DNA from: Phytoseiulus persimilis
Taxonomy: Eukaryota > Arthropoda > Arachnida > Mesostigmata > Phytoseiidae
Assembly (NCBI GenBank): GCA_037576195.1
Contig: CM075102.1
Span: 5,270,001 to 5,334,000, forward strand
Length of the DNA stretch: 64,000 nucleotides
Direction of reading: 5' to 3'
The notes beneath the pieces were generated by a model. It was given only the letters and a program-made list of their open reading frames with translations. It ran no database searches and was not told the DNA's origin. Both the position numbers and the translations under genes were made by a program. Every line of letters begins with the position of its first letter. Position 1 is the stretch's first letter. Shown here one piece after another: positions 1-64,000 of the stretch.

Positions 1-282
1 CCTCACGCTGCTGTCAGGTTGAGGATTAGCCTCGGATTCCAAACCGCTTTTGAAAGCATCTCAAGCATCCCTGCCGCTGTCAAGTTGTTCCGAAACGCCA
101 GCAACGATGTGCTATCCCCATAACCTGAGCAACACAATTCGAAGTGTTTTGTCCCTCGAAGATTCATCCATTGTCTTGATATACGTTTCGGAGGGATCCC
201 GAAAGACGCGCCACAGGGTCCCATACAGCTCTTCCTCAACGTTATGCCTCCCCATGGGTGGCTCGCCTGCGTTTCTTAATCT
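1..282 (-). pseudogene. Inverted partial copy of gene X exon-2 region
   Basis: This stretch is the reverse complement of about 37195-37475, the block downstream of the gene X intron, with a few percent divergence. It lies opposite to the three direct copies of gene X (7.8, 36.9 and 55.5 kb), so it is a rearranged fragment. Read on the minus strand it shares the TAG found in the 37.3 kb copy. No first exon is present in the window, although one could lie beyond the left edge. I see no independent function. Confidence 0.7.
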
Positions 283-599
283 AACGATCATGTGCGTGAG
301 TAAATTGACGCCTATGTTAAGAATTGCATGACGAGGAACTACCGGGGAAACTTCGTCGAGCGGGTTGAAGGTGAGGGCCTCGTCTTAGGCAGTCTCCGAA
401 GTTTCCGAAACGATTTCCGAATACATTGACAAAATCCTCCATCTCGCTCCGGGAGAAATCGAGCCAGCCTTCCAGTCAGTGGCGGCGCCAAGATTGTTTC
501 TTTGGGAAGCTGCTTTGGGCGGCGAGATTCTCGTGAATTTTTTCTTGGGCTTTCCATAAGTATTTTGTGAGGGAATAGAGAGACTCCAGATGCTTCAAA
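283..599. other. Unassigned stretch
   Basis: No gene is recognised. A 72-codon minus-strand ORF (339-557) is arginine/proline rich, has no copy elsewhere in the window and looks like chance. Confidence 0.4.
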
Positions 600-786
600 G
601 ATTAGCTAAACCTTGATTACATTCCCTCCGTGATTCACGAAGGAATCATAGAACGATTCTTCCATATGGTATCGCGAAGGACGTCACGATATCATTTCTC
701 CATAGACCTTCTGGAGACGCTACCACACGCGGAGGATCGATTCAATTCAACCCACCGGGCTTAACACTTCAGTCAACTGGGACCTG
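600..786. repeat. Repeat block shared with 32318-32498 and 33836-34014
   Basis: The block begins near a CTCCGTGATTCACG motif and ends at ACTGGGACCTGATTCC. The same block follows the minisatellite in both units of the 31-34 kb tandem duplication. Here it abuts the gene cluster at about 787, so this is a recombination or insertion breakpoint. Short frames are open in it but shift between copies, and no product is recognised. Confidence 0.75.
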
Positions 787-789
787 ATT

Positions 790-1394
790 CCCCAATCTGG
801 CAAGATCATCATCGGCTGAGCAACGGGAAAGAGTTGTTGAGGAGATGAATACTCTGCTCGGGGTGTCATGGAAAATGAAGCGCATAACAGGGAACACATC
901 ATCGAAGTTTCATTGAGCGAGACGAGCCCCGTTCCCCCAAATGTTCGCAGGCGTTGTTGAACCAGGCAACGAATGAGCTCTCCGTGATTGTGGAAGCCCA
1001 AAGGTCGCAGCGATTCTGTATGAGTTTTCTGGCTTCTTTACATTCAATGTTCGCTCTCCGGAATGCAGCCAACTTCTCACACATGTCGCGGTATCTTGGG
1101 AATAGCTTCTCCTAAGTTTTCAAGATCAGCAAGGGGTGGATTATGTGCTCTTCTTGTGGTCGAATCGAAGAACTCGTCGTACAGGTGCCAAACTAGGGAA
1201 GCCTGTTCGAACACGGAGATAGCGATCCGTTTCGCCTGGATCACCGAGACAGAGTCCTCGGAAACCACAGCGCATCCCCTCAAGAAGAGTAGATTCTCCA
1301 CGGCCCCACCACGCACCTCCCACGGGCAAAGTGGCTCACCCGCTCTTTGGTTGATCGAGGGCATATTCAAACGCCGCAGCCTCCTCCTGGCCAT
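790..1394 (-). pseudogene. Unidentified coding-like block, copy I
   Basis: Two overlapping minus-strand frames (1394-1077, then 1084-899) read as one helix-rich protein if joined: an alanine/isoleucine/valine-rich part, then a Lys/Arg/Glu-rich part beginning MCEKLAAFRR. The first frame ends in TGA exactly where the second begins, which is either a shared frameshift or a missed splice junction. The same arrangement, with the same break, occurs at 42190-42807. No family is recognised. It lies on the nanos strand and downstream of nanos. About 562 bp of this block (1025-1586) is identical to the second copy, far better conserved than its surroundings. Confidence 0.35.
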
Positions 1395-1594
1395 CCGGAC
1401 CCGAAAAGACCCCGCTTCTGGGCGCCGAGGCGTCTCCCGAGAGCTTCAGACGCAGATCAAGGCTAACACGCTCTGGACACACGGGTGATCATCTTAGGAC
1501 TCTTGAGGTCTGAGCATAGAAACTGAGGACTGAAGATAGAACATTACTGTCGAAACCGGCATTTGACGGGTTTTGACGGGCACTGAGAAAGCAT

Positions 1595-2025
1595 GCCGGG
1601 TTGAACTCTGTAAGACCATGCGTGCCAGAGTACAACGTCGATTATTTCACCCCCGATTACTTCAATCTTTCGAATTCCAACCTTGATGATTTTATCTTCA
1701 ATTACGGTGCGGCCCCTATTATTCCAACCTTGATTCTTCCACCTCTCTATTATTTCAACCTAGTTCTGCATCGCTTGGTTGAAATAATCGAGGTTCCACT
1801 ATTCTTCCACCATCGGTCGCTCCAAGGGGTCGGATGGGGCCGAGCGTCGATCCGAAAGGCGGTCAGTATCCAAACGGAAGTCTGAGTACTCTGTATGTGA
1901 ATTTGTTGAGATAACGATATTGTGTACAGTGAATCAGTTCTCAACCTGAGCCCCAACCCACCCCGAGCCATACGGCCCCTGAGGTTCAGTTCCAACTTCG
2001 CTGGTAAACCCTTGATCAGATCTCC
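1595..2025. repeat. AT-rich stretch with hairpin, copied at 43008-43438
   Basis: The stretch contains loosely repeated ATTATTTCAACC-like words. A perfect 12-bp stem (1749-1760 with 1777-1788) encloses a 16-nt loop. The second copy keeps the hairpin at 43162-43173 with 43190-43201. The open plus-strand frame (1601-1885, 94 codons) is tyrosine/asparagine rich and probably reflects base composition. Confidence 0.55.
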
Positions 2026-2087
2026 CTAGATGGAGCCGCAGCAATGATGAGCACAGTGGAATGAATTGATTGAAAGTCCAACGGTAT

Positions 2088-2471
2088 CTATCTCAATGGC
2101 TGTGGTCCGCTCCATCGGACGGCGACACCCTTTATCGCTACACACTTCAGTGAGCGCTCGAATCGATGTCCAAGGAGTGCTCTGGAAGCGTCGAGCAGCA
2201 CTCCCCGGCTGGTGAGGAAGGCTCGACTGGAATCTCCAGCATAGGGCGGCCATGTCTTTGGCTCTGGGCCAAGTGGGACGCTCTCCATTCCTCGAGTCGT
2301 AGGATCAGCTCCCGGCTCTTTCTTTAACCTCTTTCGGCCCCTGCTGACTGGTACGTTCGCCCTGTGACGACACTCCGCGGCGAGCTCCACGCTTGATGAG
2401 TTCTTGCGAGACACGTCCTTGTCTAGTCCTGCAATCGCATATCCGTGGTAGCACGGCGCCGTTGAGCACAT
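2088..2471 (-). CDS. Hypothetical protein, Lys/Arg-rich segment
   Basis: A 127-codon minus-strand ORF, 3' of the nanos-like gene on the same strand. It contains a basic stretch (SRGRKRLKKEP) that could be a nuclear localisation signal. The second copy (43650-43886) is cut to 78 codons because the frame shifts around 43650, so protein-level constraint is weak at best. It belongs to no family I recognise and may be a chance ORF in the duplicated block. Confidence 0.2.
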   Translation of the reverse strand: MCSTAPCYHGYAIAGLDKDVSRKNSSSVELAAECRHRANVPVSRGRKRLKKEPGADPTTRGMESVPLGPEPKTWPPYAGDSSRAFLTSRGVLLDASRALLGHRFERSLKCVAIKGVAVRWSGPQPLR

Positions 2472-2787
2472 CGCTAGTTGGCTTCCGTGAAGGTTTCGCC
2501 CGACTTAGTTGGGATTCTTTTCGTCATGACGCCACTCGCGAATGTGTTTGCGATCCTTAGCGAGCATGCGTCACTGGATCCACCGAACAAATTTGGGGAC
2601 TCCTGTTCTTCCATTTCTCAGGAGCAGTCTGGTTGGAGAAGGAGTGTTACAACTCCGAGAAGGGCCAGCTGTCCTCCAACGCATTCCCTGCCCGGATTTA
2701 TCTTGGAGAGTTGACTTCAGTAACCGGTCGCTCACACCAAAGAAAACTCTGGAGAGGTAGTTTGAGTTTGATTCCACGAGACATATC

Positions 2788-2793
2788 TTTATT
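2788..2793 (-). promoter_or_regulatory. Polyadenylation signal of nanos-like copy I
   Basis: AATAAA on the minus strand, about 65 nt past the TAG stop of the nanos-like ORF. It is kept in all three copies (44203-44208, 59992-59997). Confidence 0.6.
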
Positions 2794-2858
2794 TCAGATA
2801 TCATTTTGATGGCGCCCTCTCAGAAATATTGTACAGTCTGTTTCTGACAGTTCAGAAG

Positions 2859-3410
2859 CTACGTACATTCAACCCAGAAGCTCGTCCTTTTTTGACGTAA
2901 GAAGTTCGGTTTTTTAGGGTTAGGCAACGTTGGGCAGTAACTAGAAGTATGGGCATAGTCCCCTCCCTGGCAGTTGCACAAATGACACCTTAACCTCCTC
3001 AATGAAGGGCAGGCGACCGTGCCGTTCGGAGCACGCAGATTGTGTCCCTGGCTAACTACCCGAGGTTCGCCCTTCTTGCAACAGAACGGACAATACCCGA
3101 GCTCCCAGAGAGGCACAGTAACGATGCATTCCGCGAACTGTACCTTGGAATTCGGAGACACGGGTATCGGAGCCGAAAACTTCCATTCGTGTTTGGTCCG
3201 GAAGAGAGAAGGCATCCTCTTCTGGAGCTTCTTCCGGTCCCTTGATTGCCTCACTCGTGCTTCTTGCGGATTCGCTGCGAGCGGTGCGTGGTCGGTTGCT
3301 TCTGGTCCAAGATCTCGATTCCGGAGGAGGTCAATCTCGAAGATCAATCGTTCGAAGTCCTTCTGAGATTCAAGCGACTCTTTCATGGCAGCGCGAGCAG
3401 AGGCAAGCAT
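2859..3410 (-). CDS. Nanos-like RNA-binding protein, copy I
   Basis: A 183-residue ORF carrying a complete Nanos-type double CCHC zinc finger. Finger 1 uses C107, C110, H123 and C134 (CX2CX12HX10C). Finger 2 uses C142, C145, H154 and C159 (CX2CX8HX4C; the usual spacing is X7-8). Family landmarks are present: YCPFC, CPSLRRLRC and an AHT..YCP end. Nanos proteins bind RNA with Pumilio, repress translation of target mRNAs, and maintain germ cells and posterior identity; that role is family knowledge, not shown here. Residues 1-100 are not recognisable, as is usual for the fast-evolving Nanos N-terminus. The frame is intronless, ends 65 nt before AATAAA, and is intact in all three copies. By eye, about 11 substitutions and no indels separate copies I and II over 552 nt, roughly half of them silent. 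Confidence 0.85.
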   Translation of the reverse strand: MLASARAAMKESLESQKDFERLIFEIDLLRNRDLGPEATDHAPLAANPQEARVRQSRDRKKLQKRMPSLFRTKHEWKFSAPIPVSPNSKVQFAECIVTVPLWELGYCPFCCKKGEPRVVSQGHNLRAPNGTVACPSLRRLRCHLCNCQGGDYAHTSSYCPTLPNPKKPNFLRQKRTSFWVECT

Positions 3411-5168
3411 TTCGAGGCGGTAGTCTGGTCGAGGAGCGCAACAACCGTGTGAGCTCGTGGGTGTTATGACGCTGCTCTTATGCTGTGAGCGCTACAACTC
3501 TCTCCCCAACGCGGCTTCGTGTCGCCCCAGACGATGCTCATCTAGATTCGAGGTACCGTTGGAATTCGTCGGAAACCGCAGCTTCCGTCGGGGCTGCGGC
3601 GTGGTTCCGAGAGACTCGGAGTTTGTTCCGGAGCTGAATTCTTTCGAATGAAGTCCCAGCACCACACAGACGGCTGAGAAATCGGTTGGGCTCGCTCTTC
3701 GCCCTCGTGAGAGACCAAAACTTGAGAGGATCCAGGTCTGAACAGCAAAAATTATCACTGTAGGCAGAAAGCGCGGGCTTCGCGCGAATAGCGGGGCCCT
3801 GCCTCGAAGTCTCGAGCGGGACCCGCTCTCGCGGCGGAGGTTCCCGTTCAATCAAATATAGTCAACCACCGCCCGTCGGAGCTCTAACAGCCTTTGAGCC
3901 TTCTCCGCAGTTGGATAGGGTTTCACTGAAGCCCCAGAGAACATAATTCTGACTCAACCGACAGCGTCTGGGCTCAGAAGATCGTTGTAGAAGACGAAAA
4001 GCTCTTCAGAAGAAGCAGGCTTCGGCTCTGCGACGTTTCACTGCGAATAACTCTGTCTTGAATAAACACAAGTAAACGACGGGAATTCCGAGCTGATTGA
4101 TCCATGTACATTGATAGAAGCAGAGGGATTCTTCTTTTTGAGAAGGGCATCGAAAGCCGGTCAGATGTGCAGGCAAACGAGGATAGTGATCCGAAGTTAG
4201 AACGAAATGTTTTGGAAAAGACGACACATTGACGGCAGGTGATAAGAGCGGGCATCTACGAAGGCTCGACGGGAAACCAAATCTGAGGTGGATTCAGTGG
4301 ATAACGTCTCCAAAGCCAACGGGGTTGTGATCCCTGATGACTCGCGAAAACAGACGCTCCTCAAAAATCGTGAACCGTACTCGGAGAGCCGGAAAGGCTG
4401 GGTTGCCTCGGAATGCCACGAAATACGAAATCTTCCTCTGGCACATGTCAAGTCAGCTCACCAAGGTCGCACGGGAGATATCTGGCTCCTCCGGGGAGCT
4501 TCCGAGATGAGAGCAAACCTCTACAGTCTCTTACATCCGACAGCTGTAAACCCTCTGATCCTTGAGAATCTCTCGCTATGTTCGGCACTCTCCAGTTTTT
4601 AAGAAAGGATGCTCGCACCCAGGAATCGATTTCTCGAAAATTCCTTTCGAATCACGGCGAACCTACCTGATTGAGATCGTCCACCGGCAACACATGAGCG
4701 ATGGCGTTTGTCGGACGTCTCAGAGCATCTCGTGGTGCTTTGAGAATCCGGATCATCCTTGCTCTGTTATTCGTCTCAGCAGAGTTGAAACACTACGGAT
4801 CAGTGCGTTTGGCCCGTCTTGACGCGTTGATTCCATCGTAAGTTCGCCCTGGTTCTCCTCATCTTAACGATGGATCCCGCCGCTTGTATCGAATTAGTGA
4901 GAATCAAGGTCCCCAGACTTTCATCATGTTACCATTAGACAACATCAACATCGGCCACCGTTCACAGAGAACCGGGAAGAGCCCTCTGGAAATTCTGAGG
5001 GATGCCGCTCCAATCACGGAGAACTCGAGAATGTAGTATTTCGGGGAATTCCAGGAGAAAGCATGAGTGGATTTGCTGCAATCTGGATTTATTCCTGACA
5101 TAGACAGAGATATCCCCCACTGACATGGAATCTCCCTTATGAATCTTCCAAATTCCAAGTCTTCACAT
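3411..5168. other. Flank upstream of nanos copy I and remnant acidic-gene 3'UTR
   Basis: No convincing gene. The stretch parallels 44826-46556, including the 3'UTR of the acidic-protein gene with its AATAAA (minus strand, 5088-5093), but the coding part of that gene is missing. At about 5168 the sequence jumps into the R1-clade RT, so the acidic gene and everything up to the RT have been deleted in this unit. Any nanos promoter should lie near 3411-3700; I see no clear TATA or initiator there. Confidence 0.6.
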
Positions 5169-5930
5169 TCATCAGGACTCTTTAGACCTTGGCTATGGCC
5201 TGTCCAGTGGACATCTCAGCGCGGAATCCATGCTGGTTCTCTGACAGTACATCGTTTTGTTCCAACTCCGCAACAAGGCGGTGATGTATAACGTGTTCTG
5301 CAGCCTTTGAGATTGAAGCCAGACAGCTGATGGGACGAAACGCGGAGGATCCCGCTGACGAGCCAGGCTTGGGGACTAGGACAAGTCTGGCCGTCTTCCA
5401 CCCGACCGGCCATGTACCCGTTCGGAAGATGTGATTCATCATATCGTCGAATACAGCTGGAAATTCGCGCATAAAGAGCTTCACTGCCTCACCCGGGACA
5501 ATGTCAACCCCTGGTGCCTTGTGAGGCTCCAGCCTGCTCAGAAGGTATTCCCTGTCCCGTTTCCCAACGGGATCAAATTCGAGGTTCGCTTCAGGATCGA
5601 AACATGGAGTGCGCGGGGGGCTTCTATCAGGGAAGAGATCTGTTATGACACGGGCAGCGTCCGCCGGGCCAAGCGGGGGCTGGGGGCGAGTGAATTTGTT
5701 GGCCACGATCTTGTAGGCTCTGCCAGAGGGGTGCTGCCCCTCGTTAAGGTCCTCAAGGACCTGTCTCCAAGCGTTTGCTTTACTTTTGATTATCGTTCTA
5801 CGCAGAAGGGCCGCGGCGCGGCGGAACTCCCGCTCGAGCAATTCCTGGTCCTCGGGCCGAGCCCGGGTACGTGAGCGCTAGTAGACACGCCTGGCTTTGG
5901 GACAGAGTCGACGAGATTCGGCCACCTCAA
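5169..5930 (-). pseudogene. R1-clade reverse transcriptase fragment, copy A
   Basis: An open minus-strand frame (5841-5182, 219 codons) covers the pre-RT linker and the first RT blocks of an R1-clade non-LTR retrotransposon: a HKAPGVD block, W..ARLVLVPKPG, SSAFRPISCL and ENQHGFR. It is about 95% like 52557-53290 of copy B but stops at a deletion junction (5168/5169), so the catalytic YADD-type motif, C-terminus and 3' end are missing. The identical placement beside the inverted-repeat element in both copies shows the insertion predates the segmental duplication. Confidence 0.85.
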
Positions 5931-5990
5931 GGTGGTCTGATATCCGCGGGGGCTGATATCCAGCGAGAGTAGCAGAACGGAACCGGAAAA

Positions 5991-6263
5991 TCACGCTCGA
6001 GCCGAGGAGGGTACCGTCGCCGTGTGCTCCCGAAATGCTCCCGATCGGTCGGCTTTTTCGGATCTGTGTGTGTCAGCTCCCAATTGGAAGGACAGGACGA
6101 GGGCATTCTTCTGGATGCTAACATGAGGTTGGCAGATTTCTGCCTCAAAACGCTGCATGAGTTTAGATAATTCGTCCTTGTTCCGGCAATCTGGCTCCTT
6201 CGAATGTAGAAAGATTCGGCGACTGACAATGGGAGATTCTGAATTGTACAGCTCTGATTCCAA
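5991..6263 (-). CDS. Hypothetical 90-residue ORF in inverted-repeat left arm
   Basis: An intact minus-strand ORF starting MESELYNSE, also intact at 53361-53633 with about ten replacements. The opposite arm of the inverted-repeat element gives a related peptide on the plus strand (7453-7674) that shares the ESELYNSE start and a LVLSF block. The shared frame may simply reflect arm homology. No family recognised. Confidence 0.3.
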   Translation of the reverse strand: MESELYNSESPIVSRRIFLHSKEPDCRNKDELSKLMQRFEAEICQPHVSIQKNALVLSFQLGADTHRSEKADRSGAFREHTATVPSSARA

Positions 6264-6455
6264 CCAGATAGATTGCGATCAATAGGCCTACTAGAGACAT
6301 GGAAAACGGCTGACAAACCTTCCCGGAATGAGTCGTGGTTTGCGAGCTACAGCGCACTCAAAACCTGGAATCGAGCATGAGTCAACCAAGCTCCGAAAAT
6401 CGTTGGGAAAGATTCCTGGTAACTGGGCATTTCCTGGAAATCACGCGACGCGACG

Positions 6456-7124
6456 GTGGTGCCACCAAAGCTCCGGTGTCATTCGCATAGACAAGTTGTC
6501 TGCTCTCTGCGCGCAGTCTGTTCCTGTTCCGCGGGATTAGCTGAAGCTTTTGTGAGATCCCTGTTTGAAACTGGGAAAGTCGCTGAAGCAGTCACTGTGT
6601 TGCCGAGCAGAGTCAATGCATTGGTGTCGCTGATCCAGTACCAGTTAGATTCCTCGCATGTCGGCCCGAGCGCTCGAGAAGACGCCAGCGGGATCGGGAA
6701 GAAACTAGCGGTTGATATCGTGTAAACGGTGAAGGAGTTCGCGAACTAAAATCCCGCAGACTTCGAGGAGGTCGAGGACCTGTACGAGTCGAACGGCCAT
6801 GGCGGCGAGAACGAACTTCTCATCGAAGACCTGGACATGGGAGGACCGCAAGAACTGTTCACTTTCGGACGAATCTGTCGGATACTGGACTGCATCGGCC
6901 CCAACTCAAATTGTAAGTTCAAATCGATGGAGGACGATTTCCCACGTGTACGGCAACCGAACTACGGCGTGAGGTTCAGATTACATAGAGATCAAATGAA
7001 AACTCGGATGGATCGGTTTATCGAGATATCCGAGCATTGCATGGAGATGTTCGGCGTCCCGCGGGCAGATGGACTGATCATCCACGATCGGACCATCAGG
7101 ATGTGCCATTCGAAAATTACGTGA
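6456..7124 (+). pseudogene. Central ORF of inverted-repeat element, copy A
   Basis: One plus-strand frame runs from about 6456 to the stop at 7122-7124, interrupted by TAA at 6723-6725 and TAA at 6747-6749. The 53.8-54.6 kb copy has TAG at the first site but a lysine codon at the second. The encoded protein is unrecognised: an acidic patch (EEVEDLYESNG, IEDLDMGG) then FTFGRICRILDCIGPNS and a basic/acidic C-terminal region ending LIIHDR. A shared early stop plus an extra one here argues that it is dead, or that the first stop lies in an intron. Confidence 0.45.
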
Positions 7125-7794
7125 GCTGAACATGAGCGACTTCATGGCTAGTCATTCTTGGATCTCCAAATTCGAAAATGCGCACAGAATCTCGTCGCGG
7201 AATATTGTATATTAAATGAGAGCCTTGGTGGTGAGACCACAGTCGCGTGGCGCTATTTTCAGGACATGGCCCGGTACCCAAAACCTCCAATAACGTTTTT
7301 AAGCTCTCATAAATCCGACCAGCTCCCATAAGAGCCGATGCTGAATTTCATGTTTTGAGGGCGCTATAGCTCCGAAACGACGGTCCCTTGGAAAGAGTTC
7401 CATCAGCCGTTTTTCAGGTCTCTAGAACGCCTGTTGATCGCAACCTGTACGGTTGGAATCAGAGTTGTACAATTCAGAACCTTCTCTCGTGAGCGCATCG
7501 ATGAAGTGGACCGGCAGAACTTCACCCTCTTTCTCAAAGTCCAGAATGCTGCGGCGAAATTCACCGCCGAAGACTACCCTCACCAACCTCCCGAACTCTG
7601 AACCGCTTGTTTCGAATCGCTCATTGGTCCTGAGCTTCCGGTATCCTCGCCTGCGTTTGAGGGTTGTGCCTTGAATTCGAGGTCCGTGTTCTCTGGGTAT
7701 CATTCTGCGAAGGAAGAGACGGACCTCAACGATTCCGCCTGAAGAAGAATAAGCGTGTGTTACGGTAGAGAATCAGAGGAACCTCTTTGTCATC

Positions 7795-7916
7795 ATGTCT
7801 TCCACCGGTGGAGACAGGTACGCGCTTGAGAAGACTGATGGATCCAGCCGGAAGAGACGGGAGTGCAGCCCGGATCGCGACAGCCCGGATATAAATCAAC
7901 CGGGCCCATCTTCCAG
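7795..7916 (+). CDS. Gene X first coding exon, copy I
   Basis: The ATG at 7795 opens 40 codons plus 2 nt (MSSTGGDRY..., then SSRKRREC, a likely nuclear localisation signal), ending at CAG|GTGAGT, a perfect splice donor. A 120-bp intron (7917-8036) ends in a pyrimidine-rich TTTCAG acceptor. Copies at 36925 and 55485 have exons of exactly the same length, the same donor and no indels, which supports real coding history. Reading on from phase 2 gives a basic KKRRR tail and then a stop within about 20 codons in every copy. The product would thus be a ~60-residue nuclear-type protein unless the downstream frame has shifted. No family recognised. Confidence 0.5.
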
Positions 7917-8036
7917 GTGAGTGACGAGGGCTCGAGTCCCTGTGCCTGGCGAATTTCCCGAGATCCGGGAGCTCGCAGGGTCACTCCGTGTGGTGTTTGG
8001 TTCGTTATCATGAGTAAGATCCTCCTGTTGTTTCAG

Positions 8037-8600
8037 GGAGCGACCAAGCAATCTGAACAAGAAACGCAGGAGAGCCACCCGAGAAGAGGTGCAGCGATGA
8101 CGAAGAGCTGCATAAAACCACCGTTTCGAAGGTTTCGCGTTCCTTTCGAAACATTTCTCAGGGCAACGGAGAAATCTTTGTTGAGATAGAACAGTCAGAC
8201 TTTCAGAATTGTGTTGTTCACGGAATCGGAGTAGCACATTGTTCCTGGTGAATGCTGGTGCAACAACATGGCAACGGCGAGGATGCTCGAGATGCTCTCG
8301 AAGCAGTTTGAAGCTCAAGGCTAGTCTTTGACCCAACGGCAGCATAAGAATGATGAGATCGTCGACTGAATTATTGGTGCCAGCAATAAAGCAGCGCAGA
8401 AAAACAACTTGTGTACCAGTCATTTCTGAACGTGACGTTTTCCCTCGGCGAGGCTTCAGACGCGTCAAAGACGCTCCGTTCGGCGTGAGATCCCAGGATA
8501 GCACAGCAGAGAAGCAGCAGCTAGAGCGTCTCGGTTTGGGTACGAAAATCTCATGCATGCAATGAAAAGTGAAAATTCCATGATCGAGATGCTCCGAAAA
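8037..8600 (+). pseudogene. Gene X downstream region, copy I (degraded)
   Basis: This follows the TTTCAG acceptor. It begins with codons for ...NKKRRRATREE and reaches TGA in the spliced frame. Further on, short open frames change phase and differ from the 37.2 and 55.8 kb copies by indels. The block around 8440-8520 matches 37555-37640 and 56060-56140. I cannot settle which frame, if any, was coding. Confidence 0.35.
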
Positions 8601-8828
8601 CAACGAGTCCGCAAAGAGGCCTCATCCCACTTGAAGCTAGAAGTCGTAATATCTCAAAAAGCACTGGGCGCATGGTCCACGTCGAGCAACATTTTCAAGA
8701 AGCTCTTTTAGAGGGCTATATATACAGTCGATGAGAATATCGCATGATCTACGAGGCACTCAAGGCCGAATGTAGCTCCAGGTACACTCTTCTTACCCGT
8801 GGAGTCGAGACCTGGCCTCCGGAGTCGA

Positions 8829-8930
8829 TATGGCACTGAAGTCAATTGGGCTCCGGAGTCGATTGGGCGCCGGTGTCGGTTGGGCGCTGGCGTCAGTTGG
8901 GCGCCGGCGTCAATTGGGCTCCGCCTCGAA
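8829..8930. repeat. 17-bp minisatellite, left arm
   Basis: Four exact-phase units starting at 8846, 8863, 8880 and 8897 (consensus TTGGGCGCCGGCGTCAA), with partial units on both sides. Confidence 0.85.
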
Positions 8931-9445
8931 GGTGGACTCGAGCTTGGGAATATGGTGGCCCATGGAATATGATTCATCGCGTTCGAAATTTGATGACAGT
9001 ACAAGAATATCCACGGGAGGGAGATAATTCGCTGAGCTGAGCGGCTGGCCCGTTCAATGAAACCCGAAAGACTAGCAAAAATCTAGATTTCATCATCATC
9101 AACGCATCGAAAGCGGAAAATGATCGTCCACTGCAATCAATGAGTGACATTGTTTGGAAATGATCTCCGTGGTTCCCGTATTGAGCGGACGTATATTCGA
9201 ATCCATGCTCAACGGGCGTTTTCTCTCCATTCGCGTACTTCCGATAATGGGTCCATTCCTTCCGCGCAACCCTCCAGCCAGCGGAGACCATCGACGCATT
9301 TTCAACGAATTCCCATGTTTGACGAAGCCGAGAGATCGTCCCTTCAAGGACCTGGAAGGACACGCTCCACCATCGTATGAGTGGGCTCTCCGCGGACGCA
9401 CCTGAGTGTATTGTGGGTATGATGAAAGCACACAGGGACGACCCT
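8931..9445. other. Interior between inverted 17-bp arrays
   Basis: About 515 bp bounded by oppositely oriented copies of the same 17-bp minisatellite. A minus-strand ORF (9588-8974) runs through but changes character at the arrays; no domain recognised. Confidence 0.4.
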
Positions 9446-9513
9446 GCGCTGGGGCCCAATTGACGCTGGCGCCCAACTGACGGCGGAGCCCAATCGACGC
9501 CGGAGCCCAATTG
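9446..9513. repeat. 17-bp minisatellite, right arm (inverted)
   Basis: The reverse complement of the left array, with GCCCAA landmarks at 9454, 9471, 9488 and 9505, exactly 17 bp apart. Together with 8829-8930 it could fold into an imperfect hairpin about 0.7 kb long. Confidence 0.85.
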
Positions 9514-9955
9514 ACGTGCACCGCTTCGTCGTTCAAGGTGTTTCCAATGCGGTTGGAGGATCAAGCTACGGGGCAAAATCTGCCCCATAGAATCTGTTTC
9601 TCTTCACAGCGAATGAAACTGGGGAATTGTGCCGACGAACTTACATCACGGGACCGATCTAAATGGCTCATTTTTTCCGGCTTTCCGTCTCTTGTGTCCA
9701 AGCGCATCCGATTCACGAGTTCACAGTCATTATCTTGAGGGAAAGCATGAGTGATCCCTGAGACGGCAGCGCCGTGCGCGAGGGCGGTTCATTTCTCACT
9801 CAAACTCTGGCTCATCATTTTTGGGAATCGAATGCCTAGTTTTTCGCGCAGAACATCTGTATCTGCTTCTAAGTCTGAAGATATCTATCAATCGCTGTGG
9901 TTCAACCGGCCTTCCGAGCAACCTGAGTGTCCGCGATTCGGATCCTAGTATTGGG
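9514..9955. other. Unassigned stretch
   Basis: No gene, repeat or motif recognised; ORFs here are short and unsupported. Confidence 0.4.
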
Positions 9956-10145
9956 TGCGTGTAAAAGTTCTGAGCGCTAAACGTTGACAGCTCATAACTC
10001 CGCTTCCAGAAGGCCCAGAAAGATGCACTCAAAAGCCGCAGAATTCATTCAGTTTGATCCACCGAACGGCCCAAAACCGACGGCTCCACTGAAATGGTCG
10101 AAAATTGAAAAATATCGATTTTTCGATTCCGACGAAACTAAGATT
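9956..10145. repeat. Left arm of a diverged inverted repeat around the CR1-like element
   Basis: Its reverse complement matches 16120-16300 imperfectly; the best blocks are around GGAAGCGGAGTTATG, GCGCTCAGAACTTTT and TTTTCGACCA. The CR1-like retrotransposon and about 600 bp of other sequence lie between the arms. Confidence 0.55.
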
Positions 10146-10740
10146 ATGACCTCCTGTTTTCTCTCCAGAATCGAAGAGTCCGTCGAAAATTGAGCTGTTT
10201 CAGAACAAAATTGCGATTCAGCCGCTGCAAAGCGGGGATATCCAAGCCCTCTTGCGCTGTATGTTGGGTCAACGGGAAAGAAAAGCTAGCAACGAGAACA
10301 CAGCAACTGCCGAGCGCGGAAAACGAAAAGCAAAAAAAAACGAAGTACAAAGGAGTGAAAACCAGTGAGGTTACTGTGAAAGAACCCCAGGAGACCCACC
10401 GCACCCCCTGACGACCCCGCCTGAGAAGACACGAGGAGTTACCAAGGTAAAACCAAGTGAACGAACTTACTTAGGGCTAACGATCCAACACGCGATCTCG
10501 GAACCACCGTCCACTGACAATCCGGGAGTATAGCCTCAATATATACCCAGATTTTCACCCTCACTCCACCTGGAATACCAGTCCCTCACAACCAATGCCC
10601 GAAAACCATACCTAAGCGAGGAATCAGAGAAAACCAAATGTCAACGTGAGACCGGCTCTCTGCTTCCGAAATATAGCTAATGGTCGGAAAGGCGGAGTGA
10701 CATAGACAGATCTCGACAGTAAAACGATCTATATTCCAGA
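10146..10740 (+). other. Probable 5'UTR of the CR1-like retrotransposon and junction
   Basis: No host gene recognised. The A-rich, low-stop stretch before the ORF1 ATG at 10741 probably includes the element 5'UTR. I could not locate the 5' boundary or a target duplication matching the 3' flank (ATGGGCTTTTCC). Confidence 0.4.
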
Positions 10741-12117
10741 ATGGCTGAGTTCAACCCAAACCAACTCAGAACGGCCCCAACCGTCGAGTTCTGTGACAAA
10801 TGCAGGGAGGAGTTGGCGGGATCAGGAATGACCCCCAACGAATCAATTCTGCTTGAATGTCGCGACTGCTTGCGGAGTGAGCGACTAGCTTACCGCCGCG
10901 AGCGGACTGCCGCTCTAGCCTTCATAGAGCGGCAGGCAGAAGAACTGAAGGCCAGAGATGCGGAACTGGTGAGCTTGAGAGGCCAAGTGGCAGCTCAGGA
11001 AGCCAGAATCTCTTATATGGACACACAGATGAGAGAAGCCGTATCAAAAACACCAGTGGAGTTCACGCTGCCACCACCGCGACCAGCCTACCTTGGCCCG
11101 GTCGTAATGGTGGTCACGGATCGCCACTGTGCTGATCTGTGCCCGGCAGGCCTGAACTTCTACAAGGCCCTCGACAACCACAAAGGACTACGGGTTAGGA
11201 AATTCCCAGTCAACTCAATTCCAATGCTTTGCCAAAAGGCCAAAGCGGAAGTCGAGAAGATGGGGTTGAACAACCCAATGACAGTAATCCTGTGGGGAGG
11301 GCTCGATGTCCTTCTAGAGCCGTCCTTCAAAAAGAAGGAAGCTATCGAAATGGCCAACGAGGCCATCTCCGAACTAGAGGGACACGAAGGAGTCCACAAG
11401 GTTATCTACACCACTCCGGATGTAGATGTCAAGAACTATGATCAGGCAATGTTCACAGACGCCTTGTTCGACAGTTTCACCTCCGAAGAGAATATCGACC
11501 TCAGATATATCTCGAGGAACCCTGCGTACAACGATGACAAAGGGTGGACAGCAGCGGGACGAGTCGAGGCGATAGTCAAGATGACCCGAGAAATCGGTCG
11601 TCACCTACTATTGACGGAAGCCGACGTCGAAAAGCTGCTGGAGGGGAACATATTGAGGCTACGCAATGATGCTAAAGCCAAGACGAGAACTGCGGACGAG
11701 GAGGAAAAAACCTCCGATAGAAATCCAAAGCCCTCAGTCTCGGCAAAAAATCCCGTGCGCCAACCCAGGCAAACGGAGAATCAGCACAGAGCCTCGACCT
11801 CCGGGCGATATCAACCTCGGAATCCAGATCAGCGCCAATTCTCGAAACCGTTCGCGCCCAAAGCGTACGGAAAAAAGAGAACGGTGGCTGACACTTCCAT
11901 GGATTCCGGGAAAGATGAACAAAAAAAGCGAAGGCCACAACAAGACCGACGCCAATCCCACACCCGGACGGAGGGCCAAAATCCAAATACAGTCACCGGG
12001 AGGAAGGAGGAAAACAAACCTCACCCTACAACTTCCACTCCACGGAACGACAGGAGGGGGGCAAACCAAGCCCAACTGGCAGCGAACCTCCAACAGGCCC
12101 TGAGAAAGAAAGACTGA
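10741..12117 (+). CDS. CR1/L2-like retrotransposon ORF1 protein
   Basis: An intact 458-residue ORF. In order: a CX2C-X18-CX2C zinc motif (C18, C21, C40, C43); a charged coiled coil at about 50-100; a globular domain at about 118-300 resembling the SGNH-hydrolase (esterase-like) domain of arthropod CR1/L2-type ORF1 proteins; and a Lys/Arg/Gln-rich tail at 300-458 suited to RNA binding. The SGNH block-I position reads VVTDRH rather than GDS, so the catalytic serine appears absent, and a GGLDV replaces the usual asparagine block. Such proteins coat element RNA during retrotransposition (family knowledge). ORF2 follows after a stop, in the same element. Confidence 0.75.
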   Translation: MAEFNPNQLRTAPTVEFCDKCREELAGSGMTPNESILLECRDCLRSERLAYRRERTAALAFIERQAEELKARDAELVSLRGQVAAQEARISYMDTQMREAVSKTPVEFTLPPPRPAYLGPVVMVVTDRHCADLCPAGLNFYKALDNHKGLRVRKFPVNSIPMLCQKAKAEVEKMGLNNPMTVILWGGLDVLLEPSFKKKEAIEMANEAISELEGHEGVHKVIYTTPDVDVKNYDQAMFTDALFDSFTSEENIDLRYISRNPAYNDDKGWTAAGRVEAIVKMTREIGRHLLLTEADVEKLLEGNILRLRNDAKAKTRTADEEEKTSDRNPKPSVSAKNPVRQPRQTENQHRASTSGRYQPRNPDQRQFSKPFAPKAYGKKRTVADTSMDSGKDEQKKRRPQQDRRQSHTRTEGQNPNTVTGRKEENKPHPTTSTPRNDRRGANQAQLAANLQQALRKKD

Positions 12118-15100
12118 CGGACCGCAGCCCCCAAGAAGCAAACCCCAACCGAGGAGGAAAATAAAACACACAGTGTTGACCTCAGAATCGGGGTCTTCAA
12201 TATGCAAAGGGGGAAAAGCGCAGTCAAATGGGAAAGTCTGAGGAAAGATCTATTAGAGGGACAGAGTGGGGGAACGCCATCACCATATGACGTCCTTCTC
12301 CTAACTGAAACCAACCTGATGAATATAGAAGAACCACCACATATACAGGGGTTCACTTTCCACGGTAGCAATCGATCTGGCCTCTCTGGCAACAAGTCGT
12401 CTGGTGGTACGGGAATACTTATCCGCTCCACCATTGATGAACCACGCTGGACACATAAAGGGGCTGATTTCATTGCTCTGGGGACTGATATAGAGGGCCA
12501 ACCTTGGATCTTCATATCAGTCTACGCCGTCATTACGATGGAACACAAATCGAACGAACACCAATTCAAAGAGATTGGGCGCATCATTCGAGAACACAGA
12601 ACGTCAGATGTCAAAATTGTGGTGGGGGGGGACATGAATGCCCACCATCCCAATTTGACGGGAGAACAGATAGACGTGGCAAACTTCTCCAAGAGTTAGC
12701 CAATGAAAACGATCTAATCATTCTCAATCTGACCGAAAAATGTAGAGGGAAGACCACACGAACCCAGGGTGGGATTTCCACTACAATAGACTACGTGCTA
12801 TGTAACTCCCGAACCTATCGGGAACTAACGTATATGCACATAGACGAAAAAAAGGAAATCCTTCATTGGAGTGATCATAACCTGATGACCCTACAAATGG
12901 GGAAACCAAGAGGCTGTGCACACCAAAGGAAGGTACGAGTGAAACTGTTAAGATCAAAAAGAGCAGCGGAGAAGGCCTCAGAGACTCTTATGACGAAGAC
13001 CAGGACAACACGGTCTGCCAGCTACAGAGATCTGATAGACACCCTCCAAAATGCTTTGAACGAAAACAGCAAACTCGTTAATCTGAACCCGAGGGAAAAA
13101 ATGTCCTCACCTGAGCTAACGAGACTATAGAAGCTAAGGAGGGAACAGAACCGGGAATGGAGGAGAGCGAGACGCCTAGGAACAGGCGCCGACAAGGCGA
13201 GACAACAATATAGACAGACACAAGACGCTGTCCGAAATGAGGTTGCCCGCTTGCTCGAAACCGAAAATCAGAGAATATATGATAAAATCATGAGGGCTCC
13301 AAGACAGGCAAAATCAAAAGCCTTCTGGGACCACATTAGGAGAAATGAATACAAACCCCCAAAAAAGCTGTGCGTGCTAGACGAGAAGGGTGACGACATC
13401 CAACCGACACAGATGACGTCACACCTTACGCTGGTAGCGAAAAGCTTACTGGAGGCAACAGGAAACCCCGAACCCCAGAGAGAATCCAATCTCCCAAGAG
13501 AACCGGTAAATCTGACCACAACTGTAGAGTGGGTGAAGCCGACACTCGTGTCGATATCCGCTTCATCTGCGACGGGGCCGGATAGAATACCAGCAAAAGT
13601 CCTCAAGGCACTAGACGACACGGGATACAACTACGTAACAGATGTCTTCAACGCTATTCTACAAGGTACCCATGAGATACCAGCAGAATGGAGGATAGGC
13701 AGGGTATCCCTGATTGAAAAACCAAACTCGATAAAGGGAAACCTCAAAACATACAGACCCATAACAGTATCAGACGTTCTGTATAGAGTTTTTACCAAAA
13801 TACTTGGGAAACATATACAAAAATGGGCGGAAGATACAGAGCAGCTATCAGAAATGCAAAACGGGTTCAGAAAGGATCGCAGAGGAGATGATAACATATT
13901 CATCTTGACAACTGCAATTGAAACCGCAAGATCCCATAAGAAAGGGCTTTATTGCGTTTTCCTAGACGCCACAAAAGCATACGACCGAATCGATCGGAAA
14001 AGCTATGGCGAACTCTAGAGGAGAGAGGGATGAGCAAACCACTGCTCGAACTCCTTAAATACATGTACGAGGATACCCGCGTTGTCCTCCGACATGGGGA
14101 CTACACGTCGGACGAAATGTCCATACCAATTGGACTCCGACAAGGTTGTCCACTATCTCCGATCCTATCCAGCCTCTACATTGCGAACCTTGAACGAGAA
14201 CTCCTGGCAACAGGACGAGGATTCAGATTCGCAAGGAAAGGCAATTTCTGGGATGTGAGAGAAAAAAAGTTCTTCACAATTCCCGGATTGCTGTTTGCAG
14301 ATGACCTAGTTCTGATGACAAACAGCATGGGAGATATGGAAACGCTCCTCGAGGTTACTACAAGGTTTGGGGACAACATGTCCATCAAATTTAACCCAGA
14401 GAAGAGCGGTGTAATGGTCTTCTCTCGACCAGCAGGAACCCATACTCCGGATAGAGATCTCAGGATACAAGGATTACCAATACCTATGGTGGAATCATAC
14501 AAATATCTAGGGATCGAACTATCTACCGACAGCGACCACTTGGCTAGACAATGGCCTAGACTGTCAGGAAAAGCCGACCAAGCAATCCAGAGACTAAACG
14601 CGAAAGCACTTTGGAGCTTCGACCGATTCGAAGTCTCCAAAATACTCTGGAAAGCTACAGCAGTCCCGCAGCTCACATACTGCAATGCAGTGATTACCAT
14701 GCCAAAAAGACTGAGAAACCACATAGAAGTCAGGCAGAGAGACGCGGGAAGATGGGCTCTTGGCATACCGCACTCCACTATAGCGAAGGAGTTCATTGAG
14801 GGAGAACTCGGATGGAGCTCCTTCGATGCCAGAGAAACCATAAGCAAAGTGATGTTCTTCGAGAGGATAAAACAAATGGATCCACATAGATGGCCAAAAC
14901 TTGTCCTCGAGGCCATCGAACTCACCAAAACCAGAATCGAAGCATCCGAGAGACTCAAAAAACTGAGCATGCAATTCGAATGTGGGGACATCCGACTGGC
15001 CAAGAACACATCCGGCAAGCTGATGTGGAAGACGTTCCGCAAAGAACTCAAACTGAGGGTGCGGAATAAATTTGACGCCACCTGGAGAGACAGGATGGAG

Positions 15101-15439
15101 TCCAAATCCACACTGAGTACATACCGACGATACAAAGAGACTAGAGGAATCAACCCCGGACTGTACGATAACTCCCGCGGAAGCCAACTCTTAGCGTTAA
15201 CCAGGGCAGGAATGCTGAACACCAAGACCCGGCAACACAACCGCGATTCCTCCATCGACATCAACTGTTCAAGATGTGGAGAACCCGAAACAGAAAGACA
15301 CGTAGTCTTGGGGTGCGAGGAACGAACTTTACCCCCAGAGGAGTTTCCCTTCCGAATTGGACTCACACCCAATAGCAAACATGAAGTTCTGCGAAAGACG
15401 AAGGTGACCCTAACTAACTGGGAGCGGCAAGATCTGTGA
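12118..15439 (+). pseudogene. CR1/L2-like retrotransposon ORF2 (endonuclease-RT), broken
   Basis: The reading path is nearly complete but interrupted. It starts with an APE-type endonuclease: FNMQRG, the catalytic E in LLLTETN, GDMNAHH, TIDYVL, and SDHN at about 12870. The RT follows: AEWRIGRVSLI, motif A FLDATKAYDRI, motif B GLRQGCPLSP, motif C FADD (about 14295) and KYLG. A C-terminal CCHC finger is C..CGEPETERH.....C. Breaks: a frameshift between about 12625 and 12680; a nonsense TAG at 13128-13130; and a one-base frameshift near 13998-14015, just after motif A. It cannot make a full protein as read. ORF1 directly upstream is intact, so the copy is fairly young or the breaks are sequence errors. 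Confidence 0.85.
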
Positions 15440-15472
15440 ACGCAAGACGACTCACCCCTGGAATGAAAGGGA

Positions 15473-15519
15473 CCATATGTGCATATGGAAGATCGAAATA
15501 AATCCAATCCAATCCAATA
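15473..15519 (+). promoter_or_regulatory. 3' hairpin and AATCC microsatellite tail
   Basis: CCATATG-TG-CATATGG forms a perfect 7-bp stem. It is followed by GAAATAAATCC and about three AATCC repeats. Short 3'-terminal repeats are typical of CR1/L2/I-type elements, where the RT recognises the 3' RNA end; assigning that role here is inference. Confidence 0.65.
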
Positions 15520-16119
15520 TGGGCTTTTCCAAGGAATGCTCCATCTACTCACAACATCGAGATGATTCGAGATGCCGAATAGCACATCTTATAGCCGGGC
15601 TCCGAGCTCCGAGAATGTGTGAAAAACTACGCGAAAAGAAACCGAAGCGACCTGCAACTTCACGAACCTTGTTGATTCAGGAGAAAGCTCGTCTCCAGCG
15701 AGGGAAGACGCGGCAGAATTCGGGAAAGTTCGATGATCCCATTCTTGGCCTTCCAAGAGCTTTCAGGGAAAATCGTGCAAGTGCCAGCCATGGGACTGCT
15801 CAACCAGCGAAACTGAAGTTTGTGATTCTGACTCGCAAATTGGAGCTATGGGTGGCGAGCCGAAATTGGATCATATGACATGATTTTGGAGCTTTGAACC
15901 CGGCTATAATATACTATGCGCAATCTCTGATTGGCTCGTTTTCTGGGGGAGATACTCAGCATAGTGGCCAAGAGGGCTGAAAATCAGAACTTCGAGATCG
16001 ATATATCCCCTTTGCAGCGTTCGGATCGCTCAATCATTTCGTTGGAACAGCGTGATTCTCGACGAGCTCTATGATTCCACGGAGAAAGCATGGGGTCGAA
16101 AGCTTGGTTTCGCCGGGAT
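15520..16119. other. Unassigned stretch 3' of the CR1-like element
   Basis: A plus-strand frame (15615-15878) encodes a basic 88-residue peptide (KLREKKPKRPA...), but its frame starts within the retrotransposon tail. No family or second copy recognised. Confidence 0.3.
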
Positions 16120-16300
16120 CGAAAATCGCGACTTCTCGATTTTCGACCAAATAAGTAGAACCGTCGAAGTTGGGAGGCCGTTCGTTGAATCACTACGAAG
16201 TCTGACTTATCCGTCTTTCGAGTGTCTTATCGTCTTTCTGCGGCTCCTGGAAGCGGAGTTATGTGGTGTCAAAGTTTGGCGCTCAGAACTTTTGCACACT
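16120..16300. repeat. Right arm of diverged inverted repeat
   Basis: Reverse-complement partner of 9956-10145. Confidence 0.55.
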
Positions 16301-16970
16301 CGCAATACTATCCAAGTTCCCTTATCCTGAGAGGTTCCATCTCGAGAATGGATGGGATCAAAAAATGCTTCTCGTCCGCGTTGAGGATGGAAGATATGCC
16401 TTGCGCATGTACAGTGAAATTCGAGATGGTCTCCTCAATCATATGTCCGATGTCCGCGGCCATATTTGCGATGGAGAGCTGAGTCGTTCCATGCGGGAAA
16501 GGATCTTGGCATTCCTGAAATCGTCCTTCCCATAGTTTTACTCTTTTTTAATTTCGTGTCCCATTCTCTTTCGGTATTCAAACTCTTGGGATCGACGGTG
16601 GGACCGGGTTTCACAGCTTATTGGACGAGGAGAAGTCATGGCGTTTCGCGGGAGAGAGGAGGGACCTCCGAATCCGAGCACGGCTAAATCCCAGCCAAAA
16701 CCAGTACGCAGACGAGTGTTTCGGATGATGCGAGAGGGCTTTAGAGAGATTGATAATTACATTGGTCGCCGGAAACATTAGCAACTGATGAGTGCAAGGA
16801 CAAAAGTTCATCAGATGAAATAGACGAGAAGTGGGAATCTACCCTTGACCCTCCTGTCTTGGTTAGCCGTACATGATAACTTGTAATATGGATGTATCCT
16901 TATCCTTACTATACATAATCGGCTTGTTAGTCTGTCAGCTTGTCAGTTTGTCCGCACTCCGTCGAGAATT
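16301..16970. other. Unassigned stretch before the minisatellite
   Basis: No gene recognised. Just before the array, short TGTCAG/TTGTC words repeat at 16927-16952. Confidence 0.4.
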
Positions 16971-17687
16971 CTGGGACCAATCTGACCATACTCCCCAAAG
17001 TCTGGAGAGGTGATTCCGGGACCAATCTGACCATTACTTTCAAACTTTGTAGGGGTGAATCCGAGACCAATCTGAGCATTACTTTCCAGCTCTGGAGGGG
17101 TGATTCCGAGACCAATCTGAGCATTACTTTCCAACTCTGGAGGGGTGATTCCGAGACCAATCTGAGCATAACTCTCCAACCCTGTAGGGGTGATTCCGAG
17201 ACCAATCTGAGCATTACTGTCCAACCCTGGAGGGTTGAATCCGAGACCAATCTGACCATACTCTCCCAAGTCTGGAGAGGTGATTCCGGGATCAATCTGA
17301 CCATTACTTTCAAACTTTGGAGGGGTGATTCCGAGACCAATCTGAGCATTACTTTCCAACTCTGGAGCGGTGATTCCGGGACCAATCTGACCATTACTTC
17401 CAAACTTTGGAGGGGTGAATCCGAGACCAATCTGACCATACTCTCCCAAGTCTGGAGAGGTGATTCCGGGACCAATCTGACCATTACTTTCAAATTTCGG
17501 AGGGGTGATTCCGAGACCAACCTGAGAATTACTTTCCAACTCTGGAGGGGTGATTCCGAGACCAATCTGAGCATTACTATCCCACTCTGGAGGGGTGATT
17601 CCGAGACCAATCTGAGCATTACTCTCCAACCCTGGAGGGTTGAATCCGAGACCAATCTGACCATACTCTCCCAAGTCTGGAGAGGTG
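16971..17687. repeat. 45-bp minisatellite, array A1
   Basis: About 16 monomers of 45 bp (landmarks GACCAATCTGA, CTGGAG, GGTGATTCCG) with no length changes. The last monomer is interrupted by the R1-clade insertion and resumes in array A2 in the correct phase. Confidence 0.97.
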
Positions 17688-17805
17688 GCCACCTGAAGGA
17701 GAGGAGGTCCCGGACGTCCTGGGCGTTTTTTATCTGTTAAAAAGAGAATACAACAGATAAAAAACGCCCAGGATGTCCGGGACCTCCTCTCCTTCAGGTG
17801 GCCAC
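17685..17805. repeat. 54-bp fold-back at the 5' end of the R1-clade insertion
   Basis: 17685-17738 is the reverse complement of 17752-17805 with a single mismatch and a 13-nt A-rich loop (17739-17751). The right arm is in frame with the retrotransposon gag, so the left arm is an inverted copy of gag coding sequence. The first three bases (GTG) also belong to the target duplication, suggesting microhomology at the join. Confidence 0.95.
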
Positions 17806-19042
17806 TAAATGCATTCAGTGACACAAAAACTACATCTAAAAGCATCCTCACAGAGGTCCCAATTAGAATAGCCTTCTTCGCAGAAAACAATAGCAAGGAC
17901 GCATCCACCCTCACCAGGCTCAGCGCACAGTACCCACTACTAGGGAAGGCCATAAAGAGACTAGGCGTAGGTAAGCGGGCGACCCTCACCCTGGACTCAG
18001 AACTCGAGACAGAGGAGGAAGAACCAAGCGCGGATGCAAAGACACCGAGAAAACTCATAGTCGCCAAATGCAACACAGACGAACTCTCCATCATAACCAC
18101 ACTAAAAACAATAATCAACTCCCTCGAAGAAATAAACCAACAAACTCTGACCATACACCTGCCAAACAACATCGACGTCATAGACTGCTCAAAAATAGCA
18201 GAGTCCTGTCTCGCAGGCAGAAGCCTGACGGCCGAGCTGTGTGCAAAGGGCAGAGGAGCAAGCAAACGGGGCGTCTCAAAAAACAGAAACACGATCATCA
18301 TACAAAAACAAAAAGGTAAAACGTACGCGGACACACTGAAGGAGATCAAACAGGCCATAGGACCGAACAACCTGGGTGAAAACATACACAAGATACAGGA
18401 AACAAGGGACGGAAACGTCAGAATACGCATCAACGGGAACACAGCTGACGCCACAGATCAAATCACGAACATAATCAAAGAAAAAATAAATACAGAAGTC
18501 GAAATGGAGAAACCAACGAAGACACTCATCACACTCCATGACCTAGACGGCGCAACGGAAAACGGGGAAATAGAATCCACGCTCAGACAACTTTTCTGCT
18601 CCCCCGAGGACGAAATCAAAATCTTTGAACAAAATGAAAGCAGAAATGGCTGCTACACGGTGAGAATACTCCTCCCTAAACATATTGCCGACACCATGAT
18701 CAAACAAAACAACATCCGTATAGGCCTGAATTCCTGTCGAATAACCGGAAAAATCTCAATCCCTGTCTGCCACAACTGCCTGGGGCTCGACCACGTTGGA
18801 AAATACTGCAGAGATCCCCCTTCGACAACAACCAGATGCTTCAGATGCGATAACACTGGACACTCCCCGAAAGAATGCAGAAACACACCCACTTGCAAAA
18901 CTGTAACACATCCGGACACTCTATCAACTCGCGAGAATGCCCAACCTACAGGAAACTAATAGCCGAAAAGATCACCAGAAACCACGAGAAGAAACCCAGA
19001 GAACACAACGACAGGAACCAAAATACCACAGCTCCAAAATGA
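17760..19042 (+). pseudogene. R1-clade gag-like ORF1, 5'-truncated, one frameshift
   Basis: The frame is open from inside the fold-back to about 18900 with no ATG until 18504, so the true start is lost. The protein has an acidic/basic middle (ETEEEEPSAD, then KRGVSKNRNT) and three C-terminal zinc knuckles: CX2CX4HX4C at about 18769-18810, another at 18838-18880, and a third at about 18894-18940 that is split by a one-base loss in an A-run near 18897-18900. After the shift the frame ends at TGA 19040-19042, overlapping the ORF2 ATG (ATGA). This three-knuckle Gag and overlapping stop/start are typical of R1-type elements. Confidence 0.85.
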
Positions 19043-22025
19043 ATCAGCTAAATCTCACCAAAAACAACAGCATAAAAATCCTACAAATAAATCTCCACCG
19101 CAGTGTGCAAGCATGGGTTTTAGCGCGGAAAACAGCAATAGATCTCAAAGCAACAATCATAGCAGCAACGGAACAAAACATCAGATCCTCCAGAAACCTC
19201 CTAGTCAGTGGCGACAACACGGCCGCCATGATATATAAGACTGGAACATCCCCTTTCGAGTCGGGCTCCGCCGCGAATTTTGTGTGGGCCAAAACAGATG
19301 ACACCGTATTATATAGCTGCTACCTATCACCAAACATCACCAAACCAGAATTCTGCGACACGCTCACACAGATTCAAAACAGCATCCACTCCCACGACGA
19401 AAAAACACCCATAGTTATCAACGGCGACTTCAACTCGGCCTCAATCCTGTGGGGCAGTAGAGACACGTACGCAAGGGGGAAAGTGCTCGAGGAGTGGCTT
19501 GCCACAAACGAACTGACCATAATGAACCAAGGAAACAAACCAACTTGGCAGAGGGGAAACTCCGCCACCCACATAGATCTCACAATCACGAACAAAGCCG
19601 CAACTAACAGAATAACAAAATGGAATGCGCTTGCAAACCTATAAACGCTCAGTGACCACAACTAGATCACCTTCGAAGTTGATCTTGGATGCACAAAACA
19701 CAACTCCACGTATAAAACTAAGCCCACGTACGATCCAAAGCTCTTCGAATCAAAACTAGCAGACCTCGTCGAAGAAAATAAACCAAAAACCCTCACACAA
19801 ATGTGCGACACCTTAACAAAAGCAACCAAACCATCGAAAGTCTTACAGCATCCAGAAAACCACGGCGACCTATACTGGTGGAACGAAGAAACGGCGGCAG
19901 CCAGGAGGGCAACCACAGCGGCTAGGAGGAAATACACACGGGCACCACACCAAAACAGAACCACAGAAAAACTCGACTACGAAATAGCCAGGAAGGAACT
20001 GAACACCAAAATAACGGAAGCGAAAATCAGAGCCTGGAGAGAGCACTGTAACGCAGTTGAACATAATCCATGGGGTACCGGATACAAACTAGTCATGGAC
20101 AGACTAAACACTCCCCGAACCAAAATACCACCAAAACTGAAGCTAGCAGCCATCAGAACCTTATTCCCCACACATGACACCACGCAACACACAATGACAC
20201 ACCAGACAATAACTTCACACCACCCGCGAATCACGAAAGAAGAACTACTCGAAACCTTAGAAAACATGGCAAGCAACGAAGCCCCACGCCCAGACGGAGT
20301 CCCGCCTTACATTATCAAGTCAGCCATCAAATCACACACAGATATCTTCACAAAATACTTCAACGACCTACTATCCGATGGAACCTTCCCAAAAAACTGG
20401 AGAACTGCCAATGTCATACTCATACACAAGCCAGGTGAACCCAAAGAAAATCCTTCATCCTATCGCCCTATTTGTCTACTAAACACAATCTCGGAAACAG
20501 TCGAGAAGATAATCAACAACCGACTACAAAAGGAGCTAGAATCGAACAACCTCCTATCACCGAGGCAATTCGGCTTCCGCAAAAAAAGCTCCACCATCAT
20601 GGCAATACAAAAGACCCTAGAACATCCCATCATGGAACTACAAAAACTAGAGACAACAGAAACATCGCAATCATAGTACTCCTAGACGTTAAGAACGCTT
20701 TCAACTCCGCAAGCTGAGCCCACATACACAAATCACTAAGCAGCCTGAATATCTCAACATACTTACAGAGGACGGTTAAGTCGTATCTGTCGGGCAGGAG
20801 GGTGAGCTGCGACGGGAGGGAGCACAAAATGACCGCGGGAGTTCCGCAGGGTTCGGTCCTTGGACCAACCCTGTGGAACGTCATGTACAACCCGGTCCTG
20901 GAACTGCGGCTCCCTGAAGCGGCAAACTTGGTCGGCTACGCTGACGACCTCGCACTGATAGTAACAGCTAAGACGGAATCCACACTAAAAAACAAAACAA
21001 ATGCAGCACTCAATACTATAAGCGCCTGGATGAAACAAAACAAGCTCGAAATAGCCCCACGGAAATCGGAAGCACTATTCATCACCAAAAAAATCAAACT
21101 TGAGCCTATCTACATACATATCAAAGGACAACAAATAGAAATTAAAAAATCAGTGAAATACCTAGGGCTGCACTTGGACAGCAAACTCACTTTCTCACAT
21201 CACCTCAAACAAACAGCAATTAAAGCCAGAAGAATATCGAACAACCTCGCAAAAATCATGCCGAGAACCCACGGCGCGGAGGAGGAGAAACGATGCCTCC
21301 TCGCATCCGTTGCCTGGTCTATAGTCTGCTACGCCTTCCCAATCTGGCACCATATACTCGACAAGAAAACTTTCGCCAACCTCCTTCTCTCGATACAAAG
21401 AATCACAGCCATCAGAATATGCAGAGGCTACAGAACCATCTCAACGGACGCTCTCTTGGTAATCAGCCGGGATATACCCTGGGACATAAAAATAAGAACA
21501 ATAATGCACGTCAGACAACAAAACCAAAACACACAGAACACACGAAATAATATCACCTTTGAGGACACGTACATGACCACATGGCAAACCCAGTGGTCAA
21601 CACAAAACCTTAACAAAGGGGCATGGACGCGCAGACTCATCCCACAAATCGAACCCTGGATAAATAGGAAACACGGCAAATTAACATACTGGATAACCCA
21701 AGCGATCTCGGGACACGGACAATTCCAAAGCTACCTCTTCAACATGAACATAAAATTCAGGCCCTAATGCGTGCAATGCAACGCAGCGGAAGATGATACA
21801 CCGGAACACACCTTCTTCCACTGCAACAAATTTGCACAACCCCGTTCGACACTAACAAACACACTAAATCAACCCTTCACCCCCGAAAACATCATATATC
21901 ACATGCTAACAAGCCAATACACAAGGAATCTCATCGCCACATACATCACAGACACATTGAAAACCAAACATAGCTATGAGAAAGCGTGGTTAGAAAGGAC
22001 ACACACGACCACCGCCACACAATAG
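19039..22025 (+). pseudogene. R1-clade ORF2 endonuclease-reverse transcriptase, broken
   Basis: Starts at the ATG of an ATGA overlap. Endonuclease motifs: LQINLHRS, AATEQN (catalytic E), INGDFNS, IDLTIT and SDHN. RT motifs: NWRTANVILIHKPG, SSYRPICLL, FGFRKKSST, motif A LLDVKNAFNSA, motif B GVPQGSVLGPTLWN, motif C YADD (about 20938) and VKYLGL. The C-terminus has a CX2C...HX4C finger (21771-21830). Breaks: TAA 19642-19644 and a TAG about 30 nt later (either side of SDHN), a frameshift between about 20600 and 20660, TGA 20715-20717 right after motif A, and TAA 21765-21767 before the finger. Two of the nonsense changes look like simple G-to-A or C-to-G changes. Confidence 0.9.
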
Positions 22026-22340
22026 AACAAAACAACATACCAAAGACTCATGGGACATAGTCCCCCGACCCCCGACTGATGACAAACTGATAGTAGTACC
22101 GGCCGGATAGTCGCGGATACATGCACTCGGACACGCAAACAGGACGACATGGGAGTCTTGGACCGACGGTTTTCTCCGTTTCGGTCTGAATACCTAAGCG
22201 TGCCCAACAATCGAGGCGGGGCCTAAACCCCGGGGTTTAGTGGGTAGTGGCATTCCTGCACCAAAACGTCGAGTCCCACACTGTTCTCCGCAAGGAGTCC
22301 GTGCGTTAAAGCATTAACCTTACCCCTCGTAAAAAAAAAA
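22026..22340 (+). other. 3'UTR and poly(A) end of the R1-clade element
   Basis: About 300 bp without coding content, ending in CCCCTCGT and ten or more A residues, then straight into minisatellite. Confidence 0.8.
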
Positions 22341-25300
22341 AGTCTGGAGAGGTGATTCCGGGACCAATCTGACCATTACTTTCAAAATTTGGAGGGGTGA
22401 TTCCGAGACCAATCTGAGCATTACTTTCCAACTCTGGAGAGGTGATCCCGGGACCAATCTGACCATTACTTTCAAACTTTGGAGGGGTGAATCCGAGACC
22501 AATCTGACCATACTCTCCCAAGTCTGGAGAGGTGATTCCGGGACCAATCTGACCATTACTTTCAAACTTTGGAGGGGTGATTCCGGGACCAATCCGAGCA
22601 TTACTTCCCAACTCTGGAGGGGTGATTCCGAGACCAATCTGAGCATTACTTTCAAACTTTGGAGGGGTGATTTCGAGACCAATCTGACCATACTCTCCCA
22701 AGTCTGGAGAGGTGATTCCGGAACCAATCTGACCATTACTTTCAAACTTTGGAGGGGTGATTCCGGGACCAATCTGACCATTATTTTCAAACTTTTGAGG
22801 GGTGATTCCGAGACCAATCTGACCATACTCTCCCAAGTCTGGAGAGGTGATTCCGGGACCAATCTGAGCATTACTTTCCAACTCTGGAGGGGTGATTCCG
22901 GGGCCAATCTGAGCATTACTTCCCAACTCTGGAGGGGTGATTCCGAGACCAATCTGAGCATTACTTTCAAACTTTGGAGGGGTGATTTCGAGACCAATCT
23001 GACCATACTCTCCCAAGTCTGGAGAGGTGATTCCGGGACCAATCTGACCATTACTTTCAAACTTTGGAGGGGTGATTCCGAGACCAATCTGACCATACTC
23101 TCCCAAGTCTGGAGAGGTGATTCCGGGACCAATCTGACCATTACTTTCAAACTTTGGAGGGGTGATTCCGAGACCAATCTGACCATACTCTCCCAAGTCT
23201 GGAGAGGTGATTCCGGGACCAATCTGAGCATTACTCTCCAACTCTGGAGGGGTGATTCCGGGGCCAATCTGAGCATTACTTCCCAACTCTGGAGGGGTGA
23301 TTCCGAGACCAATCTGAGAATTACTTTCCAACTCTGGAGGGGTGATTCCGAGACCAATCTGACCATACTCTCCCAACTCTGGAAGGATGATTCCGAGACC
23401 AATCTGAGCATTACTTCCCAACTCTGGAGGGGTGATTCCGAGACCAATCTGAACATACTCTCCCAACTCTGGAAGGATGATTCCGAGACCAATCTGAGCA
23501 TTACTTCCCAACTCTGGAGGGGTGAATCCGAGACCAATCTGACCATACTCTCCCAAGTCTGGAGAGGTGATTCCGGGACCGGTCTGAGCATTACTTTCCA
23601 ACTCTGGAGGGGTGATTCCGAGACCGATCTGACCATACTCTCCCAAGTCTGTAGAGGTGATGCCGGGACCGGTCTGAGCATTACTTTCCAACTCTGGAGG
23701 GGTGATTCCGAGACCAATCTGACCATACTCTCCCAAGTCTGTAGAGGTGATGCCGGGACCAATCTGAGCATTACTTTCCAACTCTGGAGGGGTGATTCCG
23801 AGACCAATCTGAGCATTACTTCCCAACTCTGGAGGGGTGATTCCGGGACCATTCTGAGCATTACTTCCCAACTCTGGAGGGATGATTCCGAGACCAATCT
23901 GAGCATTACTTCCCAACTCTGGAGGGGTGATTCCGGGACCAATCTGACCATTACTTTCAAACTTTGGAGGGGTGATTCCGAGACCAATCTGAGCATCACT
24001 TTCCAACTCTGGAGAGGTGATTCCGGGACCAATCTGACCATTACTTTCAAACTTTGGAGGGGTGATTCCGGGGCCAATCTATGCATTACTTTCCAACTCT
24101 GGAGGGGTGTTTCCGGGACCATTCTGAGCATCACTTCCCAACTCTGGAGGGGTGATTCCGGGACCAATCTGAGCATTACTTTCCAACTCTGGAGGGGTGA
24201 TTCCGGGACAATTCTGAGCATTACTTCCAAACTCTGGAGGGGTGATTCCGGGACCAATCTTAGCATTACTTTCCAACTCTAGAAGGGTGATTCCGGGGCC
24301 AATCTGAGCATTACTTCCCAACTCTGGAGGGGTGACTCCGGGACCAATCTGAGCATTACTCCCCAACTCTGGAGGGGTGATTCCGGGGCCAATCTGAGCA
24401 TTACTTTCCAACTCTGGAGGGGTGATTCCGGGGCCAATCTGAGCATTACTTTCCAACTCTGGAGGGGTGATTCCGGGGCCAATCTGAGCATTACTTTCCA
24501 ACTCTGGAGGGGTGATTCCGGGGCCAATCTGAGCATTACTTCCCAACACTGGAGGGGTGATTCCGGGGCCAATCTGAGCATTACTCTCCAACTCTGGAGG
24601 GGTGATTCCGAGACCAATCTGAGCATCACTCTCCAACCCTGGAGGGGTGATTCCGAGACCAATCTGAGCATTACTTTCCAACCCTGGAGGGTTGAATCCG
24701 AGACCAATCTGACCATACTCTCCCTAGTCTGGAGAGGTGATTCCGGGACCAATCTGACCATTACTTTCAAACTTTGGAGGGATGATTCCGGGACCAATCT
24801 GAGCGTTACTTTCTAACTCTGGAGGGGTGATTCCGAGACCAATCTGAGCATTACTTCCCAACTCTGAAGGGGTGAGTCCGGGACCAATCTGAGCATTACT
24901 TTCCAACTCTGTAGGGGTGATTCCGAGACCAATCTGAGCATTACTCCCCAACTCTGGAGGGGTGATTCCTAGACCAATCTGAGCATTACTTCCCAACTCT
25001 GGAGGGATGATTCCGAGACCAATCTGAGCATTACTTCCCAACTCTGGAGAGGTGATCCCGGGACCAATCTGAGCATTCCTTTCCAAGTCTGGAGGGGTGA
25101 TTCCGGAACCAATCTGAGCATTACTTTCCGACTCTGGAGGGGTGACTCCGGGACCAATCTGAGCATTACTTCCCAACTCTGGAGGGATGATTCCGAGACC
25201 AATCTGAGCATTACTTCCCAACTCTGGAGGGGTGATCCCGGGACCAATCTGAGCATTCCTTTCCAAGTCTGGAGGGGTGATTCCGGGACCAATCTGAGCA

Positions 25301-25691
25301 TTACTTTCCGACTCTGGAGGGGTGACTCCGGGACCAATCTGAGCATTACTTTCCAACTCTGGAGGGGTGATTCCGAGACCAATCTGAGCATTACTCCCCA
25401 ACTCTGGAGGGGAGATTCCGGGACCAATCTGAGCATTACTTTCTAACTCTGGAGGGGTGATTCCGAGACCAATCTGAGCATTACTTCCCAACTCTGAAGG
25501 GATGATTCCGGGACCAATCTGAGCATTACTTCCCAACTCTGGAGGGCTGATCCCGGGACCAATCTGAGCATTCTTTTCCAACTCTGGAGGGGTGATTCCG
25601 AGACCAATCTGAGCATTACTTCCCAACTCTGGAAGGGTGATTCCGGGACCAATCTTGGCATTACTTTCCAACTCTGGAGGGGTGATTCCGG
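22341..25691. repeat. 45-bp minisatellite, array A2
   Basis: About 74 monomers in perfect 45-bp register over 3.35 kb. At least four monomer variants recur: ..CCATACTCTCCCAAGTCTGG.., ..CCATTACTTTCAAACTTTGG.., ..GCATTACTTTCCAACTCTGG.. and ..GCATTACTTCCCAACTCTGG.. . Near 22441-23220 they follow each other in repeated order, suggesting a higher-order repeat. Because 45 is divisible by three, frames of several hundred codons stay open on both strands (up to 648 codons); I do not regard them as genes. Confidence 0.97.
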
Positions 25692-26010
25692 TGTCACGAA
25701 TCGGATTCGGTGCGCTAGTTTAGGTATCCATGCAGTACGCTGTCGGCGCCTGCATGGTCAGAGATTATCCAAATAAACCCGCGTACAGTGCGGCGGTGAA
25801 CGACTGGCGCAAGAGAGAAGGCCGCACGGCTGCGTCGTGTCGGCACTACACACACATACAGATCATCTACCACCGGCGTGCCACCACGCCGTCGTATGAA
25901 CCGGGGCCTTCTTCCCCGCGTTTCTCTCATCTTTTCCCATCACCGTCTCGCTGCCGCGATCCCTACGCGAAACCGCCTTTTCCTTAGCTGTCCCGCAGTG
26001 ATACGTGATA
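25692..26010. mobile_element. Solo LTR (319 bp) inside the minisatellite
   Basis: It begins TGTCACG and ends CGTGATA (imperfect 7-bp inverted ends) and is flanked by TCCGG at 25687-25691 and 26011-26015. Deleting it with one TCCGG restores a normal monomer. An LTR-type edge and 5-bp target duplication fit Ty3/gypsy or BEL/Pao. No internal genes. A plus-strand AATAAA lies near 25772. Confidence 0.8.
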
Positions 26011-29000
26011 TCCGGGAGCAATCTGAGCATTACTTCCCAACTCTGGAGAGGTGATTCCGGGACCAATCTAACCATTACTTTCAAACTTTGGAGGGGTGAT
26101 TCCGAGACCAATCTGACCATACTCTCCCAAGTCTGGAGAGGTGATTCCGGGACCAATCTGACCATTACTTTCAAACTTTGGAGGGGTGATTCCGAGACCA
26201 ATCTGACCATACTCTCCAACTCTGGAGGTGTGATTCCGAGACCAATCTGAGCATCACTCTCCAACCCTGGAGGGCTGATTCCGAGACCAATCTGAGCATT
26301 ACTATCCAACCCTGGAGGGTTGAATCCGAGACCAATCTGACCATACTCTCCCAAGTCTGGAGAGGTGATTCCGGGACCAATCTGAGCATTACTTTCAAAC
26401 TTTGGAGGGAACTCTGGAGGGGTGATTCCGAACCAATCTGAGCATTACTTTCCAACTCGGAGGGATTGATTCCCGAGACCAATCTGAGCATTAGTTCCCA
26501 ACTCTGGAGGGGTGATTCCAGAACCATCTGAGCATTATTTCTTTCCAAGCCTGGAGGGGTGATTCCGAGACCAATCTGAGCATTACTTTTCCAACTCTGG
26601 AGGGTGATTCCGAGACCAATCTGAGCATCATTTCTTTCCAACTCTGCTGGGGGGTGATTCCGAGACCAATCTGAGCATTACTTTCCAACTCTGGAGGGGT
26701 GATTCCGAGACCAATCTGAGCATTTACTTCCCAACTCTGGAGGGGTGATTCCGAGACCAATCTGAGCATTACTTTCCAACTCTGGAGGGGTGATTCCGAG
26801 ACCAATCTGAGCATTACTTCCTCCAACTCTGGAGGGTGATTCCGAGACCATCTGAGCATTACTTCCAACTCTGGAGGGGTGATTCCGGGACCAATCTGAG
26901 CATTACTTCCAACTCTGGAGGGGTGATTCCGAGACCAATCTGAGCATTACTTTTCCAACTCTGGAGGGGTGATTCCGAGACCAATCTGAGACTCTGGAGG
27001 GGTGATTCCGAGACCAATCTGAGCATTACTTTCCAACTCTGGAGGTGAATTCCGGTCCAATCTGTGATTCTGGAGGGGTGATTCCGGACCAATCTGAGCA
27101 TTACTTTCCAACTCTGGAGGGGTGATTCCGGACCATCTGAGCATTACTTTCCCAACTCTGGAGGGGTGATTCCGAGACCAATCTGACCATTACTTTCCAA
27201 CTCTGGAGGGTGATTCGGGACCAATCTGACCTTACTTTCCAACTCTGGAGGGGTGATTCCGGACCAATCTGAGCATTACTTTTTCCAACTCTGGAGGGGT
27301 GATTCCGGACCAATCTGACCATTACTTCCAACTCTGGAGGGGTGATTCCGAGACCAATCTGACCATTACTTTCCAACTCTGGAGGGGTGATTCCGAGACC
27401 AATCTGAGCATTACTTCCAACTCTGGAGGGGTGATTCCGGGACCAATCTGAGCATTACTTTCCAACTCTGGAGGGGTGATTCCGAGACCAATCTGACCAT
27501 TACTTTCCAACTCTGGAGGGGTGATTCCGAGACCAATCTGACCATTACTTTCCAACTCTGGAGGGGTGATTCCGAGACCAATCTGAGCATACTTTCCACT
27601 CTGGAGGGGTGATTCCGAGACCAATCTGAGCATTACTTCCCAACTCTGGAGGGGTGATTCCGGAGACCAATCTGAGCATTACTTTCCAACTCTGGAGGGG
27701 TGATTCCGAGACCAATCTGAGCATTACTTTCCAACTCTGGAGGGGTGATTCCGAGACCAATCTGAGCATTACTTCCAACTCTGGAGGGGTGATTCCGAGA
27801 CCAATCTGACCATTACTTTCCCAACTCTGGAGGGGTGATTCCGGGACCAATCTGACCATTACTTTCCAACTCTGGAGGGGTGATTCCGAGACCAATCTGA
27901 GCATTACTTCCCAACTCTGGAGGGGTGATTCCGGAGACCAATCTGACCATTACTTTCCCAACTCTGGAGGGGTGATTCCGAGACCAATCTGAGCATTACT
28001 TTCCCAACTCTGGAGGGGTGATTCCGGACCAATCTGACCATTACTTTCCAACTCTGGAGGGGTGATTCCGAGACCAATCTGAGCATTTACTTTCCAACTT
28101 GGAGGGGTGATTCCGAGACCAATCTGACCATTACTTTCCAACTCTGGAGGGGTGATTCCGAGACCAATCTGACCATTACTTTCCAACTCTGGAGGGGTGA
28201 TTCCGGGACCAATCTGACCATTACTTCCCAACTCTGGAGGGGTGATTCCGAGACCAATCTGAGCATTACTTTCCAACTCTGGAGGGGTGATTCCGAGACC
28301 AATCTGAGCATTACTTTTCCAACTCTGGAGGGGTGATTCCGGACCAATCTGAGCATTACTTTCCAACTCTGGAGGGGTGATTCCGGGACCAATCTGAGCA
28401 TTACTTTCCAACTCTGGAGGGGTGATTCCGGGACCAATCTGACCATTACTACTTCCCAACTCTGGAGGGGTGATTCCTAGACCAATCTGACCATACTTTT
28501 CCCAACTCTGGAGGGGTGATTCCGGAGACCAATCTGAGCATTACTTTTTCCAACTCTGGAGGGGTGATTCGAGACCAATCTGAGCATTACTTTCCCACTC
28601 TGGAGGGGTGATTCCGAGACCAATCTGAGCATTACTTTTCCAACTCTGGAGGAGGGGTGATTCCGGACCAATCTGAGCATTACTTTCCCAACTCTGGAGG
28701 GGTGATTCCGGACCAATCTGACCATTACTTCCCAACTCTGGAGGGGTGATTCCGGGACCAATCTGACCATTACTTTCCAACTCTGGAGGGGTGATTCCGA
28801 GACCAATCTGACCATTACTTTTCCAACTCTGGAGGGGTGATTCCGAGACCAATCTGAGCATTACTTCCAACTCTGGAGGGGTGATTCCGAGACCAATCTG
28901 AGCATTACTTTCCAACTCTGGAGGGGTGATTCCGGGACCAATCTGAGCATTACTTTCCAACTCTGGAGGGGTGATTCCGGACCAATCTGAGCATTACTTT

Positions 29001-30975
29001 CCAACTCTGGAGGGGTGATTCCGAGACCAATCTGAGCATTACTTTCCAACTCTGGAGGGGTGATTCCGAGACCAATCTGAGCATTACTTCCAACTCTGGA
29101 GGGGTGATTCCGGACCAATCTGAGCATTACTTTCCAACTCTGGAGGGGTGATTCCGAGACCAATCTGAGCATTACTTTCCAAACTCTGGAGGGGTGATTC
29201 CGAGACCAATCTGAGCATTACTTTCCAACTCTGGAGGGGTGATTCCGGGACCAATCTGAGCATTACTTTCCAACTCTGGAGGGGTGATTCCGGAGACCAA
29301 TCTGAGCATTACTTTCCAACTCTGGAGGGGTGATTCCGGGACCAATCTGAGCATTACTTTCCAACTCTGGAGGGGTGATTCCGAGACCAATCTGAGCATT
29401 ACTTTCCAACTCTGGAGGGGTGATTCCGAGACCAATCTGAGCATTACTTTCCAACTCTGGAGGGGTGATTCCGAGACCAATCTGAGCATTACTTTCCAAC
29501 TCTGGAGGGGTGATTCCGAGACCAATCTGAGCATTACTTCCAACTCTGGAGGGGTGATTCCGAGACCAATCTGAGCATTACTTTCCAACTCTGGAGGGGT
29601 GATTCCGGGACCAATCTGAGCATTACTTTCCAACTCTGGAGGGGTGATTCCGAGACCAATCTGAGCATTACTTCCCAACTCTGGAGGGGTGATTCCCGGA
29701 CCAATCTGAGCATTACTTCCCAACTCTGGAGGGGTGATTCCGGGACCAATCTGAGCATTACTTTCCAACTCTGGAGGGGTGATTCCGGACCAATCTGAGC
29801 ATTACTTCCCAACTCTGGAGGGGTGATTCCGAGACCAATCTGAGCATTACTTCCCAACTCTGGAGGGGTGATTCCGGGACCAATCTGAGCATTACTTTCC
29901 AACTCTGGAGGGGTGATTCCGAGACCAATCTGAGCATTACTTTCCAACTCTGGAGGGGTGATTCCGAGACCAATCTGACCATTACTTTCCAACTCTGGAG
30001 GGGTGATTCCGACCAATCTGAGCATTACTTCCCAACTCTGGAGGGGTGATTCCGAGACCAATCTGACCATTACTTTTCCAACTCTGGAGGGGTGATTCCG
30101 GACCAATCTGAGCATTACTTTCCCAACTCTGGAGGGGTGATTCCGGGACCAATCTGAGCATTACTTTCCAACTCTGGAGGGTGATTCCGGGACAATCTGA
30201 GCATTACTTCCAACTCTGGAGGGGTGATTCCGGACCAATCTGACCATTACTTTCCAACTCTGGAGGGGTGATTCCGAGACCAATCTGAGCATTACTTTCC
30301 AACTCTGGAGGGGATTCCGAGACCAATCTGAGCATTACTTTCCAACTCTGGAGGGTGATTCCCGGAACCAATCTGAGCATTACTTTCCCAACTCTGGAGG
30401 GGTGATTCCGGACCAATCTGAGCATTACTTTCCAACTCTGGAGGGGTGATTTCGGACCAATCTGACCATGAGCATTACTTTCCAACTCTGGAGGGTGATT
30501 CCGGACCAATCTGAGCATTACTTTCCAACTCTGGAGGGGGTGATTCCGGGACCAATCTGAGCATACTTTCCAACTCTGGAGGGGTGATTCCGAGACAATC
30601 TGAGCATTACTTTCCAACTCTGGAGGGGTGATTCCCGGACCATCTGAGCATTACTTTCCAACTCTGGAGGGGTGATTCCGGACCAATCTGAGCATTACTA
30701 CTTCCCAACTCTGGAGGGGTGATTCCGAGACCAATCTGAGCATTACTTTCCAACTCTGGAGGGGTGATTCCGGACCAATCTGAGCATTACTTTCCAACTC
30801 TGGAGGGGTGATTCCGGACCAATCTGAGCATTACTTTCCAACTCTGGAGGGGTGATTCCGAGACCAATCTCTCTGGATGGGGTGATTCCGGGGCCAATCT
30901 GAGCATTACTTTCCGACTCTGGAGGGGTGACTCCGAGACCAATCTGACCATACTCTCCTAAGTCTGGAGAGGTCT
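26011..30975. repeat. 45-bp minisatellite, array A3 (indel-rich)
   Basis: About 110 monomers in the same orientation as A2. From about 26390 onward the monomers are more uniform in sequence, yet full of one- to three-base length changes, mostly in short homopolymers (CTTCC, CTTTCC, CTTTTCC; GGAGGG, GGAGGGG). This pattern contrasts sharply with A2 and suggests uncorrected long-read consensus errors. Confidence 0.95.
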
Positions 30976-31333
30976 TCCCATTCGTGAGTTTTACGATGCA
31001 TGTTCTCTTCCGACCATCGGATCTCTGCCCGCTATAAAAATATTGCACCCGGGCCATCCCCACTTCCAGCGATCTACTCTTGATTGGGCTTGTCGCCAAG
31101 TTCGATCGTAGTTGCATGAAACACTCCCGCCTGTACCGTTTCCAAAACGCCGACATGATGTCGTTCTGATGCACCCATCTTGCGGTCAAGATTGTTGGAT
31201 TCATAAATTCCGCGGATTCTAGAGTTCCCCCGTACTCCGGCAGCGCCGGTTTCGTTTGTTCTCCATGCAACAGATTCGACGGCATCAGTGACAGGATCTC
31301 ATTCGTTACTTCGGGCTCTCTATCGCGACACTG
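30973..31333 (-). pseudogene. BEL/Pao-like pol C-terminal fragment, unit 1
   Basis: The minus strand reads LMPSNLLHGEQ, then a region with WVHQND..AFWKRYRRE and MARVQYFYSG..., ending VKLTNGKT at the minisatellite edge. The layout matches the end of BEL/Pao integrase, where a PLTPNHLL-type block is followed by an FW+RW block and a small barrel domain. Only the C-terminal part is present; it is cut by the minisatellite at about 30973. Confidence 0.5.
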
Positions 31334-31407
31334 CTATGCTATAACTTCGTAGAAAGAGACAAGACATGGAACAAATTTCAAACGTAATAAAATCCGTAGA
31401 GTTAGAT

Positions 31408-32103
31408 TGACCTCGGAATCACCCCTCCAGAGTTGGAAAGTAATGGTCAGATTGGTCTCGGAATCACCCCTCCAGAGTTGGAAAGTAATGCTCAGATTGG
31501 CCTCGGAATCACCCCTCCAGAGTTGGACAGTAATGCTCAGATTGGCATCGGAATCACCCCTCCGGACTTGGAAAGTAATGGTCAGATTGGTCTCTGAATA
31601 ACCCCTCCAGACCTGGAAAGTAATGCTCAGATTGGCCTCGGAATCACCCCTCCAGAGTTGGACAGTAATGGTCAGATTGATCTCGGAATCACCCCTCCAG
31701 AGTTGGAAAGTAATGCTCAGATTGGCCTCGGAATCACCCCTCCAGAGTTGGACAGTAATGCTCAGATTGGCATCGGAATCACCCCTCCAGACTTGGAAAG
31801 TAATGGTCAGATTGGTTCCGGAATCACCCCTCCAGACTTGGAAAGTAATGCTCGGATTGGCCTCGGAATCACCCCTCCAGACTTGGAAAGTAATGCTCAG
31901 ATTGGCCTCGGAATCACCCCTCCAGACTTGGACTGTAATGGTCAGATTGATCTCGGAATCACCCCTCCAGACTTTGAGAGTGATGCTCAGATTGGCCTCG
32001 GAATCACCCCTCCAGAGTTGGACAGTAATGGTCAGATTGATCTCGGAATCACCCCTCCAGAGTTGGAAAGTAATGGTCAGATTGATCTCGGAATCACCTC
32101 CAT
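31408..32103. repeat. 45-bp minisatellite, array A4 (inverted)
   Basis: About 15 monomers in the opposite orientation to A1-A3, for example GGAATCACCCCTCCAGAGTTGG. GCC and GAT variants replace the usual GGT before CTCGGAATC. Open frames on both strands again follow from the 45-bp period. Confidence 0.95.
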
Positions 32104-32292
32104 AGACCCCCAGAAATATGGTCAGATCGACCCCGGCATCACCTCTTCGGGGCCCCAAAAGTATTGTCAGATCGACACTCTCTGCCCCCCTGGCACCCAG
32201 CGACACCTCGCGACACACCGCGACACACTCGGCACCCTCGACACCCCGCGACACCCTTGGCACCCTCGGCACCCTGGTGTGTCGCGACACAC
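32104..32292. repeat. GC-rich CACC/GACAC simple repeat with palindrome
   Basis: Degenerate CGACACCC/GGCACCC repeats end in a perfect 16-bp palindrome, GTGTGTCGCGACACAC, at 32277-32292. The same array and palindrome follow array A5 in unit 2. Confidence 0.8.
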
Positions 32293-32741
32293 AGTTTGAC
32301 GACCTCTGAGCTAATCCTTGATTCTATTCTCTCCGTGATTCACGGAGGAATCATAGAACGATTCTTCCATATGGTATCGCGAAGGACGTCACGATATCAT
32401 TTCTCCACAGACCTTCTGGAGACGCTACCACACGCAGAGGATCGATTCAATTCAACCCACCGGGCTCAACACTTCAGTCAACTGGGACCTGATTCCGGGG
32501 CTTTCCGGAGGAACTTCTCACTAGTTTCTGTTTTTGCATCGCCGCGACCGACTAGGGAGCGATAACTGTATCGCGAGATCCGTGGAATCGTTTCAGGGAT
32601 TCAAATCTATGTTCACCGCCGCCGAAAAGTTGGGGGAGAGGGCGATCGTATGACAGAGGACAGCGCAAAGTTCGCAGCTGTTCGGAGCTAGATTTGGAAT
32701 TCTTCTGAGCCTTGGCCGTATCGAGATCAGATATTCTAAAT
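32293..32741. other. Shared flank block, unit 1
   Basis: Part of it (32318-32498) recurs at 600-786 and 33836-34014. A plus-strand frame (MVSRRTSRYH...) is open in two copies but shifted in others; no gene called. Confidence 0.5.
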
Positions 32742-32860
32742 CAGGGGTGGGCAAAGTGCGGCCCGCGAGTGGACCACTGTGTTCGGGCAGGGCCCTACTC
32801 AACAAGCGCTTGAAAACGCCGAATCGCTTCCATGGAAAAGAGATTTGACATTTCCTACGA
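32742..32860. mobile_element. Truncated hAT element, unit 1
   Basis: It starts CAGGGGTGGGCAAAGTGCGGCCCGC preceded by TTCTAAAT, exactly like the complete copy at 34252, and stops at the unit 1/unit 2 junction. The tandem-duplication breakpoint therefore lies inside a hAT element. Confidence 0.9.
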
Positions 32861-33115
32861 TGATTGGGCTTGTCGCCAAGTTCGATCGTAGTTGCATGAA
32901 ACACTCCCGCCTGTACCGTTTCCAAAACGCCGACATGATGTCGTTCTGATGCACCCATCTTGCGGTCAAGATTGTTGGATTCATAAATTCCGCGGATTCT
33001 AGAGCTCCCCCGTACTCCGGCAGCGCCGGTTTCGTTTGTTCTCCATGCAACAGATTCGACGGCATCAGTGACAGGATCTCATTCGTTACTTCGGGCTCTC
33101 TATCGCGACACTGCT
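32855..33115 (-). pseudogene. BEL/Pao-like pol C-terminal fragment, unit 2
   Basis: Same peptide as unit 1 (LMPSNLLHGEQ ... FWKRYRRE), cut earlier by the duplication junction, so the last barrel segment is missing. Confidence 0.5.
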
Positions 33116-33187
33116 ATGCTATAACTTCGTAGAAAGAGACAAGACATGGAACAAATTTCAAAAGTAATAAAAATCCGTAGAGTTAGA

Positions 33188-33612
33188 TTGACCTCGGAAT
33201 CACCCCTGCAGAGTTGGAAAGTAATGGTCAGATTGGTCTCAGAATCACCCCTCCAGAGTTGGAAAGTAATGCTCAGATTGGCCTCGGAATCACCCCTCCA
33301 GAGTTGGACAGTAATGCTCAGATTGGCATCGGAATCACCCCTCCAGACTTGGAAAGTAATGGTCAGATTGGTCTCGGAATCACCCCTCCAGACTTGGAAA
33401 GTAATGCTCAGATTGGCCTCGGAATCACCCCTCCAGACTTGGAAAGTAATGCTCAGATTGGCCTCGGAATCACCCCTCCAGACTTGGACTGTAATGGTCA
33501 GATTGATCTCGGAATCACCCCTCCAGACTTTGAGAGTGATGCTCAGATTGGCCTCGGAATCACCCCTCCAGAGTTGGAAAGTAATGGTCAGATTGATCTC
33601 GGAATCACCTCC
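33188..33612. repeat. 45-bp minisatellite, array A5 (inverted)
   Basis: About 9-10 monomers in the A4 orientation. Confidence 0.95.
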
Positions 33613-34251
33613 ATAGACCCCCAGAAATATGGTCAGATCGACCCCGGAATCACCTCTTCGGGGCCCCAAAAGTATTGTCAGATCGACACTCTCTGCCCCC
33701 CTGGCACCCAGCGACACCTCGCGACACACCGCGACACACTCGGCACCCTCGACACCCCGCGACACCCTTGGCACCCTCGGCACCCTGGTGTGTCGCGACA
33801 CACAGTTTGACGACCTCTGAGCTAATCCTTGATTCTATTCTCTCCGTGATTCACGAAGGAATCATAGAACGATTCTACATATGGTATCGCGAAGGACGTC
33901 ACGATATCATTTCTCCACAGACCTTCTGGAGACGCTACCACACGCAGAGGATCGATTCAATTCAACCCACCGGGCTCAACACTTCAGTCAACTGGGACCT
34001 GATCCCGGGGCTTTCCGAAGGAACTTCTCACTAGTTTCTGTTTTTGCATCGCCGCGACCGATTAGGGAGCGATAACTGTATCGCGAGATCCGTGGAATCG
34101 TTTCAGGGATTCAAATCTATGTTCACCGCCGCCGAAAAGTTGGGGGAGAGGGCGATCGTATGACAGAGGACAGCGCAAAGTTTGCAGCTGTTCGGAGCTA
34201 GATTTGGAATTCTTCTGAGCCTTGGCCGTATCGAGATCAGATATTCTAAAT
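33613..34251. other. Unit 2 simple repeat and shared flank
   Basis: Repeats 32104-32741 closely: the GC-rich CACC array, the palindrome and the block shared with 600-786. No gene called. Confidence 0.6.
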
Positions 34252-34674
34252 CAGGGGTGGGCAAAGTGCGGCCCGCGAGTGGACCACTGTGTTCGGGCAG
34301 GGCCCTGCTCAACAAGCGCTTGAAAACGCCGAATCGCTTCCATGGAAAAGAGATTTGACATTTCCTACGATCTTCCCCAACCTGAGTGAATCTCCGTAAC
34401 TTGGTGGACGGGTGAGTCGAGTGTTCACTCTTCGATAGGCACATCGAGGTGTTGTGATTTCTCTGGAGCTCAGGTTTCTGATGCACCCAAAGGAAACGAT
34501 TCCTGAGCTTGAAACCTCATCTTTGCCGGATGTCGCTCTTTGGAGACATGTCACATGGATAAGGAATACTTCGAGCTCGCTGAGATACGTTTTATGTGGC
34601 GGCCCGTAAGTTTGCACGGCCGCGATGGTGCTGTGCACTGCGGCCCGCGGGCCGCACCAAATTGCCCACCCCTG
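34252..34674. mobile_element. Non-autonomous hAT element, complete (423 bp)
   Basis: The terminal inverted repeats are CAGGGGTGGGCAA... and ...TTGCCCACCCCTG, followed inward by the GC-rich GCGGCCCGC words common at hAT ends. The target duplication is TTCTAAAT (34244-34251 and 34675-34682), the 8 bp diagnostic of hAT elements. No transposase ORF, so it must have been moved in trans. Related copies are at 32742-32860 (truncated) and 58723-59052 (own 8-bp duplication), with a remnant near 38480-38493. Confidence 0.93.
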
Positions 34675-34829
34675 TTCTAAATGCTCATTGTTTTTTAGAG
34701 GTGATTGTTGTGGTCAACCAAGTTACGTATGTCAACTATCGTAGTCATTTGCAACTGCAGCAAACTAACATCATGTCTGTTCCCTCGCGAACCCCAACTG
34801 AGAACGATGCACGCATCACTGAGTCCTGG

Positions 34830-35930
34830 GACCTATTCGCCGGAGACCGCGGCTTCCGTCGGGGCCGCGGCGTGGTTCCGAGAGACTCGGAGTTTGTTCC
34901 GGAGCTGAATTCTTTCGAATGAAGCCCCGGCACCACGCAGACGGCTGAGAAATCGGTTGGGCTCGCTCTTCGCCCTCGTCAGAGACCAAAACTTGGGAGG
35001 ATCCAGGTCTGAACAGCAAACATTATCACTGTAGGCAGAAACCGCGGGTTTCGCGCAAATAGCGGGGCGCTGCCTCGAAGTCTCGAGCGGGACCCGCTCT
35101 CGCGGCGGAGGTTCCCGTTCAATCAAATATAGTCAACCACCGCCCGTCGAAGCTCCAGTAGCCTTTGAGCCTTCTCTGCGGTCGGATAGGGTTTCGCTAG
35201 AGCCCCAGAGAACATGATTCTGACTCAACCGACGGCGTCTGGGCTCGGAAGATCGTTGTGGAAGACGAAGAGTTCTACAGAAGAAGCAGGCTTCGGCTCT
35301 GCGCCGGTTCACTGCGAATAACTCTATATTGAATAAACACAAGTGAACCACCGGAATCCCGACCTGATCGATCCATGTACATTGATAGAAGCAGAGGGCT
35401 TCCTCTTTTCGAGGAGGGCATCGAGAGCCGGTCAGGTGTGCAAGCCAACAAGGATAGAGATCCGAAGTTAGAACGAAATTTATTGGAACAGATGACACAA
35501 TGACGGCAGGTGATAAGAGTGGGCATCTCCGAAGGTTCGACGGGAAACCAAATCTCAGGTGGATTTACTGGATATTGTCTCCAAAGCCAACGGGGTTGAG
35601 ATCCCTGATGACGCGCGAACACAGACGCTCCCCAAGAATCGTGAACCGACTCGGGGAGCCGGAGAGGCTGGGTTGCCTCGGAATGCCACGAGATACGAAT
35701 CCTCCCCTGGCACATGTCAAGTCAGCTCTCTTAGGTCGCAGGGGAGATACCTGGCTTCTTCGGGGAGCTTCCGAGATGAGAACAAACCTCTACAGTCTCT
35801 TACATCCGACAGCTTTTAACCCCTCTGATCCTTGAGAATCCCTCGCTATGTCCGGCTCTCTCGAGTTCTTTTGAAAGGATGCTCGCATCCAGGAATCGAT
35901 TTCTCGAAAATCCTACTATAGGCGCGGAAA
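34830..35930. repeat. Partial segmental-repeat copy: nanos upstream flank without nanos
   Basis: Matches 3570-4625 (and 44985-46010), the sequence 5' of the nanos-like gene, beginning at about CCGGAGACCGCGGCTTCCGTC. The nanos ORF, acidic gene and R1 fragment are absent, and the copy passes directly into the inverted-repeat element at about 35935. This is evidence for a fourth, deleted repeat unit. No gene. Confidence 0.75.
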
Positions 35931-35934
35931 AGAG

Positions 35935-36760
35935 CTGTAGAAACTTTCCCCAATGAGTCGTGGTTTGCGAGCTACAGCGCCCTCAAAACCTGGAATCGAG
36001 CATGGGTCAACCAAGCTCTAAAAATCGTTGTGAAAGACGACGAAGAGACGATTTCCGACGTGTACGGTAACTGAACTACGGAGTGAGGTTAAGATTACAT
36101 AGAGATCAAATGGGAACTCGGAGAGATCGGTTGCTCGAGATATCCTAGCATTGCATGGAGATGTTCGACGTCCCGCGGGCAGATGGACTGATCATTCACG
36201 ATCGGACCATGAGGATGTGCCATTCGAAAATTACGTGAGCTGAACATGAGCGACTCCACGGCTAGTCATTCTTGGATCTCCAAATCCAAAAATGCGCACA
36301 GAATCTCGTCGCGGAAAATCGTGAATTAGATCAGAGCCTTGGCAGTGGGACCACCGTCGCGAGGTGCGATTTTCAGGACATGGCCCGGTACCAGAAACCT
36401 TTCACAACGTTTTCAGCGCTTTCGCAGATCCCACAGGCTGCCATAGTGGCCCACGCTGGATTTCAAGTTTCGAGGGTGCTATAGCTCACAAACGAGGGCC
36501 CATTAAAAAAGTTTCATCAGCCGTTCTTCATCTCTCTAGAACGCCTGCTGATCGCAATCTATCCGATTGGTTACGGAGTTGTACAGTTCAGAGCCTTTTC
36601 TCGTCAGCGCATCGGTGAACTGGACTGGCAGAACTTCGCCTTCTTTCTCAAATTCCAGAATGCTACGGCGAAATACTAAGACTGCCCTCACCATCCCCCC
36701 GAACTCTGAACCGTTGGTTCTAAGTCGCTCATTGGTCCTGAGCTTCCGATATCCTCGCCT
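35935..36760. mobile_element. Inverted-repeat element, copy C (internally deleted)
   Basis: Keeps the start of the left arm (about 35935-36030), a short part of the central ORF (36036-36240, with stops) and the right arm (36290-36760). Compared with copies A and B, most of the left arm and the central ORF are gone. Confidence 0.6.
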
Positions 36761-36924
36761 GCGTTCGAGGGTTGTGCCTTATATTCGAGGTTCGTGTTCT
36801 TCTGACTATCATTCTGCGAAATTCTGCGACCTCGACGATTCCGCCTGAAAACGCAATCTGTAGTTCAGGGAGTGCTCTAAAAGCTTGCGTGTCGGTAGAT
36901 AATCAGAGGACACCTTTCATCATC

Positions 36925-37046
36925 ATGCCTTCCACCGATGGAGACAGGTACGGGCTCGAGAAAATCGATGGATCGAGCCGGAAGAGACGGGAGTGCAGCC
37001 CGGATCTCGACAGCACGGACGTGAATCAACCGGGACCATCCTCCAG
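36925..37046 (+). CDS. Gene X first coding exon, copy C
   Basis: 122 nt from ATG to CAG|GTGAGT, the same length as the other two copies. Encodes MPSTDGDRY..., the basic SSRKRREC motif and a Pro/Ser-rich end (NQPGPSS). The 130-bp intron (37047-37176) ends TTCCAG. It lies 165 bp past the right arm of the inverted-repeat element, as in the other units. Function unknown; a nuclear protein is the best guess from the basic cluster. Confidence 0.5.
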
Positions 37047-37176
37047 GTGAGTGACGAGGGCTCGAGGCCATCTTCCCAGTTAATTTCCCGAGCTCCAAGG
37101 GTCACTTCGTGTGAGTCTTCGTGTTATGTGTGATGGTTGGCTCGTTATAGTGAGACAGATCCTCCTCGTGTTCCAG

Positions 37177-37680
37177 GAAGCCACCGAGCAATCTGATCAA
37201 GAAACGCAGGAGAGCCACCCATGGGGGGGCATAACGTTGAGGAAGAGCTGTATGGAACCCTGTGGCGCGTCTTTCGGGATCCCTCCGAAACGTATATCAA
37301 GACAATGGATGAATCTTCGAGGGACAAAACACTTCGAATTGTGTTGCTCAGGTTATGGGGATAGCACATCGCTGCTGGCGTTTCGGAACAACTTGACAGC
37401 GGCAGGGATGCTTGAGATGCTTTCAAAAGCGGTTTGGAATCCGAGGCTGATCCTCGACCTGACAGCAGCATGAGGGGGATGAGATCGTTGATTGAATCAT
37501 TGGTTCCAGAAATAAAGCAGTGCAGAAAAAAAAACTTTTTTGATGTACTTGACATTTCCTCTGAGCGAGGCTTCATAGCCTCGGAGGCAGGCGAGCTCCG
37601 TTCGTCTTCAGGTCCGAGAGTAGCACGCCACGATGGCTTTCGGCTGTCGTCCGGTTGAATTGTACTATGATCTCGGGAAA
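37177..37680 (+). pseudogene. Gene X downstream region, copy C
   Basis: In the spliced phase it continues with NLIKKRRRATHGG and then TAA. A different frame reads well for about 40 codons (EEELYGTLWRVF..., ...TLRIVLLRLWG) before TAG. Both stops have counterparts in other copies. Either the last coding exon is short, or an old frameshift separates the two parts. The inverted copy of this block is at 1-282. Confidence 0.4.
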
Positions 37681-37896
37681 GCTCGACAGCAGCGGCCCCA
37701 GGAAACTCGTGTGTGTTCGAGGATGGATATCGGATGATCAGCGGAACCGACTGTCGCAGTGTTTCGGTCGACTCCTTAGCACTAGAGGGCTTGAATTCGA
37801 CAGGAGCCCTAAGAAAAATCGACGGATCTCGTAATACATCGTTGTGGGAGCCTAAGAGCAACTTGGTTTCATCCCACGAATAGTAGTTGAGACTAC

Positions 37897-38180
37897 ATCA
37901 GGGCTCGACTGGCCTTCCAAACTGTCTCGATTGCATGGTCCTCCACTGGTCCAGGGGATCTGTTGGCGTTTGCGCATGCTCACGGATCAGAGATCTACGA
38001 GAGGATCTTCATCTTGGGAATGAAACTTCACTTCGATGTATTCGTGCGTCACGGGCGCTGTCTTCCCTGCAGCAACTTGACAGAATCAGATTGCGGCACA
38101 TCATATTTCGCCGCGTTCGAGGATCGGATCCCCCTCAGGTTCCGTGCGTACCGTCCCGACCTTATTCTTCCAATAGAGTC
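37897..38180 (+). pseudogene. Unidentified coding-like block Y, copy C
   Basis: The plus-strand frame with FAHAHGSEIYERIF, FDVFVRHGRC, CSNLTES and IPLRFRAYRPDLIL has protein-like composition and recurs at 56538-56726. There it is split by about 1.47 kb of other sequence and resumes at 58197. This copy lacks about 47 bp (after 38170) that the other keeps. No family recognised. Confidence 0.3.
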
Positions 38181-38493
38181 TTCTTCTCATGCCTCCGCAA
38201 AGAGCGCATCCCTGTCAGCGAGCGCGTACAAGTTACGATCACGTGCGCTTCTGTGGACTCGAGAGGCTCGTTCGAGATGAGTGTAGTAGCAGCTTTCGAG
38301 TTCTCGGGGATTTCACTCACCGTGAGATGTTTCCATACGCGGACCATACCGTAAGAGAGTTTTGGTAGGGCTTTTATGAGGGATAACTCCATGGCGGTGG
38401 AGATTGACAATTTGTGGGGATTCTGTGAACTGTTGGCCATTCCCGAAGTGATTTCGGAAAACTTTGTATAACACCAAGTTGCCCACCCTGGAA
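38181..38493. other. Flank with hAT remnant
   Basis: No gene. Resembles 58330-58600. The last bases (CAAGTTGCCCACCCTG, 38478-38493) are the right end of a hAT element whose body is deleted here but present at 58723-59052. Confidence 0.5.
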
Positions 38494-39935
38494 TGAATAC
38501 TTGCTTGCCAATCCTCTCTTCAAGTCTCGACGTCGTTGTCCTGATCCTATCCCGAAACACTTCATTGGCGCAGTCGTAATCGTTGGCGCAATCGTAATTC
38601 TTGAAACTTGGTTCTCACGACACGAGGCCATTGTGGAGGAAGCCACCCCATCCATTAAACTCCGAACTTAACTACTGCTCAAGGCGTCGAGGCCGACGGA
38701 ATATGCCAGTCTCCTCAGTCCGATCTCACCAGAGCTACCCAGAGCCAAACGATATGATGATCTCGTTGAAATCCTCAGGACGAGTTTCGGACCCTCGAAA
38801 TCAATATTTCGAAGACGTCATGACATCTTAAGTCTACATTTTCCGTTGACAGCTCTAGATGATCCAGACGAAATTGTAGAATGGGCCAATCTCAAGGGCG
38901 ATCATTTAGAGTGGAACAGCATGTCCGTGAAAAGTTCAAAATTTTCCTCGCCATCAACTACGCAGCTGGTCCGAGCTTCAGAAACATTCGCAATGTTATG
39001 TTGGGAGCAGCTGATGACGAGACTGACTTAACAGTAAAAGAGTTACGGGAGGTCGTCACGCGGTACGTTACCCGAACCAGAGATTCTACAATCGACACAT
39101 CTGACCCCATCGGAGTGGCCCCCAACATCAGCCATGTTGAACATAGACCAGTGCGCCAACCACCGAAATCGCGTCAAGACTTGAGACTGCGGGATCAACC
39201 GGAACGACAATCTCCGAAGGTGGGAGATTCTTCAATCTGTGCGAGTTGTGGAGGTCCACATAATCGTCGAACGTGTAAACATCTCACGTCCACCTGTGTC
39301 TCCTGTCACAAAATAGGCCATATTGAACCAGTTTGTCGAGCCTTGCTACGCGAGGAACCGAAACTCAGTTTCGGGACATTAAATGTTCTCGCCTCCAGCA
39401 TGGGAGAATCCGCGCCAAACAGCGGTCGTCCTTTTGCATCAATTATCCTGAATATATTGCCCGCCGAGATCCGGAACGACACCGGCGCAGACGTAACAGT
39501 GATAGGTAAGATGTTATGGATGCGCATCGGATCACCAGGCCTACAGCCTGTGAAATCCCTATGTTTGGCAACTGACGGATAGGGTTTGGATGTTCTTTGT
39601 TATTTCGAAGCCGATATCTCACCATCTCGAGATTCGAGCTCCAGCTTCCGCGATCGTGTTTTCGTCCTGCAGGAACAAGAGACGGCTATTCTTGGTTGTC
39701 GTCAAACATTCGAACCGCGTCGTCTCGTACCAGGCTCTTCCATTCAGACATCTTCTATCGAAGAAGTCGGAACTCCGGAAATATGGGCATCGCGTTTTCA
39801 TAAGGTGTTCAAAGAAGGGCTGGGCCGCTGTACCAAGATGCAAGCCACTCTCGAGCTCAAGGAGAGTTTCGAACCAGTCCATCTTCGAGCAAGACCTCTG
39901 AAGATCTCAACGTCGTTGTCCTGATCCTATCTCGA
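38494..39935 (+). pseudogene. Ty3/gypsy retrotransposon fragment: gag, protease, start of RT
   Basis: Gag comes first (about 38690-38900: RLLSPISPELPRAKRYDDL...). A frameshift near 38920 follows, then the Gag C-terminal half (VREKFKIFLAINYA). Two zinc knuckles lie at about 39241-39340: CX2CX3HX4C and CX2CX4HX4C. Next are an aspartic protease motif, NDTGADVTVIG (about 39475), an in-frame TAG at 39580-39582, and the linker before RT (VFKEGLGRCTK..., about 39805). The element is cut at about 39910, before RT catalytic motifs; no LTRs were found. The DTGA protease and GLG...LKE...RARP linker fit Ty3/gypsy elements. The same gag with the same frameshift is at 59061-59801. Confidence 0.75.
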
Positions 39936-39954
39936 TACACTTTCGAAGCCCAAC

Positions 39955-40100
39955 TCCTCTGGCTCCTCTGCTTACAGACCCATCAGCTGTTTATCCTCCC
40001 TCTCCAAGGCAGTGGAGCAAATCGTCCACTCACGGCTCTGTAGTGAGCTCAAGGACAGAGGGATGCCTTCCAGAGACCAGTACGGTTTTCATCCCTTCCG
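39955..40100 (+). pseudogene. R1-like RT fragment
   Basis: One frame reads SGSSAYRPISCLSSLSKAVE, then RLCSELKDRGM and DQYGFH, the RT block around YRPISLL...QFGFR of R1/Jockey-type elements, close to but distinct from copy B. Only about 48 codons. Confidence 0.7.
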
Positions 40101-40420
40101 CTCCAAAGGTCCACCGGCACCGGCGGTCCATCGCTCGGAACATTGCGGCGATAGGCTGCGATTTCCAGTGGAATCCTCGGACCAGGGATCATCGGAAAGC
40201 GAAATGAATTTGCTCCCGGATGTTGCATAGTTTTGAATCAGGCGAGCCTACTTTTCGCCCAACTTGAGCTACAGATCTCCGCCGAATTCGCTTCCTCAAT
40301 CTGCGAAAATCATTCCGTCTCCACGGTGACAAGTTGCCGATTTCCTCGAGAGGGAGAGAGAGCACGGGGAGGAGAGCCACAGAGAGAATTCGGGAGAGTT
40401 ACTTGGCAGTAGCGAGATGG
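40101..40420. other. Unassigned stretch
   Basis: No gene recognised; a short GA-rich run (GAGAGGGAGAGAGAG) lies at 40345-40359. Confidence 0.4.
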
Positions 40421-41280
40421 TTATCTAACCAACGAGAGGGTTAAGATGCCTCCAGCGTATCTCCGGTGTCTCTGTACATTGTAGCGATCGTAATGCAGCA
40501 AACCTGCGATCGTCCCTGTTCTACATTCGTCAGTGACCTTCGCGGGGAGCTCTGCAAGGAGGAGGGAGAACCCCGTGCAGCTCAGTGGTTCGCCTTGTGG
40601 TGTTCCGCGGTTCTGTTGTATGTCAACGCTGGTTCCTGCTCCGATGTTGACTTCGAGTGAGTCTTCATTGTAGAAACTCTCGATGACTCTGAGAAGTTGC
40701 CCATTGTCTCCTGCTCGCTTGGAGGCGCTTACCATTCTCTGTCTTGGTGCTGAATCGAAGGCTTTCTGACAGTCTATCAGAACGGCGTACGTATGTCCTT
40801 TCGTGGTGAGACTTCTCTCTATTTCCGACATGACGACGTGGAGCGCGTCTTGCGTTCCAAGGCCCCGTCGGATTTCGAACTGCTGTGGGTCAGGTGGTCT
40901 TCGATCAAGTACTGTATTCTTCTGATTAATTCCTTGAAGAAAATTTTCTTGAGGGTCGACTTGCTCGCGATCCCCCTGAAGAGAGCCGTGCTGCTCTTTG
41001 AATTCGGTGTCTTGCCTTTGAATAGTAGCGTGAGTCGGGCCCGATCCCACGAACTCGGTACTCTTCCTCCCAGCATGATATTGTTGAAGAGACGCACGAT
41101 CAGATCTGCTGTGATGTGGGTGGTCGCTTCCCAGTGTTCGTAGTATTGTCCGCTTATTGGGACCACCATTGGGATTATTGGACCAGCTTTTTTGGACCGG
41201 AGCCCTCGCATCGCCGGGAATGTATCCAGTACTGAACCCAGCGTGAACTGGATTCGGTATGATCAGCCCATCCACTCAAT
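40421..41280 (-). pseudogene. Non-LTR reverse transcriptase fragment, distinct lineage
   Basis: Minus strand, two frames. Upstream: VPSSWDRARLTLLFKGK (41211-40990 frame). After a shift near 40940: motif A-like LIDCQKAFDSAPR and motif B-like RGTPQGEPLS. Motif C is not convincing (a HYDRY-like string at the expected place), so the RT is incomplete or decayed. The motifs differ from both the R1-clade and CR1-like elements here; an R2/R4- or CR1-type origin is possible, but I cannot assign the clade. Confidence 0.65.
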
Positions 41281-41368
41281 GGGTACAGACTGGCCCTGTT
41301 CCGAAGAGATCCAATTGGGGCCATTCCACTACACTTTGAAGTCATCGTGAGGGGCGCTTAACAGAGTT

Positions 41369-41690
41369 TCATAATTTCGAGGAGATGTCCGGTCTCATCA
41401 TCAGCAACGTGACCAAGGTTTCTTGTTCCAGTCTCGTCAAGACGGACATATGGGAAAAATCCAGCTTGATTGGAGTGTTAAACTCTGCGAAGCTTTTCAT
41501 CGCCCGATTGAGATCGGCTCCTTTCACGGATTCGGACGTTTTCCACGTTCGTCCAATATTTTTCAACTCGGCCGAAAGACACTTGTTTGTGTTAAAGCAG
41601 CGGGAAGGAGGCGTTGACTCAATCGCTCGGTACAGTATGAGTTATCTGCTCACTTATTATGAATGTGGTAAACATGAGTCAGTACACTGA
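41369..41690 (-). CDS. Hypothetical helix-rich fragment
   Basis: The minus strand reads SAELKNIGRTWKTSESVKG, then MKSFAEFNTPIKLDF and LTRLEQETLVTLLMMRP before a stop at 41369. Protein-like composition, no recognised family. It may be a downstream part of the gene represented at 41790-42807. Confidence 0.25.
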
Positions 41691-41789
41691 AGAACTCTTG
41701 TAACGATCACGAATCTCTTCAGTTGGCACAGACTGGCAAATTCTCTTTCTGGAGGGCTGGGAGTTTGAGGAGTCTTTCGGAGGAAGAAC

Positions 41790-42152
41790 TCAGCCGGGGA
41801 AGCTCCAGTAAGTTCTTCTCGAATGATCTCCGCGCGGTGCTACTTTGATCCGAAACACTCGAAGGGAGGAATTGAGAATGGTCCTCCTGAGCGCGTGAGG
41901 CTCGTCAATCCCTAGAGGAGTCGCAAATGGTCGCGTGATCTTGCGTGACTGAGATAACAACCCACTGGTCACACCCATGCTTCTGGGAATCGCACGAATG
42001 TAGGAATGCTCGTCCATCAATCCTCCGATTGAAGATTGAGAACTTACCGAGTATCCGCCCTGACAAGCAAGCACACTGAGGGATGCTCGAAAAATCAGCC
42101 GGAACTGTTCATTCGACACAGGCATTATGGGATCCAAATCACACCGCCTCAT
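41790..42152 (-). CDS. Hypothetical protein with MD..I.IPR..V block
   Basis: A 120-codon minus-strand ORF. Residues around 35-65 (Y.VSS......MDEHSYIRAIPRSMGV) resemble a second minus-strand ORF at 48781-49017 (MDGQCFISPIPRNMDV) at the protein level more than at the DNA level, hinting at an old paralogue pair. No known domain recognised. It sits just downstream, on the same strand, of the block at 42190-42807. Confidence 0.35.
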   Translation of the reverse strand: MRRCDLDPIMPVSNEQFRLIFRASLSVLACQGGYSVSSQSSIGGLMDEHSYIRAIPRSMGVTSGLLSQSRKITRPFATPLGIDEPHALRRTILNSSLRVFRIKVAPRGDHSRRTYWSFPG

Positions 42153-42189
42153 GGGTGAGCTTACTCGAATGGAAGAGAAAAAATCAAGT

Positions 42190-42807
42190 GCATCCCCAAT
42201 CTGGCAAGATCATCATCGGCTGAGCAACGGGAAAGAGTTGTTGAGGAGGTAAATACTCTGCTCGGGGTGTCATGGAGCTCAGGGAGAATGAAGCGCAGAA
42301 TAGGAAATACATCGTTGAAGTTTCATTGAGCGAGACGAGCCCCGTTCCCCCAAATGTTCGCAGGCGTTGTTGAACCAGGCAACGAATGAGCTCTCCGGGA
42401 TTGTGGGAGCCCAAAGGTCGCAGCGATTCTGTATGAATTTTCTGGCTTCTTTACATTCAATGTTCGCTCTCCGGAATGCAGCCAACTTCTCACACATGTC
42501 GCGGTATCTTGGGAATAGCTTCTCCTAAGTTTTCAAGATCAGCAAGGGGTGGATTATGTGCTCTTCTTGTGGTCGAATCGAAGAACTCGTCGTACAGGTG
42601 CCAAACTAGGGAAGCCTGTTCGAACACGGAGATAGCGATCCGTTTCGCCTGGATCACCGAGACAGAGTCCTCGGAAACCACAGCGCATCCCCTCAAGAAG
42701 AGTAGATTCTCCACGGCCCCACCACGCACCTCCCACGGGCAAAGTGGCTCACCCGCTCTTTGGTTGATCGAGGGCATATTCAAACGCCGCAGCCTCCTCC
42801 TGGCCAT
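42190..42807 (-). pseudogene. Unidentified coding-like block, copy II
   Basis: Same two overlapping minus-strand frames as 790-1394 (42807-42490 and 42497-42279), with the same break. The upstream frame is identical to copy I in all 105 residues. Downstream, copy II has short insertions (for example AGCTCAGGG at about 42274). Function unknown. Confidence 0.35.
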
Positions 42808-44202
42808 CCGGACCCGAAAAGACCCCGCTTCTGGGCGCCGAGGCGTCTCCCGAGAGCTTCAGACGCAGATCAAGGCTAACACGCTCTGGACACACGGGTG
42901 ATCATCTTAGGACTCTTGAGGTCTGAGCATAGAAACTGAGGACTGAAGATAGAACATTACTGTCGAAACCGGCATTTGACGGGTTTTGACGGGCACTGAG
43001 GAAGCATGCCGGGTTGAACTCTGTAAGACCATGTGTGTCAGAGTACAACGTCGATTATTTCACCCCCGATTACTTCAATCATTCGAATTCCAACCTTGAT
43101 AATTTTATCTTCAATTACGGTGCGAACCCTATTATTCCAACCTTGATTCTTCCACCTCTTTATTATTTCAACCTAGTTCTGCATCGCTTGGTTGAAATAA
43201 TCGAGGTTTCACTATTCTTTCACCATCGGTCGCTCCAAGGGGTCGGGTGGGGCCGAGCGTCGATCCGAAAGGCGGTCAGTATCCAAACGGAAGTCTGAGT
43301 ACTCTGTACGTGAATGTGTTGGGATAACGATATTGTGTAAAGTAAATAAGTTCTCAACCTGAGCCCCAACCCACCCCGAGCCATACGGCCCCTAAGGTTC
43401 AGTTCCAACTTCGCTGGTAAACCCTTGATCAGATCTCCCTAGATGGAGCCGCAGCAATGATGAGCACAATGGAATGAATTGATTGAAAGTCCAACGGTAT
43501 CTATCTCAATGGCTGTGGTCCGCTACATCGGACGGCGACACCCTTATTATCCGCACACACTTCAGTGAGCGCTCGAATCGATGTCTAAGGAGTGCTCTGG
43601 AAGCGACGGGAAACACTCCCCGGCTGGTGAGGAAGGCTCGACTGGAATCTCAAGCATGGCGCGGCCATGTCTTTGGCTCTGAGTCAAATGGGACGCTCTT
43701 CATTCCTCGAGTCGTAGGATCAGCTTCCGGCTCTTTCTTTAACCTCTTTCGGCCCCTGCTGATTGGTACGTTCGCCCTGTGACGACACTCCGCGGCGAGC
43801 TCCACGCTTGATGAGTTCTTGCGAGACACGTCCTTGTCTAGTCCTGCAATCGCATATCCGTGGTAGCACGGCGCCGTTGAGCACATCGCTAGTTGGCCTC
43901 CGTGAAGCTTTCGCCCGACTTAGTTGGGCTTCTTTTCGTCATGACGCCACTCGCGAATGTGTTTGCGATCCTTAGCGAGCATGCGTCACTGGATCCACCG
44001 AACAAATTGGGGTACTCCTGTTCTTCCATTTCTCAGGAGCAGTCTGGTTGGAGAAGGAGTGTTACAAATCCAAGAAGGGCCAGCTGTCCTCCAAAGCATT
44101 CCCAGCGTGGATTTATCTTGGAGAGTTGACTTCAGTGACCGGTCGCTCACACCAAAGAAAACTCTGGAGAGGTAGTTTGAGTTTGATTCCACGAGACATA
44201 TC
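42808..44202. repeat. Segmental repeat flank, copy II
   Basis: Parallels 1395-2787. Includes the hairpin (43162-43173/43190-43201) and a shortened version of the 2088-2471 ORF (43650-43886). No additional gene. Confidence 0.6.
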
Positions 44203-44208
44203 TTTATT
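44203..44208 (-). promoter_or_regulatory. Polyadenylation signal of nanos-like copy II
   Basis: AATAAA on the minus strand, about 65 nt past the nanos-like stop. Confidence 0.6.
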
Positions 44209-44273
44209 TCAGGTATCATTTTGATGGCGCCCTGTCAGAAATATTGTACAGTCTGTTTCTGATAGTTCAGAAG

Positions 44274-44825
44274 CTACGTACATTCAACCCAGAAGCTCGT
44301 CCTTTTTTGACGTAAGAAGTTCGGTTTTTTAGGGTTAGGCAACGTTGGGCAGTAACTATAAGTATGGGCATAGTCCCCTCCCTGGCAGTTGCACAAATGA
44401 CACCTTAACCTCCTCAAAGAAGGGCAGGCGACCGTGCCGTTCGGAGCACGCAGATTGTGTCCCTGGCTAACTACCCGAGGTTCGCCCTTCTTGCAACAGA
44501 ACGGACAATACCCGAGCTCCCAGAGAGGCACAGTAACGATGCATTCCGCGAACTGTACCTTGGAATTCGGAGACACGGGTATCGGAGCCGAGAACTTCCA
44601 TTCCTGTTTGGTCCGGAAGAGAGAAGGCATCCTCTTCTGGAGCTTTTTCCGGTCCCTTGATTGCCTCACTCGTGCTTCTTGCGGATTCGCTGCGAGCGGT
44701 GCGTGGTCGGCTACTTCTGGTCCAAGATCTCGATTCCGGAGGAGGTCAATCTCGAGGATCAATCGTTCGAAGTCCTTCTGAGATTCAAGCGATTCTCTCA
44801 TGGCAGCGCGAGCAGAGGCAAGCAT
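44274..44825 (-). CDS. Nanos-like RNA-binding protein, copy II
   Basis: Intact 183-codon frame. All eight zinc ligands are kept at the same residues as copy I (C107, C110, H123, C134; C142, C145, H154, C159). Differences from copy I include K10R, F24L, a two-residue change at about 38-39, H74Q and S156Y; only the last falls in the zinc domain, between ligands H154 and C159. The acidic-protein gene lies 1.7 kb upstream on the same strand. The same spacing in unit III suggests the pair was duplicated together. Whether this copy is expressed cannot be told from sequence. Confidence 0.85.
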   Translation of the reverse strand: MLASARAAMRESLESQKDFERLILEIDLLRNRDLGPEVADHAPLAANPQEARVRQSRDRKKLQKRMPSLFRTKQEWKFSAPIPVSPNSKVQFAECIVTVPLWELGYCPFCCKKGEPRVVSQGHNLRAPNGTVACPSLRRLRCHLCNCQGGDYAHTYSYCPTLPNPKKPNFLRQKRTSFWVECT

Positions 44826-46458
44826 GTCGAGGCGGGAGTCTGGTCGTGGAGCGCAACAACCGTGTGAGCTCGTGGGTGTTATGACGCTGCTCTTATGCTG
44901 TGAGCGCTACAACTCTCTCTCCAACGCGGCTTCGTGTCGCCCCAGACGATGCTCATCTGGATTTGAGGTACCGTTGGAATTCGTCGGAAACCGCAGCTTC
45001 CGTCGGGGCTGCGGCGTGGTTCCGAGAGACTCGGAGTTTGTTCCGGAGCTTAATTCTCTCGAATGAAGTCCCAGCACCACACAGACGGCTGAGAAATCGG
45101 TTGGGCTCGCTCTTCGCCCTCGTGAGAGACCAAAACTTGGGAGGATCCAAAACTGAACAGCAAACATTATCACTGTAGGCAGAAACCGCGGGCTTCGCGC
45201 AAATAGCGGGGCGCTGCCTCGAAGTCTCGAGCGGGACCCGCTCTCGCGGCGGAGGTTCCCGTTCGATCAAAGATAATCAACCACCGCCCGTCGAAGCTCC
45301 AACAGCCCTTGAGCCTTCTCTGCGGCCGGATAGGGTTTCGCTAGAGCCCCAGAGAACATGATTCTGACTCAACCGACGGCGACTGGGCTCAGAAGATCGT
45401 TGTAGAAGACGAAACGTTCTTCAGAAGAAGCAGGCTTCGGCTCTGCGACGGTTCACTGCGAATAACTTTGTCTTGAATAAACACAAGTGAACCACCGGAA
45501 TTCCAAGCTGATTGATCCATGTACATTGATAGAAGCAAAGGGCTTCCTCTTTTTGAGAAGGGCATCGAAAGCCGGTCAGATGTGCAGGCAAACGAGGATA
45601 GTGATCCGAAGTTAGAACGAAATGTTTTGGAATAGACAACACATTGACGGCAGGTGATAAGAGTGGGCATCTTCGAAGGTTCGATGGGAAAACAAATCTC
45701 AGGTGGATTCAGTGGATAACGTCTCCAAAACCAACGGGGTTGTGATCCCTGATGACACGCGGACACAGACGCTCCTCAAGAATCGTGAACCGTACTCGGG
45801 GAGCCGGAGAGGCTGGGTTGCCTCGGAATACCACGAAATACGAAATCTTCCCCTGGCACATGTCAAGTCAGCTCACCAAGGTCGAATGGGAGATATCAGG
45901 CTTCTCCGGGGAGCTTCCGAGATGAGAGCAAACCTCTACAGTCTCTCACATCCGACAGCTTTTAACCCCTCTACTCCTTGAGAATCTCTCGCTATGTTCG
46001 GCTCTCTCTCTCGATTGTCCACCAGCAACACATGAGCGATGGCGGTTGTCGGACATCTCAGAGCATCTCGTGGTGCTTTGAGACTCCGGATCATTCTTGC
46101 TCTGTTATTCGCCTAAGCAAAGTCGAAACTCAACGGATGAGTGCGTTTTGCCCGACTTGACGCGTTCAGTCCATCGGGAGTTCGCTCTGGGGAACCTCCT
46201 CATCTTAGCGATGGATCCTGCCGCTTCGATAGAATAAGTTTTCGGCTCGTCCGTGAAAGCTAAATTGGTGAGAATCAATGTCGCTAGACTTTCATCATGT
46301 TACCATTCTCCAACATCATCATCGGCCACCCTTCACAGAGAACCGGGAAGAGCCCTCTGGAAATTCTGAGGGATGCCGCTTCGATCACGGAGAACTCGAA
46401 AATGTAGTACTTCGGGGAATTCCAGGAGAGAGCATGAGTGGATTTACTGCTATCTGGA
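44826..46458. other. Interval between nanos copy II and the acidic gene
   Basis: Parallels 3411-5087 and 60615-62086. No gene recognised. The part nearest nanos should hold its promoter, but no core motif is convincing. Confidence 0.5.
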
Positions 46459-46464
46459 TTTATT
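46459..46464 (-). promoter_or_regulatory. Polyadenylation signal of acidic gene, copy 1
   Basis: AATAAA on the minus strand, about 95 nt past the stop; present at 49397-49402 and 62087-62092 for the other copies. Confidence 0.55.
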
Positions 46465-46556
46465 CCTGACATAGACAGAGGTATCTTCACTGATATGGAA
46501 TATCCCTTATGAATCTTCCAAATTCCAAGTCTTCACATTCATTAGGACTCTTTGGA

Positions 46557-46913
46557 TCAGAATTCTTCGTCCATCGGTTCGGCCAAGTCCTCCGCGGGCT
46601 TATCGTCTTCGGAGGTTGGCGGTGTCGGGAACATTTCCCTAAGCCTCTCCTCTAGATCCTTCTCGTAATCTTCTTCCATATTCTACTCTTGATATTCCTC
46701 GTGATCCTCCTCTGGATATTCCTCGTGATCTCCCTCGGTATATTCCTCCTCCAGGATGTCTCCCATAACGAAGTCTTCGAAATCAAGATCGGAACCATCG
46801 GAATCTTCGTCATCACTCGATGGCGGAGGCGAAATAATGTCGTCGCGATGGTCAATGTAAAGGTTGACCACAACGAAGATCTCTCGTACATTTTTGACAC
46901 CTCCGAAGTTCAT
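46557..46913 (-). pseudogene. Acidic small-protein gene, copy 1 (nonsense)
   Basis: One frame of 119 codons from ATG (46913) to TGA, interrupted by TAG at 46683-46685 after codon 76. The protein starts MNFGGVKNVREI, has a hydrophobic stretch (FVVVNLYI), an SPPPSSDDEDSD phosphosite-like motif, a long Glu/Asp run and a conserved end (EMFPTPPTS, AEPMDE-F). The end after the stop is still conserved in frame, so the nonsense change is recent. Relative to copies 2 and 3, length differences are multiples of three. Confidence 0.65.
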
Positions 46914-47824
46914 GACTGAGCTGAGTGATCCGAGGGCTTGTGATGGAATTCCGCAATGGACCGTGGGAGCACTGAGCGAAGGGCTTTCAACCTCCCGAAG
47001 ACACGGGAACGAGCGAGAATGATATCGAAGCATTCGTTGGATCGTTCTCAAAGGCCCGGAACCCCCGAGTGTCCCCTGTCCACCGCACCGACTTCAAGGT
47101 ACCGCGTTTATCATAGAGAGCGAGCTCGAAGCTGCAGTAGCGTACTTCAGCAGACCGTGCGTGCTCGGGTATGCCTGATTTCTTTCCGCTTCCATATTTT
47201 CCGCTCTAAACTTGTTCCGAACGACTTCACCGAGGCTCGTATCGGAGAGGCGCTTCCAGTACTCGGGGCGACGAGGGATCGCGAGAGGAAGCTTTCACAC
47301 TGGTCATGGTTTCGCACCCTCTCTGGCTCCCAGCTTCCGCAGTTGTGCGGAGCTACTTATGTTCAGGATCTCTTCGCATGTACTCTATTACGTCAGAGTA
47401 GTTTGCTCACTGACATCGGCTGCAGCAGAACACCTGTTCGTGTCGCCGATTCTCGTTAGGCACGGATGGAGCGGAAAATACAGCTGGAGAGCCCCAGGAC
47501 TACCTTTTCGACGTTTCGTCGACACCTCGAACTTTCTTGAAGATATCTTCACAGCAGCGCATTCATCGGAGCATGAACGATGGATGATGATACGAAGGCA
47601 TGAATATCACGAGCCTCGATGAGTTTGCCAGGAGGTCAATTAGTTTCCTCCGTGCCAACTTGGGCGATCTTCTCAGGCCATGTGCCTCAGTGCGATATCA
47701 AACGGCATTGGGATGGTAGTGTCCCACTGAATTCTGTTTTTCTGTTGTCCAAGATGACACGTTCTTCCTGAGACATTCATGAGAAGAGAAGGAGCAGTTT
47801 ATTATGACTTGAGAACACTAGTTA
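46914..47824. other. Upstream flank of acidic gene, copy 1
   Basis: Parallels 62546-63465 and, in part, 49844-50430. The long plus-strand ORF (46956-47459) is not open in the other copies, so I do not call a gene. The acidic-gene promoter should lie in 46914-47300. Confidence 0.45.
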
Positions 47825-48157
47825 TTGAAACCTGTGATCCTAGGACACACACCTTCGGGATGTCGCATCACATTTGACGGAGACACATTGCCTGAGACGT
47901 TTGCCAAAGTTGACACACAGAAAACACATTTGCATCGAGGATCGCTTCCAAACGAAACTTACCGATTGTCTGGAATCTCGGTCGCTGCAAATCCAGACTT
48001 CTCCCTAACCTGTCGGAGGTATCGCGGACTCGAGGATTTCAAGGAACATCATCAGACGCCTACAGTCGGCGATTCGGATCAGCGCCGGGAGCTCAGATCT
48101 TCCGGCGCTCGAAATTGCCATCTCATCCGTTTCCCTGGGCTCCCAATCCTCCGTTGA
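47825..48157 (+). CDS. Hypothetical 110-residue protein, copy 1
   Basis: The plus-strand ORF starts MKPVI, with RITFDGDTLPETF, NETYRLSGISVAANP and FKEHHQT blocks. It is equally long (110 codons) at 63466-63798, with at least 15 replacements and no indels. Two intact copies hint at coding, but replacements are so frequent that neutral drift is equally possible. No family recognised; it could be one exon of a larger gene. Confidence 0.35.
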   Translation: MKPVILGHTPSGCRITFDGDTLPETFAKVDTQKTHLHRGSLPNETYRLSGISVAANPDFSLTCRRYRGLEDFKEHHQTPTVGDSDQRRELRSSGARNCHLIRFPGLPILR

Positions 48158-48780
48158 AGTTTGTGTCGCCACTTTACCTCGTTGGGTCCCTGCTTCCTCG
48201 CTGAGCTTTCGAACGAAACATAGTACTTCTCATACTGCAACGGGGCCGAGAATCGACCAGTAACAGTACTGCTGGTTAGCTCTCGTCATCCACCGGCTGG
48301 TGAGTCCCACCCTGGGCTCACGAGATCACGTCGCTGCGCCAAGCAAGCTGGTCACTCTCAAGAGCCCTGAACGTTCCAAACCTTCCGCCGTTCGGCTGTC
48401 TGCTTCTCCTCCTCTCTCGACTGATTTCACTGCTGAGCAGCCATGTTTTTTTCCGAGACAATGGCCTTCACTCCGTAACCTGCTATAGAAATCCAAGAGC
48501 GAACCGAGAAAGTGTGCGTGAGGTTCGTAGATTCCTGTGAGGATCGCGATGATTTAGTCGACTCCCGCGGACCGTCGATTCCCTGAGCAGTATTTCTGTC
48601 GATCGTCAGAGTGACTCTCGGAGAATGATTCTCCTATCATACCATGGGAGTCTACGGGCAGATATATGTGTTCCTAGCGGAGAACAGAGACGCGAAGCGC
48701 TCGAGCATGGTGCTCCATGCTGTGTTCGTTGGCCAGGTACCCAGTTACCAGATCTGATATGCAAGGAACCCTTCAAATAT
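48158..48780. other. Unassigned stretch
   Basis: The first part recurs at 63799-64000. No gene recognised. Confidence 0.4.
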
Positions 48781-49017
48781 CTACTTACGAGGAATCACAT
48801 CCATGTTTCTGGGAATCGGGGAAATAAAGCACTGCCCATCCATCGATTCTGCGGTTTGAGCTCGAGAGCTCACGAAGTATCCAGGAATCCCCTCGCCAGC
48901 TGATGGTGACCATGAACCACCGGGCGAACTCAATGCAGATGCAGCCCTCGTATTTTGATCACTTGGGCCCTGCTCGATCTTATTCGAAAAGTTTAAGCAT
49001 AAATGAAAAATGTACAT
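48781..49017 (-). CDS. Hypothetical protein with MD..I.IPR..V block, paralogue
   Basis: A 78-codon minus-strand ORF whose C-terminal third (YFVSS......MDGQCFISPIPRNMDV) aligns with the ORF at 41790-42152. The N-terminal half (SPGGSW...) does not. Probably a fragment of the same unknown gene family. Confidence 0.3.
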   Translation of the reverse strand: MYIFHLCLNFSNKIEQGPSDQNTRAASALSSPGGSWSPSAGEGIPGYFVSSRAQTAESMDGQCFISPIPRNMDVIPRK

Positions 49018-49495
49018 CTCATCTCGCTCTGTAAACTTCCAGGCGGCTCAATCTTCCATTTGGAATGTGTGCTCCTTGTGTGACATGGATGTAATGTGCT
49101 AGACTCTTAGCGCTGGGGCCTATGCTTACGCCACAGATGGATCTCTCCGCTCTGGTCGATGGGGTTTTCGGTTCGACCGTAGAAGCTCAATCAGCGAGAA
49201 CCGAGGTAGCTAGACTTTTATCATGCTACCGTTCTTCAACATCGACATCGGTTACCGTTCACAGAGGATTGGGGGGAGCCCTCAGGACATTCTGAGGGAT
49301 GCCACTCCTCTGACTGACGATTGGGGAGAACTCGAGAAAGTAGTCTCTTGAGGAACTCTAGGAGAAAGCATGAGTAGATTTACTGCGATATCTATATTTA
49401 TTCATGACACGGACAGAGATATCCTATACTGATTTGGGATATCTCTCATGAATCTTCAGAAGCCCAGATCTTAACAATCATCGGAACTTTTTGGA
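49018..49495. other. 3' flank of acidic gene, copy 2
   Basis: From about 49165 it parallels 46220-46556, including AATAAA on the minus strand at 49397-49402. No other gene. Confidence 0.5.
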
Positions 49496-49843
49496 TCAGA
49501 AATCCTCGTCCATCGGTTCGGCCTGGTCCTCCGCGGGCTCTTCGTCATCGGAGGTCGGCGGCGTCGGAAACATTTCCACAAGCCTCCTGTCCAGATCCTC
49601 TCCGTGATCTTCCTCTTGCTTCTCCCCGTTATCTCCCTCTTGCTCCTCCTCGTGATCTTCCTCCGGATCCTCCTCGGAATTCTCCTCCTCCGAGATGTCG
49701 CCCATATCGAAGTCTTCGATATCAAGATCGGAATCTTCCTCGTCACTCGATGGCGGAGGCGAAAGGATGGCGTGGGGATGGTCAACGTACAGGTTGAACA
49801 AAATGAAGAGATGTCGTATATTTTCGAAACCTCCGAAGTCCAT
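49496..49843 (-). CDS. Acidic small protein, copy 2 (intact)
   Basis: 115 codons, starting MDFGGFENIRHLF and ending AEPMDEDF. It shares with copies 1 and 3 the hydrophobic start, SPPPSSD-EDSD, the FDMGDI block, a Glu/Asp run and EMFPTPPTSDDEEPAED. The middle differs in length by whole codons only. The composition suggests a disordered, strongly negative protein, perhaps a chaperone- or chromatin-type partner, but no named family is recognised. AATAAA follows about 95 nt past the stop. This copy is a tandem duplicate of copy 1, 2.9 kb away, without an adjoining nanos. Confidence 0.6.
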   Translation of the reverse strand: MDFGGFENIRHLFILFNLYVDHPHAILSPPPSSDEEDSDLDIEDFDMGDISEEENSEEDPEEDHEEEQEGDNGEKQEEDHGEDLDRRLVEMFPTPPTSDDEEPAEDQAEPMDEDF

Positions 49844-50912
49844 GACTGAGCTGAGTGATCCGAGGGCTTGTGATGAGATTCAGCGATGGACCGTGAGAGC
49901 ACTGAGCAACGGGCTTTCAACTTACCGGAGACACAGGAATGCGCGAGAATGATATCGAAGCATTCAATGGATCGTTTCTAAGGGCTCAAAACCTCAGACT
50001 GTCCTCTCTCCACCACGCCGACTTCACGGCAGCGCCTCTCTCATAGAGAGCGAGTGCTTCAGCAGCAGGTGTGTTCTCGGGTATGTTTGATTTTGGCGGG
50101 TTCCGGTTTCAAGGCTGCAAGCTGGATGGGTTCAGCGCAATTTGAGGGTATGCGTCTTTGGAGAAATCCTGGTATCCAGTGATGTAGGCTTCCGCATTCT
50201 CTGCTGTAACGTTGTTCCGAACGACTTCGTCGACGCTCGTAGGGGGGAGGAGGTTCCAGTCTCTCGGGCGACGAGGGATCGCGAGAGGGAGCTTTCACTC
50301 AAGTCACGGTTTTTCACCCTTTCTGGCTCTCAGCTTCCCTGATTGTGGGGAGTTACGTATCTTAAGGATCTCTTCGCATGTTCTCCATAACATGAGTATA
50401 CATCGTTTCAGTCTGAACTCTGGCATGCGTTGAAATGATTATTATTGATAGAAGGATTTAGATGGGGGAGAGACTCCGGTCTCGGCAAGGAACGTTTTCT
50501 CAGGACCGATTATTCTCCGAGGTCCTCTGCTTTCCATGTGAGGACTTGTCGCCTCGAGTCATCTCCCTGAACACCTGACATCAGTTGCACTTTATTGGAA
50601 GCTCCTCCTGATCTCATGACTACCGATGGGAATCTGTGGAGTTGGATTCCGAGAATGAAGCAATTCGGTCTCGCTGAAGCTTCGAGGGAGGCCCCAGATT
50701 TCCGGCATTGTCTCAGGTTCACAATGCGACAACGCGGGGATGGGGAGCCAGCAGGCACATGATTTCCGCCGGGAATTCCCGGTTCGCGACTCCGGCATCA
50801 GACACCAGAAGATCGATTCGTTGGGATCGTTAACGTTGTTCTGATGATCCGTGAGGCGCGAGAGTTTCGATTGCCATGTGAGAGTTTCCGATATTCTGGG
50901 AGTCGATTCCGA
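49844..50912. other. Upstream flank of acidic gene copy 2 and unassigned stretch
   Basis: 49844-50430 parallels 46914-47400. 50431-50912 has no recognised content. No gene called. Confidence 0.45.
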
Positions 50913-53300
50913 TTTTTTGTTTTTTTTTGGAGTCTCCGAGGAGACTCCGTGGAAGGTGAAATGCTTTTACGGACTAACCCTGGGAAGGTAACCCAGGTGT
51001 TTCGGACTCAAAAGATAGAGGCTCCATAATACCGACCAAAACACCTCCTCGAACATCGCGAACGATGCGGGCGCCCGGAACTGGCGGATAACGCATTACT
51101 TCAGGCGCCCTAGGTCTTGTTAGCCCGAGGTGGGCTCACAGGTGGCGGCTGGTGGACTAATAGGAAGGCAGCGATGGTCCGGTCCTTGCGGGATATAATC
51201 GCTGATGTGTACTTGAGAACTGACTTCCAAGCCTCCTTGCTGACGCATAGCGCCTCTGAGGCAAGGGGAAGGCTAAGGGCAGGAAGAGCAGATAGCAGTC
51301 GGGAGCGGAGGTCAGCGTGGGCGGAGCACTCCTCAAAGGCGTGCGATGGTCTATCAATGGGGGCAGCCTCCGCTGTTAGGGTTGAGCAATGGAGTCAGGA
51401 GTTGGAGGGAACCTTTCCGATGGTTCGGAGGTAGCTCATGAAGGAGCCCGTCAGGAACTGAGCCAGCGGATAAGTTGAGTTGCCATGTGATGTCTCCAGC
51501 CATGTTTGTATGCTCGGGATGAGGGTCCTGGTCCAGTAACCCAGACTGCCCTCCTCGATACCCTCCCATCTGGACTGCCACTCCGCCACGAGCTCCTCGT
51601 AAGTTGCTATTTCAGGCTCCGGGTCGTCCAGGCTCGGCGACGGGTCCACTCATTGTAGCTGTAGGTGTCAGTGAGTTGTTTGACTTTGAGGTCACATGGG
51701 AGAGAACGCGCGAGCATCTGGAGCGCCACTGTGGAGACAGTGCGGTTCGATCGTGCTACCCGGATGGCATCTGCTCGCTGGGCACTGGCAAGTCATGTAT
51801 GCTTTTTCCATGGCCGAGCCCCAGATCGGAGCAGCATGTAGAAGGATGCTGTCAACGACGTGCGAGAGTATCCGACGACGGGAGTCCGACGCTCCTTCAA
51901 CACGTGGAAGGATTCTGGCAATTGCCATCTTATGTGCTTTTGAGGCAGCAAGGGTGATCTGCGGTCGGCTGGTGAGACCGGCATCCAGTATGTACCCAAG
52001 GTACTGAGCTGTTGATGTGATCGGGATACAGCACGCATCGAGCGTCACCGAGATGTTTGGCGGTCGTTTCATTCCATTGAGAAAGATCGCCACCGACTTA
52101 GCGGGTGACATTAGGAGGCCTCTGGGGCGCATCAAGTGGTTCGTCATTGCCAGCGACTCATTGGCACGTATCTGGAGCACGAGTGGGTCCGCATGCGTGA
52201 CGACAAGGGCGAGATCATCAGCAAAGGCGATGGGCGTTACATGAGGAGGGTAGCGGAGGCGTAGGACTCCATCGTATCCAATGTTCCACAGCGTCGGTCC
52301 AAGAACCGAGCCCTGTGGAACACCCGCGGAGCACGGGGAGTGAGTCCCACAGTAGGAATTGGATCGCTGAGAAAGGTAGCTCGAAAGTGTTCGGCGCAGG
52401 TATGGCGATATGCCACCCTCCTCGAGGCTGAGGTTGATGGCATCCCATGATAGGGAATTGAATGCATTCTTTACATCCAGGATGATCACGAGGCAGTGGT
52501 GGCGAGTCGGGAGGGGCCTTCCCAGCTGGGCCCGGGCGGTGCTGAGGACCTTGGCTATGGCCTGTCCAGTGGACATCTCAGCGCGGAATCCATGCTGGTT
52601 CTCTGACAGTACATCGTTTTGTTCCAACTTCGCAACAAGGCGGTGAAGGATAACGTGTTCTGCAGCTTTTGAGATTGAAGCCAGACAGCTGATGGGACGA
52701 AACGCGGAGGATCCCGCTGACGAGCCAGGCTTGGGGACTAGGACAAGTCTGGCCGTCTTCCACCCGACCGGCCATGTACCCGTTCGGAAGATGTGATTTA
52801 TCATATCGTCAAATACAGCTGGAAATTCGCGGATAAAGAGCTTCACTGCCTCACCCGGGACCATGTCAACCCCTGGTGCCTTGCGAGGCTCCAGCCTGCT
52901 CAGAAGGTATTTCCTGTCCCGTTTCCAAACAGGATCAAATTATCTTCGCAAAAGTTCGCTTCAGGATCGAGACGTGGAGTGCGCGGGGGGCTTCTATGAG
53001 GGAAGAGATCTGTTATGACACGGGCAGCGTCTGCCGGGTCAAGCGGGGGCTGGGGGCGAGTGAATTTGTTGGCCACGATCTTGTAGGCTCTGCAAGAAGG
53101 GTGCTGCCCCACGTTAAGGTCCTCAAGGAGCTGTCTCCAAGCGTTTGCTTTACTTTCGATTATCGTTTTACGCAGATGGGCCGCGGCGCAGCGGAACACC
53201 CGCTCGAGCAATTCCTGGTCCTCGGGCGGAGCCCGGGTACGTGAGCGCTGGTAAACACGCCTGGCTTTGAGACAGAGTCGACGAGATTCGGCCACCTCAA
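50913..53300 (-). mobile_element. R1-clade retrotransposon, copy B (5'-truncated)
   Basis: Reads right to left. The 3' end is at 50913 with an A-rich tail (T-run 50913-50928 on the plus strand), preceded by a perfect 9-bp hairpin (50929-50937 with 50940-50948). Coding sequence runs about 53300-51110. The 5' part (endonuclease, gag) is missing. Shares its 5' portion and right flank with copy A (5169-5930). Confidence 0.88.
51110..53300 (-). pseudogene. R1-clade RT coding region, copy B
   Basis: The order is the pre-RT linker (53290-52930); the RT in a 390-codon frame (52864-51692) with W..ARLVLVPKPG, FRPISCL, NQHGFRAE, motif A ILDVKNAFNSL, motif B GVPQGSVLGPTLWN, motif C FADD (about 52218) and AQYLGYIL; then the C-terminal domain in another frame (51649-51395) with YPLAQFLTG and a remnant HAFEEC finger, ending at a stop near 51112. 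Frameshifts near 52930, between 51650 and 51780, and near 51370 make it inactive. Motifs match the R1 element at 17688-22340 in type but not closely in sequence, so this is a different R1 family. Confidence 0.88.
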
Positions 53301-53360
53301 GGTGGGCTGATATCCGCGGGGGCTGATATCCAGCGAGAGTAGCAGAACGGAACCGGAAAA

Positions 53361-53633
53361 TCACGCTCGAGCCGAGGAGGGTACTCCCGCCGTGTGCTCC
53401 CGAAATGCTCCCGATCGGTCGGGTTTTTCGGATCTGTGTGTGTCAGCTCCCAATTGGAAGGACAGGACGGGGGCATTCTTCTGGATGCTAACATGAGGTT
53501 GGCAGATTTCTGCCTCAAAACGCTGCATGAGTTTAGATAATTCGTCCTTGTTCCGGGAATCTGGCTTCCCCGAATGTAGAAAGATTCGGCGACCGACAAT
53601 GGGAGATTCTGAATTGTACAACTCTGATTCCAA
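53361..53633 (-). CDS. Hypothetical 90-residue ORF in left arm, copy B
   Basis: Intact counterpart of 5991-6263 (MESELYNSE..., KLMQRFEAEICQPH). Same length, no indels. No family recognised. Confidence 0.3.
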   Translation of the reverse strand: MESELYNSESPIVGRRIFLHSGKPDSRNKDELSKLMQRFEAEICQPHVSIQKNAPVLSFQLGADTHRSEKPDRSGAFREHTAGVPSSARA

Positions 53634-53826
53634 CCAGATAGGTTGTGATCAGTAGGCCTACCAGAGACATGGAAAACGGCTGACGAAACTTTCCCCAAGG
53701 AGTCGCAGTTTGCGAGCTACATCGCCCCCAAAACCCTGGAATCGAGCATGGGTCAACCAAGCTCTGAAAATCGTTGTAAAAGATTCCTGGTAACTGGGCA
53801 TTCCCTGAAAATCGCGCCACGCGACG

Positions 53827-54570
53827 GTGGTGCCACCAAAGCTCTGGTTTCATTCGCATAGACAAGTTGTCTGCTCTCTGCGCGCAGTCTGTTCCTGTTC
53901 CGCGGGATTAGCTGAAGCTTTTGTGAGATCCCTGTTTGAAACTGGGAAAGTCGCTGAAGCAGTCACTGTGATGCCGAGCAGAGTCAATGCATTGGTGTCG
54001 CTGATCCAGTCCCAGTTAGATTCCTTGCATGTCGGCCCAAGCGCTCGAGAAGACGCCAGCGAGATCGGGAAGAAACTAGCGGTTGATATCGTGTAGACGG
54101 TGAAGGAGTTCGCGAACAAAAATCCCGCAGACTTCGAGGAGGTCGAGGACCTGTACGAGTCGAACGGCCATGACGGGGAGAACGAACTTCTCATCGAAGA
54201 CCTGGACATGGGAGGACCGCAAGAACTGTTCACGTTCGGGCGAATCTGTCGGATACTGGACTGCATCGGCCCTAACTCAAATTGTAAGTTCAAAGCAGTA
54301 GAGGACGATTTCCGACGTGTACGGCAACCGAACTACGGCGTGAGGTTCAGATTACATAGAGATCAAATGGAAACTCGGAGGGATCGGTTTATCGAGATAT
54401 CCGAGCATTGCATGGAGATGTTCGGCGTCCCGCGGGCAAATGGACTGATCATCCACGATCGGACCATGGCGGACCTCTGCTTCGCCACGACTCCAAGTCC
54501 TGTTCTGGCGTATTCAGTCAAATGTTCCGCTGTTCCGCTGCTGAGGATGTGCCTTTCGAAAATTACGTGA
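53827..54570 (+). pseudogene. Central ORF of inverted-repeat element, copy B
   Basis: Same frame as 6456-7124. Only one internal stop (TAG 54094-54096) separates the N-terminal part (SLFETGKVAEAV...) from the longer part (54100-54570, 156 codons) with EEVEDLYESNG, RICRILDCIGPNS and RFIEISEHCMEMF. After LIIHDRT it carries 25 extra codons (about 54466-54540) absent from copies A and C, inserted without breaking the frame. No domain recognised. Confidence 0.45.
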
Positions 54571-54892
54571 GCTGAACATGAGCGACTCCACGGCTAGTCA
54601 TTCTTGGATCTCCAAATCCGAAAATGCGCACAGAATCTCGTCTCGGAAAATTGTATATTAAATGAGAGCCTTGGTGGTGAGACCACTGTCGCGAGGCGCG
54701 ATTTTCAGGACATGGCCCGGTACCAGAAACCTCTCACAACGTTTTCAGCGCTATCGCAAATCCCACAGGCTGTCATAGTGGCCCACGCTAGATTTCAAGT
54801 TTCGAGGGTGCCATAGCTCACAAACGAGGGCCCATCAAAAAAGTTTCATCAGCCGTTCTTCATGTCTCTAGGACGCCTGCTGATCGCAATCT

Positions 54893-55102
54893 TTGTTTTC
54901 CGGCTGAACCTCTTAGCCAGCCCTCAGAAGTGTCCCGGGATCACCTTTCGGTATTGCTTCAGTAACACTCCCTATCGCCTCGCAAATCCCATTGTGGACG
55001 GTGGGCTTGGGTCTTAAGATGGTTCAGATTTGATTCTGATGTAAATTGAATCCTCTTTTTACCACATAAGAAATTTTTGTTGTCGGCCGGGGATCGAACC
55101 CG
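54893..55102 (-). mobile_element. tRNA-like SINE insertion (210 bp)
   Basis: Flanked by a perfect 15-bp duplication, TGCTGATCGCAATCT (54878-54892 and 55103-55117). On the minus strand it begins with GGGTTCGATCCCC (55089-55101), the B-box/T-arm sequence of a tRNA gene, and ends with an A-rich AAAACAAA. The A-box half is missing, so it looks 5'-truncated. The copy A arm lacks it. Confidence 0.7.
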
Positions 55103-55484
55103 TGCTGATCGCAATCTATCCGATTGATTACGGAGTTGTACAATTCAGAGCCTTTTCTCGTGAGCGCATCGATGAACTGGACTGACAGAACTTCATCTTC
55201 TTTCTCAAAGTCCAGAATGCTCCGGCGAAGTACGAAGACTGCCCTCACCAGCCCTCCGAACTCTGAACCGTTGATTCGAAGTTGCTCATTGATCCTGAGC
55301 TTCCGGTATCCTCGCCCGCGTTTGAGATTTGTGCCTTAAATTCGAGGTTCGTGTTCTTCTGAGTATCATTCTGCGAAAGAAGAGAAGGACCTCGACGATT
55401 CCGCCTGAAAACGCAATCTGTAGTTCAGGGAGTGTTCTAAAAGCGTGTGTGTCGGTAGAGAATCAGAGGACACCTTTCGTCATC

Positions 55485-55606
55485 ATGCCTTCCACCGATG
55501 GAGACAGGTACGGGCTCGAGAAAACCGATGGATCCAGCCGGAAGAGACGGGAGTGCAGCCCGGATCTCGAAAGCACGGACGTGAATCAACCGGGACCATC
55601 CTCCAG
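55485..55606 (+). CDS. Gene X first coding exon, copy B
   Basis: 122 nt, MPSTDGDRY..., SSRKRREC, ending CAG|GTGAGT. Intron 55607-55746 (140 bp) with TTCCAG acceptor. Residue changes from copy C are few (I/T, D/E) and conservative. The downstream spliced phase gives NLIKKRRRATRGE and then TAG. Confidence 0.5.
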
Positions 55607-55746
55607 GTGAGTGACGAGGGCTCGAGTCCATCTTCCCAGTTAATTTCCCGGGCTCCTGGACGCTCCCAGGGTCACTTCGTGTGAGTCTTCGTGTTATGTG
55701 TGATGGTTGGCTCGTTATAGTGAGGAAGATCGTCCTCGTGTTCCAG

Positions 55747-56160
55747 GAAGCCACCAGGCAATCTGATTAAGAAACGCAGGCGAGCCACCCGAGGGGAGGC
55801 ATAGCGTTGACGAAGAGCTGTATGGAACTCTGTGGCGCTTCTCTCGGGATCCCTCCGAAACGCATATCAAGACAATGGATGAATCTTCGAGGGACAAAAC
55901 ACTTCGAATTGTGTTGCTCTCGAGATGCTTTCAAAGACGGTCTGGAGTCCGAGGCTAATCCTTGACCTGACAACAGCATGAAGGGGTTGAGACCGTTGAC
56001 TGAATCATTGGTTCCAGAAATAAAGCAGCGCAGAAAAAGAAAACCTTTTTTGATGTACTCGACATTTCCTCTGAGCGAGGCTTCATAGCCCGGAGTCAGG
56101 CGAGCTCCGTTCGTCTTAGGGTCCCAGAGTAGCACGCCACGATGGCTTCCGGCTGTCGTC
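55747..56160 (+). pseudogene. Gene X downstream region, copy B
   Basis: Parallels 37177-37640 but lacks about 65 bp around 55918. Stops and frame shifts as in the other copies. Confidence 0.4.
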
Positions 56161-56537
56161 CGGTATCCCTTACGGATAATGCTCGCGCCATTTCCCATCC
56201 CCCCCGGTCTCAAATAGAGCCTCTCGAGGCGAGCCATTATACTGAGAATAAATCAAGATGATTTTTGGTTATCAAAGAAAGAAACAATTCTACTATGATC
56301 TCTGGAAAGCTCGACAGCAGCGGCCCCAGAAAACTCGTGTGTGTTCGAGAATGGATATCGCATGACCGGCTATCGCCGTATTTCGGTCGACTCCTTGGGA
56401 CTAGAGGGCTTGAATTCGACAGGGGACTTAAGAAACATTGACGGATCTCGTCAATGTTCATATACATACACAATTCATCGTTGTGGGAGCCTAAGAGGAA
56501 CTTGGTTTCATCCCACGAATAGTAGTTGAGTCTACAT
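56161..56537. other. Unassigned stretch
   Basis: Partly parallels 37640-37896, with an extra 130-bp piece at about 56163-56290 ending in A-rich sequence. No gene. Confidence 0.4.
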
Positions 56538-56726
56538 CAGGGCTCGACTGGCCTTCCGAACTGTCTCGATTGCATGGTCCTCCACTGGTTCAGGGAATCT
56601 GTTGGCCTTTGCGCATGCTCACGGATCAGAGATCTACGAGAGGATCTTCATCTTGGGAATGAAACTTCACTTCGATGTATTCGTGTATCACGGGCGATGT
56701 CTTCCCTGGAGCAACTTGACAGAATC
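56538..56726 (+). pseudogene. Coding-like block Y, copy B, first part
   Basis: Same frame as 37897-38085 (FAHAHGSEIYERIF, FDVFVYHGRC, SNLTES). Interrupted at 56726; the continuation is at 58197. Confidence 0.3.
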
Positions 56727-58196
56727 ACGACATTACGCTCCTGTGCCAAGCCCAAGCGTCGAATCGGATACCGTCACCCTTAAAATCCTTCGCTACTCTG
56801 CTCGGCCGTATCGGTGAGCCTTCTACCACTTCCTTAGAGTCAACGGAGTCTCCCCACCCCAGTTATTAACGAGAATTCCCGTATCGGGCGGACTTTTATT
56901 GTCATCAACGATTCAGTTCAGATTGACGCCAAGCTGGCTGATGTTGTGAGTCCGGTTTATGCTGGAATCCTAGCGCTTTCTCAGAGAAAGCATAACGTGT
57001 TGCGTGCTTCGCCTCGGAAGGAACGAAAACCCCGTGCTCGAAAAGTTCCGAAAAGAACGAGTCATTAGAGATCCCTCACCCCAATCGGAGCTTGACATCG
57101 TGGAAGGGTCCAGCCGTATAAGGGGAGTTTGGTGCCCCCCCTCGACGGATCTTCCTCAGAACAGCGGGAGCGTGTTGCCAGCGTGAAAGAACTGATTCCT
57201 GAACGTTTTCAGCCCTTTCCGTCAACCAGATTCAAGTCTGTTATAATCCATTGACAATGATAAATTCGTATCCCCATGATCGAGAGCAAGCTTGAAATCG
57301 TCATACATCGAGAACCACTCTCGCAAAAGACGCACAACATATTTTTGAGAGCCGTTTTCGAGGGCTATGGTTTCGCTTACCAGATCGCATTATTCCTAAG
57401 GCATTGAAAATCGAGGGTTCCTCAGACATAAAAAATCGTTCGTTTTCGGTGTTCTCGCCGGATATCGACCAGCGGGGCGGGAGTCGAATTTTTCCTAAAA
57501 AACGACAAGAAAATGTCGGCTGGACTGGTGAAAGCTACGTGACTTCAGCATGCAATTTGTGAACAGAAATCCTTTTCCCGAGAAGTTGCAGAACCCTCTC
57601 CGGTCGAGTTTCAGAGGTTCCACGGCACCAAACCTTGCGGCGACATTTCGATGTTCCGTGGCGTTGATTCTCCCGGGGTGTGAGCGGGATGCTCGTAACA
57701 ACGGGCTCCCTCCGTCAAATGGGCATCCCTCCACATCACACCGAGCGAACTCAGCTGCGTCTCCTCTCGAAAACAACGCCCTCTGAACCCGAGGGGGGAA
57801 CATGTCTGCTTTCGAAACGAGCCGGAAACGAGAGAGACAGTTGGTTGACACCATGTTGTAGTTGAATGGAAGAGCGACATCTAAAAAAAACGAAATCCAC
57901 CCACGACACCCTGAATATCGGTTCAGGAGAAACGAGACCTGATCTGATCACCTTGTGTATCTGCAGTGGAATCCGCTCATTTTTTTCAACAGATTTATTG
58001 CGTGTCAGTCACACTCCGCACCGCTGAGTTTGCGAGTCCGGGTCTCATCTCCCACACTATAGCATGATATCGTGGACAGCTCCGACCGCAGTACTTACAT
58101 GAACACATATCACTTGGCACATGACAATTCTCTCTACTTCACAGTTGATTGTGGAACCCGTGTATGAGGTACAAAGCGAAGAGGCGCTCTCTTGGG
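56727..58196. other. 1.47-kb insertion relative to copy C
   Basis: Absent between 38085 and 38086 of copy C. No terminal repeats, tail or target duplication that I could fix, and no recognised coding domain. ORFs of 78-119 codons overlap at 57495-57860 on both strands and are unsupported. Confidence 0.45.
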
Positions 58197-58400
58197 TACA
58201 TTGCGGCACTTCATATTTCGCGGCTATCGAGGATCGGGTCCCCCTCAGATTCCGTGCGTACCGTCCCGACCTTATTCTTCAAATCCTCGATGATTTCGAG
58301 GAACGCTGGCGTGTTTTCTGCCTTGAGTCTTCTTGTCATGCCTCGTCAAAGAGCGCATCCCTGTCGGCGAGCACGTACAAGTAACGATTACGTGCGCTTC
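58197..58400 (+). pseudogene. Coding-like block Y, copy B, second part
   Basis: Continues the block with CGTSYFAA, IPLRF-type RVPLRFRAYRPDLIL and then DDFEERW, which copy C has lost to a deletion of about 47 bp. Confidence 0.3.
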
Positions 58401-58722
58401 TGTGGACTCGAGAGGCTCGTTCGAGATGAGTGTAGTAGCAGCTTCCGAGTTCTCGGGGATTTCACTCACTGTGAGATGTTTCCATACGCGGCCCATAACG
58501 TAAGAGAGTTTTGGTGGGGCGCTTATGAGAAACAACTTCATTGCACTGGAGATTGACAATTTGTGGGGATTCTGTGAACTGTGGGCCATTCCCGAAGTGA
58601 AATCGGAAAACTATTTGTGCCGTTCCGCATCTGAAACGCATTGAGCGGTTCCCGAATCGTGACATTCGTGGAGGAAGCGTTTCTCGCGACGCTATGAAAG
58701 GAGCGGTCATCTTCGAATAAAT
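58401..58722. other. Flank before hAT copy
   Basis: Parallels 38240-38470. No gene recognised. Confidence 0.45.
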
Positions 58723-59052
58723 CGGAGGTCGGCAAAGTGCGGCCCGCGGGTGGACCACTGTGTTTGAGCAGGGCCATGCACAACAAGCGCTTGAAATCGC
58801 CAAATCGCTTCCATGGAAAAGAGATTCAACATTTCCTTCGATCTTCCCCAACGATGTGCATGTTCCTCATGCACCCCGAGGAAACGATTCCTGAGCTTGA
58901 AACCTCATCTTTGCCGGATGTCGCTCTTTGGGGACATGTCGCATGGATTAGGAATACTTCGAGCTCGCTGAGATACGTTTTCTGTGGCGGTTTCCTGTGG
59001 TAAGTTTGCGTGGCGGCGATGGTGCTCTGCACTGCCAAGTTGCCCACTCCTG
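58723..59052. mobile_element. Non-autonomous hAT element, second insertion (330 bp)
   Basis: 8-bp duplication GAATAAAT at 58715-58722 and 59053-59060. Ends CGGAGGTCGGCAAAGTGCGG... and ...GTTGCCCACTCCTG, degraded versions of the 34252-34674 termini. Internal sequence shares long blocks with that copy (for example ACGATTCCTGAGCTTGAAACC). No transposase. Confidence 0.88.
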
Positions 59053-59801
59053 GAATAAATACTTGCTTGCCAATCCTCTCTTCAAGTCTCGACGTCGTTG
59101 TCCTGATCCCATCCCGAGACACTTCATTGGCGCAGTCGGCGCAATTGCAATCGTAATTCTTGAAACTTGGTTCTCACAACACGAGGCCATTGTGGAGGAA
59201 GCGACCCCATCCATTGAACTCCGAACTCAACTACTGCTCAAGGCGTTAAGGCCGACGGAATATGCCAGACTCCTCAGTCCGATCTCACCAGAACTACCCA
59301 GAGCCAAACGATATGATGATCTCGTTGAAATCCTTAAGACGAATTTCGGACCCTCGAAATCAATATTCCGCAGACGTCATGACATCTTAAGTCTACATGT
59401 TCCGTTGACAGCTCTAGATAATCCAGAAGAAATGATAGACTGGGCCAATCTCAAGGGCGATAATTTCGAGTGGCACAGCATGTCCGTGAAAAGTTCAAAA
59501 TTTTCCTCGCCATCAACTACGCAGCCAGTCCGAGCTTCAGAAACATTCGCAATGTTATGTTGGGAGCAGGTGATGAGAAGACTGACTTAACGGTAAAAGA
59601 GTTACGGGAGGTCGTCACGCGGTACGTTACCTGAACCAGAGATTCTACAATCGACACATCCGACCCCATCAGAGTGGCCCCCAACATCAGCCATGTTCAA
59701 CATAGACCAGTGCGCCAACCACCGAAATCGCGTCAAGACTTGAGACTGCGGGATCAACCGGAACGACAATCTCCGAAGGCAGGAGATTCTTCAATCTGTG
59801 C
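59053..59801 (+). pseudogene. Ty3/gypsy gag fragment, copy B
   Basis: Parallels 38494-39242: the first Gag half in one frame to about 59480, then the shared frameshift and VREKFKIFLAINYA. A TGA at about 59632 interrupts the second half. Ends abruptly before the zinc knuckles at about 59801, where the nanos 3' flank begins. Confidence 0.75.
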
Positions 59802-59991
59802 AACTCCTGTTCTTCCATTTCTCAGGAGCAGTCTGGTTGGAGAAGGAGTGTTCCAACTCCAAGAAGGGCCAGCTGTCCTCCAACGCATTCCCTGCCTGGA
59901 TTTATGTGGGAGAGTTGACTTCAGTGACCGGTCGCTCACACCAAGGAAAACTCTGGAGAGGTAGTTTGAGTTTGATTCTACGAGACATATC

Positions 59992-59997
59992 TTTATT
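59992..59997 (-). promoter_or_regulatory. Polyadenylation signal of nanos-like copy III
   Basis: AATAAA on the minus strand, about 65 nt past the stop. Confidence 0.6.
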
Positions 59998-60062
59998 TCA
60001 GGTATCATTTTGATGGCGCCCTGTCAGAAATATTGTACAGTCTGTTTCTGATAGTTCAGAAG

Positions 60063-60614
60063 CTACGTACATTCAACCCAGAAGCTCGTCCTTTTTTGAC
60101 GTAAGAAGTTCGGTTTTTTAGGGTTAGGCAACGTTGGGCAGTAACTATGAGTATGGGCATAGTCCCCTCCCTGGCAGTTGCACAAATGACACCTTAACCT
60201 CCTCAATGAAGGGCAGGCGACCGTGCCGTTCGGAGCACGCAGATTGTGTCCCTGGCTAACTACCCGAGGTTCGCCCTTCTTGCAACAGAACGGACAATAC
60301 CCGAGCTCCCAGAGAGGCACAGTAACGATGCATTCCGCGAACTGTACCTTGGAATCAGGAGACACGGATATCGGAGCCGAAAACTTCCATTCGTGTTTGG
60401 TCCGGAAGAGAGAAGGCATCCTCTTCTGAAGCTTCTTCTTGTCCCTTGGTTGCCTCACTCGTGCTTCTTGCGGATTCGCTGCGAACGGTGCGTGGTCGGT
60501 TGCTTCTGGTCCAAGATCTCGATTCCGGAGGAGGTCAATCTCGAAGATCAATCGTTCGAAGTCCTTCTGAGATTCAAGCGATTCTCTCATGGCAGCGCGA
60601 GCGGAGGCAAGCAT
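60063..60614 (-). CDS. Nanos-like RNA-binding protein, copy III
   Basis: Intact 183-codon frame with all eight zinc ligands. Differences from copy I include K10R, L44F, S56P, R59K, P83S-type changes before the finger and S156H within it. Position 156 is S, Y or H in the three copies, the only variable site inside the zinc domain. The 3' flank is cut 262 bp past the stop by the junction to gypsy gag (59801/59802), but the AATAAA is retained. The acidic-gene copy 3 lies 1.6 kb upstream on the same strand. Confidence 0.85.
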   Translation of the reverse strand: MLASARAAMRESLESQKDFERLIFEIDLLRNRDLGPEATDHAPFAANPQEARVRQPRDKKKLQKRMPSLFRTKHEWKFSAPISVSPDSKVQFAECIVTVPLWELGYCPFCCKKGEPRVVSQGHNLRAPNGTVACPSLRRLRCHLCNCQGGDYAHTHSYCPTLPNPKKPNFLRQKRTSFWVECT

Positions 60615-62086
60615 TTCGAGGCGGTAGTCTGGTCGTGGAGCGCAACAACCGTGTGAGCTCGTGGGTGTTTTGACGCTGCTCTTATGCTGTGAGCGCTACA
60701 ACTCTTTCTCCAACGCGGCTTCGTATCGCCCAAGACGATGCTCATCTGGATTCGAGACCGTTGGAATTCGTCGGAAACCGCAGCTTCCGTCGGGGCTGCG
60801 GCGTGGTTCCGAGAGACTCGGAGTTTGTTCCGAAGCTGAATTCTTTCGAATGAAGTCCCAGCACCACGCAGACGGCTGAGAAATCGGTTGGGCTCGCTCT
60901 TCGCCCTCGTCTGGAGGGCCCCAGAGAACATAATTCTGACTCAACCGACAGCGTCTGGGCTCAGAAGATCGTTGTGGAGGACGAAAAGCTCTACAGAAGA
61001 AGCAGGCTTCGGCTCTGCGACGGTTCACTGCGAATAACTCTGTCTTGAATAAACACAAGTAAACGACGGGAATTCCGAGCTGATTGATCCAAGTACATTG
61101 ATAGAAGCAGAGGGATTCCTCTTTTTGAGAAGGGCATCGAAAGCCGGTCAGATGTGCAGGCAAACGAGGATAGTGATCCGGAGTTAGAACGAAATGTTTT
61201 GGAATAGACGACACATTGACGGCAGGTGATAAGAGCGGGCATCTCCGAAGGTTCGACGGGAAACCAAATCGCAGGTGGATTCAGCGGATAACGTCTCCAA
61301 AACCAACGGGGTTGTGATCCCTGATGACTCGCGAACACAGACGCTCCTCAAGAATCGTGAACCGTTCTCGGAGAGCCGGAAAGGCTGAGTTGCCTCGGAA
61401 TGCCACGAAATACGAAATCTTCCCCTGGCACATGTCAAGTCAGCTCATCAAGGTCGCATGGGAGATATCTGGCTTCTCCGGGGAGCTTCCGAGATGGGAG
61501 CTAACCTCTGCGGTCTCTCACGTACGACAGCTTTAAACCCTCTGATCCTTGAGAATCTCTCGCTATGTTCGGCTCTCTCCAGTTTTTAAGAAAGGATGCT
61601 CGCACCCAGGAATCGCTTTCTCGAAAATGCCTTTCGAATCGCGGCGAACCTACCTGATTGAGATCGTCCACAGGCAACACATGAGCGATGGCGGTTTTCG
61701 GACATCTCAGAGCATCTCGTGGTGCTTTGAGACTCCGGATCATTCTTGCTCTGTTATTCGTCTCAGCAGAGTTGAAACTCTACGGATCACTGCGTTTTGC
61801 CCGTCTTGACGCGTTGATTCCATCGTAAGTTCGCCCTGATTCTCCTCATCTTAACGATGGATCTCGCCGCTTGGATCGAATTAGTGAGAATCAAGGTCCC
61901 CAGACTTTCATCATGCCACCATTCAACAACATCAACATCGGCCACCGTTCACAGAGAACCGGGAAGAGCCCTCTGGAAATTCTTCGGTATGCCCCTTCTT
62001 TGACTGACAATCACGGAGAACTCGACAATGTAGTCCTTTAAGGAATTCCAGGAGAAAGCATGAGTGGATTTACTGCAATATCTGTA
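60615..62086. other. Interval between nanos copy III and the acidic gene
   Basis: Parallels 44826-46458, with a deletion of about 240 bp near 60911. No gene recognised. Confidence 0.5.
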
Positions 62087-62092
62087 TTTATT
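62087..62092 (-). promoter_or_regulatory. Polyadenylation signal of acidic gene, copy 3
   Basis: AATAAA on the minus strand, about 95 nt past the stop. Confidence 0.55.
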
Positions 62093-62185
62093 CATGGCAT
62101 AAACAGAGGTATCTGCCACTGATATGGAATATCTCTTATGAATCTTCCGAATTCCAAGTCCTTACATCCATCAGGACTTTTTGGA

Positions 62186-62545
62186 TCAGAATCCTTCGTC
62201 CATCGGTTCGGCCAAGTCCTCCGCGGGCTCATCGTCATCGGAGGTTGGCGGCGTCGGGAACATTTCTACAAGGCGCTCCTCCAGATCCTCCTCGTGATCT
62301 TCCTCCCAATCCTCTCCGGGATCCTCCTCCTCCATGATATCACCCATATCGAAGTCTTCGAAATCAAGATTTGATCGATCGGAATCTTCGAAATCAAGAT
62401 CGGATCCATCGGAGTCGAGATCAGATCCATCGGTATCTTCGTCATCACTCGATGGCGGAGGCGAGAGAATGTCGTTGGAAGGGTCAATGTAGAGGTTGAC
62501 CACAACGAAGATCTCTCGTACATTTTCGACTCCTTCGAAGTCCAT
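62186..62545 (-). CDS. Acidic small protein, copy 3 (intact)
   Basis: 119 codons, MDFEGVENVREIF..., ending AEPMDEGF. Contains two extra DSDGSDLD/DSDRSNLD-type repeats before FDMGDI and a shorter Glu run after it, relative to copy 2. All length changes are whole codons, so selection on the reading frame is likely. Function unknown; a disordered acidic protein is the safest description. Confidence 0.6.
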   Translation of the reverse strand: MDFEGVENVREIFVVVNLYIDPSNDILSPPPSSDDEDTDGSDLDSDGSDLDFEDSDRSNLDFEDFDMGDIMEEEDPGEDWEEDHEEDLEERLVEMFPTPPTSDDDEPAEDLAEPMDEGF

Positions 62546-63465
62546 GTCTGAGCTGAGTGATCCGAGGGCTTGTGATGGAATTCAGCAGTGGACCATGTGA
62601 GCACTGAGCGAAGGGCATTCAACCTTCCGAAGACACAGGTACGAGCGAGAATGATAGCGAGGTATTCGTGGAATCGTCCTTAAGGGCTCAGAACCCCAGA
62701 CGTCCCCTCTCCACCACGCCGACTTCACGGCAGCGCCTCTCTCGTAGAGAGCGAATTCGAAGCTGCAGTAGCGTGCTTCAGCAGCACGTGGGTCTCGGGT
62801 ATGTTTGATTCACTTCCAGCTTCCGCATTTTCCGTTATAAACTTGTTCCAGGCGACTTCACCGAGGCTCGTATTGGAGAGGCGCTTCCAGTATTCGGGGC
62901 TGCGGGGGATCGCAAGAGGAAGCTTTCACACGGCTCATGGTTTCGCACCCGCTCTGGCTCACAGCTCCCGTAGTTATGCGGAGCTACTTATCTTCAGGAT
63001 CCCTTCGCATGTACTCTAGTACATGAGTATACATCGGAGTAGTTTGCTCACTGACATCGGCTGCAGCAGAACTTCTGTTCGTGTCGCCTATTCTCGTTAG
63101 GCACGGATAGAGCGGAAAACACAGCTGGAGAGCCCCAGGACTACCTTTTCGACGTTCCGTCGACACCTCGAACTTCCTTGGAGATATCTTCACAACAGCG
63201 CATTCATCGCAGCATGAACGATGAAGTATGATCCGAAGGCGTGAATATCACGAGCCTCGATAGGTTTGCCAGGACGTCAATGAGTGTCCTCCGTGCCAAT
63301 TCGGGCGATCTTCTTAGGCCATGTACTTCAGTGCAATATCAAACGGCATTGGGATGGTAGTGTCCCACTGAATTCTGTTTTTCTGTTGTCCAAAATGACA
63401 CGTTCTTCCTGAGACATTCATGAGGAGAAAACGAGCAGTTCATAATGACTTGAGAACACTAGTAA
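62546..63465. other. Upstream flank of acidic gene, copy 3
   Basis: Parallels 46914-47824. No gene recognised. Confidence 0.45.
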
Positions 63466-63798
63466 TTGAAACCTGTGATCTTTGGATACACACCTTACGA
63501 AAGTCGCATCACATTTGACGGAGACACATTGCCTGAGACGTTTGTCGAGGTTGACACACAGAAAACACATTTGCATCGAGAATCGCTTTTAAACGAAACG
63601 TACCGATTGTCTGGAATCTCGGTCGCTGCGAATCCAGACTTCTCTCTAACCTGTCGGAAGTATCGCGGACTCAAGGATTTCAAGGAACATCATCAGACGT
63701 CTACAGACGGCGATTCGGATCAGCGCCGGGAGCTCAGCTCTTCCGGCGCTCGAAATTGCAATCTCATCCGTTTCCCTGGGCTCCCAATCCTCCATTGA
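63466..63798 (+). CDS. Hypothetical 110-residue protein, copy 2
   Basis: Counterpart of 47825-48157 with equal length and no indels (RITFDGDTLPETF, NETYRLSGISVAANP, FKEHHQT). Function unknown. Confidence 0.35.
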   Translation: MKPVIFGYTPYESRITFDGDTLPETFVEVDTQKTHLHRESLLNETYRLSGISVAANPDFSLTCRKYRGLKDFKEHHQTSTDGDSDQRRELSSSGARNCNLIRFPGLPILH

Positions 63799-64000
63799 AG
63801 TTTGTGTCTCCACTTTACCTCGTTGGGTCCCTGCTTGTTCGCTGAGCTTTCGAACGAAACATAGTTCCTCTCATACTGCAACGGGGCCGAGAATCGACCA
63901 GTAACAGTACTGCTGGTTAGCTCTCGTCATCCACCGGCCGGTGAGTCCCACTCTAGGCTCACGAGATCACATCGCTGCGCGAAGCAAGCTGGTCACTCTC
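63799..64000. other. Segmental-repeat flank
   Basis: Parallels 48158-48360; continues past the window edge. Confidence 0.5.

Follow-up and report, generated by a model that had tools for sequence, protein, structure and literature searches.

Nanos is a widely used germ-cell mark, and the presence of three intact Nanos-like reading frames within one repeat-rich stretch of the Phytoseiulus persimilis genome raises the question of whether they are amplified genes that still encode working proteins or passive passengers of duplication. The window is the whole stretch analysed, i.e. 64,000 nucleotides of one contig (hereafter C2). Its Nanos-like features are the following.

2859..3410, minus strand: Nanos-like ORF, copy 1, 183 aa (ORF list; zf-nanos E 2.9e-14; C2:5272862-5273410 without the stop codon)
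44274..44825, minus strand: Nanos-like ORF, copy 2, 183 aa (ORF list; zf-nanos E 7.2e-14; C2:5314277-5314825 without the stop codon)
60063..60614, minus strand: Nanos-like ORF, copy 3, 183 aa (ORF list; zf-nanos E 6e-14; C2:5330066-5330614 without the stop codon)
2931..3092, minus strand: CCHC-CCHC zf-nanos domain of copy 1, aa 107-160 (Pfam match; C2:5272931-5273092)
44346..44507, minus strand: zf-nanos domain of copy 2, aa 107-160 (Pfam match; C2:5314346-5314507)
60135..60296, minus strand: zf-nanos domain of copy 3, aa 107-160 (Pfam match; C2:5330135-5330296)
2788-2793, minus strand: AATAAA of copy 1 (from the sequence; kept in 12 of 12 array copies)
44203-44208, minus strand: AATAAA of copy 2 (from the sequence)
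59992-59997, minus strand: AATAAA of copy 3 (from the sequence)

The three ORFs, all on the minus strand, comprise 183 codons and a stop each, and stops are present in the plus-strand frame at the same three intervals. All three match the Pfam zf-nanos domain (PF05741) with 52.2-53.4 bits, for a curated cut-off of 27. The two copies searched against solved structures (1 and 3) matched the Nanos chains of 5kl1, 5kl8 and 3alr by sequence; the window ORFs are therefore not chance ORFs. Eight zinc ligands can be assigned (C107, C110, H123, C134, C142, C145, H154, C159), and the distance from stop codon to AATAAA is 66 nt in every window copy. The sequence-only reading had described these coordinates, 183-codon frames, ligands and AATAAA signals, all of which were confirmed by the ORF list, Pfam and the sequence.

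The window copies belong to an array of 12 copies that extends over ~204 kb (C2:5151682-5355347) of a 52.0-Mb contig, with seven copies on the plus strand followed by five on the minus strand. This array arose via segmental duplication. Around most array copies, homologous flanks run for kilobases, and the closest copies are 99.4% identical over 12.6 kb. Within the window, the duplicated segments are as follows.

789..4592, unstranded: segmental duplicate around copy 1 (95.9% identical to 42193-46008)
42193..46008, unstranded: segmental duplicate around copy 2 (pair of 789-4592)
59803..60910, unstranded: shared core around copy 3 (96.8% identical to 2599-3708; 96.5% to 44014-45123)

Of the tandem array first proposed, the amplification therefore stands, whereas a simple head-to-tail layout gives way to segmental duplications in two orientations. 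The claim that intact copies were amplified in repeat-rich DNA is likewise supported, with intact reading frames in 12 of 12 copies. The surroundings carry pieces of non-LTR retrotransposons and a long 45-bp minisatellite: reverse transcriptase (RVT_1) matches were found in 5 of the 10 surrounding ORFs scanned (one under the curated cut-off) and an endonuclease in one. Long ORFs at 16.9-17.7, 22.3-30.9 and 31.3-33.8 kb were rejected as genes, being stop-free readings of the 45-bp repeat; the one scanned gave weak Pfam matches, all under cut-off. The GC content of the window is ~0.51, and a table of PMC5467014 gives 52% for Metaseiulus occidentalis, a similarity that pointed to a predatory mite. 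A P. persimilis tra-2 primer (PMC9656875) matched the assembly nowhere at <2 mismatches; at 2 mismatches there were 4 matches vs. 2 for a reversed-pattern control, and the two inspected lack a second primer site. An M. occidentalis clathrin primer (PMC4203830) led to a gene on C1 that looks by eye like clathrin heavy chain; four primers show 16 differences in 84 bases there, one of them (6 of 21) being barely above background. Taken on their own, both primer results would speak against the respective species.

That the copies reflect an assembly artefact or uncollapsed haplotypes, a possibility considered from the outset, is extremely improbable: 11 of the 12 coding sequences are distinct (51 variable sites), and all 12 share a single contig, on which they occur in either orientation and with flanks that differ. 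The location on a B or germline-restricted chromosome suggested by the sequence-only reading is unsupported. The array occupies 5.15-5.36 Mb of C2. The same contig is home, at 2.0 Mb, to the nanos domain with the highest score anywhere in the assembly and, at 49.2 Mb, to one of the only two loci with PUF (Pumilio-type) repeats detected in the genome. Together, C1, C2 and C3 account for 145.6 of 181.0 Mb.

We then considered the family across the whole genome, where the zf-nanos domain occurs at no fewer than 57 places, as several clusters and single copies (all 57 listed are above the cut-off). Among the listed places, 49 fall into five groups: the C2 array (12), C3 at 28.26 Mb (15), C3 at 31.6-31.7 Mb (14), C3 at 36.0 Mb (5) and C53 (3). 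The Nanos domain could in principle be cargo spread by a mobile element, and the window does contain retrotransposon pieces; however, this clustering, where scattered copies would be expected, and the kilobase-long homologous flanks make such a spread very improbable. Three relatives that lie outside the array, at C2:5.519, C3:31.643 and C3:31.704 Mb, lack ligands or contain stops; where decay has happened, it can thus be seen. As for other searches, the SL1 leader gave no match at ≤1 mismatch, no exact 25-base run of the TTAGG repeat was found, and COX1 had no match in the assembly, the mitochondrion being absent from it or missed.

The picture of selection across the Nanos copies is mixed. 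Omega is 0.323 across subfamilies (26 genes, 2ΔlnL 118) and 0.254 in the C3 subfamily (12 genes, 2ΔlnL 69). Within the array, it rises to 0.70-0.72, with a range of ~0.45-1.2 (at 2ΔlnL 3.84); 1 is not rejected (2ΔlnL 1.5-1.8), while the 0.25-0.30 of the C3 genes is (2ΔlnL 12.6-19.3). The array is thus less constrained than the C3 copies, and some of its copies may be redundant or on their way out. By region, array omega is 0.89 for codons 1-105 and 0.78 for codons 106-183, neither differing from 1. No estimate above 1 was obtained in any set computed.

These values bear directly on the possibility that young segmental duplicates passively carry a once-useful Nanos gene, most copies being redundant and drifting, and their intactness due to youth and gene conversion. 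We hold this to be unlikely, though it is a serious contender. An omega of ~0.7 that does not exclude 1, the lack of regional contrast in the codon model, the near-identity of some copies over 12.6 kb and the already broken close relative at C2:5.519 Mb are all in its favour. Coding divergence also matches that of the flank: pairwise divergence in the array is 3.1% in the CDS vs. 2.7% in the 299-bp 5' flank, with 75 changes in 552 CDS bases vs. 42 in 294 flank bases. However, the 12 array CDS contain no stop (2.9 expected; P0 = 0.057) and no indel (4.5 expected; P0 = 0.011; frameshifts alone, P0 = 0.049). Both expectations are based on the 75 changes counted by parsimony, a number that can be raised by gene conversion, and they drop by a third with the 51 variable sites. 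Conservation of the protein is moreover confined to the domain. Amino acid-variable codons number 3 of 54 in the zinc-finger domain vs. 26 of the 106 codons that precede it (P = 0.0024; 12 copies), whereas silent variation shows no such difference between the two regions (4 of 54 vs. 11 of 106 codons; P = 0.78). In the 23-codon C-terminal tail, 4 codons are amino acid-variable. The sequence-only reading had named a dN/dS near 1, combined with an absence of transcripts, as a result that would count against functional genes; on dN/dS, the array goes half of the way there, while the domain-restricted conservation and the zero stops and indels oppose plain decay.

Work on Drosophila Nanos bears on the conserved positions. 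Excerpts of PMC4995099 report that the C319Y and C354Y substitutions block repression, that the pocket for the -1U base is formed by F321, T366 and Y369, and that the Pumilio-contacting C-terminal helix region of Nanos diverges beyond Diptera. The array residues F109, T155 and Y158, which align with F321, T366 and Y369 (alignment mapped by hand count), are invariant in 12 of 12 copies, and neither the eight ligand codons nor the three pocket codons show any variation. Nanos proteins are also characterised by N-terminal recruitment of CCR4-NOT (PMC4003280). In the amplified genes, the N-termini are probably relaxed.

One position next to this pocket behaves differently. Codon 156, which adjoins T155, encodes four amino acids with zero silent alleles in 12 copies and takes 7 of the 75 parsimony changes; residue 156 also varies among other copies in the genome. 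Natural copies have H, S, Y or F at this position. This codon would fit a germline conflict in which Nanos copies amplify by biasing transmission or by countering such bias, while changes at residue 156 diversify which RNAs are read. The fact that this germline-type family has been amplified in several clusters and PUF has not, as well as an array omega that rejects that of the C3 genes, points in the same direction. However, counting no more than the 3 changes minimally required removes the excess at codon 156 (0.54 such codons expected), and omega never exceeds 1. We therefore judge this conflict decidedly improbable. In a similar vein, Nanos might have become a large family, amplified repeatedly, in which the variable residue next to the conserved pocket lets copies differ in the RNAs that they read, in concert with an unamplified Pumilio. 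Germline conflict, e.g. over transmitted chromosomes or sperm, may be the driver; this is a speculative proposal to which we give only a small chance.

Overall, we favour as reasonably probable an amplification, specific to this lineage, of Nanos-type genes that code for protein and are probably expressed in the germline. The sequence itself shows that segmental duplications, from kilobases to >10 kb in length, have spread a Nanos-domain gene over no fewer than 12 sites on C2, with inversions and one tandem step of ~40 kb, amid repeat-rich DNA. Separate clusters of related genes exist on C3. Throughout the array, the reading frames are intact, and the ligands, the pocket residues and the poly(A) signal have been preserved. 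The proteins would act as Nanos does, as RNA-binding Pumilio partners that repress germline target mRNAs, with zinc fingers that recognise the bases 5' of the Pumilio site. Copy number would raise the dose, or permit divergence in the N-terminus and in RNA reading.

Tandem CCHC fingers, eight ligands and the F-T-Y RNA pocket are common to the array copies, Drosophila Nanos (5kl1, 5kl8) and 3alr, which we take to be the zebrafish Nanos structure. Finger 2 is C-x8-H here vs. C-x7-H in the fly, the extra residue being present in all 50 domains recovered by a motif scan that misses broken domains, and the array proteins have a short N-terminus (106 aa) compared with known Nanos. Amplified multicopy germline gene families occur in repeat-rich or sex-linked arrays. 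What the C2 array shares with them is the arrangement: short genes, still intact, within segmental duplicates that are either direct or inverted. Excerpts of PMC13120685 and PMC5412271 describe four nanos homologs in B. mori and four nanos genes in grouper, respectively. These are likewise paralogs of one germline regulator, whereas P. persimilis has more than 10 times as many domain places, and these are clustered. No amplification this large is reported among the open-licence titles and abstract beginnings listed for nanos duplication, expansion or copies, a weak negative given such sources.

Known Nanos systems usually have few genes (three or four in the animals compared, as far as the source excerpts go), and at least 57 domain places in one genome, in several clusters, would amount to a natural experiment on dose limits. 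The same genome could show whether RNA reading by Nanos can diversify. It also carries a warning: in some lineages, reliance on 'nanos' as the one marker of the germline, or on its promoters for germline expression, can be misplaced.

The three Nanos-like ORFs of the window, identified by ORF calling and translation, are all carried by the minus strand. Each encodes a protein of 183 aa, in which residues 107-160 match the zf-nanos domain (Pfam PF05741; eight zinc ligands in two CCHC fingers) above the curated cut-off. These ORFs and the surrounding elements are located in the window as follows.

2859..3410, 44274..44825 and 60063..60614, minus strand: Nanos-like copies 1, 2 and 3
10741-15439: non-LTR retrotransposon ORF set, reverse transcriptase match split over two frames
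18504-21767: non-LTR retrotransposon ORF set, reverse transcriptase and endonuclease match
16968-17687, 22343-30870 (longest run, about 190 units), 31404-32098 and 33185-33609: 45-bp minisatellite
1063-1488 and 42476-42901, plus strand: 141-codon ORF, identical protein in two segmental duplicates
58997-59590: ORF matching PF23309 (DUF7083) at 26.6 bits, just below the 27-bit cut-off

Both retrotransposon ORF sets are situated between copies 1 and 2. Several frames of the minisatellite are stop-free on both strands, and the ORFs of up to 648 codons found in it were rejected as false products of a repeat without stops. For the 141-codon ORF, a Pfam search of its first copy (1063-1488) returned nothing at E 0.01.

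Comparison with solved structures, made for copies 1 and 3, gave alignments to the Nanos chains of 5kl1, 5kl8 and 3alr. On the alignment with the Drosophila chains, F109, T155 and Y158 correspond to Drosophila F321, T366 and Y369 by our own count from C319 and C354, two residues named in PMC4995099; according to this paper, F321, T366 and Y369 form the pocket in which the base preceding the Pumilio site is bound. The Nanos identity proposed by the sequence-only reading is borne out.

We searched the whole genome (181.0 Mb, 127 contigs) with the Nanos-like protein and obtained 62 matches. Twelve of them are full-length, with 90-100% identity, and span positions 5151682-5355347 of contig C2, with seven copies on the plus strand followed by five on the minus strand. 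All 12 copies of this array have a stop-free reading frame and possess an AATAAA, and their 12 coding sequences include 11 distinct ones. After repeat masking (which also covered C2:5143185-5147860 and C2:5160082-5161981), self-comparison revealed two kinds of duplicates: direct ones, separated by about 40 kb (97.0% identity over 11.3 kb, 99.4% over 12.6 kb), and inverted ones linking the two halves of the array. With one copy as reference, 11 of the 12 share a block from about 300 bp upstream to 260 bp downstream of the ORF; in copy 5347586, the 3' flank differs from about 110 bp past the stop. Duplication proceeded by large segments, with frames and domain retained.

At the genome scale, the Pfam model detects at least 57 zf-nanos places. 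Besides the 12 of the C2 array, there are three groups on C3, namely 15 places spaced by about 1.8 kb at C3:28.26-28.28 Mb, 14 places at C3:31.61-31.74 Mb and 5 places at C3:36.02-36.08 Mb, as well as 3 places on contig C53 and 8 singles. The amplification and the intact frames noticed in the window are borne out. In the second array (C3:28.255-28.280 Mb), frames are open in 14 of 15 copies, the one at 28274618 having an internal TGA. A motif scan of 56 of these places (all but C3:35.742 Mb) found 50 unbroken domains, all alike in the spacing of their ligands and in having one additional residue in finger 2. The domain tree was built from 33 distinct sequences, including that of the fly, and many of its forks are unresolved because it has 56 columns; two places were counted twice among its rows, with no effect on the set of distinct sequences. 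The C2 array copies cluster together (100/99) and are nested in a larger group (85/90) that also contains C2:3.998 Mb and the genes at C3:31.6 and 36.0 Mb; neither C53 nor the array at C3:28.26 Mb (99/99) belongs to it. The family has probably undergone more than one amplification event. Pumilio-type PUF, the usual Nanos partner, is not amplified: its repeats give 15 matches genome-wide, which fall at C2:49.178 Mb and C3:32.679 Mb and at no other locus.

Several observations count for constraint on the array coding sequences. Amino acid-variable codons are 3/54 in the domain vs. 26/106 before it (P = 0.0024) and 4/23 after it, while silent-variable codons are 4/54 vs. 11/106 (P = 0.78) and 0/23, respectively; none of the 11 ligand and pocket codons varies. 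No stop was seen vs. 2.9 expected from 75 parsimony changes (P0 = 0.057), and no indel vs. 4.5 expected (P0 = 0.011; frameshifts alone, P0 = 0.049) at the indel-to-substitution ratio of 0.060 derived from six duplicate pairs. What decay looks like is shown by relatives outside the array: C2:5.519 Mb is split over two frames with one ligand lost, C3:31.643 Mb has lost ligands and C3:31.704 Mb contains stops. Conversely, the similarity of coding and flanking sequences counts against constraint, in pairwise divergence (3.1% vs. 2.7% in the 299-bp 5' flank) as in changes per base (75/552 in the CDS, 42/294 upstream, 15/106 downstream).

Nei and Gojobori counting gives a pN/pS of 0.49 inside the array and a dN/dS of 0.23-0.36 for comparisons inside or between the groups at C3:31.6 Mb and C3:36.0 Mb. 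Our purpose-written one-ratio codon model, whose values are approximate as FastTree branch proportions were fixed, yields an omega of 0.72 for the array (2dlnL 1.5 vs. 1), 0.254 for 12 C3 genes (2dlnL 69.3) and 0.323 over 26 genes (2dlnL 118.1). Under two other codon-frequency settings, the array omega is still 0.7, rejecting 0.25-0.30 and failing to reject 1. No regional contrast was observed between codons 1-105 (0.89) and 106-183 (0.78, a region including codon 156 and the variable tail), both indistinguishable from 1. The dN/dS comparison suggested by the sequence-only reading places the array copies under weaker constraint than the C3 genes.

At residue 156, directly after pocket residue T155, six array copies have H, four have S, and F and Y occur once each; the equivalents of this residue in other genomic copies are F, L, I, V, R, A or T. 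Codon 156 accounts for 7 of the 75 parsimony changes vs. a mean of 0.41 (Poisson times 183 codons, 5e-5). At its minimum of three changes it is not unusual, and the excess is a lead only, since gene conversion can explain the difference between seven and three.

The window has a GC content of about 0.51, close to the 52% that PMC5467014 gives for a predatory mite. Primers of M. occidentalis match a gene of this genome, read as clathrin, at 68 of 84 bases. The array lies on C2, which at 52.0 Mb (C1, 54.7 Mb; C3, 38.9 Mb) is a chromosome-scale sequence and not a small contig. This speaks, though not strictly, against the B or germline-restricted chromosome that had been envisaged and is compatible with a sex chromosome; the chromosome proposal is left without support. 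Paternal genome elimination is known in predatory mites and was not used as evidence here.

The gene itself is of a known kind; its amplification in the C2 array is real and unusual, and the copies there are intact yet under partial constraint only. By transfer from Drosophila, these copies would be translated into Nanos-type repressors, which may act with Pumilio in germ cells.
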